DNA of 64,000 nucleotides, taken from contig JANEZZ010002201.1 of NCBI GenBank assembly GCA_026122225.1, positions 744,001 to 808,000 on the forward strand, given 5' to 3'. Shown here piece by piece: positions 1 to 64,000 of this stretch (its first letter is position 1; each line of letters starts with the position of its first letter). The DNA is from Heloderma charlesbogerti (lineage: Eukaryota > Chordata > Lepidosauria > Squamata > Helodermatidae). The notes below the pieces were generated by a model. That model did not search any database and was not told where the DNA came from. It was given only the letters and a program-made list of their open reading frames with translations. The position numbers and the translations under genes were made by a program.

Positions 1-1332
1 TCCTTTTTCTGTCACAGATTTGATTGAAGGTTCATGCGACAGCACAGTCTGCTGAATTGACTAAAATGAGAAATACATTTAAACAAAGTTTTGAAATGAA
101 CATACAAAGTAATAACATGTACGTAGCACATAGAGTATCATTGTGTTGAGAAAAGTTGATGTCATCCTTAACAAGTGCAGCTGTTTGAATGAATATGGTA
201 AATACAGTCTCTGCTGAAGTATTCCCTCCTAGGAATCTTTCAAAGGAGGTCAAATCTGGTGTGAGTTAGACTCAGCTAAGAAAGTCTCCAGGTTTTCAGA
301 GAATAAGAGAAACGTCATCCACTTTCACACAACCGTTATCTTTGAGCAGAATCTAGCAGGATGCTTTTGCCCCCACTGATTCCCTTCTGCCCTACCAACA
401 GTGTTGCACAAGCAGCCCCCGCTGCTTTTGCAATGGCAAGTTAGTGTTTCCGGGACAACCTAAACCAAGTGGAAATGTTCATTTCTGGAAGGAGGCAGGT
501 CAGCAGAGCTCACATAAGGGATCTTTGCAGAAACGAGCGTTTTCACCCATTTCAGCGCTCCCCTTGTAAGTGCCAAATCTCCCTTGCATAAGCAGCAGGT
601 CCCACTTGTGCAACACATTCAGCAGGACCCACGACTTCTGCAATGGAATCGGGGGGCAGAAAAGGATCAGTTGGGGGTCTAAGCGCCCTGTTAGATGCTG
701 ATCTTTCCTTTGAGAATGATGCTGTTATTCTTCTAGTGTTTTTAAAAGTAAAGAAAACATCTAACAGTTCATATATATCTGGTGACATGTTTAATTTTAT
801 ACAACAGGGTTAAAAAAGCAAACAGGAGAATATTTGGCTTATCACCCACCTCTTAGGAAAAGGACCTAGAAAATTATTCTCATTCACAATCTGAATATTA
901 ATCAGAAAGAAAAGAGCTCACTGACTTTTACTGTAAATGGTAAAGGCCTTAGGATGATGCAACTTGTAACCCCCAACCTGAGTACAGATAAGCAGCCATT
1001 TGTCATATGGACTCAATAAATTTCCTGTCTGCTTGACCAGGACTACAAAAACAAGGGAGCTGTCAGGCATCTGTTAGGAAACACTGCATAGCTGGTGCTG
1101 TGTTCAGCTTGCGGGAGAGGATGTCTAAACATGTGCAAGCCTGCCTTATATATTTATATATAAATTCTCACATGAGATTTAGGAATGAATATTTAGCAAA
1201 CAGGTGTCAGTGTGCATATATGCCAGTCTAGGCTTTCAAAGTAGATATGTCAGATCCCTGTGTAAAAGATTTTATTGCATGTTTTCCAGATTAACAATTC
1301 ACTGATTTTGTAGCACATAATAATCTCTTTAC
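1..1332. other. SYNE1 intron (partial) beyond exon A
   Basis: No gene is seen. An imperfect inverted repeat, arms about 399-436 and 586-624 built around TGTTGCACAAG, suggests an old foldback element near 399-655. The rest is unique-looking AT-rich DNA. Confidence 0.5.
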
Positions 1333-1659
1333 CTTATATTTCGATAACTGTGCCTTTTTCTCATATAATTCCATTTTTGGATCCACTGTATCATGCACTA
1401 TGATCTGATACTCTGACAGCCACTGAGTCTGTACTTTGTACTTATCTAAGAATTCCTTTGTTAAGTGGAGACACTTCTCTAAGGTTGTGTGTTCTTTCCT
1501 GATAGAGCAGGTCATGTCATCAAGCTGTTCCACACAATCACTAATCTCTTTTTTTAACTGTTCAGCTTCATTTCCCTTCATATATTTAATAGCTCTCTCT
1601 CCCTTCTCACGGGCAGATTTCAGCAAATTGTGACCAACATCCATGTCACTCATGAGATC
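1333..1659 (-). CDS. SYNE1: SYNE1 exon A (residues 1409-1517)
   Basis: 327 nt, 109 codons, phase 0, acceptor TGTTCACAG and donor GTAAAG. It encodes about one spectrin repeat: [20 protein letters not shown], then [17 protein letters not shown], and [14 protein letters not shown]. It is the last SYNE1 exon in the window; the next lies below coordinate 1. Confidence 0.97.
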
Positions 1660-3981
1660 CTGTGAACAGAAAATGTGAACAGTATATAATCTGAGTGGAG
1701 TCTAACAGTAAATCTCTTGTGTGCATTGAGCTATATTTCTGCTGCTAGAAACTTGGTTCAGACTGTGACATCTTGGCTTGTTAAGGAAAGATATCAACAA
1801 GCCTTTTGCCCATACATTAAGCCCCTTCGCCCCACTCTAATTAACCACATGAACCAGGAAACGATGGATACCAGCTTTAGAATAGGACAGGATGTTAAAC
1901 CAACATTTGAAGTTGGTTTAATATCCAGGCTTGTTCTCAAGTTGGTAACCATAGTTTTCAAGTTCAGATGAAATAGAAGACTATGGTTAATCAGGGACTT
2001 TCTGGCTGGATTGCTCACACTGTGAAGCGAGGACTGATGGGGCTGTGTGCACAGGAAAAAGGCTTGTTCATATCTCAGTTTATTAAACTGATATGATCAT
2101 CCAGTAAAAGATGAGATTAAGGATACTTATGAAATTCGCCACAGCTGAATTCTCCCCCAGAACTGGGTGCTGTGAATTACATGGTTTTGTTTCTGCAGTG
2201 GAAATGATACAAGAAGCCACCATTTCCCCACTTTTTCTTAGAGACTGCTGATATAGACCAACACATAAACACATTGATTAAATTACAGAGCAACAAGGTA
2301 TCTTGGTAACATTGCACAGGATTTAACCCAGGGCCAGGCAACTTGTGGGCCTCCAGATGTTTTGGTTTACAATTCTTATCATCCCTCACCATTGGCTATG
2401 CTGGTTAGGGCTTATGGGAGTTGTAGGCCCAAACCTCTGGAGGGCCACAAGTTGCCTACCCCAATTTAGTCAGTGCACACATCAACATCCACTTTTGCAC
2501 TGATTGAGTTGATGCCCATTTGTGCTGGTTTGATAACCCGTAAAGAAGAAGCGGGGAAAGATGCAAACTGGAAGCTATGGTAAGCTGTGATTCCAAAACT
2601 AATTTTAGAAATTCTTCAGATTAAACAAGAAAGCACAGTGGAAGACATTTTGCTGTTCAAAGTGGAATCCAATTCCCCCTCCCCACCTGCTAAGGTCAAC
2701 AATTTAAGAAGTCCTGTTGTACCATTCTGAGACCAGTTCCTGCCTTCATCTATTTTCCCCGCTTATGGCGCCATCCAAAGCAGGTCACTTCACCCTGCTG
2801 CATTGCAGCAGGCTGAGAGTAGAATGTGGGGAAGGGCAAACGCATGGAACAATGACTGAATGTAAATCCACTGATCCTGAAATCCAGCCCACATTACATT
2901 TTCCTCTCTTAACTTTCACAAGCATATCAAGAAAACTTATACTGAGAACCTCAAATTATATAAACATCCTGTTGCTAAAACTTTCACCTTCTTTTACATT
3001 GGCTTTCAAATTGTGTTCTAAGAATCTCTGAGTTTTTCAGAAGCTTCTCTAGGCTTTGTTGGTCATTTCAAATGCACAACTGCAGGAACGTATTGGCTTC
3101 AAGGGCAAACAAACGTGACCGATGCACATCTTGAACTGATTGCACTCTAGTGACCTCAAATTCCTTGCACTTTACAGAGATGTCACAGCAGATGCACACA
3201 ATGTTCCTTAGCAGACAAATCAAGGTAGAAGTGATTTTTTAAGAACAGGAAGTTTGGAATCCTCTGCTCAATAGTGTTCTAAATCATTTGTGATGTTTCA
3301 TTTATTATTTGCAACATTAATTTCAGGGGTGTTAGTGTTATGCCCATGTATATATACATTGGTATCTATTTTAATTGCCCAAAGAGATATACAATGACAA
3401 ATGCTATACCTCAAGTTTCCGCATTTTTTTCTCCATTGCTGTTTTATCTACTACATCAAACTTTGTCACCACATTTTTGAATTTCCTGAGAGTAGCTCCA
3501 AACCACTCTTTGTAAGCACTGAAAGCCAGTTCAGATTCCTCCATACTTTGAATTTCTTCTTCAAGGAATTTTATTTGCTCCTGCAAGAAAATTGATATAG
3601 GAGTGAGACTGGCTATTGATCCAATTCTTGATATCTGCATCTCTAATATACAAAATACTATGCTTATACATAAAACACAGATAAGGGTGAGATGCACTTA
3701 TTTTTTTATTTAAAAATCATTCTAGATCATTCTTGCAACATACCAACATAAATAACTTCTTAGTCTACTTCAAGCATCTGTGGAAGGTCATGAAAAATAC
3801 AACCAGTGCCTATAGTAAAACAGCACTTTATTTTTTGTTTTGTTTCTGTGGTCAATTTCATTTGCACTTATATGCATGAAGGGGGCTCCATGGTAGGCTA
3901 GTGGGGCCATTCTGCTGGCATTGCCCTGGACATTGCACACCTGCCTAGTTTTGTGTGGACGTATGATCTGGGAAACCCTAT

Positions 3982-4017
<36 letters not shown>

Positions 4018-7000
4018 GCCTCCAGGGACGGTCCCTTGGCAGTGTGACAGTGATCCTTATCACAGGTATTTCTAAACCTATTGTACAGAGCAGTATGCAT
4101 GCACAGTTCATTGTAGATTTCATGTCTACATTATTGATGTTCATGTGTATATTGATGAAACATTGCAAAAACATCATGTGATGGTATTGACCATTGTATC
4201 AAGAATCCTTTTGTGTGGTGGTTTACCAATGTGCAGGAGTGCATGTGTTCATTAGTAAAACACCATGCAAATAGAATATTGGTACAATTTTATCAAGGTT
4301 GCTTTTTTTGCAGGAAATGTACACATATTGATTTGGTAATATGGTGGTGCGGGGGCACAAATATAGTGAAGGAACTGAAAGCTCTGTCATTGTTCCTATT
4401 CTGGAAGTACGTTCTAATTAAACTGGAATTCAGGAGAAATAGAACGTTGGGAAGAGTGAATTCATGGTCAAAGAAAAGACTGCAGCGGGGAATATCCTTT
4501 CATCCCTAGTTTTTTGTATCATCCTTGTGGACATGTCACGTGTACCTGCCTTGAAAAGAGTATCTGATGAAAGAATCCTGGCCAGAGTCCAATGGTAGAA
4601 AAAGGATTTACTTGCTCTAAATCTGATGACTGCACAGACACAGTGAACATCAAGAAGGGTGGTGACATTGGGAAAGAAGCTGAGAAACATCTAGGGGCCT
4701 AGCCCCCTATTCCTATATCTCCCTTCTCCTTATCTTAAGGCAAAGCCTTTCTCTCCTGCCTTCCCTCCTCTTCCTTTGAACCCTTCTTCTAGTTGGCATA
4801 ACAATTTTATGCCCAATTACAAGGGATGGATGAACCTGTCTGTAACAGTTTATACATTCATATTTTTCAAGCACAAGGTAATTCCATCCCATTTCTGCAT
4901 CAGTTTGCAATTTCAAAAAAAATCCACATGAAAGTTCATATACATTTTCTATACAATTTCCCTTACTATAAGCATTTTTTCCCCAAGCACTTTCCCTGAA
5001 TATATGCCCTTTTATATGCAAGTTTCCCTAGAGTCTGCATTTTTTTATCAGAGAACTGCATCACAAAATTTGGAGAAGAGGAAAACCAAAGAATAATTGG
5101 GTTCCAGTGCACATGTTAGTTTGGAAAGTGTGAATTAGGTTAGCTTGCATGAACATGTGAATCAAACACATTTTGCTCCCATCCCTACTAAATACAGAAA
5201 ATTAAGGCATGTGCCCATTTCATCCTGGTAACCTATGCTGAATATGCTTTTCAAAAGGAACCAATCCTCATCTAATTTTCTAATTTTTAAGACAAAATTG
5301 TTTGACAACTGTTGGGAAAAAAATGAATGACACTACCCATAGATTTAGGGAGCAATCCTATCAGGATAGGCGACCTTCTATCCAATGCTGGGCAGGTGGA
5401 GCGAGGAGGGGATCTTCTCCTCCATGCTCCAGCTGCCCTGCATTTGCAGCTAGGCTGATTTCAGCTGTCTAGCCACAGGACTTTGGAGTGTGTGTGGGAG
5501 AGGCTGGACGATGCATAGGAAGCATTGTACCAGCACTTCTGCACTCCCCGCTCCTGGGTATGCACCCTTTTGCCCTGCTCAGCACTGCTCATCTGAGCAT
5601 GAAGCCTGGGGAGAATCCATGCCACCTACAAGGGGGTGGGGGAAGGGGCGGGGAGGCGATTTTCTGGGAACCAACCTCAGAGCATGGGTTCTGAGATTGG
5701 TTCCTGGAAACCAAAAATCCTATGGCTGTCTAGCCGCTGTCTAGCAGCCACAGGACTGGGCCCTTAATGACTGAAACAAAATGAAAACAACATCATATAA
5801 TTGCATATATATTCTACAGTTCATTGATATTGCTCTGTAGATAGTGCAGAATTAGCATGCCATTAAAAGTCATGGCAGTTTTAAAATTAAATGGATTGGT
5901 GTACTCATATAACCCACAATTGTGCCGAGAACAGCAGTGTAGTGGTAAATTTTGGAAGTGCAGCCCTCATCATGTCAGTCCTTATAGCCACAGCCCCCAA
6001 AGGGAGTCCAAAAATGCAGACAGTTGTGATGATCCATATCAACACAAAGGTTCTAGTCATTTCATCGCTACCAGGAGCATGTCTTTTACAATGCTATTGG
6101 CCTTAATCGCCCATTCAAGACCAGGCCACTCAAAAATACTTTGCATTACAACAGCGATAGCTCACAACTATATATTGTTGCTGAGAAAATTCATTTTTTG
6201 TGCCAGCTACTAAGCTCAGAGGGAACAATGAATTCTGAGGTGGATGACAGATAATATCAGCATCCCTGTTCATAAAAAAGTGCCAGCGCAACATCCTTCA
6301 GAGTCCTGACTCCACTACACCACTGACTGTATATCTGTGTACTATTTTGTGCTGATGAAAAAAACATATTCCTTTTCCATTAACATTGCATGATGGCTTA
6401 AAAAACTTATTTACTCACCAGTACATGAAGTATAAGAGCTTGGTAGCGAGAAGCAAGCTGAGTAGCTTGTCTTCCCATTCTGCTAGAAGTATGACTCTCC
6501 TCCAGGATTTGCTGGGCCAATAGTCCAACTTCTTCAACTTCATCTTTATAGACTGTTAATTCTTCATGCCATTTCTGAGATAAAGGAATAGCATCATTTT
6601 TATAACATTGTAACAGTGACATAAATGTGGTGGAGGAAGCAATCCTATGGCCGCTAGACATCGGCTAGATGGCCATAGGATATGTTGTTTTCCAGGAACT
6701 GACCTCAGAGCCCATACTACAAGGTCGGTTCCTGGAGAACTGACCCAACCCCACTTCCATGCTGCCTTGGAGGCAGCATGGAACAGCCCCATCCTCTGCA
6801 CTCGCAAGAGGAGTGTGGAGCGGCCAAAAAGGGGCATGTCTGGGGGTGTTCCGGGGTGGGCGGAAATGCCTGTACAACACATCCAATGTGTCGTACAGCA
6901 GCCTCTTCCCCCTCTCTCTGCCCTCCTGCAGCTAGACAGCTGCAATCGGCTGTCTAGCTGAAAATGCAGGGCAGGAGAAGCGTGGATGGAATCCCCTCCA

Positions 7001-10000
7001 TGCTTCTCCTGCCCTGCTTTGGATAGGCCTCCGAGTTCGGAGGTGGCCACCTATCTGAATAGAATTGCGCCCTTAGGGTGCAATCCTATGCATGTTTAGA
7101 CAGAAAAAAAGTCCTCAGGGACTCTTGAAATAAAAACAGAAGATTGGAAACATCCTCTCTCTTCATAAAACAAATAATTTTGAATATAGAATATTTAAAC
7201 TATGGTCTTTTTATTTAATAAAAAGAACCTGGAAGGAATTAAGCATAATCGTAAAAACTAATTCAAATTAACATTCTACAAATGGAGACATGCAATCATT
7301 TGTGGGTGTGTTTTTTGTCTGCAATATCATATTTGTTTGTAACCAATTATCCATTCACACATCAGTGAGGTTTCAATGATACATTCTAGGCTAGTTTGTT
7401 TCTCCTGTATTAGCTCATGGGAGAGATATTTTGCTGCTATTTCTATAATGGTCCACATGAGAAAGATATAAACGTCATGTATTGCAGGAGTACTGGTGAC
7501 CTGTGTTCATAGTGAAAGTATTTTCATAATAGCTGTTACATTTAGCCGAGGAACACAAAAAAGTCGGCCCAAGTTGAAAAGAATACCCATCTGATGTATG
7601 AATTACTTCTCAGTTGTCAGTGCCTGGAATAAATTAGTTGGCAAGGTCACTGATTGGGCTTGTGCAAATAAGCCAATGATAAACAGTAATTTTAAATATA
7701 TGTACTTTAGCCCACTACAAATACTCATCATTATATAACTTCCTCACCTTCATTTGTTGTAGCTGCATATCCTTTGTGGCTCTGTCAGACTGCCGGCCAG
7801 TCCTGATATTAACTTTCTCCTCCAGAGTTTTGAGCCAGTCATCAACCTTCAAAAATTTGTTCTCCATCAGCCTCAGTCTGCTTAAGGTGATGTTTAATTG
7901 TGTCCTGACCTCAGAAAGCTTGTGCTGATAGATTGTCCAGTCTTGACGTACAGATTCTAGTACTCTCTCTTCCAACTGGGGTATACCCCATGGGATTACT
8001 TCTTCCCTAACATGGAGTGCTGCATTAAGCAATGCCTGTCCCTCAGCGCAACGCACCTGTAATTCCTGAAAATGCAAAATTATTGGCATTACTCATTCAC
8101 TCATTCTATAATGGAATGCATTAGGAAGTTGAGTGCTTTAACTCATCTATTTCCAAACCCACTGCAGTCACCTGATATATGTTTAAGATTGCTTAAACTA
8201 ATTTCAAAGTGCACATAAACAACAATTTACACTGAAAAAGTATCATATGCTAATGCATAATATTCCCAACACACACACAATATTCCCTCTAATAGCAAAA
8301 TCAGATGGTTGGGTGCTTATCGGTTTGGAAGCAAAACAAGGCTACCAAAAATAAGTTGTGATTTTTACATACTCAGAGGACAATCAAGGTATATATAAGT
8401 AAATACATTTATAAAAGAAAAAGAAAATGTTGTTAACCCACTCTCCCATGGGTTAAATTTTTTTTTTAAAAAATCTCTTGGGTGTGTCTCAAGAGCTGGG
8501 ACTGAAAGGGTGTGGTCTGATTACTCTCAGCAGCTGTGTGGGCGGGGAGTTGCATTCCATTTCTGGACTCCTAACTGAGCAGAGCAGAGGAAGCTGCCCC
8601 ACCTGGTCTAGGGGTATGCAAGCAAGCAAGCTTCCAGAGAGCAAGCGATCAAAGCAAGTGAACAGGGAAAGCAAACAGGAGTTTGGCAGGGGTAGGGATG
8701 GCAGAGAATTCTGCGACGGATCTTGGTGAGGCCGAATGCCAGTGCATTCGGCCCCCCAAAAACTATTGCAGAACGAAGCCCCCGCCCCCCCACCCCACGA
8801 AAGGTGCGTGGGACAAAGTGCCCGCCGCCCCCACCCCACGAAAGGCATGTGAAACGGAGCACTTACCTGCTCCCGTCCGCGCTGCTGTGCGAATGGTAGC
8901 CGTCCTGCAGCCGCAATTCACTTGCTCCTCTTCAGCCGTGATAGGCTACGTAAATACTTACGTAGCCTATCACGGCTAACGCAGGGATGCCATTTGCGTC
9001 CCTGTGGAGGCTGTGATAAGTATTTACATAGCCTATCACAGCGCGGGGGGGAAACCCCAGCATACGCAAATGGTGGCAGCTACCGCCATTTGCGTACGCT
9101 GGGGTTTTCCCCCTGCCGTGATAGGCTACGTAAATTTTTTATTTTACGTAAATGGCCGGCCAGGATTCCAGGGGGAGGCACAGAGCGCCTCCCCCCCCAT
9201 CGAGGATTCCGGGGGGAGGGACGGAGCACCTCCCCCCCAGCGGAACCCGGTGGAGCCAGGTAAGCGGGGTTTCGTACACCCCTAGGCAGGGGAGGTCAAG
9301 GGGGAGGTCTCTAACTATTTTTTTAAATTTCTTTTTCTTTTAATACACACTTCTATAGTGGGGCTCTGTTGTTAACTTCCAGTGAACAGAGGACAAAGCA
9401 CAGGCTATTCCAGTACAATCAGAATGCTAGAAACAAAAAGGGAATAGGGACTATGGAAGGAAAAGACTCTCCAGTGGTGGTGACCTGCAAGGTCTGTGCA
9501 ATATTTGTTTTCTTGCCTCAGATCAACATGGCCTACATGTGCAACTAGTGCAAGTTGATTACACTGCTGGAAGAAAAAGTAAGAGGACTGGAGTGGTGAG
9601 GATCAACCCTCCAGGGAATAAGAGAAGACGAAGAGTTCTTCGACAGAATGGTGGAACTACAGCAGCAAAGCAAAGTACAGGAGCTAGAAGAGCAACACCA
9701 AGCTGAGGCAGAAGAGGAAAAGGCTGAGGCAAAGAAAAATGAAGTAGAGGATACTCCTTGGAAAAGGGTGACAGGAGCAGAAGAAGCCACTCTGCACCAG
9801 TAGAACAGGGGAGCTATGGAACTGTTTTCCGTAGGGATGTATGAATCCCTTACCTTGCTCCGCTGAGGGGCATCCGCGGTGGGGAGGAGGCGCTCCGTCC
9901 CTTCCCCCAGAATCCTCGACGGGGGGGAGGTGCTCCGTCCCTCCCCCTGGAATCCTGCCTGGCCGGCTCCGCTCCGTGGCCAAGCCATGGAGCTGCCAGC

Positions 10001-13000
10001 CAACTCCGGCCGCCCGCAGCCAGACATCTGGCTGCTGGGCAGCCCTGCAGGGACGCAAATGGTGGCTGTCGTAGCTGCTGCCATTTGTGTCCCTGTATTG
10101 GGCCGTGATAGGCTACATAAATATTTATGTAGCCTATCACGGCAGGGGGGGGGATACCCCAGCGTACGCAAATGGCGGTAGCTGCTGCCATTTGCGTATG
10201 CTGGGGTTTTTCCCCCTGCCGTGATAGGCTACGTAAATACTTACGTAGCCTATCACGGCCTCTGCAGGGACACAAATGGTGTCCCTGCATTAGCCGTGAT
10301 AGGCTACGTAAGTATTTACGTAGCCTATCACGGCTTGAAGAGGAGGAAGCGAATGGCGGCCAGGACGGACACCATCTGCAAAGCAGCGCGGACGGGAGCA
10401 GGTAAGTGCTCCATTTCGCGAGCCTTTTGTGGGGTGCAGGCAGCGGGGACTTCGTCCTGTGCACCTTTCGTGGGTTGGGGGGGGCGGGGGCTTTGTTCTG
10501 CGATGGATTTTGGGGGGCCGAATGCACTGGCATTCGGGCTCACCGAGATCCGTCGCGGAATTCTCTGACATCGCTAGTTTTCCGATACTTGAAGATGAGA
10601 CTGGAGGACAGCCTGCAGAGGAAGCATTACAGGGGAACCTGCATGAGAGCAAGCAAGAGGCTGAAGGTCAGTCAAGCAGAGGCAATGAAACCAAGGCCTA
10701 CAACAAGAAGGGAAAAGTAGTAGTGGTGGGAGACTCCTTGCTGTGTGGGATCGAAACCCAAGTATGTCACGAAGACTCATGGACTCACCAGGTATGCTGT
10801 CTCCCAGGATCAGACACATGATTGAAGGGTTTCCTACACTCATAAAGCCCACTGACAGGTATCTCTTTGTTCTCATCCATGTGGGAACAAATCATACTGC
10901 CAAGCGGAGCTATGAAGAAATCACGTCAGATTTTGAAGCTTTGGGAAGGAAACTCAAGAACTTTGGGGCCTAGATAGTTTTCTCATCCATCCTTCCAGTA
11001 GTTAGAAGAGGGATAGAAAGGGAAAGGAAAATACTCTGGGTGAATGACTGGCTAAGAAGGTGGTGCTGACATGAGAGATTTGGATTCTGGGACCACGGGC
11101 TATACTTCTTGGAAGATGGACTGCTGGCAAGGGATGGGTTGCACCACACAAGGGCTGGGAAGAATGTGTTTGGCCACAGCATGAAGAACTTCATCAAGAG
11201 GGCTTTAAACTGAATCCTACAGAGGAGGGAGACGTAAAGCTGGGGGTAACAATGGATGAAGGTTTATGCACCACAATGGAGATAACAGCTCTAATAGCGC
11301 CCAATAATAGTGTTCAAAAAAATGTAGGAAGAAAGACAGACTATAAAGCACATGGCCTTCCCTGTCTTTATACTAATGCCCAGAGTATGGGAAGCAAACA
11401 GAACAAACTCGAACTCTTAACACAGGAGGGAAAATACGACTTGATAGGTGTAGCTGAAACTTAGTGGGATGACTCCCATGACTGGAATACAGCAATTGAA
11501 GGATATAACTTGTTCAAAAAGAACAGAAGTAACAGAAAGGGAGGTGGAGTTGCACTATATGTTAAAAATACATATCTATGCACAGAAATACAGGAGGATG
11601 TGCTTGGTAGCCCCATCGAGAGCATCTGGGTTAAAATAAATGGAGCAAAGAATAAAAGGAACCTGGTGGAAAGAGTCTATTACTGGCCACCCAATTAAGG
11701 AGAAGACAAGGATGAAACTTTTGAAAAGCAAATTGCCAGTGTTTTAAGGAAGCATGATGTAGTAGTAATGGGGTACTTCAATTTCCCCAATATTTGTTGG
11801 GAGACAAATACTGCAAAACATGTCCCCTCCAAAAAATTCCTGACCTGTGTTGTGGATAACTTCCTCCTACAGAAAGTGGAGGAAGGAACTAGAGGATCAG
11901 CTATCCTTGACTTGATCCTAATAGGGATGGCGGAGAAATAAAAAAGGTAAATTGAAAAAACACACAAAAAACGTGATAGGCTACGTAACGATTTACGTAG
12001 CCTATCACGACTAGATTTTCAAAGTCAGCCATGATAGGCTACGTAAATCTTTACGTAGCCTATCACAGCTGACTTTGAAAATCTAGCCGTGATAGGCTAC
12101 GTAAATCGTTACGTAGCCTATCACGTTTTTTTTTTTTTTACTTTACGGGGAAATGGCGGCAGCGGCAGCCGGTCGGAAGACTGGCCACCGCCCCCACCGC
12201 CGCCGAACCGCCGCCAGGACCCGCCGCTGAGAGGGACATTCAACAGAGGTAAATCCCATCCCGGGGGGGGGCAGGGGGGAGGAGAATTTCCCCACGAATT
12301 TTGGGGGGCCAAATGCGTTGGCATTCGACCTCCCGGAGATTCGTGGAGAAATTCTCCACCATCCCTAATTCCGAGGAAAAAGTCCATGTAATCTTAGGAA
12401 GACTGAGTACTTTAACCAAACTGGACGTGTCAGTAAACATACTGCAGCCAGTGAAAATGGTAGTCAGGCATTTAGTTCTTCTTCTTTTCCCTCTTTAACA
12501 TCTAGTAAGACTTAGAACTAGGGATGTACTAAAGTCACTTACCTGTTCGCGGATTATGTTGATGGTCGGGGGGAGGCGTTCTCTCTCTCCCCCCAGAATC
12601 CTCGCTGGGGGGGAGGCACTCCGTTCCTCCCCCCTGGAATCCTCCGCAGCCGGCTGTGCTCCGTGGCAGCTCCGCGGAGCAGCTGGCCAGGCCCGGCCAG
12701 GCCAGAGCCATCCACAGCTGGATTTCCGGCCGCGGAGGGCTCTGGGTAAAACCCCCCACAAACAACAGCGTACGCAAATGGCGGCGGCTATGGCCGCCGC
12801 CATTTGCGTTCCTTATTTTTGCCCTCTTAATCTACGTAAATATTTACGTAGACTATGATGGCGAAAATCAAGGGGAACGCAAATAGCGTAGTGGGCGCTA
12901 TTTGCGTCCCTTTTTGATTCCCCGTTTTAGCCTACGTAAATAAATAAATACGTAAAATTTACGTAGGCTAAAACGGGGAATCAAAAAGGAACGCAAATAG

Positions 13001-16000
13001 CGCCCGCTAAGCTATTTGCGTTCCCCTTGATTTTCGCCGTCATAGTCTACGTAAATATTTACGTAGATTAAGAGGGTAAACATAAGGAACGCAAGTGGCA
13101 GCAGCCATAGCTGCTGCCATTTGCGTACGCGGTTTTGTTTTGTTTTTAACCCACCCAGCCATGATAGGCTATGTAAAGATTTACGTAGCCTATCACGTTG
13201 TTGTTTTTTTAAAAAAACCTAGTCATGATAGGCTACGTAAATCTTTACGTAGCGTATCACGTCTTTCTTTTTCTTTCTTTCTTTCTTTTTTTTACAAGAG
13301 TGGAAATGGTGGCGGCGGCGGCCGGTCAGAAGACCAGCCGCCGCCGCCGCAGCCACCGCTGCCTGGAAGATCCGCCCCAGGTTAGACTTGTCCCGGGGGG
13401 ATCCGCGGGGGGGTGGGGGGGTGGTAGGCCGTTCCGCCACGGAGTTCGGGGGGCCGAATGCACTGGCATTCGGCCTCACCGTGATCCATGGTGGAATTCT
13501 CTGCCATCCCTACTTAGAACCCCTTTATGGGTCACTGCCTTGTTGTGGCGAAGGGGCTTGCGTAACTCAGTGAAGCCATAAGTTATGCTGTGCAGGGCCT
13601 CCCAAGATGGACAGGTCATGCCAGAGAGTTCTGACAAAATGTGGTCCACTGCAGAAGGAAATGGTAACCCACTCCAGTATTCTTGCCAAGAAAACCCCAT
13701 GGAACCTATCACAAGGCTAAAAGAGATGACGCCGGAGGAGGAGCTCCTCAGGTCAGAAGGTGTCCAATATACTACTGGGGAAGAGCAGAGGGTATTTCCA
13801 AGTAGCGCCAGAAAGAGTGAAGCGGCTGGGCCAAAGCCGAAAGGATACTCAGCTGTGGATGTGTCTGGTGGTGAAAAGAAAATCTGATGCTGTAAAGAAC
13901 AATATTGTTTAAGAACCTGGAATGTCAGATCAATGAATCAAGGTAAGCTGGAGGTGGTCAAACATGAGATGGCAAGACTGAACATCAACATCTTGGAAAT
14001 CAGCGAACTAAAATGGACAAGCATGGGCGAATTTAATTCAGGTGACCCATCATATCTACTACTGTAGGCAAGAATCCCTTAGAAGAAATGGAGTAGCACT
14101 CATAGTCAACAAAAGGGTGGGAAAAGCAGTACTGGGGTACAATCTTAAAAACGATAGAATGATATCAGGACGAATCCAAGGCAAACCATTCAACATCACA
14201 GTAATTCAAGTCTATGCCCCAACCACTGAGGCCGAAGAAGCTGAGGTTGATCGGTTCTATGAAGACCTACAATACCTTCTAGAACTAACACCAAAAAAAG
14301 ATGTCCTCTTCATCATAGGGGATTGGAATGCTAAAGTAGGAAGTCAAGAAATCACCGGGATCACAGGCAAGCATGGCCTTGGTGTACAAAATGAAGCAGG
14401 ACAAAGGCTAATCGAGTTTTGCCAAGAGAACATGCTGATCATAGCAAACACTCTTTTCCAACAGCACAAGAGGCAACTCTACACATGGACATCACCAGAT
14501 GGTCAATACCGAAATCAGATTGATGATGTCCTTTGCAGCCAAAGATGGAGAAGCTCTATACAGTCAGTCAAAGCAAGACCTGGAGCTGACTGCGGCTCAG
14601 ATCATCAGCTGCTTGTTGCAAAATTTCAGCTTAAATTGAAGAACGTAGGGAAAACCACTAAACCATTCCGGTATGACTTAAATCATATCCCTTATGAATA
14701 TACAGTGGAGGTGAGGAATAGATTTCGCGCTTTTTTTTTTTTCAAAGTCACCTGTGATAGGCTACATAATGATTTACGTAGCCTATCACGGCTGACTTTG
14801 GAAATCTAGTTGTGATAGGCTACGTTAATCGTTACGTAGCCTATCACGGGGTTGTTGGTTTTTTTACACTTTTTTCGTGGCCGGGGAGACGGGGCGCTTT
14901 TCCCCGGCCTGAATTTCGGCTGGGCGAGGCGGGAAGCCTCCTCCCCGGCCTGAATTTCAGCCGGGCGAGGCGGGACGCCTCCCCCCCCTCGCCTGAACTT
15001 CGGGGGGAGAAGCGAAGCGCCTCCCCCCCACCGCAAAGCACCCCTGCGAAAAGGTAAGTGACTTTCGTACATCCCTACATTTGACACTCAGAGCTGAAAA
15101 GGTTGTGCACGTCTGTCTTTCAGTAGGGGGATACATTGCAGCTTTTTTTTTTTTGCAGGACCAACTTGTTACAAATAGTTCTTAATAGGGGAAAGCATAT
15201 AAAAAACTCTACCTGGAGTTCTCGAAGTGTTGCTTCATGTCTCTCTGCATCACCTTCAAGATGTGATAAACAATTGAGTTTCTCCTGTTCTTTTTCTAGC
15301 CATACTTCAAAGGCCTTCAGATTTCTTTGGTACTCATGATGCGAATGAACCAATTCCTCAGCTTTAGTTATTGTTTCCTATTATTAGAATTATCTCATTA
15401 GTGTTGATGAAAAAAGGACCAAACATGCAGTGTCTGGATTTCATTTCTCTAACTTTTCACTGGTGCTTAAATGGAGGAGTGTTCTGGTTGCTTAGGGAAG
15501 ATATAGCTGAGAGACAAATATACTAAACACAGCATTGAATTTAGGAAATGTATTATTATTTATTATTATTACATTTCTATACCGCCCCATAACCAAAGCT
15601 CTCTGGGCAGTTTACAAAGATTAAAAACCATTTAAAAAAAATATACAAAACAGACAGTAGATACGTCGACAACATATATCTGGAACAACTTTAAGCAATC
15701 AACTATGACCATAAGACAAATCCAGGACCTAATTAAACTCATGGTATGCTGCCAAATGCCTGAGAAAAGAGAAAAGTCTTTGCCTGGCACCAAAGAGATA
15801 ACAATGTTGGCACCAGGTGGGCTTTGTCAGGGAGATCATTTCATCACCGGGGGGCCACTTAAAATAACTGGAAGGTTAGATAAAATCAGTCAGACTACAT
15901 ACAACCCAACATTCATAAGCAAAAAAAAAGCACTTGTCTCCACACCTTCTCTAAACAAGCCTACAAGGAGAACGTTTGTAGCAGTATTAAGAGACGCAGT

Positions 16001-19000
16001 ACCATTATCTTGTCTTTGAGAAATTGGTATCTCTCTCGGAGGTCTTGAAGTTCAAGCTGAGTTACATAATGTTCAGTCATGCTCATGCCTTTAACTTCAA
16101 TCGTCTCCAGCAGTGTACTGTGACTAAATACTTCTTCCTTAAGTAACTGTAGAATACAAACAGCAAATTAACAACCTGAGTTATACAATAAGGCAGATTA
16201 GAACTCAGAGTTATGTATTTTAGTTCACCAGAGACCAGGACCCAAGCATGGGGGTGGGGAGGATATACTTTAATGGCGGGGGGGACACACACCTTGTGCA
16301 CACCTTTATGCATCTTCATGTGTAGAAATTGTGCAAGTGTCTCTATGATTACATATTGAGAACTACAGTAGCTTCAGATAGGAAAAATATGTCTGAAGCA
16401 ACCCTTAAAATGGCAATCATTGCATTATATATTACAATTGTGAAGCAGTTGATTAAACAACATCAAGAAGCTGAATTTTATAAATTAAATACAAGTTAAG
16501 AGCAATTACGTTCTGATCTGAAAGTGCATACATAGCCAGTATACATAAAGGAGTCTGTCTTTTCTCAATAGCAACTCCCCCACACTAAACAAAAACTGTC
16601 TGACACAGTTTAGAAATAACTTGTATTTTGTCATGAGGGAGTTATAGCTGAAAGTAGAATGTAAAATTCCTGGTTGCGTGTGTGGATTCTGCTACAATTT
16701 TTGTAAGGATGGCCTTTCCACAAACCTTGGATTTGCTAAGTGAAGAATTTTTTTCCCTCAGTTCAGCACACTGTCTTTCTGAAGCATTCATGATTGCTTC
16801 CACTTTGTCCATCCAGCTAGTAAACAGTCGAACATCATCCTGATAACTTGTCCATTTGGACAGTGCACCTTCCAGCTGGCTGAAATTTAAAAGAATATGC
16901 ACACACACACACACACACGCTTAAATATTGTCAATTACCTCATATATTTCAATCATGCATATCCAAAAAAGAACTAATAACATTATGATGTGCAGTTTTA
17001 GTCTTACATATGGAGATGGAAATAACATAGGATGTGAAAAACGGAGAGACATGATAAAAAGCTCATATGGACTTTCACCTGATTTAGGTTCTCATTCTCC
17101 TTGTCTTCTTGAAAGGAAAGGATGCATTATGAAATGATTATAGAATGCCTGTAATCTGTTTGTACTAGTTCCGTGGGAAACAAACTAATGGATAAAGGAC
17201 TATATTATGGTAGGCTTCACCAGATACTGGATTGTATTCAATGCTTTCTGTTTGCCAGCAGGATGTAAACCACTGGTGGAATTGATTCTTCTGCCCCCAC
17301 CCCACACCCCCTGCAGACACCCCAGATCTGCTTTGGGCTCCAGGGAAGAGGGGAGCAAGGAGAAGTCCTGTTGCATGAGCTGAGGCCAACTCGAGTGATA
17401 TTGGGTGTTATCTTTAAAAAAACAGAAGGAAATAACTATCTAATCTAACTAATCAGATTTGTTAGGGATGAAATCATTAGACGTTATTTCTGAGTAAGCA
17501 CATCCAGAATTGAATATAAATCTCCTTCATTCTTATGTGGTTTCCAACTATTTTATTGTTCTTGTTTTGTTTGGATTTGATACCTTGGCTTTCACTTTTC
17601 AGACAAGTTAAAGCAATTGCATGCAAATGAAAATTTCTGCAAATAGAAAAGCATGAAATTAGCTAATAAATACAGACAGCCTGCACTTGCCAAAAACTGC
17701 CCAGTGTTCAAGGGGCACACTTGGGCAACTTCTGTGACTGAACGGCACTCTGATGTTGTATGATTTAAATTAAGCTGTTGGCCTGGTTTGCACGATCGGA
17801 GGGTGGTTAATAAGCCACAGAGCTTTGTTGACCACCCTGTGTGTGTGGGGGATTAGCATAATGAGCCTCAGCAGTGCAGCTTGTCACGTCGTGCAAGCGA
17901 AGCCAGGGTGACTTGTTCCCATGGGTAACTAGTCACACAGAACCCTAGAATGGGACACAGGAGCAGGCAAAGGGAACACCAGGGCCTGCTCCAGTTGGAC
18001 TGCCCCTCCTTTGGGAGATGAGAGAGGGGAGCAGGGCCATCCCACTAGCCCTGCTGACAGTCTACTTAATTCTTTTCCCCTTCTCTCCCATCGGCTTTTC
18101 TTTGCATGTTGCGTCTTTTTACATTGTAAGCCTGAGCGCAGGGATTGCCTTCTTTGTTCATTGATTGTAAGCCACTCAGGGAGCATTTTTTGGCTGAGGA
18201 GCGGGATAAAAATACTATAAATAAATACATAAATAGATAAGAGCTTCATGGCTTCTGGGTGGCACGTTACTCACAGCAACAAGCCACCCTGGCTGGGTTC
18301 ACATGACACAACAAGCTGTGCTGCTGAGGGTAATTATGCTAATCTCCCCAACATGCTACTGCCGCACACAGTGGGGCAAATAAGCCACTGGGGCTTATTT
18401 GCCCAGCCACAATCATGCAAACTGGGTCATTGTCTTAGGGAGCAATCCTATGGCCACTAGTCTGTGGCTAGACGGCCATGGGATATCTGGTTTTACAGGT
18501 ACCGACCTCGGAGCCCGTGCTCCAAGGTCGGTTCCTGGTGAACCAACCTTCCCCCGCTTCCACGCTGTCTTGCAGGCAGCGTGGAACAGCCACATGTTCC
18601 GAAGAGGAGCGTGGAGCGGCCAAAACGGGGCGTGCCGGGGCACGTAAGACCTATGTGCTGTCCGGCAGCCTTCTCCCTGGCTTTCCCTTCCCGCGGCTAG
18701 ACAGCCAAAATCAGCTGTCTAGCTGCAAATGCAGGGAAGGAGAAATGCGGATGGAACAATCCCCTCCATGCTTCTCCTGCCTTGCATTGGATAGGCCGTC
18801 ACTTCCGAGTTTGGAGGCAGCCGCCTATCCCCATAGGATTGTGCCCTTATCATTCCTTATTCTGAAGATGTACAGGTGCATTTTATAAGCACCTTCAACA
18901 CCCATATCTCCTTTTACCTTTTACAGTGAATACAAGCAGACAAAAGGGAAGCCCAGGTGTCCTTAAGTGTTCTTAACTGTTGTTCAATGGCAGGCACTCC

Positions 19001-22000
19001 TTCAAGTGATGTATTTTGCAAAACAGATTCTCCTCTTGTCAGTACCATTTTCATTTGGATTTCTTTCTCCTGTTTTACTGAAAGCAGTCCCTGGAAAACA
19101 AACAGACCCTGTTTCCATCCTTATCGTGACACTGTACTACTCCTTCCACAAACAGAAAAAGAAATTACCAAATTTACTTGCGGAATAAAGTGTTGTTGTA
19201 CTGCCCCACCACCACAGGCTCAGCCAAGCTGTCAGCCACGAAAGCAGAAGTAACAGCCTATTTTGCCATTAGGAGAAATATTTAGGGGTGGACGAAAGTT
19301 GCTTACCTGTCGTCGAAGGCTGTTCGCGGTGGGGGAGAGCGCTTCGCTGCTCCCCCCGCGAAGTTCAGGCCGGGGGGGGAGGCTTCCCGCCTCGCCCGGC
19401 CGAAATTCAGGCCGGGGAGGAGGCTTCCCGCCTCGCCCGGCCGAAATTCAGGCCGGGGAGGAGGCGCGTCGCCTCGCTCGGCCGCGAACGCGAAAGTAAA
19501 AAAAACAAAAAAACAACGCCCCCTGATAGGCTACGTGACGATTCATGTAGCCTATCACGGCTAGATCTGCAAAGTCAGCCGTGATAGGCTACGTGAATCG
19601 TCATGTAGCCTATCACGGGTGACTTTAAAAAAAAAACAAAAAAAGCGCGTACGCGAATGGTGGCCCCCATAGGGAGCCGCCATTCGCATTCCTTATTTAG
19701 TGGCTGTCGTCTACGTAAATGTTTACGTAGACTACGGCGAAAATAAGGGCAACGCTATTTGCGTTGCCCTTATTTTCGCCCTAGTCTACGTAAACATTTA
19801 CGTAGACTACAGCCACCAAATAAGGAACGCGAATGGCGGCTCCCTATGGGGGCCGCCATTATCCGTACACACTTTTTTTTTTTTTTTAAGTCACCCGGGA
19901 TAGGCTATGTGACGATTCACGTAGCCTATCACAGCTGACTTGGCAAATCTAGCCGTGATAGGCTACGTGAATCGTCACGTAGCCTATCAGGGGACGTGGT
20001 TTTTTTTTTTTCTTTCATTGCAATGGCGGGGGCGGCAGCCGGTCGAAAGACCGGCTGCCGCTCCCGCCCTGCTCGAATACCGGACGAACCGCCAGCCGGA
20101 CCCGCCGCCGGGAGGGACATTCAGGGAAGGTAAGTCCCGTCCCGGGGGGGGTGCGGGGGGCGGGGAGGATTTCTCCCCGAAACTTGTTCGGGGAGAAATT
20201 CTCCGCCATCCCTAGAAATATTAGGGATGTACGAAAGTCACTTACCTTTTATGAAATTTGATTCGCGGTGGGGGGGAGGCGCTCCGTCCCTCCCCCCGAA
20301 ATTCTGACCGGGGGGGAGGTGCCCTGTCCCTCCCGCCGCGAATCCTGGCTGGCCGGGACTGCAAATGGCAGCGGCCATAGCCGTCGCCATTTGCGTCCCG
20401 GCAGTCAGCCGTAATAGGCTACATAAATGTTTACGTAGCCTATCACGGCTGAGTTAAAAAAAAAACCTGCACGTACGCAAATGCCGCCATTTGCGTTCCT
20501 TAATTTGGCACGTCTAGTCTACGTAAACATTTACGTAGACTACGGCGAAAATAACGTAAATGTTTACGTAGACTAGACGTGCCAAAATAAGGAATGCAAA
20601 TGGCGGCGCCCATGGGCGGCACCATTTGCATATGTGCGGGTTTTTTTTTTAACTCAGCCGTGATAGGCTACGTAAACATTTACGTAGCCTATCACAGTAT
20701 TTTTTAAAAATCTAGCCGTGATAGGTTACTAAATCTTTACGTAGCCTATCACATTTTTTTTTTTTAAACTTGGAAATGGCAATGGCGGCAGCCGGTCGGA
20801 AGACCGGCCGCCGCCACACCGCCGCCGCACCGCCGCCGGAGCCGCCGCCACCAGGGAGATTCGCCCAAGGTAAGTCCCGTCCTGGGGGGTGGCGGGGGGG
20901 TGGCAGTTTCACCACCGATTTCGGCGGGCCGAATGCGCTGGCATTTGGCCTCTTTGAGATTTGTGGCGAAATTCTCTGACATCCCTAGAAATAATACAGG
21001 AGTGCCTGCTGACTTCGAAGTAAATTCTGAAACTTTTTGCAATCGTACACATAGGGGCAAAATACATATTTCACATGAATATGTGTAACTGAAGCCACGT
21101 TTTCCTTGGAAAGCTGTGTCATGAGGAAGTGATTGAGAGCAGAGATGCATTTAATCCCTTCCCCACCTGCTGTTTCCTCGCTTCAAAATCACCCCCCCCC
21201 AAGCCTCTTTCTTACACTGGGGGTTTTTCCCACTGCCGTGATAGGCTACGTAAGCATTTACGTAGCCTATCACGGCGGGGGGGGGGGAGAAACCCCAGCG
21301 TATGCAAATGGCGGCGGCTACCACCATTTGCGTACACTGGGTTTTTTCCCCCTGCCGTGATAGGCTACGTAAATATTTACGTAGCCTATCATGGCTCAAT
21401 AGAGGGACACAAATGGTGGCTACGAAAGCTGCCATTTGCGTCCCTGAAGGGCTGCCCAGAGGCCGTATGTCCGGCTGCGGGCAGCCAGAGCCGGCTGGCG
21501 GCTCCACAGCTTGTCTGCGGAGCGGAGCTGGCCGGGTGGGATTCTGGGGGGAGGGACAGAGCACCTCCCCCCCGTTGAGGATTCCGGGGGGAGGGACGGA
21601 GTGCCTCCCCCCCCCACGGATGCCCCTGCGTGGAGCCAGGTAAGGGATTCGTACATCCCTATGTCCCAGGAGGCTGTTCCAGGTGGTCCAGAGCCTGGCC
21701 AGTCCAGTGGCTCTGGAACCGCTGGAGCATTCTAAGGCCTCCTGTGAGGCCTTGGCAAGGCACTTTGCGGATAAAATTGATCAGATTAGGAGTGTTATTC
21801 CATGCGCTGTGGATACAGTTAGTGAGCAAGAGGCAGTCTGTGGCAAACTGGTTATGTGGGATAGGTTCCATTTTCTTCCTTCTGATGAAGTGGACAAGGT
21901 GCTTTCATCTGTAAGGCCGACCACCTGCTTACTTGATCCTTGCCCATCTTGGCTCATTATGGGCTACAGAGAGAGATTGGGTGAGGGGATAAGGGCGGTG

Positions 22001-25000
22001 GTGAACGCCTCCCTTGAGGAGGGAGTGATGCCATCAGCCCTCAAGGAGGCAGTGATAAGACCACTCTTAAAGAAGCCCTCCTTGGATCCCCAAGTTCTGA
22101 ACAACTTTCGCCCAGTCTCAAATCTGCCATTTTTGGGCAAGGTGATTGAGCGGGAGGTGGCGATGCAGTTGAAGGCACACTTGGAAGAAGCCGATTATCT
22201 AGATCAATTTCAGTCAGGCTTCAGGCCTGGGCATGGGACAGAAATGGCCTTGGTCGCCTTGGTGGATGATATGAGGAGGGCTTTGGATAGGGGCGAATGC
22301 TCCTTCCTTGTTCTCCTTGACCTCTCACTGGCTTTTGATACCATTGACCAGAGTATCCTCCTGGAATGCCTGGAGGGGTTGGACATTGGAGACACCGTAT
22401 TGCGGTGGTTCCGGTCCTTCCTCTTCCTCTGGGAGAGGAGGTTTTGGACCTGTGGCTGCTCACTTGTGGGGTGCCACAGGGTTCCATCCTCTCCCTGATG
22501 CTATTTAACATTATGTGAAGCCGCTGGGAACCATCATCAGGAGGTTTGGGGTGCGGTGTCATCAATATGCGGATGACACGCAGCTCTACCTCTCGTTCAA
22601 ATCTTCACCAAGGTTGGCTGTAGAATCCCTGTCCAAATGTCTGGAGACGGTGAGTGGCTGGATGGGGAGGAATAAGGTGAAGCTGAACCCTGACAAGACT
22701 GAGGTGCTTTTGGTGGGAGACAAGAGGAGGTTGGGGGATGTTGACCTGGTGTTGAATGGGGTACGGCTACCCTTGAAAGACCAGGTTCGCAGCCTGGGGG
22801 TCATTTTGGACTACCAGCTGTCCATGGAGGCTCAGGTGTCAGCTGTGAGCTGGACAGCGCTGTACCAACTCCATCTGATATGGCGGCTGTGCCCCTTCCT
22901 TCCTGACCATCTGCTCCCATCGGTAGTACATGCCCTGGTCTCCTCTCGTTTAGACGAATGCGCTCTACGCAGGGTTACCCTTGAAGACGGTTCGGAAGCT
23001 GCAGCTGGTACAGAACGCGGCGGCTCGCCTGATTAAAGGCAGCGGCCAGCAAGGTCACATCACTCCAGTGCTGAAGGAGTTGCACTGGTTACCAGTTGTT
23101 TTCCGGGCCAAACTCAAGGTGTTGGTTTTGAAAGCTTCTATGGTTCTGGCCCAGCCTATCTAAGGAGCACCTCCAGCAACACCAGACAGGGCGTTTTACA
23201 AGGCTAGCCAGCCTTGGATGGTCTTCTCTCTGTCCCATCAGCCAGAACAGCTAGACTGGTGAGGACGAGGAAGAGGGCCTTCTCTGTGGTGGCCCCCACC
23301 CTATGGAACTCCCTCCCTGGGGAACTCCGCCATGCCCCCTCTTTAATGAGCTTCCGCCACACATTAAAAATGTGGTTGTTCAGGCAGGCATTTGGGGTGG
23401 GTTAGGGTATTTTTAGAAATATGTTTTTAATGTAGAATTTTATTGTTTCAAACTGTTTCTATTATTGTACATCGCCCAGAGTGGCTGGGTGACCAGCCAG
23501 ATGGGCGATTAATAAATTAAATAAATAAATAAATAAATGTATAATTTGGCCCACAGTTGGAATGTGTAGATCCCACTGATGTCAATGGATCAGAAGATGG
23601 CAGTCATATTAGCCTCTGACAACAAATGCCTTGTTTTGTTTGCAGGAAGAATATTATTTCAACAATCCTGAAATAAAACTATTTTGTATCGGTTGTGATC
23701 TGTGATCCCTGGATCTCTGAGTACTTGGAAAGATGTTTGCTTTTTAATTCATGCAGCACCAAACACACTCCTTACTTTCACAAAATCCACCGCTACCTGC
23801 AAAGGATTTGTTGTTTCTCAGCCACTTTCACAGGGAGCGGGGGACAAAGTCAAAGAAATTTCTTCTTGGGGACACGGGGGGAGTATTTACCTTATGAAGT
23901 ACATCAGGAAGTCAAGCTGCCTGTTACTTTGTTTTTACTTTTAAAATGGCCCCGATGCACTTGAAGCAGTGCAGAGTTCTTCACATGCAGGCTATCAGGC
24001 CACCTGGGAATATGGCACTGCATGGTCACATGGGCATTTCAGTAACTGCTGCCAAGTGGAAAGTCTGTATATTATGAAGAATCCCGCACCTAGGGATGTC
24101 AGAGAATTTCTCCACGAATCTCGGGGAGGCCGAATGCCAGCGCATTCGCCCCCCCAAAATTGGTGGAGAAACGGTCTGCCCCCCCGCCCCCCCGGGACGA
24201 GACTTACCTTGTGCGAATGTCCCTGGCGGCAGCGGCCGGTCTTCCGACCAGCTGCCGCCGCCGCCATTTCCAAGTTTAAAAAACAAACAAACAAACATGA
24301 TAGGCTATGTAAAGATTTACATAGCCTATCACGGCTAGATTTTAAAAAAACACCGTGATAGGCTATGTAAATGCTTGCGTAGCCTATCACGGCTGAGTGA
24401 GGAAAAAAAACAACTGTGCGTACGCAAATGGCGGCGCCCTTATTTTGGCACGTGTAGTCTACGTAAATATTTACGTAGACTACGGCGAAAATAAGGGGAA
24501 CGCTATTTGCTATTAAACGCTATTAAACGCTATTAAACATTTACTTAGCCTATCATGGCTGGCTGCAGGGACGCAAACGGCGGCGGCTACGGCCGCCGCC
24601 ATTTGCGTCCTGACAGGACAGGAGGATTCGTGGCTGGAGAGATGGGGTGCCTCCCCCCTGGCCAGAATTTCGGGGGGAGGGACGGAGCGCCTCCCCCCCA
24701 CCACGAATCAAGCTTCGGGTTCAGGTAAGGGACTTTCATACATCCCTACCCGCACCACTGGCAGCACTTCGGGGCCATTTTAAAAGTAAAAGATTCTGAA
24801 GACGCCCCAGCTACCTCATTAACGTAATAAGGTAAATGAAACACCAGCCACCCCAACCCCAATAAAACATTTCTTCAAAGTTCTCCCCCTCCCCAGCCTC
24901 TTCACAGACTTTTTTGTTTTGTCCCCACAAATAGCCCCTCCCCAAATATGTTCATTGCAACATTATTTTTTAAATAGAACTTGGATTCTTTTATCCATTA

Positions 25001-28000
25001 TGTGAGGATACTAGATTTAATCAGGAACCCCGTATTCATAAATCCCAGTGTCTTGTAAACAAGGAAGTTTTGCCTTTGCAAATAAGTTAGCTTTGGTCAT
25101 TATAAACAATATTTGAAAATGTTAATCATAAACAAAACAAAATACATTAAAAATATTACATCCTTAAATCTGACATTCACTTGCTCACATGCATGCAATA
25201 GACACAAGATTTGGTTTTTTTTAAAAAATTACATACAGTTTTCTTGGTCCTGGCACACAGAATAATAGAATCATAGAACAGTAGGGTTGGAAGGGGCCTA
25301 CAACACCATCATGTCCAACCCCCTGCTCAGTGCAGGAAGCCTACAGCACCTGGTATTCCCAGGTGGTCTCCCATCCAAGTTCTAACCAGGCCTGATCCTG
25401 CTTAGCTTCCGAGATCAGATGAGATCAGGCTAGGGGTGTACGAAAGTCACTTACCTGTCCTCGAAGCTTTTTGCAGTGGGGGGAAGGCGCTTTGCTGCTC
25501 CCTCCATGAAGTTCAGGCCGGGGGGGAGGCTTCCCGCCTCGCCCAGCCGAAATTCAGGCCGGGGAGGAGGCGCCTCGCCTCGCCCGGCTGCGAACTCAAA
25601 AGTTAAAAAAAAACAAACGCCCCCGTGATAGGCTACGTGACGATTAACGTAGCCTATCACGGCTAGATCTGCAAAGTCAGCCATGATAGGCTATGTAAAT
25701 CGTCACGTAGCCTATCATGGGTGACTTAAAAAAAAAAAAGCACGTACGCAAATGGCGGCCCCCATAGGGAGCCGCCATTCGCGTTCCTTATTTGGTCGCT
25801 GTAGTCTACGTAAATCTTTACGTAGACTACGGCGAAAATAAGGGCAACGCTATTTGCGTTGCCCTTATTTTCGCTGTAGTCTACGTAAAGATTTACGTAG
25901 ACTACAGCGACCAAATAAGGAATGGGAATGGCGGCTCCCTATGGGGGCCGCCATTATCCGTACGCGCTTTTTTTTTTTTTTTTTTAAAGTCACCCGTGAT
26001 AGGCTACGTGACGATTTACGTAGCCTATCATGGCTGACTTTGCAAATCTAGCCGTGATAGGCTATGTTAATCGTCACGTAGCCTATCACAAGGGCGTTTG
26101 TTTTTTTTTCTTTTCTTGGAATGGCGGCGGCAGCAGCCGGTCGAAAGACTGGCTGCCACTCCCGCCCCGGACGAAGACCCGCCGAACCGCCGGCCGGACC
26201 CGGGAGGGACATTCGCCAAAGGTAGGTCCTGTCCCGGGGGGGGGGTGTGTGGAGAATTTCTCCCCGAAACTTGTTCAGGGGGCCGAACATGTTGGCGCTC
26301 GGCCCCCCGAAGTTTCGGGGAGAAATTCTCCGCCATCCCTAGATCAGACGAAACTCTGAATAACATTCATAACCAATACTCTACCAGGGCTTCTCTTGAA
26401 TAATTATAAGTTATCTCATCTGGTTTAATTCTGTTATGCTTTAATCCCAAATGCCCCTTGTTTGTATTATGAAATAAAATAGATCGGAAAACAGATTTGG
26501 ACCCTTGAGATGTGCATATGTAAAATTCCTTTCAACAATATTGCAAAAATGACATGACATGAGTAGAAATATTTCATATTAAACACCTGAGTTAAGCTTT
26601 CTTTGTGCTCTCGTTTACCTACCTCAAGCTTTGCCATTCTACTATCAAGGGCACTTTTGTCTGCTGTGGGATGGCAGTAAGACTCTAGCATCTGAATTGC
26701 ATCTGCCATCCAGTCCTGAAGCTCTTTCCGACCATGAGAGAACTGTTGGTGCTCCGCTACAATTCTGTCCATTTTGGAGACCTTTTCCTTAAAGTCATAC
26801 AGATGTTAACATTACCAATCATTCAGATAATCTACCATTCCACTAGAGTTGAAAAAAATCAGAAAGGGAAATCTCAGAAGACTACATTCTGGATGAGTCA
26901 AGGGGCAGAAAGTCAGAAAGATCAATTGGCCCCAATTTTCCTCCTTTGCTTGGGATTCACTGCTGCACAATTAGTCTGCACAAACAACTCATGTATGATA
27001 TGTGATCATAATGTATGTCAGCAGTGCATATTTTTTTCTGCTTGCTGCACTCAGAGCGAGTACGTATGGTGGGAAGTTATGGGATTCTATTGCATGTGCA
27101 TAACTTTTTAAAAAGTGTACTTATACTTTTCATGCGTTACAAGGTACCCTGCATGTATCTGCATTTGCTAATTATATAGCAAGTCAAACCTTATTTCCCT
27201 TGTTACGTCTTAGTTCTCATACCCATTTAATGGCACACTGGTGACCCAAGCTTAAGATCTCACAAAGCTGTTGCATGAACACTGTTCATATTTCTGCTGG
27301 GTGATGCCCTTGATTCATCTGTGAATTTAAAAGCCTGAAATATTTCCTCCCCACAAACACAGCACCTTTCTGCCTGACTTGCCTTTAAAAACTTAATATA
27401 GCTCTTTTTCCAGTGTAGCTCTTTATGACTGTTAGGTAGACCTGTTTCCATGGCCCCTACATGCACCACTGTTGGATAAAATGGCCAGTTCTTAGACTCA
27501 CTGGAACTCAGTGCCTCTGCAGGGGTAGGGGACCGATTAAGCTGGTCGCCCCAGGAGGCTGATGGATCCGGATGGTTTCCTGATGACTCTTGGGGATTTT
27601 CCTGCTGCCTCGGCAGGCAATTCTGTTGAAGCCCTGGCTGATCTCTGGAATAGGGAAATGGCTAGGGCGGTGGACACAATCGCTCCTGAGCATCCCCTCT
27701 CACAGAGTGGAGCCAAATCAGCACACTGGTTCTCTAGGGAACTGGCAGCAATGAAGTGAATGAGACGGAGACTAGAGTGACATTGGCGGAAAACTCAGAA
27801 CGAGTCCGATCGAACACGGGCTAGAGCTTATTTGAAAGCCTACTCCATGGCAGTGAGGGCAGCAAAGAAGTCTTTCTTTTCTGCCACCACTGCATCTGTA
27901 GGGAGCCAGCCAGCAGAGCTGCTTCGAGTGGCCAGCGGCCTTCTACATCCTGGCCCCTGTGATAAAAATTCTGACCACTTGACAGCCCACTGTGAACAAT

Positions 28001-31000
28001 TTGCTCAGCACTTTGCTGATAAAATCGTTTGGATCCGTTCTGACTTGGATGCTGTAGTTGATGCAGATCCTGTGGATGTCACTTTGGCTCCTGCATGCTC
28101 AGTGTTGATGGATTCTTTTCAATGTGTGCAGCCCAAGGATGTGGACAGGATCCTTGGAGCGGTGAGAGCCACCATATGTATGCTGGATCCTTGCCCCTCC
28201 TGGCTTATTAAAGAGGCTGAAGGAGGACCGCCTGAGTGGATAACGGGAGTGGTTAATGCCTCTTTGGAACAAGGTTCCATTATGCTTAAAAGAGGCAGTT
28301 ATGAGACCTCTGTTGAAGAAGCCTTCCCTGAATTCCGCCATACTAGATAACTATCGTCCAGTCTCTAACGTACCATTTTTGGGCAAGGTATTAGAGCGAG
28401 TGGTGACCTCCCAGCTCCAGGGGTTCCTGGATGAAACGGATTATCTTGTCCCATTTCAATCTGGTTTCAGGCCTGGGTATGGGCTGGAGATAGGGATGTA
28501 CGAAAGTCACCTTTTCGACGGGGTGATTCGCGGTGGGTGATTCGCGAAATCCTGATCCGGCCGGCTCTGCTCTGTGGAAATTCTGCAGAGCTGCTGGCCG
28601 GGGCCGCCCGCAACCGGACATCCGGCCACTGGGCAGCCTTCTGGAAAAAAAAAATCCTCGTATGCAAATGGCGGAGGCTACGGCGGCCGCCATTTGCGTT
28701 CCCTTTTTTTTGGTTTTAGTCTACATAAATATTTACGTAAGCTATTACGGCGAAAAAAAGGGGAACGCAAATAGTGTAGTGGGTGCTATTTGCATTCCTT
28801 TTCCTCCCCACCGTTTTAGTCTACGTAAATATTTACGTACGCTATTACGGCAAAAAAAAGTGGAACGCAAATAGCGCCCACTATGCTATTGCGTTCCCCC
28901 TTTTTTCGCCGTAATAGCTTACGTAAATATTTACGTAGGCTAAAACAGTGAAAAAAAGGGAATGTAAATGGCGGCCACCGTAGCTGCCGCCATTTGTGTA
29001 CGCTGTTTTTTGTTGTTGTTGCCGTGATAGCCTACGTAAGTATTTACGTAGCCTATCACGGCAAAGGCAGCTACGCAAATGGCGTGGAGTCTGCCATTTG
29101 CGTGGCTGCCTTTGCCGTGATAGGCTACATAAATACTTGCATAGCCTATCATGGCAGCCTGGCCGGATGCAAATGGCGGCTGCTACGGCAGCTGCCATTT
29201 GAGTCCGCAGCAGCCGGACGAGAGGCCAGCTGCTGCTGCCGCCACTGGAGCCACCGCTGGAGCCACCACCACTGGAACATCCGCCCCAGGTAAGCTTTGT
29301 CCCGGGGGGGATTCTGCAGGGAGGCGGGGGATGGGAGGCCGTTCTGCCATGGGTTTCGGGGGCCAAATGCCAGTGCCTTCGGCCTCACTGAAATCCGTGG
29401 TGGAATTCTCCGCCATCCCTAGACAGAGACAGCTTTGGTCACCTTGGTGGATGACCTACGCCAGGAACTGGACAGGGGGAGTGTGTCTGTTAGTTTTGCT
29501 GGACCTCTCAGAGGCATTCGATACCATCGACCATGGTATTCTTCTGGGATGCTTCGGCCTCGCTGGGATGGGACTTGGGGGTACTGTTTTACAGTGGCTC
29601 CATTTCTTCCAAGTGGGGCGAACTCAGAAGGTGGTGTTGAGGGATGCCTGTTTGATTCCGTGGCTGTTAGCTTGCGGGGTCCCTCAGGGTTCTCTTCTGT
29701 CCCCCATGCTATTTAATAGCTACATGAAATCACTGGGAGAGGTTGTCCAGAGTTTTGGAGTTCGGTGCCACCAATAAGCTGATGACACCCAGCTCTTTTA
29801 CTCCTTTCCACCAGATTCCAAGGAAGCTGTTTCTGTCCTTAACCAGTGTTTGGCATCAGCAACGGACTGGATGAGGGAGAACAAACTGAAACTTAATCCA
29901 GACAAGACACAGGTGCTCTTGGTCAGTCAAAAGGCAGATCAGGCAATAGGGATTCAGCCTGTGTTGGATGGGGTTACACTCCCCCTGAAGACTCAGGTTC
30001 GCAGTAATAGCCTATGTATATTTACATAGGCTATCACGGTGAAAAAAAAAGGAACGTAAATAGCGTAGTGGGTGCCATTTGCGTTCCTCCCCCCCCCCCG
30101 TTTTAGCCTACTTAAATATTTACGTAGGCTATTACGGCGGAAAAAAAAGGAATGCAAATAGCGCCCATTACGCTATTTGCGTTCCCCTTTTTTCGCCGTA
30201 ATAGCCTACGTAAATATTTACATAGGCTAAAATGGCTAAAAATATCTTAAGGAGTGCCTCCAGCAGCACCAGACAGGCCGCTTAACAAGATCAGCCTCGG
30301 ATGGCCTTCTCTCTGTCCCATCAGCCAGGACAGCTAGACTGGTGGGGACGAGGGAGAGGGCCTTTTCTGTGGTGGCCCCCACTCTGTGGAACTCCCTCCC
30401 TAGGGAACTCCGTCATGCCCCCCCTTTAATGAGCTTCCGTCGTGCATTAAAAACGTGGTTGTTCAGGCAGGCATTTGGGGTGGGTTAGGGTATTTTAGAA
30501 AATGTTTTTATTGTAGAATTTTATTGTTTTAAACTGTTTTATTGTATGCTGTACATCGCCCAGAGTGGCTGGGTGACCAGCCAGATGGGCGATTAATAAA
30601 TTCAATAATAATAAATAAATAAATAAAAATAGGGAACGCAATTGGCGGCCACCATAGCTGCTGCCATTTGCGTACGCTCTTTTTTTTTTTGGCTTCTCGT
30701 GATAGGCTACGTAAATATTTACGTAGCCTATCACGGCCTCCGCAGGGAAGCAAAAGGCGTCCCTGCATTAGCCATGATACGCTACGTAAGTATTTACATA
30801 GCCTATCATGGCTATGATGAAGAAGTGAACGGCGTGCCATTCGCAAGTCAGTGCGGACGGCAGGAGATAAGTGCTCCATTTTGTGCGCCTTTCGTGGGTT
30901 GGGGGGGCGGGGGCTTCATTCTGCCACGGATTTCGAGGGGCCGAATGAACTGGCATTCAGCCTCACCGAGATCCGTGGCGGAATTCTCTGACATCCCTAA

Positions 31001-34000
31001 AAACTTGTCTGAAGATGTCTGATCTGGCCACGGTGACACATGCCTTAGTTACATCCCGTTTGGATTACTGTAACGCGCTCTACCTGGGGCTGCCTGTGAA
31101 AAGTGTTCGGAAACTGCAGTTGGTTCAAAGAGCTGCTGCCAGACTGTTGACTGGGGCTGGTTACAGGGAGCGTACGTACAAATCCCTTGTTAAAACAGCT
31201 TCACTGGCTTCCAGTCTGTTTCCAGGCACAATTCAAAGTGCTGGCTATGACCTATAAAGCCCTATATGGCTCTAGTCCAGGTTATCTGAAAGACTGTATC
31301 CTCCCTTATGAACCTGCCCATGTTCTGAACTTCTGAGATCTTCTGGGGAGACCCTTCTCTTAGTCCCACCACTGTCACTGGCACGTTTGGTTGGAACCCA
31401 GGAGAAGGCCTTCTCGGTGGCTGCCCCACAGCTGTGGAACACCTTTCCCAGGGAGGCTAGGATGGCTCCCTCCTTGATGCATTTCCGGAGGCAGACTAAA
31501 ACATTCTTGTTCCAGCAGGCCTTTGGGACACAGTAGCAACCCGAGGGTAAGCTGCTAAAATGCTGTTTTAAAATGCTGTTTTAATATAATTTTAATTATA
31601 TTGTTGTTTAATTTCTATTTTAACTTTTGTATATTTTCATATGTTTTAATTGTATATGTTTTAATTTTTGTAAGCCGCCTTGTGTCCCAGGACTGGGAAA
31701 AAGGTGGGGAATAATAATAATAATAAGGCTTATATAAACCTAAGGCATTACCCCAGTGCCAACACAGTGCATCGGCTCATATGCTATGTTACCAGTATGC
31801 AGACAGAAGTATTACTACATGATCTTGCCTTGGCATCTGTTAATATCACCACTTTTAAAATACAAACAGGAAGGGGACTACACAAACAGAACTGCAGCAT
31901 TTCAGAATGTGAGTGTTTGTTTTTCATTAGATCTGCAGCATAAAAGCACACAGACAGGCGCATTACCTTTGTTACATTGCTCAGAGCAAGATATTGAGAA
32001 GATAGCTGAGATACTCTGTGCACGAAGTTTTTGCTGGCAGCTTGTTCTTCCCAAAGCTGCTGAGCTTTTTCTTTTAGCCTGTTGAGCTGAGGCTCATGAC
32101 ACGTTATTTCCTCAAGGACAGACTGTAAAGCATAAGCACGTTTCTGTTAAGTGCAGATGCAAACAAGCAAGCCAGAAAGAAAGCAAAGCAGAAAGAACAT
32201 TAAAAGGATGGCCATAAGCACGTTCTGTTAAGGGACCTGGACACAAAGGACCTTTCCAGATGATCAGTTTATAGTGCAACAAATATGCAATTGTTACTTA
32301 TTTTGTGTGTATGTCTGTGCGGCGGGGTGGGTGGTGGAATTAAGCACCTCCTTAGGTAGTAGTTCCATTCCAGACGTTTTTTCAACAATCAAATCATAAT
32401 CTTTTGTCAATGGGAAAGTGCAACACCCCCTCCCAACCTGGCACCCCCACTATCATTTTAATTGTAATGTGGAATGTTGGTTGCATAGAGATATAAAATT
32501 TCCAGAAATTTTGAAGCCATAGAAAAAACTAGTTTTGTTTTAAAATTTATTTTTCTGGGGGCGGGGAATTGAAATGTTGGGGAGAATGGAAAAATACTTA
32601 TTTTTTTAGTGCTTGTTACAGATCTAAACTCATACTGGTGTTTTAGGACAGCCTTCTCCAACCTGGTACCCTCCAGATGTTTTGGATTTCAGCTCCCATC
32701 AGCTCCAAGCGGCATGGCCAATGGGCCAGAATGCTGGGAGTTTTAGTCCAAAGCACTGGAGGGCACCAGGTTGCTCTAGGAACATAAAAGATATTATGCA
32801 TAACTTGGTTTGTTCATAAAATTATCATCAAAATTTAAAACTTTTAAAACTTTTACTAACCCTCAGTTAGTAAATATGTAATTATTTTCTGAATAAACTA
32901 TACCTTACATTTATTATACCAAACCTAATAATGTTATGAGCAAATCAAATTATACATAGTATATTTTAGGTTTCTATTTTATGTCTGACTGCATGGAACT
33001 TCAGCAAGCAGTCCCCGAAACATCTGAATCATCCTAGAAGCCAGAAGAAGAAGGACGAATTAGAGGCAGAAGAAGACCAGTGTATAGCATCTGTTTCTGT
33101 CTGTAGGGTGGAGATTAGGGAAACCTGGTCTGATGGAAAAACTATTGAGATTTTATTTAGCTGGGAAAGACTCTCTCACTTATTAGGAATGTAAGCAACC
33201 ATGTTTAATTCGAGAACCTCTAAGCAATCACAAACTATTATTTCGCGAGGTTGACTTGCCCGTTTACCAGGGAGCCACTATTGTGGGCACATGCAGGTCC
33301 AGTGGTGGGAAAGGAAGGGAGCCGGCACAAGCCTGTGCAGCAGCACTGGCGCCTCCCTGCAGCCCGACAGCAAGGCACCAATCGAAAGGCTGATTGGCTC
33401 ATGGTGTGGTGGCCTTGAGGAGACAAGCTAAATGGGAGCAGTGGCAGGCGGTTACCTCTCTGGTCCGCCTGGCACACAAAAGAGCGAGGCCTCATGGGTC
33501 AGCTGGCGCCATTGCCAGCTTTCCCACCCACACCTGGTAATAGTAGATCTTGCAGTGGACAGAAATCAGTCAGCATTTAATGGGGCTGGGAAGGAACTTT
33601 ACCCGCCTTCTAATTGGCAAGAAAGGGGGGCAGGGTTTTCACCTTCCTCACTGCAAGATTAGTCCGTGTGTAAATGAGTTGCACTATTAAGATCAAGAAA
33701 ATCAGAGATATCAAGGGAACGTTTTGTGCAAAGACAGGCATGATAAAGGACAAAAAAGGCAGGGATCTAACAGAAGCAGATGAGATTAAGAAGAAGTGGA
33801 AAGAATGCAAAGAAGAACTATACAGGAAAGATCTGAATGTCCCTGATAGCCATGATAGTGCGGTCACTGAACTTGAGCCGGACACCCTAGAGAGTGAAGT
33901 CAAGTGGGCCTTAGGAAGCATTACTAACAACTAAGCTAGCGGAGATGACAGTATTCCAGCTGAGCTATTCAAAATCCTAAAAGATGATGCTGTTAAAGTG

Positions 34001-37000
34001 CTGCACTAAATATGCCAACAAATTTGGAACACTCAGCAGTGGCCACAAGACTGGAAAAGGTCAGTTTACATTCCAGTTCCAAAGAAGGTCAATGCCAAAG
34101 AGTGTTCAAACTACCATACAATTGTGCTCATTTCACACGCCAGCAAGGTTATGCTGAAAATCCTACAAGCTAGGCTTCAGCAGTATGTGAACCAAGAACT
34201 ACCGGAAGTAAAAGCTGTTCTTGTACCGGACGTACAAGCTGTTCGAGTTCAGTTTCCAGAAAACAAAAAATCCTATGGCCATCTAGACGCTGTCTAGCGG
34301 CCATAGGATAGTGCTCTAAATAAAGTGCATTAAAACTTAGGGATGTACGAAAGGCACTTACCTTTCGCGGATTATGTTGATGGGGGGGGGGAGGCGCTCC
34401 GTCCCTCCCCCCGGAATCCTGGACAGGGGGGAGGTGCTCCGTTCCTCCCCCCCCCCCGGAATCCTGGCTGGCCAGCTGTGCTCCGCAGGGATTCTGCGGA
34501 GCCGCCAGCCGGCTCCGCCAGCAGCCGGACATCCGGCCGCTGGCTAGCAGGGACGCAAATGGCGGCGGCCGTAGCCGCCACCGTTTGCATCCCTGCAGTC
34601 AGCCGTGATAGGCTACGTAAATGTTTACGTAGCCTATCACGGCTGACTTAAAAAACAACAATGTGCGTAAGCAAATGGCGGCGGCCACAGCCGCCATTTG
34701 CATTCCTTATTTTGGCACGTCTTAGTCTACGTCAAGATTTACATAGACTAAGACGGCGAAAATAAGGGGAACGCAAATAGCATAGCGGATGCTACGCTAT
34801 TTGCGTTCCCCTTATTTTCGCCGTCTTAGTCTATGTAAATCTTGACGTAGACTAAGACGTGCCAAAATAAGGAATACAAATGGCGGTGGCCGTGGCCGCC
34901 GCCATTTGCGTATGCGCGTATTTTTTTTTTAAGTCAGCCGTGATAGGCTACGTAAACATTTACATAGCCTATCACTTTTTTTTTTAACTTAGCCGTGATA
35001 GGCTACGTAAATCTTTACGTAGCCTATCACTTTTTTTTTAACTGGAAATGGCGGCGGCGGCAGCCGGTCAGAGGACCGGCCGCCGCTGCCACCGCCGCCG
35101 CACCACTGCCGGAGCCACCGCCGCCAGGAAGATCCGCCCCAGGTAAGTCTCGTCCCGGGGGTGGGGGGGCAGACTGTTCCGCCACCGATTTCGGGGGGCC
35201 GAATGCGCTGGCATTCGGCCTCCCTGAGATTCTTGGTGGAATTCTCTGACATCCCTACACACTAGTGGCCCCAAATTTCAGATAATCTTTTTTTTCTTTT
35301 TGTATCAAGTCCTGGTCATTGACCACGCCTTGAAGCTTCTTGAAGCTTCTTTATGTGCAGCCTCATATACATTTCACATGATGTGGACAAACCGAGAACT
35401 ACCGGAAGTACAAGCTGGGTTTCGAAGAGGCAAAGGAACTAGAGATCAAATCGCCAACATTTGCTGGATCATGGAGAAAGCAAGAGAATTCCAGAAAAAC
35501 GTCTATTTCTCCTTCATTGACTACACTAAAGCCTTTGATTGTGTGGATCACAACATACTCTGGCAAATTCTGAAAGAGATGGGAGTACCAGACCACGTAC
35601 CTGTCTCCTGAGAAACCTGTACGAGGGTCAAGAAGCAACAGTAAGAACCAGACATGGAACAACCGATTGGTTCCAAATTGGGAAAGGAGTACGACAAGGC
35701 TGCATATTGTCGCCCTGCTTATTTAATTTATATGCAGAATACATCATGAGAAATGGCGGGTTGGATGAATCACAGGTCGGAATTAAGATTGCTGGGAGAA
35801 TTATCAACAACCTCCGATATGCAGACGATACCACCCTAATGGCAGAAAGCGAAGAGGATCTAAAGTACCTCTTGCTGAGGGTGAAAGAGGGGAGTGCAAA
35901 AGCTGGTTTGAAACTCAACATTAAAAAAACTCAGATCATGGCATCTGACCCCATCACTTCCTGGCATATAGAAGGGGAAGAAATGGCAGCAGTGACAGAT
36001 TTTATTTTCTTGGGCTCCAAGATCACTGCAGACGGTGACTATAGCCATGGAACTAAAAGACGCTTGCTCCTTGGGAGGAAAGCTATGGCAAACCTAGACA
36101 GCATAGTAAGAAGCAGAGACATCACCTTGCCGACAAAGGTTCGTATAATCAAAGCTATGGTTTTCCCAGTAGCAACGTATGGCTGTGAGAGCTGGACTAT
36201 AAGGAAGGCTTAGCACCGAAGAATCAATGCTTTCAAACTGTGGTGCTGGAGAAGACTCTTACGGGTCCCCTGGACTGCAAGGAGGTCAGATCAGTCAATC
36301 CTAAAGGAAATCAACCCTGACTGCTCATTGGAAGGACAGATACTGAAGCTGAAGCTCAAATATTTTGGCCACCTAATGCGAAGAGAAAACTCCCTGGAAA
36401 AGACCCTGATGCTGGGAAAGACTGAAGGCAAAAGGAGAAGGGGACGGCAGAGGATTGGATGGCTAGATAGCATCACCAATGCAATGAATATGAACCTGAG
36501 CACGCTCCGGAGAGAGCGGAGGACAGGAGGGCCTGGCGTGCTGTGGTCCATGGGGTCATGAAGAGTCAGACACGACTTAACGACTCAACAACAACAATTG
36601 GTTTCTGTCACAACTTTGTGGGGTGTGATAGGCATTGGGCTGGATCAATTTAGGAGAGAGAACAGGATTGGGCTGGGTGTAGCACCAAGGCCGGGCCAGC
36701 ATGGTGGCTGCAAATGTGCCACGTCCAGGGTGGAGGGGAAGTGGTTCACGTTAGTGGTCTGTGCCTTGGTTGGCCTCTGACCTTCCCACTCATCACCAAC
36801 ACTCCTGGCCAGGAAGGAAAATTGGACAGCAGTTGGGCTGCCCAATGGTGGGATCCATGCCCTTATACATCCACCAATAGCATTAAAAAATTAATAAAGT
36901 TGTGGCCAATTTAATAACCCATTTAAGTTGGTGTCTCTGGTTTGTTCCTTTCATCTGCCACACAGACCCATTTAGATACTACACCACACAATGACATTTT

Positions 37001-40000
37001 ATTCTTGTTTGTAAATAATTTCCATTATTAGACACATTTTTTGTTGTCTTTAGTGGTGGCATCAGTCCCTTACCTATGTCATAGGAACCAGTCCACTGAG
37101 TTTCTTTTAGATAGAGAGCGCTTATTCTAGTGGCAGCAGTTAAAAAGTTTTATACTATTCCCTAGTAGTGAGGTCTAATTGAGAACTTTATTAAAACAGT
37201 GATAGTGAGTTATATACACCGAAGCCTCAAAGTTAATTCAAAAAAAGAAGAAAAAAGAAACATGCTGCTCTGTCACATCTGGTGGCAGCAGCAGGGTAAC
37301 CTAGAGTGTTTCTTTCACATTAGAACTATTGACTGCCACAACATCTAAACAGAACAAGCACAGAGAAACACAGGACTCTATAGAACAAAACCCACAATGT
37401 CAAGAAAGTACATTTGCTTCCATATTATGATATCGTGACTCTACTTACATGTTGGGAAACTGTGCATGACTTGGAGTATCCCTAAATGTCTATCAGTGAA
37501 AAGATACATTAAATCAATAATTGCAATAATGAATGGAAGAAATAACTATGCTGGAAATTTCACATAAGTATTTAAAAGAAATCTCCACATAGAATCATAG
37601 AATAGTAGGGTTGGAAGGGGCCTATAAGACCATGGCTTTGTTGTTTCCACAAAATTTACATCTCTAGTCCTTCTATAAAAGGTTTATTGCATAGTTTAAA
37701 AAAATCATTTGGTAGAGTAAAGGCTGGGTAGCAATATATCAATAACTTGCCTTAAATATTTTATTCATCATTCTAAAATAAAATATTTCATAATCCAAAG
37801 CCATTCAATTTGGAGGGGGGAATCTATTTTCCAATTTTCTTGGGAAAGCCTCTCCCTCTCAAATTTTTCTGTTTTTTACCCCTGAGATTTCACATTCCTG
37901 CAATTGCATGAGGGATACTGACATCTAAGGACCAATGCCTATGCTGTCATTATAGATGAACAACCACCCTCCCACTCATGCCATTTTGTACACTTTTAAA
38001 AGTATTACTTCATTTTTAATGTTGTGATGAGGATGCTGATAAGAGCTTCCCAAATTTTGAGATTCTCAAAATTTCCACTCAAGTGTGCAAGCACTCATGT
38101 TTGTTTGGCTGTTCGTTTTTTTTTTATTAAAGCGCTGAACATGAGCACATGACCTTCTTCCTCCATAACAGTGCCCTGACATTTTGTGAACATTTTGTTT
38201 TTTTGCAAAAAGAAAATAAGACTTTAGTGTTTAAAAGATAAGTGTTCCCTTCTTCAGTGTAGAAGAACGTATCTCCATGCAATGTTGAAGGGTACATCAA
38301 AACTGGACTGAATGTTGTGGTATTCACAGAACAGTGTTCTTTCAATCACTATTTGCCATACTATGAAATGCTATTTTGTTGTGCTTTGAACAGATCATCT
38401 GAGTCAGCCTATGCATAAGATAAGGAAACAAAGTATGACGTCAGCAACCTTCATCACACAAAACATGCCTGAAACAGGACAGGACTGAAGGCTCTATCTT
38501 ATGATCACCTGTAGTTTCTGGTGTTCTCTCCTTTTAGCTGGAAGGTCAAATAGGCGATTACTGCTTTCTTGCACCAGTTCCTTGGTTTCATTTAGCCAGT
38601 CTTGAAGAGGTTCTGCACTGGTATCAAAATCTTTCATCTGGATCTTTAAGTTCTAGTAAGATATCAAAAAAGCATTCATGCTTAGGGTGAATATGTGATG
38701 TTTAGCTTGTTGAAGTTCTCCATATTTCATCTTGAAGCTTGGTTTGCCTCGTTCACGTTCTTGAATGCAACTGTCTCCTTTTTTTCTGATCAGGAAAAAT
38801 GCACACGTTCAATCGGGGAAATGTGCATTTTCAAATTAGCATTTTCCCCCATAGGCTAAAGTGCAAAAATGCAGATTGGGGGGGGGGAATTGTGCATTTG
38901 CATAATAAGTGCACACTTGCAAATGCAAGTCTGGGAAATTTCAAAAATTTCCTGAGAATTGCGTTCCTGCTCATGTTTGTGGTTGCGAACAGTAATGAAA
39001 TTCTCATACATCCGAATGTTTGGCTTTATATTAATGATGTAATGTTTAACAGAAAACAGAGAAGATGAAGTTTCTGTTGGCGAGTGGCTCTTCTGACCTG
39101 AGAGGTAGTATTAAAGGTGGGACTGCACAGTCTCAGTTTGGTTCACAGTTTGGGGGTGCTATTAGATCCAGCATTGTCACTGCTCAGGTAGCAACTTTCA
39201 CCAGCTTAGCCTGGTACACCAATTACAGCTTCTCCTGACTGAAGTGGTAACCTTCCATTCTGACTGCTGAAATACATTGTACATGGGGCTGCTATTGAAA
39301 GTTGTTCAGCAACTGCAGTTAATTAAAAATATAGCGGCCTGACTGCTAACTGGGACAGGGCATATGGAACACTTCTCACCAGTTTTAAAACAGCTGTACT
39401 GGACCCCAGTCCATTTCCAAGCATAATTCCAAGTGCTTGTTTTAATCTATAAGGCACAATCATATGCATGTTTAGACAGAAATAAGTCCTACATTCTGGC
39501 TGGGAAATACTGGAAATTGTAGGACTTATTTCTGTCCAAACAGGCATAGAATTGTACCCTTAAAGACTTTGAATCTAGGTACTTTAAGGATCATCTTATT
39601 CTCCATGAAGCTCTCCAGATTTAGTAATCATTCTCAGAGGCTCTCCTCTGCTTTTTAAATTTATTTATTTTTAAGTGTATATCCCTCCAAGATGGCTTTA
39701 AAATCTGTATGTATTTTGTTTTGACAGGCAGTCATACAGCCTTCTCATCAGTCCTATTTAGCACAGAATTAAGTATGAGCACACTTATAATGAAAATACA
39801 AGAAAGATAACTTCTTCTGTGATTGATTTCATACCTCCAAGGCTGTTTCCTTCTGGTGTAGGGTTGAAATAAATTTTTTCCAATCCTCTTTCGCTGAAAC
39901 AACTTTAGCTTGGATATATTTAGCTTTTTCTTTAGGCAAAATAGAGCTTAATAGTTCTCCTTTGGACACCACCAAATTTAATTTCTGTTGGCCACTTTCA

Positions 40001-43000
40001 GTTTCAGATAAAAATTCCTAAGTCAAAAGAACACTCCAACAATTATAAAACTAGCAAATAATAAGTACAAATATTACCCATGTTATACCTAACAAATAAA
40101 AAAGGGCACCAGACTGGCGGCTGCTTGTTCAATCATTACTTGCCCCTGATATATTACTACTCCTTAAGAAATCAAGTTGGGGCCCTGGGCTACCTCTCCT
40201 GTTTTGCCTCACCACAGGCGGATGTTAATAACTGAAACAAGGAGATTCTAGACCAAACCTGAGATGGATAACCCACATTCTCATTAATTAATAATGAAGA
40301 ATTAACAAGAGTGAGGGAAATATTATTTTTGCAAAACAAGTTGAATACTGTATTAGCTTTTATCTTTATTGACTTCCCTTTAGACGATCTCCTGGACAGG
40401 AAGTATTTATGTTTGAAACTCAGAAAGAAGATCTTTCAGAAGTCCAGGGTTTGCTTGTTGGCTTGTAAAAATGATATTTTACTTAGTAAAAAATGTATGT
40501 TACTTGTTATTGGTCCCAATTTTGGACTTCTCATTACCCCGGCAGAGAGCGTAGTAGCTAAGTAAGAACCAACTGTAGTTTCTGCTGGTGATATACCAGT
40601 TTATCGGATATATGTGAGCTTTCTTCAACATACTGCAAATCCCACATTAATACTCTCATGCTACAAAGTTGTTTTGAATTATGCAGGATGTTCCCCAAAA
40701 TATATTATTGGAGTTTATCAATAGATTGTTTACATCATACATACATACTCCTTGGTATTCTTCATTGTATTCACACACACACACACACACACACGTACGT
40801 ACACTTGCACCAAAGGGCAAGTGCACGACCCTGGGGGAGGCTAGGCTGATATTCATAAGGCTAAACTAACGTTTTGCATTACATTCAAACCAGCCCACTG
40901 TAACACCCAAATCACATAACTTTAATGAAAGAATGAAATGTTTTCTGTTGGATGCTATACACACTTTTCCAACCATCAATTATTTGCAACTGTGTTTATG
41001 TACTGTTAAAAATTAACTTCTTGCTAAGACCCACAGCATAGGTTATGGTTTTAGCTCCAGATGTAACAGGGAACATTGTTCAGGTAGAAAAATGCTATTT
41101 TAAGTGGATTTTATTTCTGCTTTGAAAATCCTGGATCAGATTCATAGACGTTACCTGTATTTTCTGTATGTTGGCTGCAGCTTCACTGACAGTTTGAGGC
41201 ACATCAAAACATTTGGCAGTAGTGATTTTGGAATTGACCAGACACTGCTGGAAATCTCTGAAGGCTGTCCTGAATCTCTGATGTAAGGCCTGCTCTTTAC
41301 TTTGGCAACCCTTCGAAGTTTGTAGACAAAGACTTCAGAGTACCATGTTAGTCAAATGAAAATGTAGTTTGGGGTTATGTTAGATAGAAAGAGGCAGATA
41401 TTTCTTTCAATTAAAATAAAAATGCTTTATATAACAAAAACTAGGTTTTTTTGTGAGTTGCATCGAACATAAGGAAGAACAACCATATTGCATCTGTTAC
41501 CTCAAAGATGGAACAATCTAGTTCTTGGTGCTTTTGCAAGCAACATTTTAATTTGCTATGAAAGTTAAAACTCACACAACACAGATATGAACATTGTATT
41601 GCTTATTTGTTCTATGAAAGGGAAACGTACCTGTTATATTCCTTAATTAACTGGGATACCTTTGCAGAATAGGTACTCAAATCTTTGGAAAACCGACAAA
41701 GGTCATTTAATTGAGTCTTAATATCATCATTCATATGCTCTGCCTCTGTCAGGGCATCCAGCGTTTCCTAATTAAAACAAAATCATAACCAAAATAACAT
41801 ACATTTGCCTCTATGGTATTAAAACGATGTGACACTATCTACTTTTCATATGGATACATTATACTGGATCCTCAGTTTACTAAACTGTTTAAACTGTAAA
41901 TCCTCAGTTTACTAAATGTACTAAACTATCATTTGTTTAAAATACACTTTCCAAAAGTTTGGACGATGTAACTAACGACCCTAGCTACTGCCATTTATGG
42001 CAAATTATTAATACTTTTTGTCCTGGATAAATATATCTATACTAAGATCTATACTGGAAGCTGAACTGCATGCAGTTTGTCCATCTTTACTAAAAACAAA
42101 GATATTCCTACAATATGGACTTTATGTGAGTACAAATTAGGCTTAATGGGAACTGACTGATATACCATGGGCCTATAGCTCCTTCCCCACTCACTTAATG
42201 GTGGTTCTCAAGCTATTATAATATTTGGAAAGGAACAGAAAACCATGGTTTAGTAGATCAGTAATGTCTTCTGATCTTTCTACTAATTATATTACTATAT
42301 TGTGGATTTTCCCCAATCATTTTGAGCCTCGTTGGACAAAGTTTTACAAAACTAGTAGGGTGTAAAAATTACAGCTGGGCTGAAACTTTTGCTTCAGCTT
42401 TTTTCAGCTTGAAAAATGGGGGCCAAGAAATTATTTTGAGAAAATTAGGATATTTTGTAGCATCATTCCCATGGGCATATTGGGTAGTATCCAACAGGGG
42501 TGGTGTGCGCATGGCCAGCTCCACCAGCCCAGGTCCACGTGTGGCCCCTACCTGTATGGCTGTGATATAGCGCTTCTAGGGGCAAGCCCGGATGCACATA
42601 GAAATGCTGGTTTCTGGAAGGGGCAGGTCATGCTGGCCCTAGTCTGTGTGCATGACCACCCCTATTGGATACTACCCCCTGGACCCAGAAATGTAGCTGG
42701 CAGGCAGCCAGAGAACCTTACAGCTGGCCATGAGGTGTTTTCTTTTACTGTAAAAGAAATAAACAAGTAACCCCCTCGCCCCAGTCTATACATTTAAGGT
42801 AAGCTAAGCCAACCCCCTCCTGAAATGTCTTAGAAATTTCTCCCACACCCCCAAAGCAGCAGAAAGTACACACACACACAATTTTGTGGGGAAAGAGTTA
42901 TCTTGCAAAATTGTGCGCACGATTTCCAGCACAATTTTAGTAAAAACAAAACAAAACAGTTTCACCTTTAAATGCATTATGACAAGGAACTGCACAAAAA

Positions 43001-46000
43001 GAATGGAGAACTTTTAGCCCAAGGTCAGTAGGGGTACTGGCTACCTACCCCCACCCTCCCGAAACAATATAGTTCCTACATGGTGAAATGAAAATCATAT
43101 TCTGTACAACTTTTTCCTGTTCACTCAGTGGCTTATGATAACTAGGTACATCGATTAGTGACATAAGACAGGACCTTCTCCATGGTGGTGCCCTGACTTT
43201 GGATTGCTGTCCCCAAGAGGTATGCCTGGCACCAACTTTATAAACGTTTTGGTGCCAGGCTAAGGCCTTTTTGTTTACCCAGGCATTTATGAGTCATTAG
43301 TTGTTGCCTTAATGACTACGATTGGATCTGTTGTTGATTATGCATTTGTTTTCTCTGTTGGTTAATTATTGGTTTTATTAGAAGTGTATTTGTTGTATTT
43401 TATTGTGGTTTTTCATATTGTTGATACCTGACCTGGGATTTTTAGGCAGGATGGGATATAAATAGAACAAAATAAATAAATGCTGGGATGAAGTATTGAA
43501 ACATCTTGGAAAACTGAGAGTGTTAAGCAGAATGCTTAATGCTTGTGTGTCCTGTTTCTGCCTGTGCTCTGACCCCAGTTTCGGTGCTACAAAGACTGAG
43601 CAATGAAATGCAACATGTGTGCACACAGGAGAATGTAAAATTACTCCACAAAGTGACTAACATCTGACCGAAATCACGCCACAAAGTGACTAACATCTGA
43701 TAGATTTTTATATAGGTAGTGCCAGTTTTTTGACATTAATTTTTTCCTACCCAGTTAAAAGTGCATTCCAGAGTCTCCAATTTAGCAATTGGTACTATAT
43801 TCTCTTTTTGTGAGTGGCTTGTTTCTTCCTGACTTCGACAATGAAAAAAGATTAGAAAAGGTAAAAACAAAAAGAAAACACTTTACCTTTTCCTGTTGCC
43901 AGCATTCCACTATCTCTTTGTCTGTGTGCTTACTATCCAGATGGGTCAGACTTTCAGACCAGGATGCAAGAAGAGTGCTGAAGTGCTCGAGGGCCTCTTC
44001 CAAATCAGCAGCCTGTGTGGTAAACTCCTGCTCTGACAAAGCCATTTGACTATCCAGCTCCTGCAAGGTGTTTTGGGCTTGGAGTACGCTCTCTTCCCAC
44101 TGCTTCCAGTCGGAGTGAAGGGCCTGCATTTCAGTGTCTATGTGTTTGCACCCCTGAACAGTTGTGTTCTTTTTCACTGCAGGAGCCAGCATTTGAACTC
44201 TGTTTAGGCGGCTCTCACCCGTCTGTCTGGAATCTATCAGCCCCTGCAATGGAATATTGCCATGGTAACTAAAATGGCTGTGATCCACTTCAGCTGGATA
44301 ACGGCACACTTACTACAAATGACAAGCAGCTTTGTACAGAGCAGTTACGCTGACCGCTCCATGCTCATAAGCAGTTTCACCAACAATATATTCTGTTTTA
44401 AAATGTAAGTGAAAAGTTAAAAAAACAAAGTGGGGATGGATGTGGGGGGAGAGAGAGTTGTACACAAAGTAACAAGATTAATACAAAGGTAGACAGAGTT
44501 TCAATATTCAAAAGCAGAAAAAAAACCCTTATATTTTTCCTTGGTGAGTTCTTATAATTGTGTTTTGTTTGGAGTATGATACTTAGGTGATGTCATTTTC
44601 AGTCACAGGAAATTACAAAATGGCAAATCATCATGTGGCATGTGTACTGGTCCCATTGGGAAAAGTTGTTTCCCATTTTTTTATTCTACTTTGTGTATCT
44701 GCTATATCTGATTTTAACTGGATATATGCTGTGTGCAAACACGATTATGTTTGTGAGCCAAAGTTTTGATTCACTTTAAATACCTGAAGTTCAGCAGTAG
44801 AATGCAGTACCTGTGAACAAAATTGGAATCAGCAAGCATGCTCTCAGATGAATTTAAAATATTCTGGGTCGGATCCAAACTCTGCCTTCCATGAATGAAA
44901 GGGCTCCTTCCATCTAGCACAGGGATTCCACTGGCAGGAGGGGATAATTTTGGACAATTCATGCCTCACTGTACCATTTCAGGGAATGAGTCCTGCTGAT
45001 ATTCTGTTCTGCCTCTGCCATAGTGAGGGATTAGTGTCATTGGGCACTGGTCAGGCATGGGTTACAGGGTTCCGCTATGGATCGGCTATTTACCGATCCA
45101 TAGCGGACAAGTCAGATTTCCCAGGGAGACAAGACTGGGAATAGGATAGCACCACAGAGGCCTCCAAGAGGGGCTGGAACTCAAGCAAGCTTGTCTGTAC
45201 ATTGCTCCAATAATTTGCAGACTCAGACTGAGCTTTCAGTAGGACTTGGGGTTCCCAGAGGCTGCTAGCTCCTCCCATACACTGTATAAAGACTTCTCCC
45301 TGAAAGGGACCATGCTTGTTTTTTAAGCATTTGGCTGCAATGGCATGGAGGCAACTGGGGTGTGGTTGTGGCTTCAGAGTCCTCAGAGAATTGGACATGA
45401 CTGCAGCCCTACTGCACTGTTCCAGAAGGTTCCCAAGCCCCCGGAGCAGATTTTTGGTGGGAATAAAGGGCTGCACAGAGAAGGAGAAATCAGTAAAAGC
45501 AATCTCCCCTGCCCCCATTCTGCTGGCAGGAACGACCCCGAGGCAAACTCTGAATCCAAACCAATTAAAGGGAATCAGTGTTTTCTATAATTAATGCTCA
45601 TCAGGCCATGTCTTAACATATATGTACGTATGTATGTATGTTAATAAAGTCACTACAGTAGAATTCTCTCACATTAATTCTGGCCAGTTTTTTCTGTATG
45701 GCTGGTGAATCCCCTGATGTGTCTGACCAGCGGTGAAGCTCCTCTTTTGCTGAATGAAGCCAGTCAGTAAATTCATGTACTGCATCGAGGTATAGTAAAT
45801 GGTCCTTGACAATATCTTCTACTCTTCTCATTTTTTCCTGTAAGTCAAAAAGCAACTCTGTTAGGATTTAGTTCTGTTGGATGGATGGCCTTAATCATAT
45901 CTAGCCTCTGCCCAAGGAAACAAAATCTTCATACCGATTGCAGGTTTCCTGGATCCTTGCAAGTCTGGCTTTGGATCAGGTATGGCATGGAGGTTGTACT

Positions 46001-48818
46001 TATGACTTCCCTTGATAGTCCACTATTGAGCCAAACATACCAATATCCCCCTCTTGGTAATGTCCTTGTTAATTTCATCCTCCACTTTGGCTCTCCCCTT
46101 GCTAGTGAAAACCTTTTTAAAAGAGGCTGCTTCACGCTCTACTGAAGTAAGAACACCAGCCCCCAAAGCTCCTTCTCTCCTGCAGCCACCAGCTGCTTTC
46201 AGCTCCTCCCACCCTCCCGCTTCATGATTGTTGCTTCCCTCCACTGGTCTCCATTGCTAGCTGTCAGATATGCAAATGTCATGGCAAAGCAGTAAAACAG
46301 AGGGGGAAATTGCACAAATTTCAAGGCAGAGCAGTAAAACTGAAGGGGAAATTGCGCAAATTTCCTAGCAGTAGACATTCATTCCTTTGCACTTGCACAG
46401 AACTGGAAAAAATTGTGAATGCATTCAGGACACTCTCTGGTGACAACAGGTGATGCGATAGTGGGACACAGGCCCAGCATCAGCACCTGGGCATGCTGGG
46501 GCCCACTTGGGCTGACGCTGGTCACTGCAGCATCCTTTCTTTTCTTTTATATTTAAAACATGTTATAGTCAGGGGCTGGCTGGGAATGTACATGGTTACT
46601 GATGCTCTTTCATTTATACTTTTAAAAATTATCATCCTCTTTTATAACAAATTGATACTTATTTTCAAGTAGATGTACTTAGCATCAGGGCAGTAAGGGC
46701 AAACTCCATTTTATTTCTGTAGTCATAATGGTGTCATGGTTTAAGTTAATTGAAAGTGTGAAACCATACATCCCCACAGTATTTCTATTATTATTGTTGT
46801 TATTATTGTTATTGTTGTTATTGTTATTATTCGGGTAGATGAACAATACAGAGACTAAAATTACCTAGCCACACCACTGATTAAGCTTCCCAAATAAAGG
46901 TTATTTACTTCATTTTAAAATATTTCTCAATTGCTTATATAAGTGGTTTAGAAATAAACCGCTTATATAAGCGAAAAATAATCTCCAGGCAGTATATAGT
47001 AAAAACATTTTTTAAAAAGATAAAAAAATATATCAGTGACAACAAGGCATAGGATCCAACATCAGTCATCAGAGAAAGCCTGAGTAAAAAGGCATGTCTT
47101 CAAGAGATGTCAGAAGCACATCAGAGATGACGCTTCGTATATGGCCAAGGGAAGAGCATTCTAAAGGACAGGGGCAATTGCAGAAAACTCTCATTTCTAA
47201 GTCACTGCCAAATGGTAAACTTCAGGATGCGGTGCCACTAAGGAATGCAGCAATTTAGCAGGCCTATAAAGGGGGAGGAGGTCCTTCAGGTAACTTGCTC
47301 CTGAGTTGTTCAAGGTGTTACATGTTAACAACAAGACCCCGAAGACGGCCCAACAGCAAATAGTCAGTCAATGCAGTTCCCTTAGCACAAGCATAATATG
47401 TGCATGACCTAGTGCCTCACTTAACACCTACGCTGCCATGTTCTGCACCAATTGCAGCTTCTGGACCAGCCCCAAAGGAAGCCCCAGATAGAATATAGTA
47501 CAGTAATCCAATTGTGAAATGGGATGCCTATCATGTTTCTTCCACCAGGAACTTAATTTTTTTTTTTCCTGGACCTTAATAATACAGAAGCTGATCTTTT
47601 GACGAATGCTTCTCTGCTTTATGTCCTAGTGATAGCAATAGTTGGTTACTGAGCAATCTTATGTATGTTTACTTGGAAGTCTTCTATGGAGCTAAATCCC
47701 AGGTAAGCGTGCATAAAGCTGCAGCCTTAATGCTACAGATCATTTCAGGGGGGATTGGGAGAAAAAGAGAGAGACAAAGAAGCCTTATTCGAATGTAATG
47801 CTAAACACATTACATGGCTGATCCTCAGGCTTGTGAGCTCCACCCTCCCCTTTCATTCTCCAGCATGGCTATGAGGAGGGTGACAACTTTTGCTTCCATC
47901 TTCAAGTTACTAATTATGTCCAAACCTAGACAAACTGTGATTTATTTTAACTATGGTTTAGGGCAGATTTCCCCAACTTGGTGTCCTCCAGGTGTTTTGA
48001 ACTATAACTCCCACCATCCCTGACTACTGGCCATGCTGGCAGGGGCTGATGGTAGTTGTAGTCCAAATCATCTGGAGGACACCAGGTTGAAGAAGGCTGG
48101 TTTAGGGAAACAAGCCAACTTTAAAACTTGGTTTATAATCCTGGCTTGTTCCCTAAATGATATTAAAGGTTAACCACAGGTCCAATTCAGACATACCAAT
48201 AAAGCAAAAGTAAATGAAAGCAAAAGTGAAAACTTCCTATCTTCTCCTTGTAGCCAGGCTGGAGGAGAGGGGAGGGGAGGAGGAGAACACAAGCACAAGG
48301 CCTGTGTTAGTGTTACATTGGAACCAGATCACGGTGACTGCTTAATTATGACCTTTTATCTCTGTGTGTGAATTCTTGCAACATATAAATCATAATTTAT
48401 CATTAAAAAATAAAATGTTCCAGTTCTCTATAGTATAGGGCAACCTTCCCCAACCTGGTGTCCTTCAGATGTTTTGGATTTCATCTCTCATCAACCCATG
48501 GCCAATGGTCAGGAATGCTGGCAGTTCTAATCCAAAACATCTGGAGGACAACAGATTGGTGAAGGCAAGTATAGGGCCTCCATGTTGTTGTATCTACACT
48601 CAGGATGAAAAATTCTCATAACTGTGGATCTGTTAGGCCAAAGAAATATACATGGTGAGTCACATATATCTCATGACTGGTTTTTTTCCCTCCATTCCTT
48701 CAGAAGGAATTCCAGATGAATAAACCACATTTTCTCCTGGAACTCATTAAACTAAAGTCTTGCCTGAAGCCACAGGGCATATAAGGTAAATGCCTAGTAA
48801 AACTAATTTTCTTTTAAA

Positions 48819-48868
<50 letters not shown>

Positions 48869-51800
48869 GAGTGATACATTTTACAGACCTTACCCTTTTT
48901 CCACTTACCAAATATTTATCCTCTGTTATGTTTTCTGAAATTTACTTACATTTACTTACATTTCAGCAGTTATAACAGCCCTGTTATTATCATTTCAACT
49001 AGCTCTATTGGAGTGATTACTAGATGTGGGCATGGGGAATCCAGATGTAAACCTTTCTTGATCCTGATTTATCTGACAGATTTTAGGGATTACAGTAATT
49101 CAGCACAGTGGCATAGATTAACTAAGGAGCTCATATACTGGCTGATATAGGTGTGGCTGAAAAGCATATATGAAAATTTCTTTAGCTCCTTGTATTGATC
49201 CCAGAATAATTGAAAATAATGCTAAAACTGTCTGCTGTATAGTATTATCACATTTCAGTAGAAGGGTGAAAACAAGCTATTTTAAGAGATGTAGGATGCC
49301 ATAAACAAGAAACCCTGGAGCAAGATTCTGGCTTTCTAGGAATACACACAGAACCATAGCACCAAGTCAGCTATTTGCGGTTCTTGGGCACTACCAAGCA
49401 AGCAGCTCACTAGAAAGGGGAACTTAAGCTTCAGTAAAATAGCCTTTGGCTTGCTGGCTCAAGAGTCTGTCAAATGATCCACAAAAGCATTCAAATGGCA
49501 CTTTGCCCAATACATATACAGAGCCCATTCTTTTGTCTAAGCAAGTTATTTACCCCATGACTCAATGATCTGCTAACTCTGGTTTCCCTCTATACTATGC
49601 TTGCCTTCTGTTCCACCTCCCACCTCCTTGCCTTGCTCCCTTTGGGCTACCAACATGGCTGTGACTCACAGTTTGCCTTCTTGGCTTTATTCTGGGCCAC
49701 GTTTACTAGTGCTGCAGCTAGGGCTGGATCTTGGTGCCAACGTCAAGCTAGGGCTGGATCTAGGGACCCCAAATGACTACCCAGAAAGCAGCAGGGGCAG
49801 AAGCAAAGTCCGTTTTATTTCTGCAGCCATGATAGTGCTACTCTTCAAGTGAGTTTAAAATGCAAAACTGCACATGCTCAGAGTTTTATTTTGAAATCAG
49901 GGTTGGCAAACATTTTCGTTGTTTTGTTCTAACGTATCACGTATCAGGAATGTAGAAACAGTTTAAAGCCTGGAATGGCAGTTAGAGAGGGTGAAGAAAC
50001 GTTAGCTGTGTGCTTCACAACTGAAGTCATACGCATGGCCATCTAAAGCTCCTGACCCACCCCATAAGACCATTAATTCCAGGTCTAAAATTACCTAGCA
50101 GCATCACTGACCGCTACACGTGATTGCTGCAATGTCCTCTTCTACACCACTAGCTCTGTTTCACCTGGATGCTCATTGGACCTGACAGATGACTCAGGTA
50201 ACCTTGATCACTGTTTAAAATTAGCATCATAATGTTGCAATTTCAAGATTTCATTGATTAAAATCTATAGGGGGGAATAATATTTCAAAATGTTTACCTT
50301 GACCACAGTTGTAATGTCACTGAATTGTGTTTTCAGCTCCTCTTGAGCAACTTTTCTCAAAGAATCATCCTCTGTTTTCTCATGCAGCTCTTTAGCTTTT
50401 CCCATGAGTTGGTGCAGGTCATTAGAATGTTCTTCCACTTCTGAAACAATAGCTTGGAAGTAGTCTAGCTGGGAAAATTTTTCTTTCAAGCCATTCTGCA
50501 GCTCCAAAGGCTGTTCTACTTTGTGATCTACTGACTCCAACCATTGGTCCAGCTGACTTTTCCTCTCAAGATAGTCGTTCCACTTATTAATCACAGATTC
50601 CAGCAAGCTTATATTGAAGAAATACACAGTGAGATCAAAATCTTATATGCCTTAAGAGAAATTAACTGCATTACAGCAATAAGGCTGCTGTGCAATGCTT
50701 CCTCCCAATTTGACACTCACCCCATTTGGAGGTGGAGAACTGGAGATGAGCATTTTTCCAATTCTGAGAGGGGGAGGGGACAAGTGTAAAACTGAGTCAA
50801 GGGGAGAAAAGGTGGCAGGTCTCTTTCTTTATCTATTTCTACAGCAACTTCTTTCTTTCTTGTTCTCACTCTTTTTCATCTGTGAGCTGGCAGAAGGATG
50901 GTGATGTACTGCTTAGCTGATTGGTCAGCAGCCACCGTTTTCTTGCCCCAAATGCACTCTATGTAGAGCTGGCAGGCCAGTTATAGTCGATTCTTCCCTT
51001 CCCCAGCAGCATTCCATACCCCACCATACACTGTTCTTACAGGGTCCCTGACCCTCCAGAGAAGCTTTTCAGGATGCACAGGCCTGTCCTTTTATGATTT
51101 TAATTCAGCCAATCACAAAGTAAGGTGTTCTCTCAATGTTCTCTCAAATTACCAAAATTATGATAATATTTTAGAATAAGCAGCAGCTGAAATAACTTAC
51201 CTTTGACAGCTCACTGAGGTGCTGATAATGCTGCTCCAGAGATCTTTTAATGTTCGTAGTTGGTTTTGTATTACACGCTGCCCTTCTTCATTGCTACTTC
51301 TCAGGGCTTGTTCACCTTTGCCAATGGCCATGTTTAACTTGACCTCTCCCTCACCTTTCATTAAAAGGATCTCCTAGGATGCAAGAGAGTTTTACTGTTC
51401 AATAACTTACAGCCAAGAAGAATACCATTTACTGTGTTTTGCAACAAAGGCTATATTGTATGTATAGAAAAGTGTAATTAGAAAGGATTGTCCATATAGC
51501 TTTTTACATGGGCAATATAGTACTGTGACTCAGATTCTAGATTTCTGGTAGCTATCCTTTACAGAATTATTAGTAAAAAAAAAATTACATGGATAGTTCA
51601 GTTTGATCTATCTTTTAAAATGCTGTGTCAGAATTGGTGCTGACATTGAAATAATAGATTTGGCACAGCTGGTCATTCAGTCAAGAAAACTCATGGATAA
51701 TTTCTACTTTTGAAATTAATAGAATATTTGTTTTCATAGCTGAAGGGCAATTCTCAGGGCCATTTGGTCTGCTTGTGGGATGATGATGATTTATTTGCCT

Positions 51801-54800
51801 AGATTAGTGTTCGCCCATGATGACAGGGTGATGTGAGAATACATCAAATGCTAAGATAATGCCAGAGTGTTCTCTTTGCAGACCTTTCATAACCACTTTG
51901 CTATAGGAACAAACCACTTTGATATAGGAACAAACCAGGCTACAAAAATATGGCACCACAACATAGCATGTTCAGCCCACACCACTACTGTTGAGTCTCG
52001 CACTCTGGTCCCCTTGGCAGCTGTGGTTACAGCCACCATCTTTATGTTCCTGAAATGTATTGCACTGAAAATTCTGATTCTAGAGCATCATATGGCTGCT
52101 ACCACAAAAAGACTGACAGCTGCCATTTTTTTCTGGCAGCAGTGAATTGCATTTTGGGAAAATAAAGAGGACAGCTGCAACCATGGACATTGACAAGACT
52201 GCAGATGTCCAGGTAGGATGCCAGTTCAGTAAGACAGGATGCCAGTGTTCTTAAAATCCCAGAGATGGTCCTATCTTAGGAATTGCCTCCCCACCATTCC
52301 TTGCATTCTTTGATAGTTCCTTGTCCTTTCTCTGTTCTTTTTCTTCTCTGGTGGCATTCCACATTGTGAAACTCCCCTCCTAGAGAGGTCTGCTCAGCCC
52401 CTACCCTCAACCTTTTTCACTGTCACATAAATATATTTTAATTGACAATGGCACTTCCACAAGGTTAAGCAGTTATTATAGATGGTGGATCCTTAGATGG
52501 TTTTTACCATAGCTGTCATTATTGTTTTTATATTATCTTAGCAATTTTATACAGTTCAATGGGCAGTATACAATGCTGCCCATTCACCAGCAGGCCTCAC
52601 CACTGCTTCCATTCCATGAGCAGCCAGCCCTGCCAATTCCTTTCCACAAGCAACACCCACCACTTGTGGGATGGAGATTGAACCTTTCAGGAACAGGGGA
52701 AGTTGGCAGAAACCCCTTATGTGAATTCTGCCAGCCTGCTCTGTTCCAGGATGTATTTCTGCTTGTTTCAGGTTGCCTGCAGAAGTGCTAAATCTCTGTT
52801 CTGCAAGTGGTGAGCACCACTTGAGGAAGGGAATAGGCAGGGCGGGCTGCTTGTCAGCCATCTCCATTGGATATCGCTCATTGTGTCTTACCTTTATTGC
52901 ATGTTGCTTTCAGTTAGAGCTGTGTGCAAATGGCCTCTTGAAATTCCCCACCTTACTTGTAGGCAGAGAAATTTGGGAGACGATTTCACTGAATTTCTCC
53001 AGTGGGAGGAGAAATTCTCTATAGTGTCTCCCAGGTAGGGCTCTCCATTGGCAGAGATTGTAACACAGCTTCTTTCTTTTTTCCTAAGGGTTTTTCAGGG
53101 TTTTCATGCTGCAACATCATCGACTGTGTTGGCAGGCAGGCCCTGGTTTGCATCCACCACAATGCAGGTGGGGGCAGTGTTGTGTCCTGCTCCAGAGATG
53201 CAGGACACAACTTTGGTGGAGCTAGTGCTCTGCCAAAATCTTTCCTCCAATTTCTTGAAAGTTTTCTTCCCCCATGAAAGAGGCTTCCATTGTTCTGCCT
53301 CATTCGGGATGTTTTATAATTTATTTTTGTGGTGTTTTTGAGCTTACCTAATCATAGCTAGCCTCCCAGGCTGCCTGCACGTCCTGATCTGAAAAAGCCA
53401 TATGGGGGAATTACCTAACGGTGCCTTAAACTGGGCTTTAACTGAAGTGTAGGAAGCTGAGGAGGCTACAGGCAGCCAGAGAGGTGATGGTACAATGAAA
53501 AACAGGACACTTGTGCTCACTCCTTGGCCACCTCCTAAGTAAGGAAAGCCCAAGAAACCCAAACCCAGCCCACGAGAGTTTCTCAGAAATTTCTTCACCA
53601 CTGAATGTCTTTTCAAAAGCAATTTCTCTTCTATCAAACTGAATGAGAATGGTTGAAATAACTGTGAGAGAAATTTTTGCCACAGCACTACTTTTAATAT
53701 TATTTTTTTTATAGAAGTGACCCATAAGCTTGTAAACAAACAGGGACAATCATGCAATCTTCGTAGTTCCTTTCTGTCTTTCCTTGATTGCAGTTTAGTT
53801 TGAGGAGGACTGAACTGGTTGAGCTTTATGTAAATTTAAGAAGTTAATTAGAACAAGAGTTTGAAACCTCTGGTATTCTACAGCAATAGTTCTGATACCA
53901 ACAGGTCCATTACTTTGTTACTTTACCTGAATTTGCAAGAGCCGTTTCTCTAAGACAACTTTGCTCCCAATGGTGCCTTCTGCAGAGGCCAGCTTTCCTT
54001 GCACATATTTCACCCATGTCCACATACTCTGCAGAGCTTCTTCCAAAGCTTGGTGGTCCTGGAGGGCCACCTGAGAGGTCCGCAGCTTTTCCTTTACTGC
54101 TTTGATTAGGTTCTGATAAGCAGAAAAATGCTGAGAAGCCAGACGGACCTCCCTCCCAGCACTATATCCTTTCTCATTTAAAACCTGTGCCTTCTGGGTA
54201 AGTTTATCAAAGGAGTCTCTAAACAAAAAGTTTAAGATTGGGAGAAAAGTATCTGAGTTATAAATGTAGCTGTGTAGATTAAAATATAACTATGGCAAAC
54301 TACGGGCAATGCATGCCATTGGGGGAAATTAATCAAATATGGTTCAAATAAGAATGATAACAGCTTCACATAAGGACATACAAGAAGAATTCTAAATCTT
54401 TATAAATGTAACAATTGGGACAAAATATTGCAGTGTATCCCCAGTCCCTGACAGAAGTACAGTTGTTCAGCCATTTTAGCTAGATGGGCAATTTTGCCCA
54501 GAGAGGAGGAGGGAAGGAGGCTGAGGGCAGCTGGGAATAGCTTGTCTCCCCACATCACCAGTCTCCTCCCCTCCCCTCCCCACCCCCAGGTATGCCCCTT
54601 TCCACCTCCTACGCACTCATGTTTGTGAATTTGTAGGAGCAGCCAGCGCGGTTCTCTCTACACTGGCTGTGAAGAGGAGGGAAGAGCCATTTCCTGACTC
54701 CAAGCTCGGAGCTCGGTCTCTGGGCTCGGATACAGGAAACTGAAATATCCTGTATCCCCCAGATGTTGTCTAGGGGACATAAGATTGCCCTCTTATACTA

Positions 54801-57800
54801 TATGATTGAAAACTGCTTTTCCTAATGAAATACAGTGAATTGCCCTTAACTACTGAGCTAACTTGAATCAAAATGTTTAGTGGTAGACTCAGTTCAAATG
54901 TCAATTCTTTCTTGGATTCTGTACATATTACATTTTACAGAGTGCTAGTCTTCTGTTGTTATAGTGATAAAAATACAGACAAAGCAAACAATTTTGGATT
55001 ATTGTAGCTATTGGAATATCATCACAATGGGGGCAACAAGACAGGGGATAGTTAGTAATTAAGGTTTTGTACCTTGCAACCAGAAGCTCTTCCAGAAATG
55101 CTTCCACTTTCTGCACCTCATTTTTCTTATCAGGGATATGCTGTTTGTTCTCACCCAAAGCTTCTGTGTTTATCCTTTCCTCCATCTCATGGAGCCACAG
55201 ACTCCGATTCTTGCACAGATCCTCAAAACTACAAACAAAACAAAAGCATAATTGTACAGCTGTTGCTAGATTAATACAGAATTCAGCTTACAGTTACTAT
55301 GTAGATAACATCACTGGATACAAGTTTTAACATCTAGTGGTTGAGAATGGCACACAGACTACTTTTCTGTAATGACGAGTATTCTAAAAATACTCAACAA
55401 GGATCTAAATATGTCAAACAAGACCTTGGGAATTACAGTGAGGATGGAACTTTCCCAATTCTAAACTGCTACAGCTTATGGTTATTAGCAGTCAATGAGG
55501 AAAATGAAGGTAATGGAAGGATTGTTCTCTAAAGCTGTATTTAGATGTTCTTCCTCATGCAGTTATAATCATGTGAGGGGGAGAGCAGGACTGTGCTCAC
55601 TGGCCACGTCCCCACCATTGCCTCCTCATCTGCCCTGCCCCCCCTCCCCACTGCCAACTGTGTGCTGGGGTGAGGTTTACAGCAGTGGGCCTGCTCTATC
55701 TGTGAAGGCTCCCCACTTGATTTAGAAACCTGATTGTGCAGGGTTATAAATCATGCAGAGAGCCTACATGTAGGCAGTGGGGGGAAATTCCCCCCCCAAA
55801 GTGTGAATGGTGGGAGAGAGGACCAGCAAAGATGGAATGTGGGGTCAGCAAGCATGGCCAACACTGTAATCGTGTTGGGGATAAATGCCCAAATAGAGCT
55901 TCTATTGCAATTTGGAGTATCAAACATCTTGGTTTTTCTGTTCCTCCTGTCCCACACACACTTAGGGTTACAGGTTTTCAGAAGGAATGGGTGGTCAGAG
56001 CCACAACTGTCTTTTCTCCTCCTTCAGTTGGAGATTTGACAGGCAATGTCAAGTGATCAAGGAAAGAGATGGCAATCTTAACCATATTTCCATTTTAACA
56101 GTGGGAAATAGAAAGAAGTACTGTCTGCTATGAACGTGTGGGCAGGAGAATTTATTACTGGACTTGTCGCTGATGTAATTGCCATGACAGCAGGAGGTTT
56201 TGGACCATAATTATTACTCCCTATAAAGGGTATGCTTTGAAATGATTACCAACGATTTCACAGTGCCGAGTTATACGGCATTATTTTGCTTTTGTTAAAC
56301 TATTTAATTTGTTCTTAGGAAGAGCCATGGTTCAGTGGTTGAACATGTGTATAGTATGCATAAGTTTCCAGGTCCAATCCCTGGCAGCTCCAGTTAACAG
56401 GATCTTAAACAGCATGGTGGGAGACACTTCTGCTGCCTGAGACCTTGAACAGCCACTACTGGGCTAGATGGTTCAGCTGTATAAGGCAGCATATGCATAT
56501 TTTTATCCAAAATCGATCACATGGACATTTGATTGAAACAACCCACCTTCTCAGTTCTGTAACACATTCTTCCAGAGTTTGTTTATCTTTCAAGCACTGT
56601 TTCAGAAACCCCTCGAAGTCCTGATGAGCTTTAGCTATCTGTTCCTGGATGCCACTCGCTGATGATTTGGGCAGACAACCACACAAATGTTCTCCTTCCT
56701 GGGAGGCTGCATCCAGTTTGCTCCTTCCTTCACTAACAGAGTCCAACACTTTCTGAGTGAAACAAATATGCAATTTACATGCGTAAAGGAGGAGTGGTAG
56801 GAAAATGGAAATGGAGGGAGAATGTGCCTAACATTCATCCTTTTAACCAATCATTTATAAAGCTGAGCCAATCTACATTTGCAGATTAGTTAATCAGATG
56901 CAGATTAGATGGTGAATGTACTACTTCAGATGGCAGGTGGAGACTACAGGTCTGAATATTATCCCTAATAAAATAAACTGTGTGTAAACACCCCCCCCCA
57001 CCAAGTATACCACTGAGAGGATTCCCTGACATGCAGGTTTTCCATGGGAGGGTTTCTCTCATGAGCACTTTGGAATAGTACAGTCCCAGGAACTATACAC
57101 CATGTAATTTATCTGAATCTACAGATCATCTTGAATGCTTACAGAACATTACTGAAACACTATTCTGCATTCTTGAAAGACAGGCCAGTAGGAAGACTCC
57201 AGCTTATTGGGAATCATGCTATTTAATTTATTCATAAATGATATCGAGTTAGGGGTGAGCACTAAAATAGTCAGGTTTGTGGATGACACCAAATTATCCA
57301 GCATGATGAAAGAGAAAAAACTGCAAAGTGCTCCAAAAGAATATCCCTAAACTGGGTGAGTGGAGGACAAAATCACTTGAGGTTCAGTGTATGTGAAGTG
57401 GTGTACATTGTGGCAAAAATCTTAATCATATATACACTGATAGGGTCTGAACTGGCAGAGAATAACAACGAAAGAGATCTTGTGATCATGGTGGATAATT
57501 CTATGACAGTGTCAGTTTAATGTATGGCAATGGAGAAAAAAGGCAAATTCCATGCTAGGTATGGGAAATCAAATAGCCATTATCACAAGGCCTATGGTGC
57601 GACCACATTTGGTATACTGTGAACAGTTCTGGTTGCTCTATCTAAAAAAGGGTTGAGAAAACATAACAATCACCCACTCTTTTTTAGGCTGCTTGCAGTA
57701 CCATTGCTGTATATGCAGCCATGCACATACAGACAATAACTTCTTGGCTTGCAAGCTCTCTCTGGTCAAGGAACATGTCACTGCTCTGAAATGGACAACC

Positions 57801-59267
57801 ACCACAAGTTTTAACACTGAGATTAGGTTTCATTAGTGTATGTTTATGGAATGTTTGTTTTAACAAAGCAAATATAATAGCCCAGTTCGCATGTCATGAC
57901 AACCACCTTTTTTTTTTTTTAATGGTGGGCTGTTGTGAACGAGGCAGCATGCTAGTAGTACAATAGGGTTGCTAACCCAATGGGTTTGCCAGCTGAGCAA
58001 TGTGGCATATGGTCATCCCTTCTAACCATACCTGCAGTTCATGGAGTTTTGCTTCGATGGCTTTACTGTCCCCAGATGTAATACTTAAGTCTTTTATAGC
58101 AGTCTTCAGATGAGAATACCAATTTTGAAATCCATGTAGAGACTCTTTAAAAAAAAGGAGGATAGATACAAAACATTATTGTATAAAATCATGTTGATTC
58201 AGATTACTTTATTTGCAGAAGTCAACAACAATGTTCTTATTCTAATTATTGGCCACCACTGAATTATATACTGTAAAGAAACACACCTACGAAAGCAATG
58301 GCACAGATTTTAATTGACCAATGGGAGATTGGGCCATGATGAAACACAATTCTCTAAGATAAAGCACTCAATGTTTTAAAAACAAGGGTGCTTGTTATAC
58401 CGTCATGGCACTTTAACAGAATTAGAAAATAGAAAGCAATTTGAGTAAATACTGACTAGGGCTTCCAGTCTTGATTAGTGAACATTTTAACATAGCTCGA
58501 TTGGCAATATGGTGCCCGCTCGTGCCAATGCACCACCTGCACACCTCCCTTGGTGCCTGCTGAAGTACTGCCCATTTTCCCTGGGCAGCTGGAATAACTT
58601 CAAACTGAAGCATTGGCCTCTAGCCCCCACCTTCATTTCCCCACACTGCCTCTGGGCCCCAAATGGACCCAGAAACATTCTAAGAAAAAGAAGGTATCAG
58701 GTGGTTTCAAGCTGAGGCTTTGGTATGTAGTATGCCCTGCCAATCCTCTGGAAGTGGAGGGTTGTCAAGGCATGCTGGCTACCTCCAGTCACAAGCGGTA
58801 TGCCTATGTACACCAGTTGCTGGGGAACATGGGTGGGAGGGTGCTGTTGCACTCGTGTCCTGCTTGTGGTTTCCTGGTCGATAGCTGGTTGGCCACTGTG
58901 TGAACAGAATGCTGGACTAGATGGACTCTTGGTCTGATCCAGCATGGCTCTTATGTCCTTAACCCCCCCCCAGAAAAAAATGGACCCCTCCCCAAACCTG
59001 AGGGGTAGATAGGAAAGGCACTGAGGCAGGTTGGGAGGGATGAGGGACGGGGACAGCACTACAGGGATTGGTGAAGCCACCAGGCTGGGGATGGCAGTAT
59101 GGGAGTTAGAGAAGCCATGGGGGAGGGAAAGAAAGCAGCCAGAGGGCAGGAGCATTAAGTTGCCTGGCAGAGAGGGAGAGGGAGGGAAAAGGCAAGAAGC
59201 CAGAAAGAGGACTTGGGAGGGAGAGAAAGTGCATGCGTGCGCACACACATGCACGCACGCACACACG

Positions 59268-59309
<42 letters not shown>

Positions 59310-59785
59310 GCATGCACACACAGAGAGAAAGTGATTGGCCACACCCACCCAACAGCATCCAATATGTGGTGGTGCCCAGGACGAAGTGGAGCCCTGAACG
59401 TCAGCAGTGCGGAAAGGCTAGTAAAACAAGCTTTTGTCAACACTAGATTTATGGAAGGCTATCACAACATTGAGTTAGTGATGGCAGCGGCAACCCTGGC
59501 TGGCATGATCATCTCAAGAAATTTCATGCACTCCTGTGATCTCAATGGCTCATATATCAACAGTCATGAGGACTCACGCAGGAAGTGTTTTTCCAGGGAC
59601 TCCTGCATGGCAGCCTGCGTTTTCAAGCTTAGCTGGTTCACAGCCTCATACTTCTTTATCAGTGAGGTGATAGTGCCCCCAAGCGTCTCCAGCTCCATAG
59701 ATGGATATTTGCGACAGAGGCAGTTAAGGCTTTCCTGTGTGGAATCAAAGTTGCTCTGCTCTTGCTGAAGCTCCTTTTGTATTTT
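1333..59785 (-). CDS. SYNE1: SYNE1 (nesprin-1), 23 consecutive central-rod exons
   Basis: Nesprin-1 is a giant spectrin-repeat protein of the outer nuclear membrane. Its KASH tail binds SUN proteins and its head binds actin, forming the LINC bridge between nucleus and cytoskeleton. Twenty-three exons (named W to A here, in transcript order) join to 4551 nt and 1517 codons without a stop. Every junction has AG/GT and a matching phase, which chance would not give. I assign SYNE1 from remembered similarity to human nesprin-1, collinear over all exons; snippets such as [19 protein letters not shown] and [14 protein letters not shown] look nearly identical. At about 108 residues per repeat the segment is about 14 spectrin repeats. 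No CH domain, KASH domain, start or stop of the gene is in the window. Residue numbers in the exon entries count from exon W. Nesprin-2 is the alternative, but the snippets fit nesprin-1. Confidence 0.96.
1660..3409. other. SYNE1 intron A/B
   Basis: Apart from the small foldback element at 2337-2458, the part from about 1720 to 2090 has short internal palindromes, for example ACCAACATTTGAAGTTGGTT near 1899, and may be a decayed transposon. I recognise nothing in 2460-3409. Confidence 0.45.
2337..2458. mobile_element. Small foldback MITE, CTCCAGATGTTTTGG family, copy 1
   Basis: The left arm reads GCAACTTGTGGGCCTCCAGA and the right arm is its near reverse complement, so the whole unit folds back. 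The same family occurs at 32655, 47968 and 48440. Such short inverted units without coding capacity are typical non-autonomous DNA transposons, common in reptile genomes. Confidence 0.75.
3410..3580 (-). CDS. SYNE1: SYNE1 exon B (residues 1352-1408)
   Basis: 171 nt, 57 codons, phase 0, acceptor TTTTCTTGCAG and donor GTATAG. It reads [17 protein letters not shown] at the start and ends MRKLE, collinear with human nesprin-1. Confidence 0.96.
3581..5345. other. SYNE1 intron B/C, first part
   Basis: No gene seen. It contains a perfect (CA)15 tract at 3983-4012 and otherwise AT-rich, unique-looking sequence. Confidence 0.5.
3983..4012. repeat. (CA)n microsatellite
   Basis: An uninterrupted CA repeat of about 15 units. 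Confidence 0.95.
5346..5766. mobile_element. Foldback element, CAATCCTATGG family (B), copy 1
   Basis: The unit starts AGGGAGCAATCCTAT and ends with a GGGCCCTTA terminus, and has inner inverted blocks (CTGTCTAGC and GCTAGACAG types). It resembles the copies at 6632, 18436 and 62851. It is GC-richer than its surroundings and has no coding frame. It is probably a non-autonomous hAT-like element. Confidence 0.7.
5767..6418. other. SYNE1 intron B/C, second part
   Basis: I see no gene and no repeat I can name here. Confidence 0.4.
6419..6574 (-). CDS. SYNE1: SYNE1 exon C (residues 1300-1351)
   Basis: 156 nt, 52 codons, phase 0, acceptor TTTATCTCAG and donor GTGAGT. It reads [17 protein letters not shown] and [18 protein letters not shown] foldback element starts about 60 bases upstream of the exon. 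Confidence 0.96.
6632..7075. mobile_element. Foldback element, family B, copy 2
   Basis: It starts AAGCAATCCTATGGCCGCTA and ends AGAATTGCGCCCTTA. Inside are paired inverted blocks, for example GCTAGACATC/GGCTAGATGG at the left and AGCTAGACAGC/GGCTGTCTAGCT near 6930-6960. A fragment of a related short element (GTGCAATCCTATGCATG) abuts at 7076-7117. Confidence 0.72.
7076..7747. other. SYNE1 intron C/D remainder
   Basis: It begins with a 40-bp half of the GCAATCCTATGCATGTTTAG short foldback family (compare 39451-39562). Beyond about 7120 I see only AT-rich unique sequence. Confidence 0.45.
7748..8065 (-). CDS. SYNE1: SYNE1 exon D (residues 1194-1299)
   Basis: 318 nt, 106 codons, phase 0, acceptor GCATTTTCAG and donor GTGAGG. 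It covers about one spectrin repeat with [29 protein letters not shown] and [12 protein letters not shown], very close to human nesprin-1. Confidence 0.97.
8066..8692. other. SYNE1 intron D/E, start
   Basis: Unremarkable AT-rich sequence to about 8440, then a GC-richer stretch with no feature I recognise. The last eight bases, GGCAGGGG, are the left target duplication of the next element. Confidence 0.45.
8693..9284. mobile_element. Palindromic hAT-like element 1
   Basis: The ends are TAGGGATG and CACCCCTA, flanked by a perfect 8-bp duplication GGCAGGGG (8685-8692 and 9285-9292), the signature of hAT insertion. Inside are hairpins built on GATAGGCTACGTAA/TTACGTAGCCTATC and on GCAAATGG/CCATTTGC. 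A CAG|GTAAGT donor-like site faces each end (minus near 8870, plus near 9257). There is no transposase frame. Confidence 0.88.
9370..9831 (+). mobile_element. CR1 LINE, ORF1 5' part
   Basis: The translated plus strand, with stops, gives [10 protein letters not shown] followed by a glutamate-rich coiled-coil stretch, as in the N-terminal part of CR1 ORF1. The element is cut at 9831 by palindromic element 2 and continues at 10577. The exact left end is uncertain. Confidence 0.7.
9832..10576. mobile_element. Palindromic hAT-like element 2, inside CR1
   Basis: It splits a CR1 ORF1, so both flanks are known. The 8-bp duplication GTTTTCCG is perfect (9824-9831 and 10577-10584). The ends are TAGGGATG and CATCGCTA. 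Inside are repeated TACGTA hairpins, CCATTTGCGT/ACGCAAATGG hairpins and outward donors (minus at about 9853, plus at about 10400). Near the right end the block CCGAATGCACTGGCATTCGG is a palindrome. Confidence 0.92.
10577..11921 (+). mobile_element. CR1 LINE, ORF1 esterase part and ORF2 endonuclease
   Basis: It continues the CR1 from 9831. The plus strand reads [10 protein letters not shown], the GDS nucleophile motif of the CR1 ORF1 esterase domain, then [11 protein letters not shown]. From about 11340 it encodes an ORF2 endonuclease ([28 protein letters not shown]). A TAG stands where the family has the tryptophan after VAET, and further stops follow (near 11696). It ends at 11921 at another palindromic element and is inactive. 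Confidence 0.85.
11922..12367. mobile_element. Palindromic hAT-like element 3, no target duplication
   Basis: The ends are TAGGGATGGCGGAGAAAT and ATTCTCCACCATCCCTA, true inverted termini. The flanks GATCCTAA and ATTCCGAG do not match. Inside are three CTACGTAA hairpins in tandem (about 11971-12125) and one arm with GGAAATGGCGGC, a GACTGGCC block and a GAG|GTAAAT donor-like site. The left arm is internally deleted. Confidence 0.8.
12519..13512. mobile_element. Palindromic hAT-like element 4, most complete copy
   Basis: A perfect 8-bp duplication CTTAGAAC flanks it (12511-12518 and 13513-13520). The ends are TAGGGATG and CATCCCTA. From about 12771 to 13124 it is one large palindrome centred near 12949, holding on each side an AAATGGC hairpin, a TCTACGTAAATATTTACGTA hairpin and a CAAATAGCG hairpin. 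Two further GATAGGCTACGTAA hairpins and a GC-rich arm (ATGGTGGCGGCGGCG) follow on the right. The left donor is CAG|GTAAGT (minus); the right one has decayed to CAG|GTTAGA. Confidence 0.92.
13521..14728 (+). mobile_element. BovB/RTE LINE, 5' part with endonuclease
   Basis: The start carries the CACTCCAGTATTCTTGCCAA stretch typical of BovB elements. It continues into an apurinic-type endonuclease domain and is cut near 14728, where a palindromic element begins without its own left terminus. The reverse transcriptase part is missing. Confidence 0.9.
13912..14728 (+). pseudogene. BovB endonuclease domain, truncated
   Basis: The frame opens [20 protein letters not shown] and is frame-broken near 14040. 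It then runs open through [26 protein letters not shown] and [14 protein letters not shown] to [11 protein letters not shown]. These are endonuclease/exonuclease/phosphatase motifs including the catalytic SDH. The protein stops where the hAT-like sequence begins, so it lacks the reverse transcriptase. Confidence 0.85.
14729..15077. mobile_element. Palindromic hAT-like element 5, one end only
   Basis: The right terminus GTACATCCCTA (ending 15077) and the outward donor AAG|GTAAGT are present, with two GATAGGCTACGT hairpins and GC-rich blocks. The left terminus is absent: BovB sequence runs straight into the internal poly-T tract, so the left arm and neighbouring BovB were lost together. Confidence 0.82.
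15213..15377 (-). CDS. SYNE1: SYNE1 exon E (residues 1139-1193)
   Basis: 165 nt, 55 codons, phase 0, acceptor TAATAATAG and donor GTAGAG. It reads [19 protein letters not shown] and ends ATLRELQ. It lies only about 135 bases from the end of a palindromic hAT-like element at 15077. Confidence 0.95.
15545..16002 (-). mobile_element. L2/CR1-like LINE 3' remnant, reversed
   Basis: ATACCGCCCCATAACCAAAG near 15580 and TTTGCCTGGCACCAAAGAG near 15780 belong to the common antisense 3' part of reptile L2/CR1-type LINEs. It is decayed, its limits are approximate, and it runs up to exon F. Confidence 0.55.
16003..16146 (-). CDS. SYNE1: SYNE1 exon F (residues 1091-1138)
   Basis: 144 nt, 48 codons, phase 0, acceptor TTCTACAG. 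The donor reads ATG|GTACTG, a weak match to consensus, but the frame and the homology ([28 protein letters not shown]) end exactly there and exon E continues in phase. Confidence 0.93.
16147..16725. other. SYNE1 intron F/G
   Basis: Short intron with a G-rich patch near 16250-16290; nothing else seen. Confidence 0.5.
16726..16879 (-). CDS. SYNE1: SYNE1 exon G (residues 1039-1090)
   Basis: 154 nt, one base plus 51 codons, acceptor AAATTTCAG and donor GTTTGT. The donor lacks the usual A at position +3, yet phase and the KSK end fit. It reads [20 protein letters not shown], nearly identical to the human protein. A (CA)n tract lies about 20 bases beyond its 5' end. Confidence 0.95.
16880..17778. 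other. SYNE1 intron G/H, first part
   Basis: It begins beside a (CA)n tract at 16900-16918. I see no gene or recognisable repeat up to the foldback element at 17779. Confidence 0.45.
17779..18427. mobile_element. Foldback MITE with a nested insertion
   Basis: Long inverted arms lie at about 17847-17917 and 18278-18348 (GATTAGCATAAT against ATTATGCTAATC, CAGCCAGGGTG types). The outer ends are CTGGTTTGCACGAT and ATCATGCAAACTGG. The 360 bp between the arms are not palindromic and end in a SINE/LINE-like tail with ATAAATAAATACATAAATAG. Confidence 0.7.
18148..18240 (+). mobile_element. Retroposon 3' tail inside the foldback
   Basis: TTGTAAGCCACTCAGGGAGC followed by GGATAAAAATACTATAAATA is a common 3' tail in squamate retroposons. 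It suggests a retroposon landed in the centre of the foldback element. Confidence 0.5.
18436..18849. mobile_element. Foldback element, family B, copy 3
   Basis: It starts TTAGGGAGCAATCCTATGG and ends CCATAGGATTGTGCCCTTA, so the termini are inverted repeats of about 19 bp. Inner inverted blocks (GGCTAGACGGCC, GCTAGACAGCC/GCTGTCTAGC) are present. Coding capacity is absent. It ends 69 bp before exon H. Confidence 0.78.
18918..19090 (-). CDS. SYNE1: SYNE1 exon H (residues 982-1038)
   Basis: 173 nt, phase 0 to phase 2, acceptor GTTTTCCAG and donor GTAAAA. It reads [24 protein letters not shown] and TWASLLSA. The split serine codon is finished by exon G. The AG further inside the exon (CTTTCAG) is not used, as phase and homology show. 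Confidence 0.95.
19283..20214. mobile_element. Palindromic hAT-like element 6
   Basis: A perfect 8-bp duplication GAAATATT flanks it (19275-19282 and 20215-20222). The core, about 19648-19877, is one palindrome centred on AACGCTATTTGCGTT, with mirrored CTACGTAAATGTTTACG and CGTAAACATTTACGTAG hairpins. Pairs of GATAGGCTACGTGA hairpins sit outside it. Donors face out at both ends (CAG|GTAAGC minus, AAG|GTAAGT plus). Confidence 0.92.
20222..20987. mobile_element. Palindromic hAT-like element 7, tandem with element 6
   Basis: It starts TAGGGATG, its T shared with the duplication between elements 6 and 7, and ends CATCCCTA before GAAATAAT, a one-base variant of the same target. The core, about 20471-20634, is a palindrome whose centre is shortened. 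The donors are AAG|GTAAGT at both ends. The right arm carries ATGGCGGCAGCCGG and the inverted GCCGAATGCGCTGGCATTTGGC block. Confidence 0.88.
21217..21661. mobile_element. Palindromic hAT-like element 8, one end only
   Basis: The right terminus GTACATCCCTA ends at 21661, with donor CAG|GTAAGG just inside. Hairpins of the GATAGGCTACGTAA and ACGCAAATGG/CCATTTGC kinds fill the unit. No TAGGGATG is found on the left; the sequence grades into unrelated DNA near 21217. Confidence 0.8.
21662..23538 (+). mobile_element. L2-clade LINE, long 3' part
   Basis: It encodes a reverse transcriptase of the L2 type and ends in GGGCGATTAATAAATTAAAT with an AAAT repeat, as reptile L2 elements do. It starts directly at the end of palindromic element 8, so its own 5' end may be lost. 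Frame breaks near 22500, 22850 and 23160 make it inactive. Confidence 0.88.
21683..22498 (+). pseudogene. L2 reverse transcriptase, N-terminal frame
   Basis: The frame is open for 271 codons with the L2 RT motifs [38 protein letters not shown] and [20 protein letters not shown]. It is broken near 22500. The next frame (22515-23036) continues with [13 protein letters not shown], the catalytic YADD box, and [13 protein letters not shown]. Confidence 0.88.
23539..24091. other. SYNE1 intron H/I, middle part
   Basis: No gene or clear repeat seen. The last eight bases, CCCGCACC, are the target duplication of element 9. Confidence 0.45.
24092..24748. mobile_element. Palindromic hAT-like element 9
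   Basis: A perfect 8-bp duplication CCCGCACC lies at 24084-24091 and 24749-24756. The ends are TAGGGATG and CATCCCTA. Donors face both ends (AAG|GTAAGT minus near 24205, CAG|GTAAGG plus near 24726). The central palindrome is collapsed: one half is largely replaced by a CTATTAAACG triplication near 24510-24535. Confidence 0.9.
24749..25257. other. SYNE1 intron H/I, AT-rich part
   Basis: AT-rich sequence in which I recognise no element. Confidence 0.4.
25258..25430 (-). mobile_element. 5S rRNA / CR1-tail chimeric retroposon
   Basis: On the minus strand, about 93 bp of 5S rRNA (from CCTGATCTCATCTGATCTC through GGATGGGAGACC to GGTGCTGTAGGCTT) run directly into a CR1 3' tail ending TTCTATGATTCTATTATTC. 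A 5S head with a LINE tail is the layout of SINE3-type elements. The 5S start is cut by palindromic element 10. Confidence 0.8.
25431..26341. mobile_element. Palindromic hAT-like element 10
   Basis: Flanks GATCAGGC and GATCAGAC differ by one base, an aged 8-bp duplication. The core palindrome, about 25741-25968, mirrors CTACGTAAATCTTTACGTAG with CTACGTAAAGATTTACGTAG around AACGCTATTTGCGTT. GATAGGCTACGTGACG hairpin pairs lie outside. The donors are CAG|GTAAGT (minus) and AAG|GTAGGT (plus). It is inserted in the 5S-like unit. Confidence 0.9.
26623..26787 (-). CDS. SYNE1: SYNE1 exon I (residues 927-981)
   Basis: 165 nt, 55 codons, phase 0, acceptor TGACTTTAAG and donor GTAGGT. It reads [19 protein letters not shown], a spectrin helix A, and ends SRMAKLE. 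Confidence 0.96.
26788..27484. other. SYNE1 intron I/J, first part
   Basis: I see no gene or clear repeat here. Confidence 0.4.
28491..29421. mobile_element. Palindromic hAT-like element 11, inside L2
   Basis: The ends are TAGGGATG and CATCCCTA; the flanks GCTGGAGA and GACAGAGA match at six of eight, so the duplication is old or imperfect. Hairpins of CTACATAAATATTTACGTAA, CAAATAGTG/GCTATTTG and GATAGCCTACGTAAG types are nested. The left donor is destroyed; the right one is CAG|GTAAGC. L2 sequence resumes correctly behind it. Confidence 0.87.
30005..30236. mobile_element. Palindromic element 12, core without ends
   Basis: Only the central nested palindrome is present: GCCTATGTATATTTACATAG, CAAATAGCG, CCTACTTAAATATTTACGTA and their mirror images. 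Neither TAGGGATG nor CATCCCTA is found. It sits in the L2 copy exactly where L2 sequence is missing. Confidence 0.78.
30632..30999. mobile_element. Palindromic hAT-like element 13, one end only
   Basis: The right terminus ACATCCCTA ends at 30999. The left begins inside the element (AACGCAATTGGCGG) right after the L2 tail. It has two GATAGGCTACGTAA-type hairpins, a CCGAATGAACTGGCATTCAG block and a decayed donor (AGATAAGT). Confidence 0.8.
31008..31715 (+). mobile_element. L2-clade LINE, 3' fragment
   Basis: It translates as [20 protein letters not shown], then [18 protein letters not shown], the C-terminal part of L2 ORF2. It ends with AATAATAATAATAAGG near 31715. Its start adjoins palindromic element 13. 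Confidence 0.82.
31967..32122 (-). CDS. SYNE1: SYNE1 exon J (residues 875-926)
   Basis: 156 nt, 52 codons, phase 0, acceptor CTTTACAG and donor GTAATG. It reads [14 protein letters not shown] and [16 protein letters not shown], nearly identical to human nesprin-1. Confidence 0.96.
32123..33669. other. SYNE1 intron J/K, first part
   Basis: It contains the small foldback at 32655-32774. From 33230 to 33660 lies a GC-richer stretch I cannot assign. Otherwise AT-rich. Confidence 0.45.
32655..32774. mobile_element. Small foldback MITE, CTCCAGATGTTTTGG family, copy 2
   Basis: Left arm CCAACCTGGTACCCTCCAGA, right arm the near reverse complement ending GCACCAGGTTG. Same family as 2337, 47968 and 48440. 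Confidence 0.8.
33670..34250 (+). mobile_element. BovB/RTE LINE, central fragment
   Basis: The frame reads [20 protein letters not shown] and [20 protein letters not shown], the linker between BovB endonuclease and RT, then RT N-terminal sequence with stops. It ends near 34250 against a family B fragment. Confidence 0.8.
34251..34337. mobile_element. Family B foldback fragment
   Basis: It holds the terminal part CCTATGGCCATCTAGACGCT with its inverted partner CTAGCGGCCATAGG. The same fragment, in inverted orientation and with the same neighbours, occurs at about 62830-62945. Confidence 0.72.
34338..35257. mobile_element. Palindromic hAT-like element 14, no target duplication
   Basis: The termini TAGGGATG and CATCCCTA are intact, but the flanks AAAACT and CACACTAG are not duplicated. 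The core, about 34666-34917, is palindromic with CTACGTCAAGATTTACATAG mirrored by CTATGTAAATCTTGACGTAG. Donors AAG|GTAAGT (minus) and CAG|GTAAGT (plus) are both perfect. The right arm opens with GGAAATGGCGGCGGCGGCAG. Confidence 0.9.
35258..36598 (+). mobile_element. BovB/RTE LINE, RT and 3' part
   Basis: From about 35395 it encodes [20 protein letters not shown] and the rest of the BovB RT, with a frame break near 35600. It ends with the AGTCAGACACGACTTAACGA sequence typical of the BovB 3' end. It is 5' truncated at the same position as the inverted copy at 61262-62840. Confidence 0.9.
35539..36213 (+). pseudogene. BovB reverse transcriptase, C-terminal frame
   Basis: The frame, open for 224 codons, includes [34 protein letters not shown] with the catalytic YADD, and [13 protein letters not shown]. 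It reaches a TAG at the KA-HRRI position near 36211; the same frame then resumes, so one stop interrupts it. It has no intact N-terminus and is inactive. Confidence 0.87.
36599..38508. other. SYNE1 intron J/K, last part
   Basis: No gene seen. A 45-bp CR1 3' tail fragment (GAATCATAGAATAGTAGGGT) lies at 37591-37635. The rest is AT-rich. Confidence 0.45.
37591..37635 (-). mobile_element. CR1 3' tail fragment
   Basis: It matches the CR1 3' terminal sequence also seen at 25263-25310 (TAGAATCATAGAATAGTAGG), in the same orientation. Confidence 0.65.
38509..38652 (-). CDS. SYNE1: SYNE1 exon K (residues 827-874)
   Basis: 144 nt, 48 codons, phase 0, acceptor CTTACTAG and donor GTGATC. It reads [19 protein letters not shown], a helix A with its tryptophan, then [12 protein letters not shown], close to human nesprin-1. 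Confidence 0.95.
38653..39074. other. SYNE1 intron K/L, first part
   Basis: From 38797 to 38940 there are several short repeats of AATGTGCATT and AATTGTGCATTTGC type, tandem-like and decayed. No gene seen. Confidence 0.4.
39075..39720 (+). mobile_element. Old L2-like LINE remnant
   Basis: The sequence around 39160-39400 (GGGGCTGCTATTGAAAGTTG, TTCAGCAACTGCAGTTAATT) matches the L2 ORF2 C-terminal region in diverged form. It is interrupted by the short foldback at 39451-39562 and seems to resume at about 39563. Confidence 0.55.
39451..39562. mobile_element. Short foldback MITE, CAATCATATGCATG family
   Basis: The left arm CATATGCATGTTTAGACAG and AATAAGTCCTAC are mirrored by GTAGGACTTATTTCTGTCC at the right, so the unit is an almost complete palindrome. 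A half copy lies at 7076-7117. Its outer bases resemble the larger family B termini. Confidence 0.78.
39835..40017 (-). CDS. SYNE1: SYNE1 exon L (residues 766-826)
   Basis: 183 nt, phase 0 to phase 0, acceptor TTTTGACTTAG and donor GTATGA. It reads [19 protein letters not shown] and ends with HQKETALE, helices B and C of a repeat. Confidence 0.95.
40018..41154. other. SYNE1 intron L/M
   Basis: A (CA)n tract at 40772-40794 is the only feature seen. Confidence 0.45.
41155..41332 (-). CDS. SYNE1: SYNE1 exon M (residues 706-765)
   Basis: 178 nt, one base plus 59 codons, acceptor CTCTGAAG and donor GTAACG. The true start precedes the LCLQTSKG stretch; a second AG 22 bases further in would break the phase. 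It reads [19 protein letters not shown]. The cysteine (TGT) stands where the human protein, as I recall it, has the conserved spectrin tryptophan. Confidence 0.94.
41631..41767 (-). CDS. SYNE1: SYNE1 exon N (residues 661-705)
   Basis: 137 nt, phase 0 to phase 2, from acceptor TTTTAATTAG to donor GTACGT. It reads [19 protein letters not shown], matching human nesprin-1 closely. A serine codon is split with exon M. Confidence 0.95.
41768..43154. other. SYNE1 intron N/O, first part
   Basis: Apart from the inverted-repeat unit at 42482-42677 I see AT-rich sequence without recognisable content. Confidence 0.45.
42482..42677. mobile_element. Foldback MITE with 23-bp termini
   Basis: The left terminus GGGTAGTATCCAACAGGGG(TGGT) and the right terminus are inverted repeats differing at one base of 23. 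The middle is GC-rich without coding frame. The superfamily is not clear. Confidence 0.72.
43155..43490 (+). mobile_element. L2-like LINE 3' remnant
   Basis: ACCTTCTCCATGGTGGTGCC and TTTTGTTTACCCAGGCATTT match the conserved 3' coding part of L2 (compare 23275-23390). It ends in AAAATAAATAAATG. Strongly diverged. Confidence 0.6.
43887..44243 (-). CDS. SYNE1: SYNE1 exon O (residues 542-660)
   Basis: The largest exon here, 357 nt and 119 codons, phase 0 on both sides, acceptor CCATTGCAG and donor GTAAAG. It spans about one spectrin repeat with [17 protein letters not shown], and ends VECWQQEK. Confidence 0.97.
44244..45672. other. SYNE1 intron O/P
   Basis: A 15-bp perfect inverted repeat stands at 45071-45107 (TCCGCTATGGATCGG and its reverse complement, 7-base loop). 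From about 44870 to 45580 the sequence is GC-richer and may be an old DNA transposon, but I cannot name it. Confidence 0.45.
45673..45837 (-). CDS. SYNE1: SYNE1 exon P (residues 487-541)
   Basis: 165 nt, phase 0 to phase 0, from acceptor TTACAG to donor GTGAGA. It reads [19 protein letters not shown], one of the best conserved stretches in the window and a classic spectrin helix A. Confidence 0.97.
45838..47044. other. SYNE1 intron P/Q, first part
   Basis: It contains a 42-bp tandem duplication at 46283-46366 and a TTATTG-rich simple repeat at 46786-46831. No gene seen. Confidence 0.45.
46283..46366. repeat. 42-bp tandem duplication
   Basis: Two adjacent copies of GGCAAAGCAGTAAAAC...GCACAAATTT, differing at a few bases. 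Confidence 0.75.
47045..47560 (-). mobile_element. L2/CR1-like LINE 3' remnant, reversed
   Basis: Antisense pieces such as CACCAATTGCAGCTTCTGGA and TACAGTAATCCAATTGTGAA are typical of the reversed 3' region of reptile L2/CR1-type LINEs. It is decayed; the limits are approximate. Confidence 0.55.
47968..48098. mobile_element. Small foldback MITE, CTCCAGATGTTTTGG family, copy 3
   Basis: Left arm CCCCAACTTGGTGTCCTCCA, right arm ending GAGGACACCAGGTTG. It may lie in another old repeat: CTATGGTTTAGGG at its left and GGTTTAGGGAAAC at its right share a short flank. Confidence 0.78.
48440..48567. mobile_element. Small foldback MITE, CTCCAGATGTTTTGG family, copy 4
   Basis: Left arm CCCCAACCTGGTGTCCTTCA, right arm with AACATCTGGAGGACAACAGA. 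A second copy within 350 bp of copy 3, in a similar state of decay. Confidence 0.78.
48568..50297. other. SYNE1 intron P/Q, last part
   Basis: It holds the (TATC)n tract at 48819-48866. A small duplication of CTAGGGCTGGATCT lies near 49715-49760. The string TAAAATTACCTAGC near 50087 also occurs near 46857, a likely shared old repeat. No gene seen. Confidence 0.45.
48819..48866. repeat. (TATC)n microsatellite
   Basis: About twelve uninterrupted TATC units. Confidence 0.95.
50298..50607 (-). CDS. SYNE1: SYNE1 exon Q (residues 383-486)
   Basis: 310 nt, one base plus 103 codons, ending at donor GTAAAC. It covers nearly one whole spectrin repeat: [18 protein letters not shown] in helix A and EELKTQF near the end. 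The acceptor is AATATAAG, with a modest pyrimidine tract; phase and homology fix it. Confidence 0.95.
50608..51200. other. SYNE1 intron Q/R
   Basis: No gene or recognisable repeat seen. Confidence 0.45.
51201..51373 (-). CDS. SYNE1: SYNE1 exon R (residues 326-382)
   Basis: 173 nt from phase 0 to phase 2, between CATCCTAG and donor GTAAGT. It includes [16 protein letters not shown], almost identical to human nesprin-1, and DLWSS near its end. Confidence 0.96.
51374..52599. other. SYNE1 intron R/S, first part
   Basis: A short direct duplication of CACTTTG/ATAGGAACAAACCA lies at 51893-51928. No gene seen. Confidence 0.45.
52600..52870. mobile_element. Foldback MITE with ~53-bp arms
   Basis: The left arm (about 52618-52672, AGCCAGCCCTGCCAATTCC) and the right arm (about 52801-52853, GGGAATAGGCAGGGCGGGCT) are near reverse complements. 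The middle shows no palindrome or coding frame. Confidence 0.72.
52871..53926. other. SYNE1 intron R/S, last part
   Basis: The open frames here are not conserved-looking and no splice pattern supports them. I see nothing to annotate. Confidence 0.4.
53927..54218 (-). CDS. SYNE1: SYNE1 exon S (residues 228-325)
   Basis: 292 nt, one base plus 97 codons, between TTTGTTTAG and donor GTAAAG. It encodes most of a spectrin repeat, including [12 protein letters not shown] with two tryptophans of the helix A pattern, and ends KRLLQIQ. Confidence 0.96.
54219..55072. other. SYNE1 intron S/T
   Basis: From about 54475 to 54800 there is a GC-rich block ending GACATAAGATTGCCCTCTTA, reminiscent of family B termini. 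It could be an eroded copy. Otherwise AT-rich. Confidence 0.45.
55073..55228 (-). CDS. SYNE1: SYNE1 exon T (residues 176-227)
   Basis: 156 nt, with one base completing a codon at the start and two bases left at the donor GTACAA. It reads [13 protein letters not shown] and [15 protein letters not shown]. The TTTTGTTTGTAG acceptor is strong. The split arginine codon is finished by exon S. Confidence 0.95.
55229..56317. other. SYNE1 intron T/U, first part
   Basis: A C-rich run near 55620-55650 and one near 55790 are the only landmarks. No gene seen. Confidence 0.45.
56318..56500 (+). mobile_element. tRNA-derived SINE, squamate MIR-like type
   Basis: It opens GCCATGGTTCAGTGGTTGAA, a decayed tRNA A-box region, then GGTCCAATCCCTGGCA for the B box. 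It ends with TGGGCTAGATGG and TATAAGGCAGCATATG, the core and tail of a common squamate SINE. It is not a functional tRNA gene. Confidence 0.75.
56547..56752 (-). CDS. SYNE1: SYNE1 exon U (residues 108-175)
   Basis: 206 nt, starting in phase 0 after TTTCACTCAG and ending two bases into a codon at donor GTGGGT. It reads [14 protein letters not shown] and then [10 protein letters not shown], closely matching human nesprin-1. The split serine codon is completed by exon T. Confidence 0.95.
56753..57189. other. SYNE1 intron U/V, first part
   Basis: No gene or recognisable repeat seen, apart from a C-run near 56990. Confidence 0.45.
57190..57660 (+). mobile_element. CR1 LINE, RT fragment
   Basis: The plus strand translates, with frame breaks, to [12 protein letters not shown] then [13 protein letters not shown], the CR1 reverse transcriptase around its FxDD box (YADD/FADD in active relatives, here FVDD). 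It is heavily decayed. Confidence 0.75.
57661..58031. other. SYNE1 intron U/V, last part
   Basis: GCCCAGTTCGCATGTCATGA near 57880 resembles the outer end of the foldback type at 17779. It is probably a single decayed terminus. Confidence 0.4.
58032..58144 (-). CDS. SYNE1: SYNE1 exon V (residues 70-107)
   Basis: A short exon of 113 nt that completes a codon with two bases and ends in phase 0 at donor GTATGG. It reads FQNWYSHLK, with the tryptophan typical of spectrin helix A, and ends KLHELQ. It is less conserved against human nesprin-1 than its neighbours; the matching phases on both sides support it. Confidence 0.9.
58145..58714. other. SYNE1 intron V/W, first part
   Basis: No gene or clear repeat seen. 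Confidence 0.4.
58715..58963 (+). mobile_element. Retroposon 3' end, CTGGACTAGATGG type
   Basis: GTGTGAACAGAATGCTGGAC, then TCTGATCCAGCATGGCTCTT, ending TTATGTCCTTA, is a repeat end common in reptile genomes and attributed to LINE/SINE 3' regions. Confidence 0.55.
58964..59577. other. SYNE1 intron V/W, last part
   Basis: Purine-rich stretch 59000-59230 followed by a long CA repeat at 59241-59304. The long open frames here arise from the repeat. Confidence 0.5.
59241..59304. repeat. (CA)n microsatellite, partly CACG
   Basis: A CA tract mixed with CACGCA units at its left side. Confidence 0.95.
59578..59785 (-). CDS. SYNE1: SYNE1 exon W (residues 1-69)
   Basis: This is the most 5' SYNE1 exon in the window, 208 nt. 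It begins in phase 0 after an acceptor AG at 59786-59787 and ends one base into a codon before donor GTGAGT. It starts [10 protein letters not shown] and ends [10 protein letters not shown], a spectrin-repeat helix pattern. The exon before it lies beyond 64000. Confidence 0.93.
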
Positions 59786-60136
59786 CTGAAGGACAAATTT
59801 GTGAGATTAAGTGGAACACGTTTTTTTAAAGTATTGTGCATTTATTTTATTTATTCCCTACTTTCAGCCAAGACAGGCTGCCAAAGTGGTTTGCAAATAC
59901 AATCCAGCACAACATAAACCCACTGAATGTTGTTGGTCCTCTGCTTCTGCTCCCATTGCCTGCCCACTTCTGTCAGAACTCACCACTAAAAACATTCTTA
60001 AGCCCTTCATCTTGCAATAGATTTCATCAAGAGGATCAACTAGCTCTCTCCTATTAAAATATTATGGCAGGGAGGATGCATCCATTTTAAAAATTTGAAA
60101 GGATTTGAATCTTTCATTTTTCATAAACTCTTCTGC
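59786..60136. other. SYNE1 intron upstream of exon W, first part
   Basis: ATTTATTTTATTTATTCCCT near 59850 may be the reversed tail of a retroposon; no gene seen. Confidence 0.4.
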
Positions 60137-60410
60137 CAGTGTGGTGTGGTGGTTACAGTGCCGGACTGGGGGTTGGGAAGTCTGGGTTCAAGTACCCACT
60201 TGGCCATGAAGTACACTGGGTGACTCTGGGCAAGTCACTGGCTCTCAGACTAACCTACCTCACAGGACTGTGAGAATAAAATGGAGAGGAGGAGGATCAT
60301 GTACGGTGCCTTGGCCTTCTTGGAGGAAAAAATGGGATATATATATATGTATGTATGTATGTATGTGTATATATATATGTATAAATGTAACAAATAAATA
60401 AATAATAGCA
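60137..60410 (+). mobile_element. Sauria-type tRNA-derived SINE
   Basis: The head reads CCAGTGTGGTGTGGTGGTTA (tRNA A box) and GGGTTCAAGTACCCAC (B box). The body carries GGGCAAGTCACTGGCTCTCA and CTCACAGGACTGTGAG. The unit ends in ATGGGATATATATATATG and an AAATAAATAAAT tail, the layout of squamate Sauria SINEs. Confidence 0.85.
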
Positions 60411-61261
60411 TGCGGATTGGCAGCAATCTGTTGTTTATGACTGTGTGTTATTATATAGTAGTGATTTTACTGAGTTTCACATTTCCTGGCTTGTGAATAC
60501 ACATGTCATAAGGTTTTTTTCAATTATGAGGTAAGAAAGCATTCCAGCCCTGGGAATTCTTCTTTAGCTTGCTAAACAAGCTCCTGAAGCATCTTCAGAA
60601 AATGCTTTTTAATATAAATAGATGTTCTGTGCAAGTCCTAGGCATCATTTGCTACTCACAACTGCAGCAGCAGGACCCAAATGGTTAAGGCTCTATGGAC
60701 CATTGGGCAAGCCTAGTGACATGGCTGAACCTTAGAGGAAAAGAAGCCCTGCAGCCCCAAAACATGTTTAATCAAGCCTCAAGAAGTTTCCTAATTTAAA
60801 CAGCCTGTAGCAAAAGCAGAAGCTTTTATTCAAGGCTCTGTTAGCTAGCCCCCAATATTTTCATGACCTCTTTAGCTAAGAGACAGAAAAGATGTCTTCC
60901 CAGATGTTTCGGTGTTCAATGCAAATTACAGCAAATAGTTAAGGTTTTAAGCTAATTTAATTTTGTGCATTTGACATTAAAAGTCAATAGAAAAGCAATT
61001 ACATATATAAACACAATAGAAACGCAAACAATAAATTAAAATGTAGAATTCTAAGGAAAATTCTTTCCTTAGAAAATTCTTCAACAAATTCTTTTCACAA
61101 AAGTTCTGTGGTGACCCATTTCCAAGTCAAACTGAGGGGAATTTACTGCACAATAATTGTCATATGATTGAAATGGGAGAAATCCACCATGCACCATGAA
61201 ACCTTGTAGCTGAGACAGTGGAAGCTGACGAATGACAATGAACAAAGCCTCATTCCAATGT
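60411..61261. other. SYNE1 intron, AT-rich stretch
   Basis: I recognise nothing here. Confidence 0.4.
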
Positions 61262-61271
61262 CCTTGGTTGT

Positions 61272-61952
61272 TCAGTCATTCAGTTGTGTCCGACTCTTCA
61301 TGACCCCATGGACCATAGCACGCCAGGCCTTCCTGTCCTGCGCTCTCTCCCGGAGCGTGCTCAAGTTCATATTCATTGCATCGGTGATGCTATCTAGCCA
61401 TCTCATCCTCTGCTGTCCCCTTCTCCTTTTGCCTTCAATCCTTCCCAGCATCAGGGTCTTTTCCAGAGAGTTTTCTCTTCGCAATAGGTGGCCAAAATAT
61501 TTGAGCTTCAGCTTCAGTATCTGTCCTTCCAATGAGCACTCAGGGTTGATTTCCTTTAGTATGGACTGATTTGACCTCCTTGCAGTCCAGGGGACTCGTA
61601 AGAGTCTTCTCCAGCACCACAGTTCGAAAGCATCAATTCTTCGGTGCTCAGCCTTCCTTATAGTCCAGCTCTCACAGCCATACATTACTACTGGGAAAAC
61701 CATAGCTTTGATTAGACGGACCTTTGTCAGCAAGGTGATGTCTCTGCTTCTGACTATACTGTCTAGGTTTGTCATAGCTTTCTTCCCAAGGAGCAAGCGT
61801 CTTTTAATTTCATGGCTACAGTCACCGTCTGCGGTGATCTTGGAGCCCAAGAAAATAAAATCTGTCACTGCTTCCATTTCTTCCCCTTCCATATGCCAGG
61901 AAGTGATGGGGCCAGATGCCATGATCTGAGTTTTTTTAATGTTGAGTTTCAA
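61272..61952 (-). pseudogene. BovB ORF2, C-terminal frame
   Basis: An open frame of 226 codons with [33 protein letters not shown] and [13 protein letters not shown], then AMVHGVMKSRTQLND at its stop. It is the C-terminal part of the BovB polymerase protein. It is severed upstream by element 15, so no full protein can form. Confidence 0.88.
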
Positions 61953-61965
61953 ACCAGCTTTTGCA

Positions 61966-62296
61966 AACCGCCGTAGCCGCCGCCATTTGCGTACACTGTG
62001 TGTGTTTTTTTAGCTTGCCGTGATAGGCTACATAAATACTTACATAGCCTACCAAGGCGTCCGCAAATGGCGTCCCTGTGTTAGCCATGATAGGCTACGT
62101 AATTATTTACGTAGCCTTTTACAGCTATGAGGAAGTGAATGGTGGCCGCAGTGCGGCCGCCATTCACAAGTCAGCAAGGATGGCAGCAGGTGATGGCAGC
62201 AGGTGAGCAGCTTCGTTCTGCCACAGATTTCGGGGGGCTGAATGCACTGGCATTTGGCCTCACCGAGATCCGTGGCAGAATTCTCTGACATCCCTA
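61966..62296. mobile_element. Palindromic hAT-like element 15, one end only
   Basis: The terminus ACATCCCTA (ending 62296) and donor CAG|GTGAGC are present. Two TACATAAATACTTACATA-type hairpins and a GCGGCCGCCATTCAC block follow. The other end lacks a terminus: sequence starts at AACCGCCGTAGCCGCCGCC directly after BovB, and about 115 bp of BovB are missing. Confidence 0.85.
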
Positions 62297-62787
62297 ATTT
62301 TAATTCTGACCTGTGATTCATCCAACCCGGCGTTTCTCATGATGTACTCTGCATATAAGTTAAATAAGCAGGGCGACAATATGCAGCCTTGTCGTACTCC
62401 TTTCCCAATTTTGAACCAATCGGTTGTTCCATGTCCAGTTCTTGCTGTTGCTTCTTGACCCTCGTACAGGTTTCTCAGGAGACAGGTAAGGTGGTCTGGT
62501 ACTCCCATCTCTTTAAGAATTTGCCACAGTTCGTTGTGATCCACACAATCAAAGGCTTTAGCGTAGTCAATGAAGCAGAAATAGACGTTTTTCTGGAATT
62601 CTCTTGCTTTCTCCATGATCCAGCAAATGTTGACGATTTGATCTCTAGTTCCTCTGCCTCTTCGAAACCCAGCTTGTACTTCTGGTACTTCTCGGTTTGT
62701 CCACATCATGTGAAATGTATATGAGGCTGCACATAAAGAAGCTTCAAGAAGCTTCAAGGCGTGGTCAGTGCCCAGGACTTGATACAA
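62297..62787 (-). pseudogene. BovB reverse transcriptase, N-terminal frame
   Basis: Open from the 5' break through [37 protein letters not shown] and [20 protein letters not shown] to DESQVRIKI, then into the hAT-like element. The YADD box, expected about 15 residues on, is among the bases that were lost. Confidence 0.88.
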
Positions 62788-62850
62788 AAAGAAAAAAAGA
62801 TTATCTGAAATTTGGGGGCACTAGTGTGTAGTTTTAATGTACTTTATTTA

Positions 62851-63299
62851 GAACACAATCCTATGGCCGCTAGACAGCGTCTAGATGGCCATAGGATTTT
62901 TCGTTTTCTGGGAACTGCACATGAAATCAGCGCTCTGAGGTCAGTTCCCAGAAAACTACCTCCCCTTGCCCTCTCCTGCCACCTTGTAGGAGCACGGTTC
63001 GTCCCTGGCTCCGCACGCGTAAGAGCAGCGCAGAGCGGGGGGAAAGGGGGCATTCCTGGGGGCCGGAAGGGGATGGCAGAAGTACCATTACGATGCTTCC
63101 TATGCACTGTCTGGCCTCCACGCCCCCCCCCCACTTTGAGGCACCCCAGCTAGACAGCCAAAATCGGCCATCTAGCCACAATGCAGGGCACTTGGAGCGG
63201 AGAGGAGAAGATCCCCTCTGCGCTCCACCTGTGTTCACTGGATAGTCAGTCACTCCAAGTTCAGAGGCGGCTGACTATCCCCATAGGATTATGCGCTTA
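62851..63299. mobile_element. Foldback element, family B, copy 4
   Basis: It starts GAACACAATCCTATGGCC and ends CCATAGGATTATGCGCTTA. The flanks TTTATTTA (62843-62850) and TTTATATA (63300-63307) match at seven of eight, an 8-bp duplication as in hAT elements. Inner blocks GCTAGACAGC and TAGACAGCCAAAATCGGCCA are shared with copy 3. Confidence 0.78.
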
Positions 63300-63301
63300 T
63301 T

Positions 63302-63440
63302 TATATATTTATATTGCATTTCTATCCCACCTTTTTTCCTCTTGAAAGGAACCCAAGGAGCTTCATGGCCAAGTATGGTCTAGAACCCAGATCTCTCAAA
63401 TCCCAGTCCAACATTCTAACCACTACACCACACTGGCTCG
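63302..63440 (-). mobile_element. Sauria-type SINE, shortened, reversed
   Basis: On the minus strand it reads CCAGTGTGGTGTAGTGGTTA, the same tRNA-like head as at 60139, then a short body and tail with GGTGGGATAGAAATGC. The central part present at 60190-60300 is mostly missing. Confidence 0.75.
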
Positions 63441-63877
63441 CAACTGCATACAGGAGCAATAGTGTACCCTACCACTTTAAGAGGAATGAAGAATGAGGCA
63501 GGTGAATGGTGTATTAAACAAATCCACCTCCCAAGGCTCAGCAACTGGAGAGAAGTTTGGAATGGAGAAGCCCTTGGGGCACTGATAAGCAAGGCATAGA
63601 GGTAAGATGGGGATGCTGCGGGATGCTCCTCAGCATACTTCAAGGTGTATGGGCAAAGAAAAAGCTAGGTGTTGTCCCGTGCACTGTGCCAAGGCTTCAC
63701 GTCAGGACAGGATTGCCCAAATAAGAAATGGAAAGTTTCCTAAATCTGGAAAAAACAAACAAAAGGTGTGCTGCAACGGTGCTGCAGGGGGAAAAAAAAT
63801 GGTAAAAAACACTCCAGATCACATTACCACACCTAACATGTTCCAAGCAAAATAGTTCTTCCTTAGAATAGTACTTC
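63441..63877. other. SYNE1 intron, unique-looking part
   Basis: No gene or recognisable repeat seen. Confidence 0.4.
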
Positions 63878-63962
63878 CTGGTTTTCTTGTGTGAAATTCT
63901 TCTGTCCTCGACTGATTAGCACTTTCCTTGAAGACAGAAGAATTTAACACAGAGAAAACCAG
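63878..63962. other. Imperfect hairpin of ~85 nt, microRNA-precursor size
   Basis: Arm 63878-63906 (CTGGTTTTCTTGTGTGAAA...) pairs with 63933-63962 (...TTTAACACAGAGAAAACCAG), 29 and 30 nt, with one bulge and one mismatch and a 26-nt loop. It could be a microRNA precursor in either strand or a short palindromic transposon relic. I do not recognise a known mature microRNA. Confidence 0.5.
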
Positions 63963-64000
63963 AAAATACCATCACCTCTGAGCAAGAGCTATTTTGCTCA

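Follow-up and report, generated by a model that had tools for sequence, protein, structure and literature searches.

The window, the whole 64-kb stretch of apparently reptilian DNA analysed here, contained a family of nested-palindrome elements, and the best explanation, to which we give a probability of about 0.55 on the evidence of this one window, is that they belong to a non-autonomous family of hAT type in which DNA template switching homogenises the palindromes. The copies had hAT-type ends and target-site duplications (TSDs), and their palindromes were nested. As judged from alignments, each of the six copies examined had core arms that evolved in concert; one pair of copies had matched changes surrounding arm differences that were older and inherited, and the mismatches had no strand-specific wobble bias. 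From these patterns we infer template switching rather than other arm conversion, as well as its timing and a trans-acting transposase.

A blastn search of the window with ten seed copies found 15 copies or fragments (E1-E15, Table 1) with TAGGGATG/CATCCCTA-type sequence, in agreement with the about 15 copies with common ends counted in the earlier note. Fourteen lay inside 8693-35257 and the remaining one at 61954-62296, and a clustering of 14 of 15 random points within 26.6 kb was reached in just 0.1% of 20000 draws. The occurrence of TAGGGATG at 17463 was judged not to be a family copy. Apart from four one-ended fragments (E5, E8, E13, E15) and one internal fragment (E12), all copies (10/15) carried both ends. 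Perfect 8-bp TSDs were confirmed for the five two-ended copies for which they had been claimed (E1, E2, E4, E6, E9); the TSD of E10 matched at 7/8 positions, E7 had one mismatch to the duplication of E6 once shifted by one base, and a recognisable TSD was not found in three of the ten two-ended copies, E3 (4/8), E11 (5/8) and E14 (1/8). The flank control gave one match at ≤1 mismatch in 90 cross-pairings. The left terminus of E3 was of the right-end type, with 1/16 mismatches to the right consensus and 5 to the left. The TSD consensus of Ac is nTnnnnAn, and by eye one of the five perfect TSDs followed it (CTTAGAAC), while none of the five followed the Buster consensus nnnTAnnn (PMC3517528). 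The consensus ends had TAGGGATG in common (8/8) and then partial matches, which is below the terminal inverted repeat (TIR) length of about 15 bp given for hAT elements in PMC11008031; PMC3517528 gives short TIRs of 5-27 bp. Both hAT features, an 8-bp TSD and short TIRs, were thereby present in the window copies. A Pfam scan of ten chosen ORFs of the window found no hAT domain, and the copies were shorter than 1 kb. Together, the TSDs, ends and structure support the hAT-like, non-autonomous and nested-palindromic reading proposed earlier.

Table 1. Copies and fragments of the nested-palindrome family in the window, with one arm marker.
Feature	Position	Strand	Description
E1	8693..9284	-	both ends; TSD GGCAGGGG
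E2	9832..10576	+	both ends; TSD GTTTTCCG
E3	11922..12367	+	446 bp; right-type left terminus; 166-bp palindrome 11966-12131; without TSD
E4	12519..13512	+	both ends; TSD CTTAGAAC; core palindrome 12764-13134
E5	14726..15077	-	left-end fragment
E6	19283..20214	+	both ends; TSD GAAATATT; core palindrome about 19498-20015
E6 arm marker	19654/19863 (one per arm)		substitution and adjacent 1-nt indel; common to E10 at 25749/25958
E7	20222..20987	+	both ends; directly adjoins right TSD of E6
E8	21213..21661	-	left-end fragment
E9	24091..24748	-	both ends; TSD CCCGCACC
E10	25431..26341	+	both ends; TSD GATCAGGC/GATCAGAC; core palindrome about 25605-26109
E11	28491..29421	+	both ends; without clear TSD (5/8)
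E12	29998..30244	+	internal hairpin fragment, 247 nt
E13	30617..30999	+	right-end fragment
E14	34338..35257	+	both ends; without TSD; core palindrome 34605-34975
E15	61954..62296	+	right-end fragment; between two BovB-like ORFs, overlapping both

The interior of the elements consisted largely of hairpins. The half-site GTGATAGGCTACGTAA (≤3 mismatches) occurred 85 times against 0.32 expected, and all 85 lay inside the 15 copies. Partners with ≤6 mismatches stood exactly 4 nt apart for 77/85 half-sites and 2-3 nt apart for three, and five had none; this was a free-spacing count, whereas a separate scan yielding 49 modules had the 4-nt centre set in advance. The hairpins of about 36 bp, often paired, that the earlier note described are therefore real, and its core palindromes also held, but their sizes ranged from 166 bp (E3) up to about 505 bp (E10) and 518 bp (E6) instead of 160-350 bp. 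Hairpins with arms of ≥10 nt covered 44% of the element bases and 3.8% of the bases outside; in 20 shuffles the per-copy means were 0.3-2.8%, and the largest single value, 21%, came from the 247-nt E12. Folded as single strands, E6 (as RNA) and E14 (as DNA) had z of about -40 and -43 against 20 shuffles each. The arms of the 36-mers covaried, with 82 mismatches versus 144 when shuffled. With module types taken apart this covariation was weak (H_d and H_e, for which 62/10000 and 418/10000 shuffles were as low). The arms of the H_c hairpins covaried as well, with 35 mismatches versus 49.4 shuffled and 0/10000 shuffles as low in 18 of the 19 hairpins found (the one of E1 at 8889 was left out). 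The inner-module centres ATGT/ACAT and ATCT/AGAT occurred in both orientations between copies, in few cases and with uncertain positional homology; loop inversion, the sharpest sign of template switching, is only suggested in these modules.

Concerted evolution of the core arms was seen in the arm tree and quartets of 12 arms from the 6/15 copies with alignable two-arm cores (E4, E6, E7, E10, E11, E14). The left and right arms were sisters in E4 (82/82), E6 (93/85), E7 (85/89), E11 (98/95) and E14 (87/90), and the arm pair of E10 joined the E6 arms (100/98). These supports were moderate, with starred branches limited to the E11 pair and the E6+E10 group, and the left arm of E7 occupied 44% of the columns. 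A clade of left arms appeared in 0% of 200 bootstrap trees, and forcing it cost 123 lnL units. Quartet sites counted as within, side-wise and cross were 11/1/1 for E4-E11, 11/3/1 for E6-E10 and 6/4/0 for E7-E14, the last with a small margin (6 vs 4; 6 vs 6 in an earlier alignment). Pooled over these three non-overlapping copy pairs, they were 28/8/2, or 19/4/0 with CpG sites excluded, so that matched changes stood to the homoplasy control as 28:2, and as 19:0 outside CpG; in the earlier alignment, made separately from these pairs, the counts were 26/11/2. Long, closely spaced and similar inverted repeats are described as a risk for breaks and rearrangement (PMC7999016), and the earlier note held that the survival of such long palindromes needs an explanation. 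Concerted arms would supply a sequence-based answer to that question, although the arms were not perfect (89-96% identity across seven cores).

Under the preferred reading, a short MITE-like DNA transposon would depend for its movement on a hAT transposase acting in trans and presumed to bind its ends, and its interior would have been assembled through repeated inverted copying, giving hairpins nested in palindromes. During replication or post-excision repair synthesis, the arms would stay alike because a polymerase at the hairpin can use one arm as the template for its partner, by template switching or quasipalindrome correction. Template switching is described to homogenise inverted-repeat arms and invert spacers (PMC8604942), and to be able both to give rise to hairpins and to preserve them, loops of 4 nt being enriched; multiple compensatory changes were enriched over simulation in that work, single ones were not (PMC8794818). 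A wider proposal, which we regard as tentative and somewhat doubtful, is that template switching authored the interior as a whole, with hairpins seeding hairpins and palindromes perfecting themselves, so that the nested architecture would arise without selection on the sequence.

The sister-arm tree is equally predicted if each lineage rebuilt its palindrome from one arm via inverted duplication, for example by abortive gap repair after excision, in which case the arms would reflect recent origin and not upkeep. The right-type left terminus of E3 agrees with such rebuilding, and both abortive gap repair and template switching have been invoked for the variants of Galileo, a P-superfamily element (PMC4168063). 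Against it stands the pair E6/E10, in which ten matched sites are spread around two inherited left/right differences (19567/19946 and 19654/19863, the latter with an indel), some falling to either side of each. Since these old differences are common to both copies, the palindrome is older than the E6/E10 split. This evidence comes from two markers in a single copy pair; a further common difference, in the central loop, says little, and 4/10 matched sites lie in or beside the A-rich linker, where the alignment is less sure. Rebuilding is an unlikely account, though the best placed of the alternatives. From the same pair, arm matching may act in short tracts. The 28 singletons of E6/E10 mean that unmatched mutations were common after the copies separated, so homogenisation either is incomplete or took place mainly in source copies.

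Selection on RNA structure is slightly less probable again; here, transcripts with the element would form highly stable hairpins and then undergo processing or removal (small RNAs, or a reported splicing system that excises transposons via terminal inverted repeats). The fold z of about -40 for E6 as RNA speaks for it, and PMC13155455 cites a 2026 report of TIR-recognising transposon splicing. GU and AC mismatches were nevertheless equal, 30:29 among the 1219 arm pairs of seven cores (the E2 core left out) and 22:24 in the 49 36-mers, so neither strand was favoured; selection on both strands alike would be compatible with this balance.

CpG observed/expected was 1.01 inside the elements versus 0.24 outside. 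CpG sites were more diverged than other sites in 22/22 copy pairs (pairs overlap in copies), which indicates that the CpG richness is decaying and needs no special protection, and a protected CpG island was ruled out as its reason. The motif AAATGGCGGC, which presumably resembles a YY1 site, occurred 20 times inside the elements and never outside, and the splice-donor-like CAGGTAAGT (≤1 mismatch) occurred 16 times inside versus 7 outside (1.65 vs 0.13 per kb); in 10/12 copies with a left end it stood 22-25 bp away from that end. That selection kept repeated binding sites, namely the half-sites (CTACGTAA core, AAATGGCGGC) and outward AGGTAAGT near both ends, as a mobile regulatory unit or transposase subterminal sites is improbable, more so than selection on RNA structure, because such putative sites, despite the enrichment of both motifs and the left-end spacing of CAGGTAAGT, by themselves leave the matched arm changes and the long nested symmetry unexplained, and the faster decay of CpGs gives no sign of a protected promoter.

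Palindromic vertebrate DNA elements like the window family are known from fish, namely the Angel palindromic MITEs and Tol2 with its internal inverted repeat; these have one palindrome and not nested modules, a distinction drawn by description only. Mar, a Drosophila non-autonomous hAT/MITE, is similar in its 8-bp TSDs, short TIRs, length of <1 kb and non-coding sequence, but it is described as AT-rich, whereas the window family has 54% GC, is CpG-rich and forms a nest of hairpins (PMC3517528). Galileo, foldback-like, shares cut-and-paste movement and long, structurally variable inverted repeats (PMC4168063), but the window family has short termini and carries its long inverted repeats in the interior, in nested form; the likeness to Galileo is one of architecture. 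Homogenised arms, compensatory pairs and 4-nt loops are likewise features of quasipalindrome correction and short template switches; the cases treated in PMC8604942 and PMC8794818 are yeast genes, rRNA and microRNA genes, in contrast to a transposon family, and the main text of PMC8794818 does not contain the word stem 'transpos'.

The exact 16-mer half-site was found in 2 viral and 24 prokaryote contigs with one match each, and hence without paired modules. The 24 prokaryote matches were rejected as relatives and treated as chance, since about 120 matches are expected by chance in 257 billion bases if all four bases are equally frequent, a reckoning for the prokaryote set only. The ORF crossing E8 had no protein match at E≤0.001 among 324 candidates, and Rfam at gathering thresholds gave just one 5S-like match, overlapping the edge of E10 by 13 nt, and one tRNA-like match. 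No published description of the family was recognised among the papers listed, and it may still be named; what is new here is how palindrome arms evolve within copies. Arms copied from each other could explain the persistence of an unlikely hairpin-in-hairpin layout. The copies are natural replicates in which arm homogenisation, tract length and loop inversion can be measured in a vertebrate germ line, and a multi-copy family allows the mutational origin of perfect hairpins to be separated from selection. They also call for caution, as compensatory pairs, often taken as proof of RNA structure, can arise by DNA copying alone.

A second hairpin-rich family, F2, unrelated in appearance, was also present in the window. 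Its arms were not counted as another instance of concerted evolution, since F2 had little covariation, with a kept two-sided change in 16/123 predicted pairs and a slightly unfavourable covariation term (+1.81). Under the wider proposal of an interior authored by template switching, the presence of F2 hints that short DNA transposons of this genome may repeatedly end up in this way.

E1 to E15, the copies of the short hairpin-rich hAT-like element, are a real multi-copy, non-autonomous hAT-type family with an unusual nested-hairpin interior. Searching ten seed copies back against the whole window gave 15 copies or fragments, of which ten had both ends, four had one end (E5, E8, E13, and E15), and E12 was an internal piece. 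Perfect 8-bp duplications flanked five of the ten two-ended copies, the same five that the earlier note had listed (E1, E2, E4, E6, and E9) and no others, and the duplication of E10 matched at 7/8 bases. Among the ten two-ended copies checked, E3, E11, and E14 showed no clear duplication, which makes a simple insertion history less likely in their case. Fourteen of the 15 copies lay inside 26.6 kb, and random placement was as tight in 0.1% of 20000 draws. E6 and E7 stood head to tail with 7 bases between them (20215-20221) and the target GAAATATT common to both; the right duplication of E6 directly adjoined E7, and the duplication of one copy apparently served as the exact insertion site of the other. 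The consensus ends had TAGGGATG in common and then diverged. Of the 12 left-ended copies, 10 (all but E3 and E11) carried an outward-facing CAGGTAAGT-like motif at a distance of 22-25 bp from that end. The 12 right-ended copies had CAGGTAAGT matches with at most 2 mismatches at 85-175 bp from their right end, that of E13 being doubtful. The motif could serve either as a subterminal site for the transposase or as a splice donor.

Hairpins whose arms measured 10 nt or more made up 44% of element bases; mean cover was 0.3-2.8% in shuffled copies (20 shuffles per copy) and 3.8% in the rest of the window. The most frequent module was a 36-bp palindrome with the arm GTGATAGGCTACGTAA (H_d), and the arm of a related 36-bp module (H_e) carried TAGTCTACGTAA or similar. 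The 36-bp hairpins described in the earlier note were borne out by 85 half-sites against 0.32 expected, every one within the copies: 77 had a partner at a spacing of exactly 4 nt and 3 at a spacing of 2-3 nt, and the other 5 were partnerless. When the centre was fixed at 4 nt, a scan gave 49 modules. A second hairpin type (H_c) had arms like AAATGGCGGC. These modules were nested in longer inverted repeats, whose arms were 89-96% identical in seven cores.

Hairpin-rich features and other matches in the window
Feature	Position	Strand	Size or score
E6 palindrome	19498-20015		~518 bp
E10 palindrome	25605-26109		~505 bp
E4 and E14 palindromes			~371 bp each
E3 palindrome			166 bp
F2 copies	18435-18850, 6634-7075, 62856-63300	+	
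F2 copy	5378-5764	-	
F2 fragment	34245-34316		
Separate inverted repeat	17842-17950 / 18245-18353		109 nt, 74% complementary, 294 nt apart
ORF, nesprin-1 spectrin repeat	1291-1701	-	E 0.00034
Rfam 5S rRNA match	25338-25443	-	50.4 bits
Rfam tRNA-like match	56321-56392		34.3 bits

Judged by sequence comparison of the six testable copies, the core arms evolve in concert. In a tree of the 12 arms from these copies, which have alignable two-arm cores, left and right arms were sisters in 5/6 copies (bootstrap supports 82-98%), and the E10 arms grouped with the E6 arms; only the E11 pair and the E6+E10 group were starred. Quartet sites from three non-overlapping pairs, with the cross pattern as homoplasy control, were 28 within-copy, 8 side-wise, and 2 cross (19, 4, and 0 without CpG sites), and all 15 non-independent pairs among the six copies gave 195, 12, and 8. 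The first alignment gave 26, 11, and 2 for the same three pairs, and in it E7-E14 had 6 within-copy and 6 side-wise sites, four of the latter at the extreme edge of the aligned arms.

E6 and E10 had identical left/right differences at two places within the palindrome, 19567/19946 and, next to an indel, 19654/19863. The palindrome therefore predates the E6/E10 split; a third shared difference, in the central loop, carries little weight. Ten matched changes (the same change in both arms of a copy) flanked these markers on either side, four of them in or beside an A-rich linker. Since they lie on both sides of inherited markers, the pattern in this one pair speaks for short inter-arm copying tracts and against remaking of the whole palindrome in each lineage. 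Template switching, in which the polymerase copies one hairpin arm from the other, is the favoured mechanism because of its known effects (PMC8604942, PMC8794818).

Selection on RNA folding would also keep the arms matched, and equal action on both strands is compatible with the counts of G:U and A:C mismatches (30 vs 29 in the long arms, 22 vs 24 in the 36-mers); however, folding of one transcript strand would raise G:U above A:C, and this excess was absent. A single palindrome origin followed by independent arm mutation would group left arms of different copies together, yet they failed to do so, with a left-arm clade in 0/200 bootstrap trees and a cost of 123 log-likelihood units when it was forced.

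The CpG observed/expected ratio was 1.01 in the copies and 0.24 outside. In 22/22 aligned copy pairs, positions with a CpG in at least one of the two copies differed more often than the remaining sites (22.5% vs 6.7% for E6/E10); this ratio is approximate, because positions that became CpG in a single copy are counted as well. The CpG content of the elements was probably high at the time of their spread and is now falling.

A second hairpin-rich repeat family, F2, was CpG-poor, had the ends TTAGGGAGCAATCCTAT / ATAGGATTGTGCCCTTA, and is probably older. The flanks of its 18435 copy agreed by eye at 5/8 bases, and the separate inverted repeat lies just before this copy. Scanning ten ORFs, a minority of the window frames, revealed no hAT transposase domain. 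The nesprin-1 match was weak and below Pfam's cut-off, and the window may lie within a SYNE1 gene. Together with several reverse transcriptases and BovB-like ORFs, this signal fits the squamate intron assumed in the earlier note. The 5S rRNA match overlapped the left end of E10 by 13 bases and appears to be a repeat of 5S origin that was the target of the E10 insertion; the tRNA-like match is perhaps a tRNA-derived SINE.
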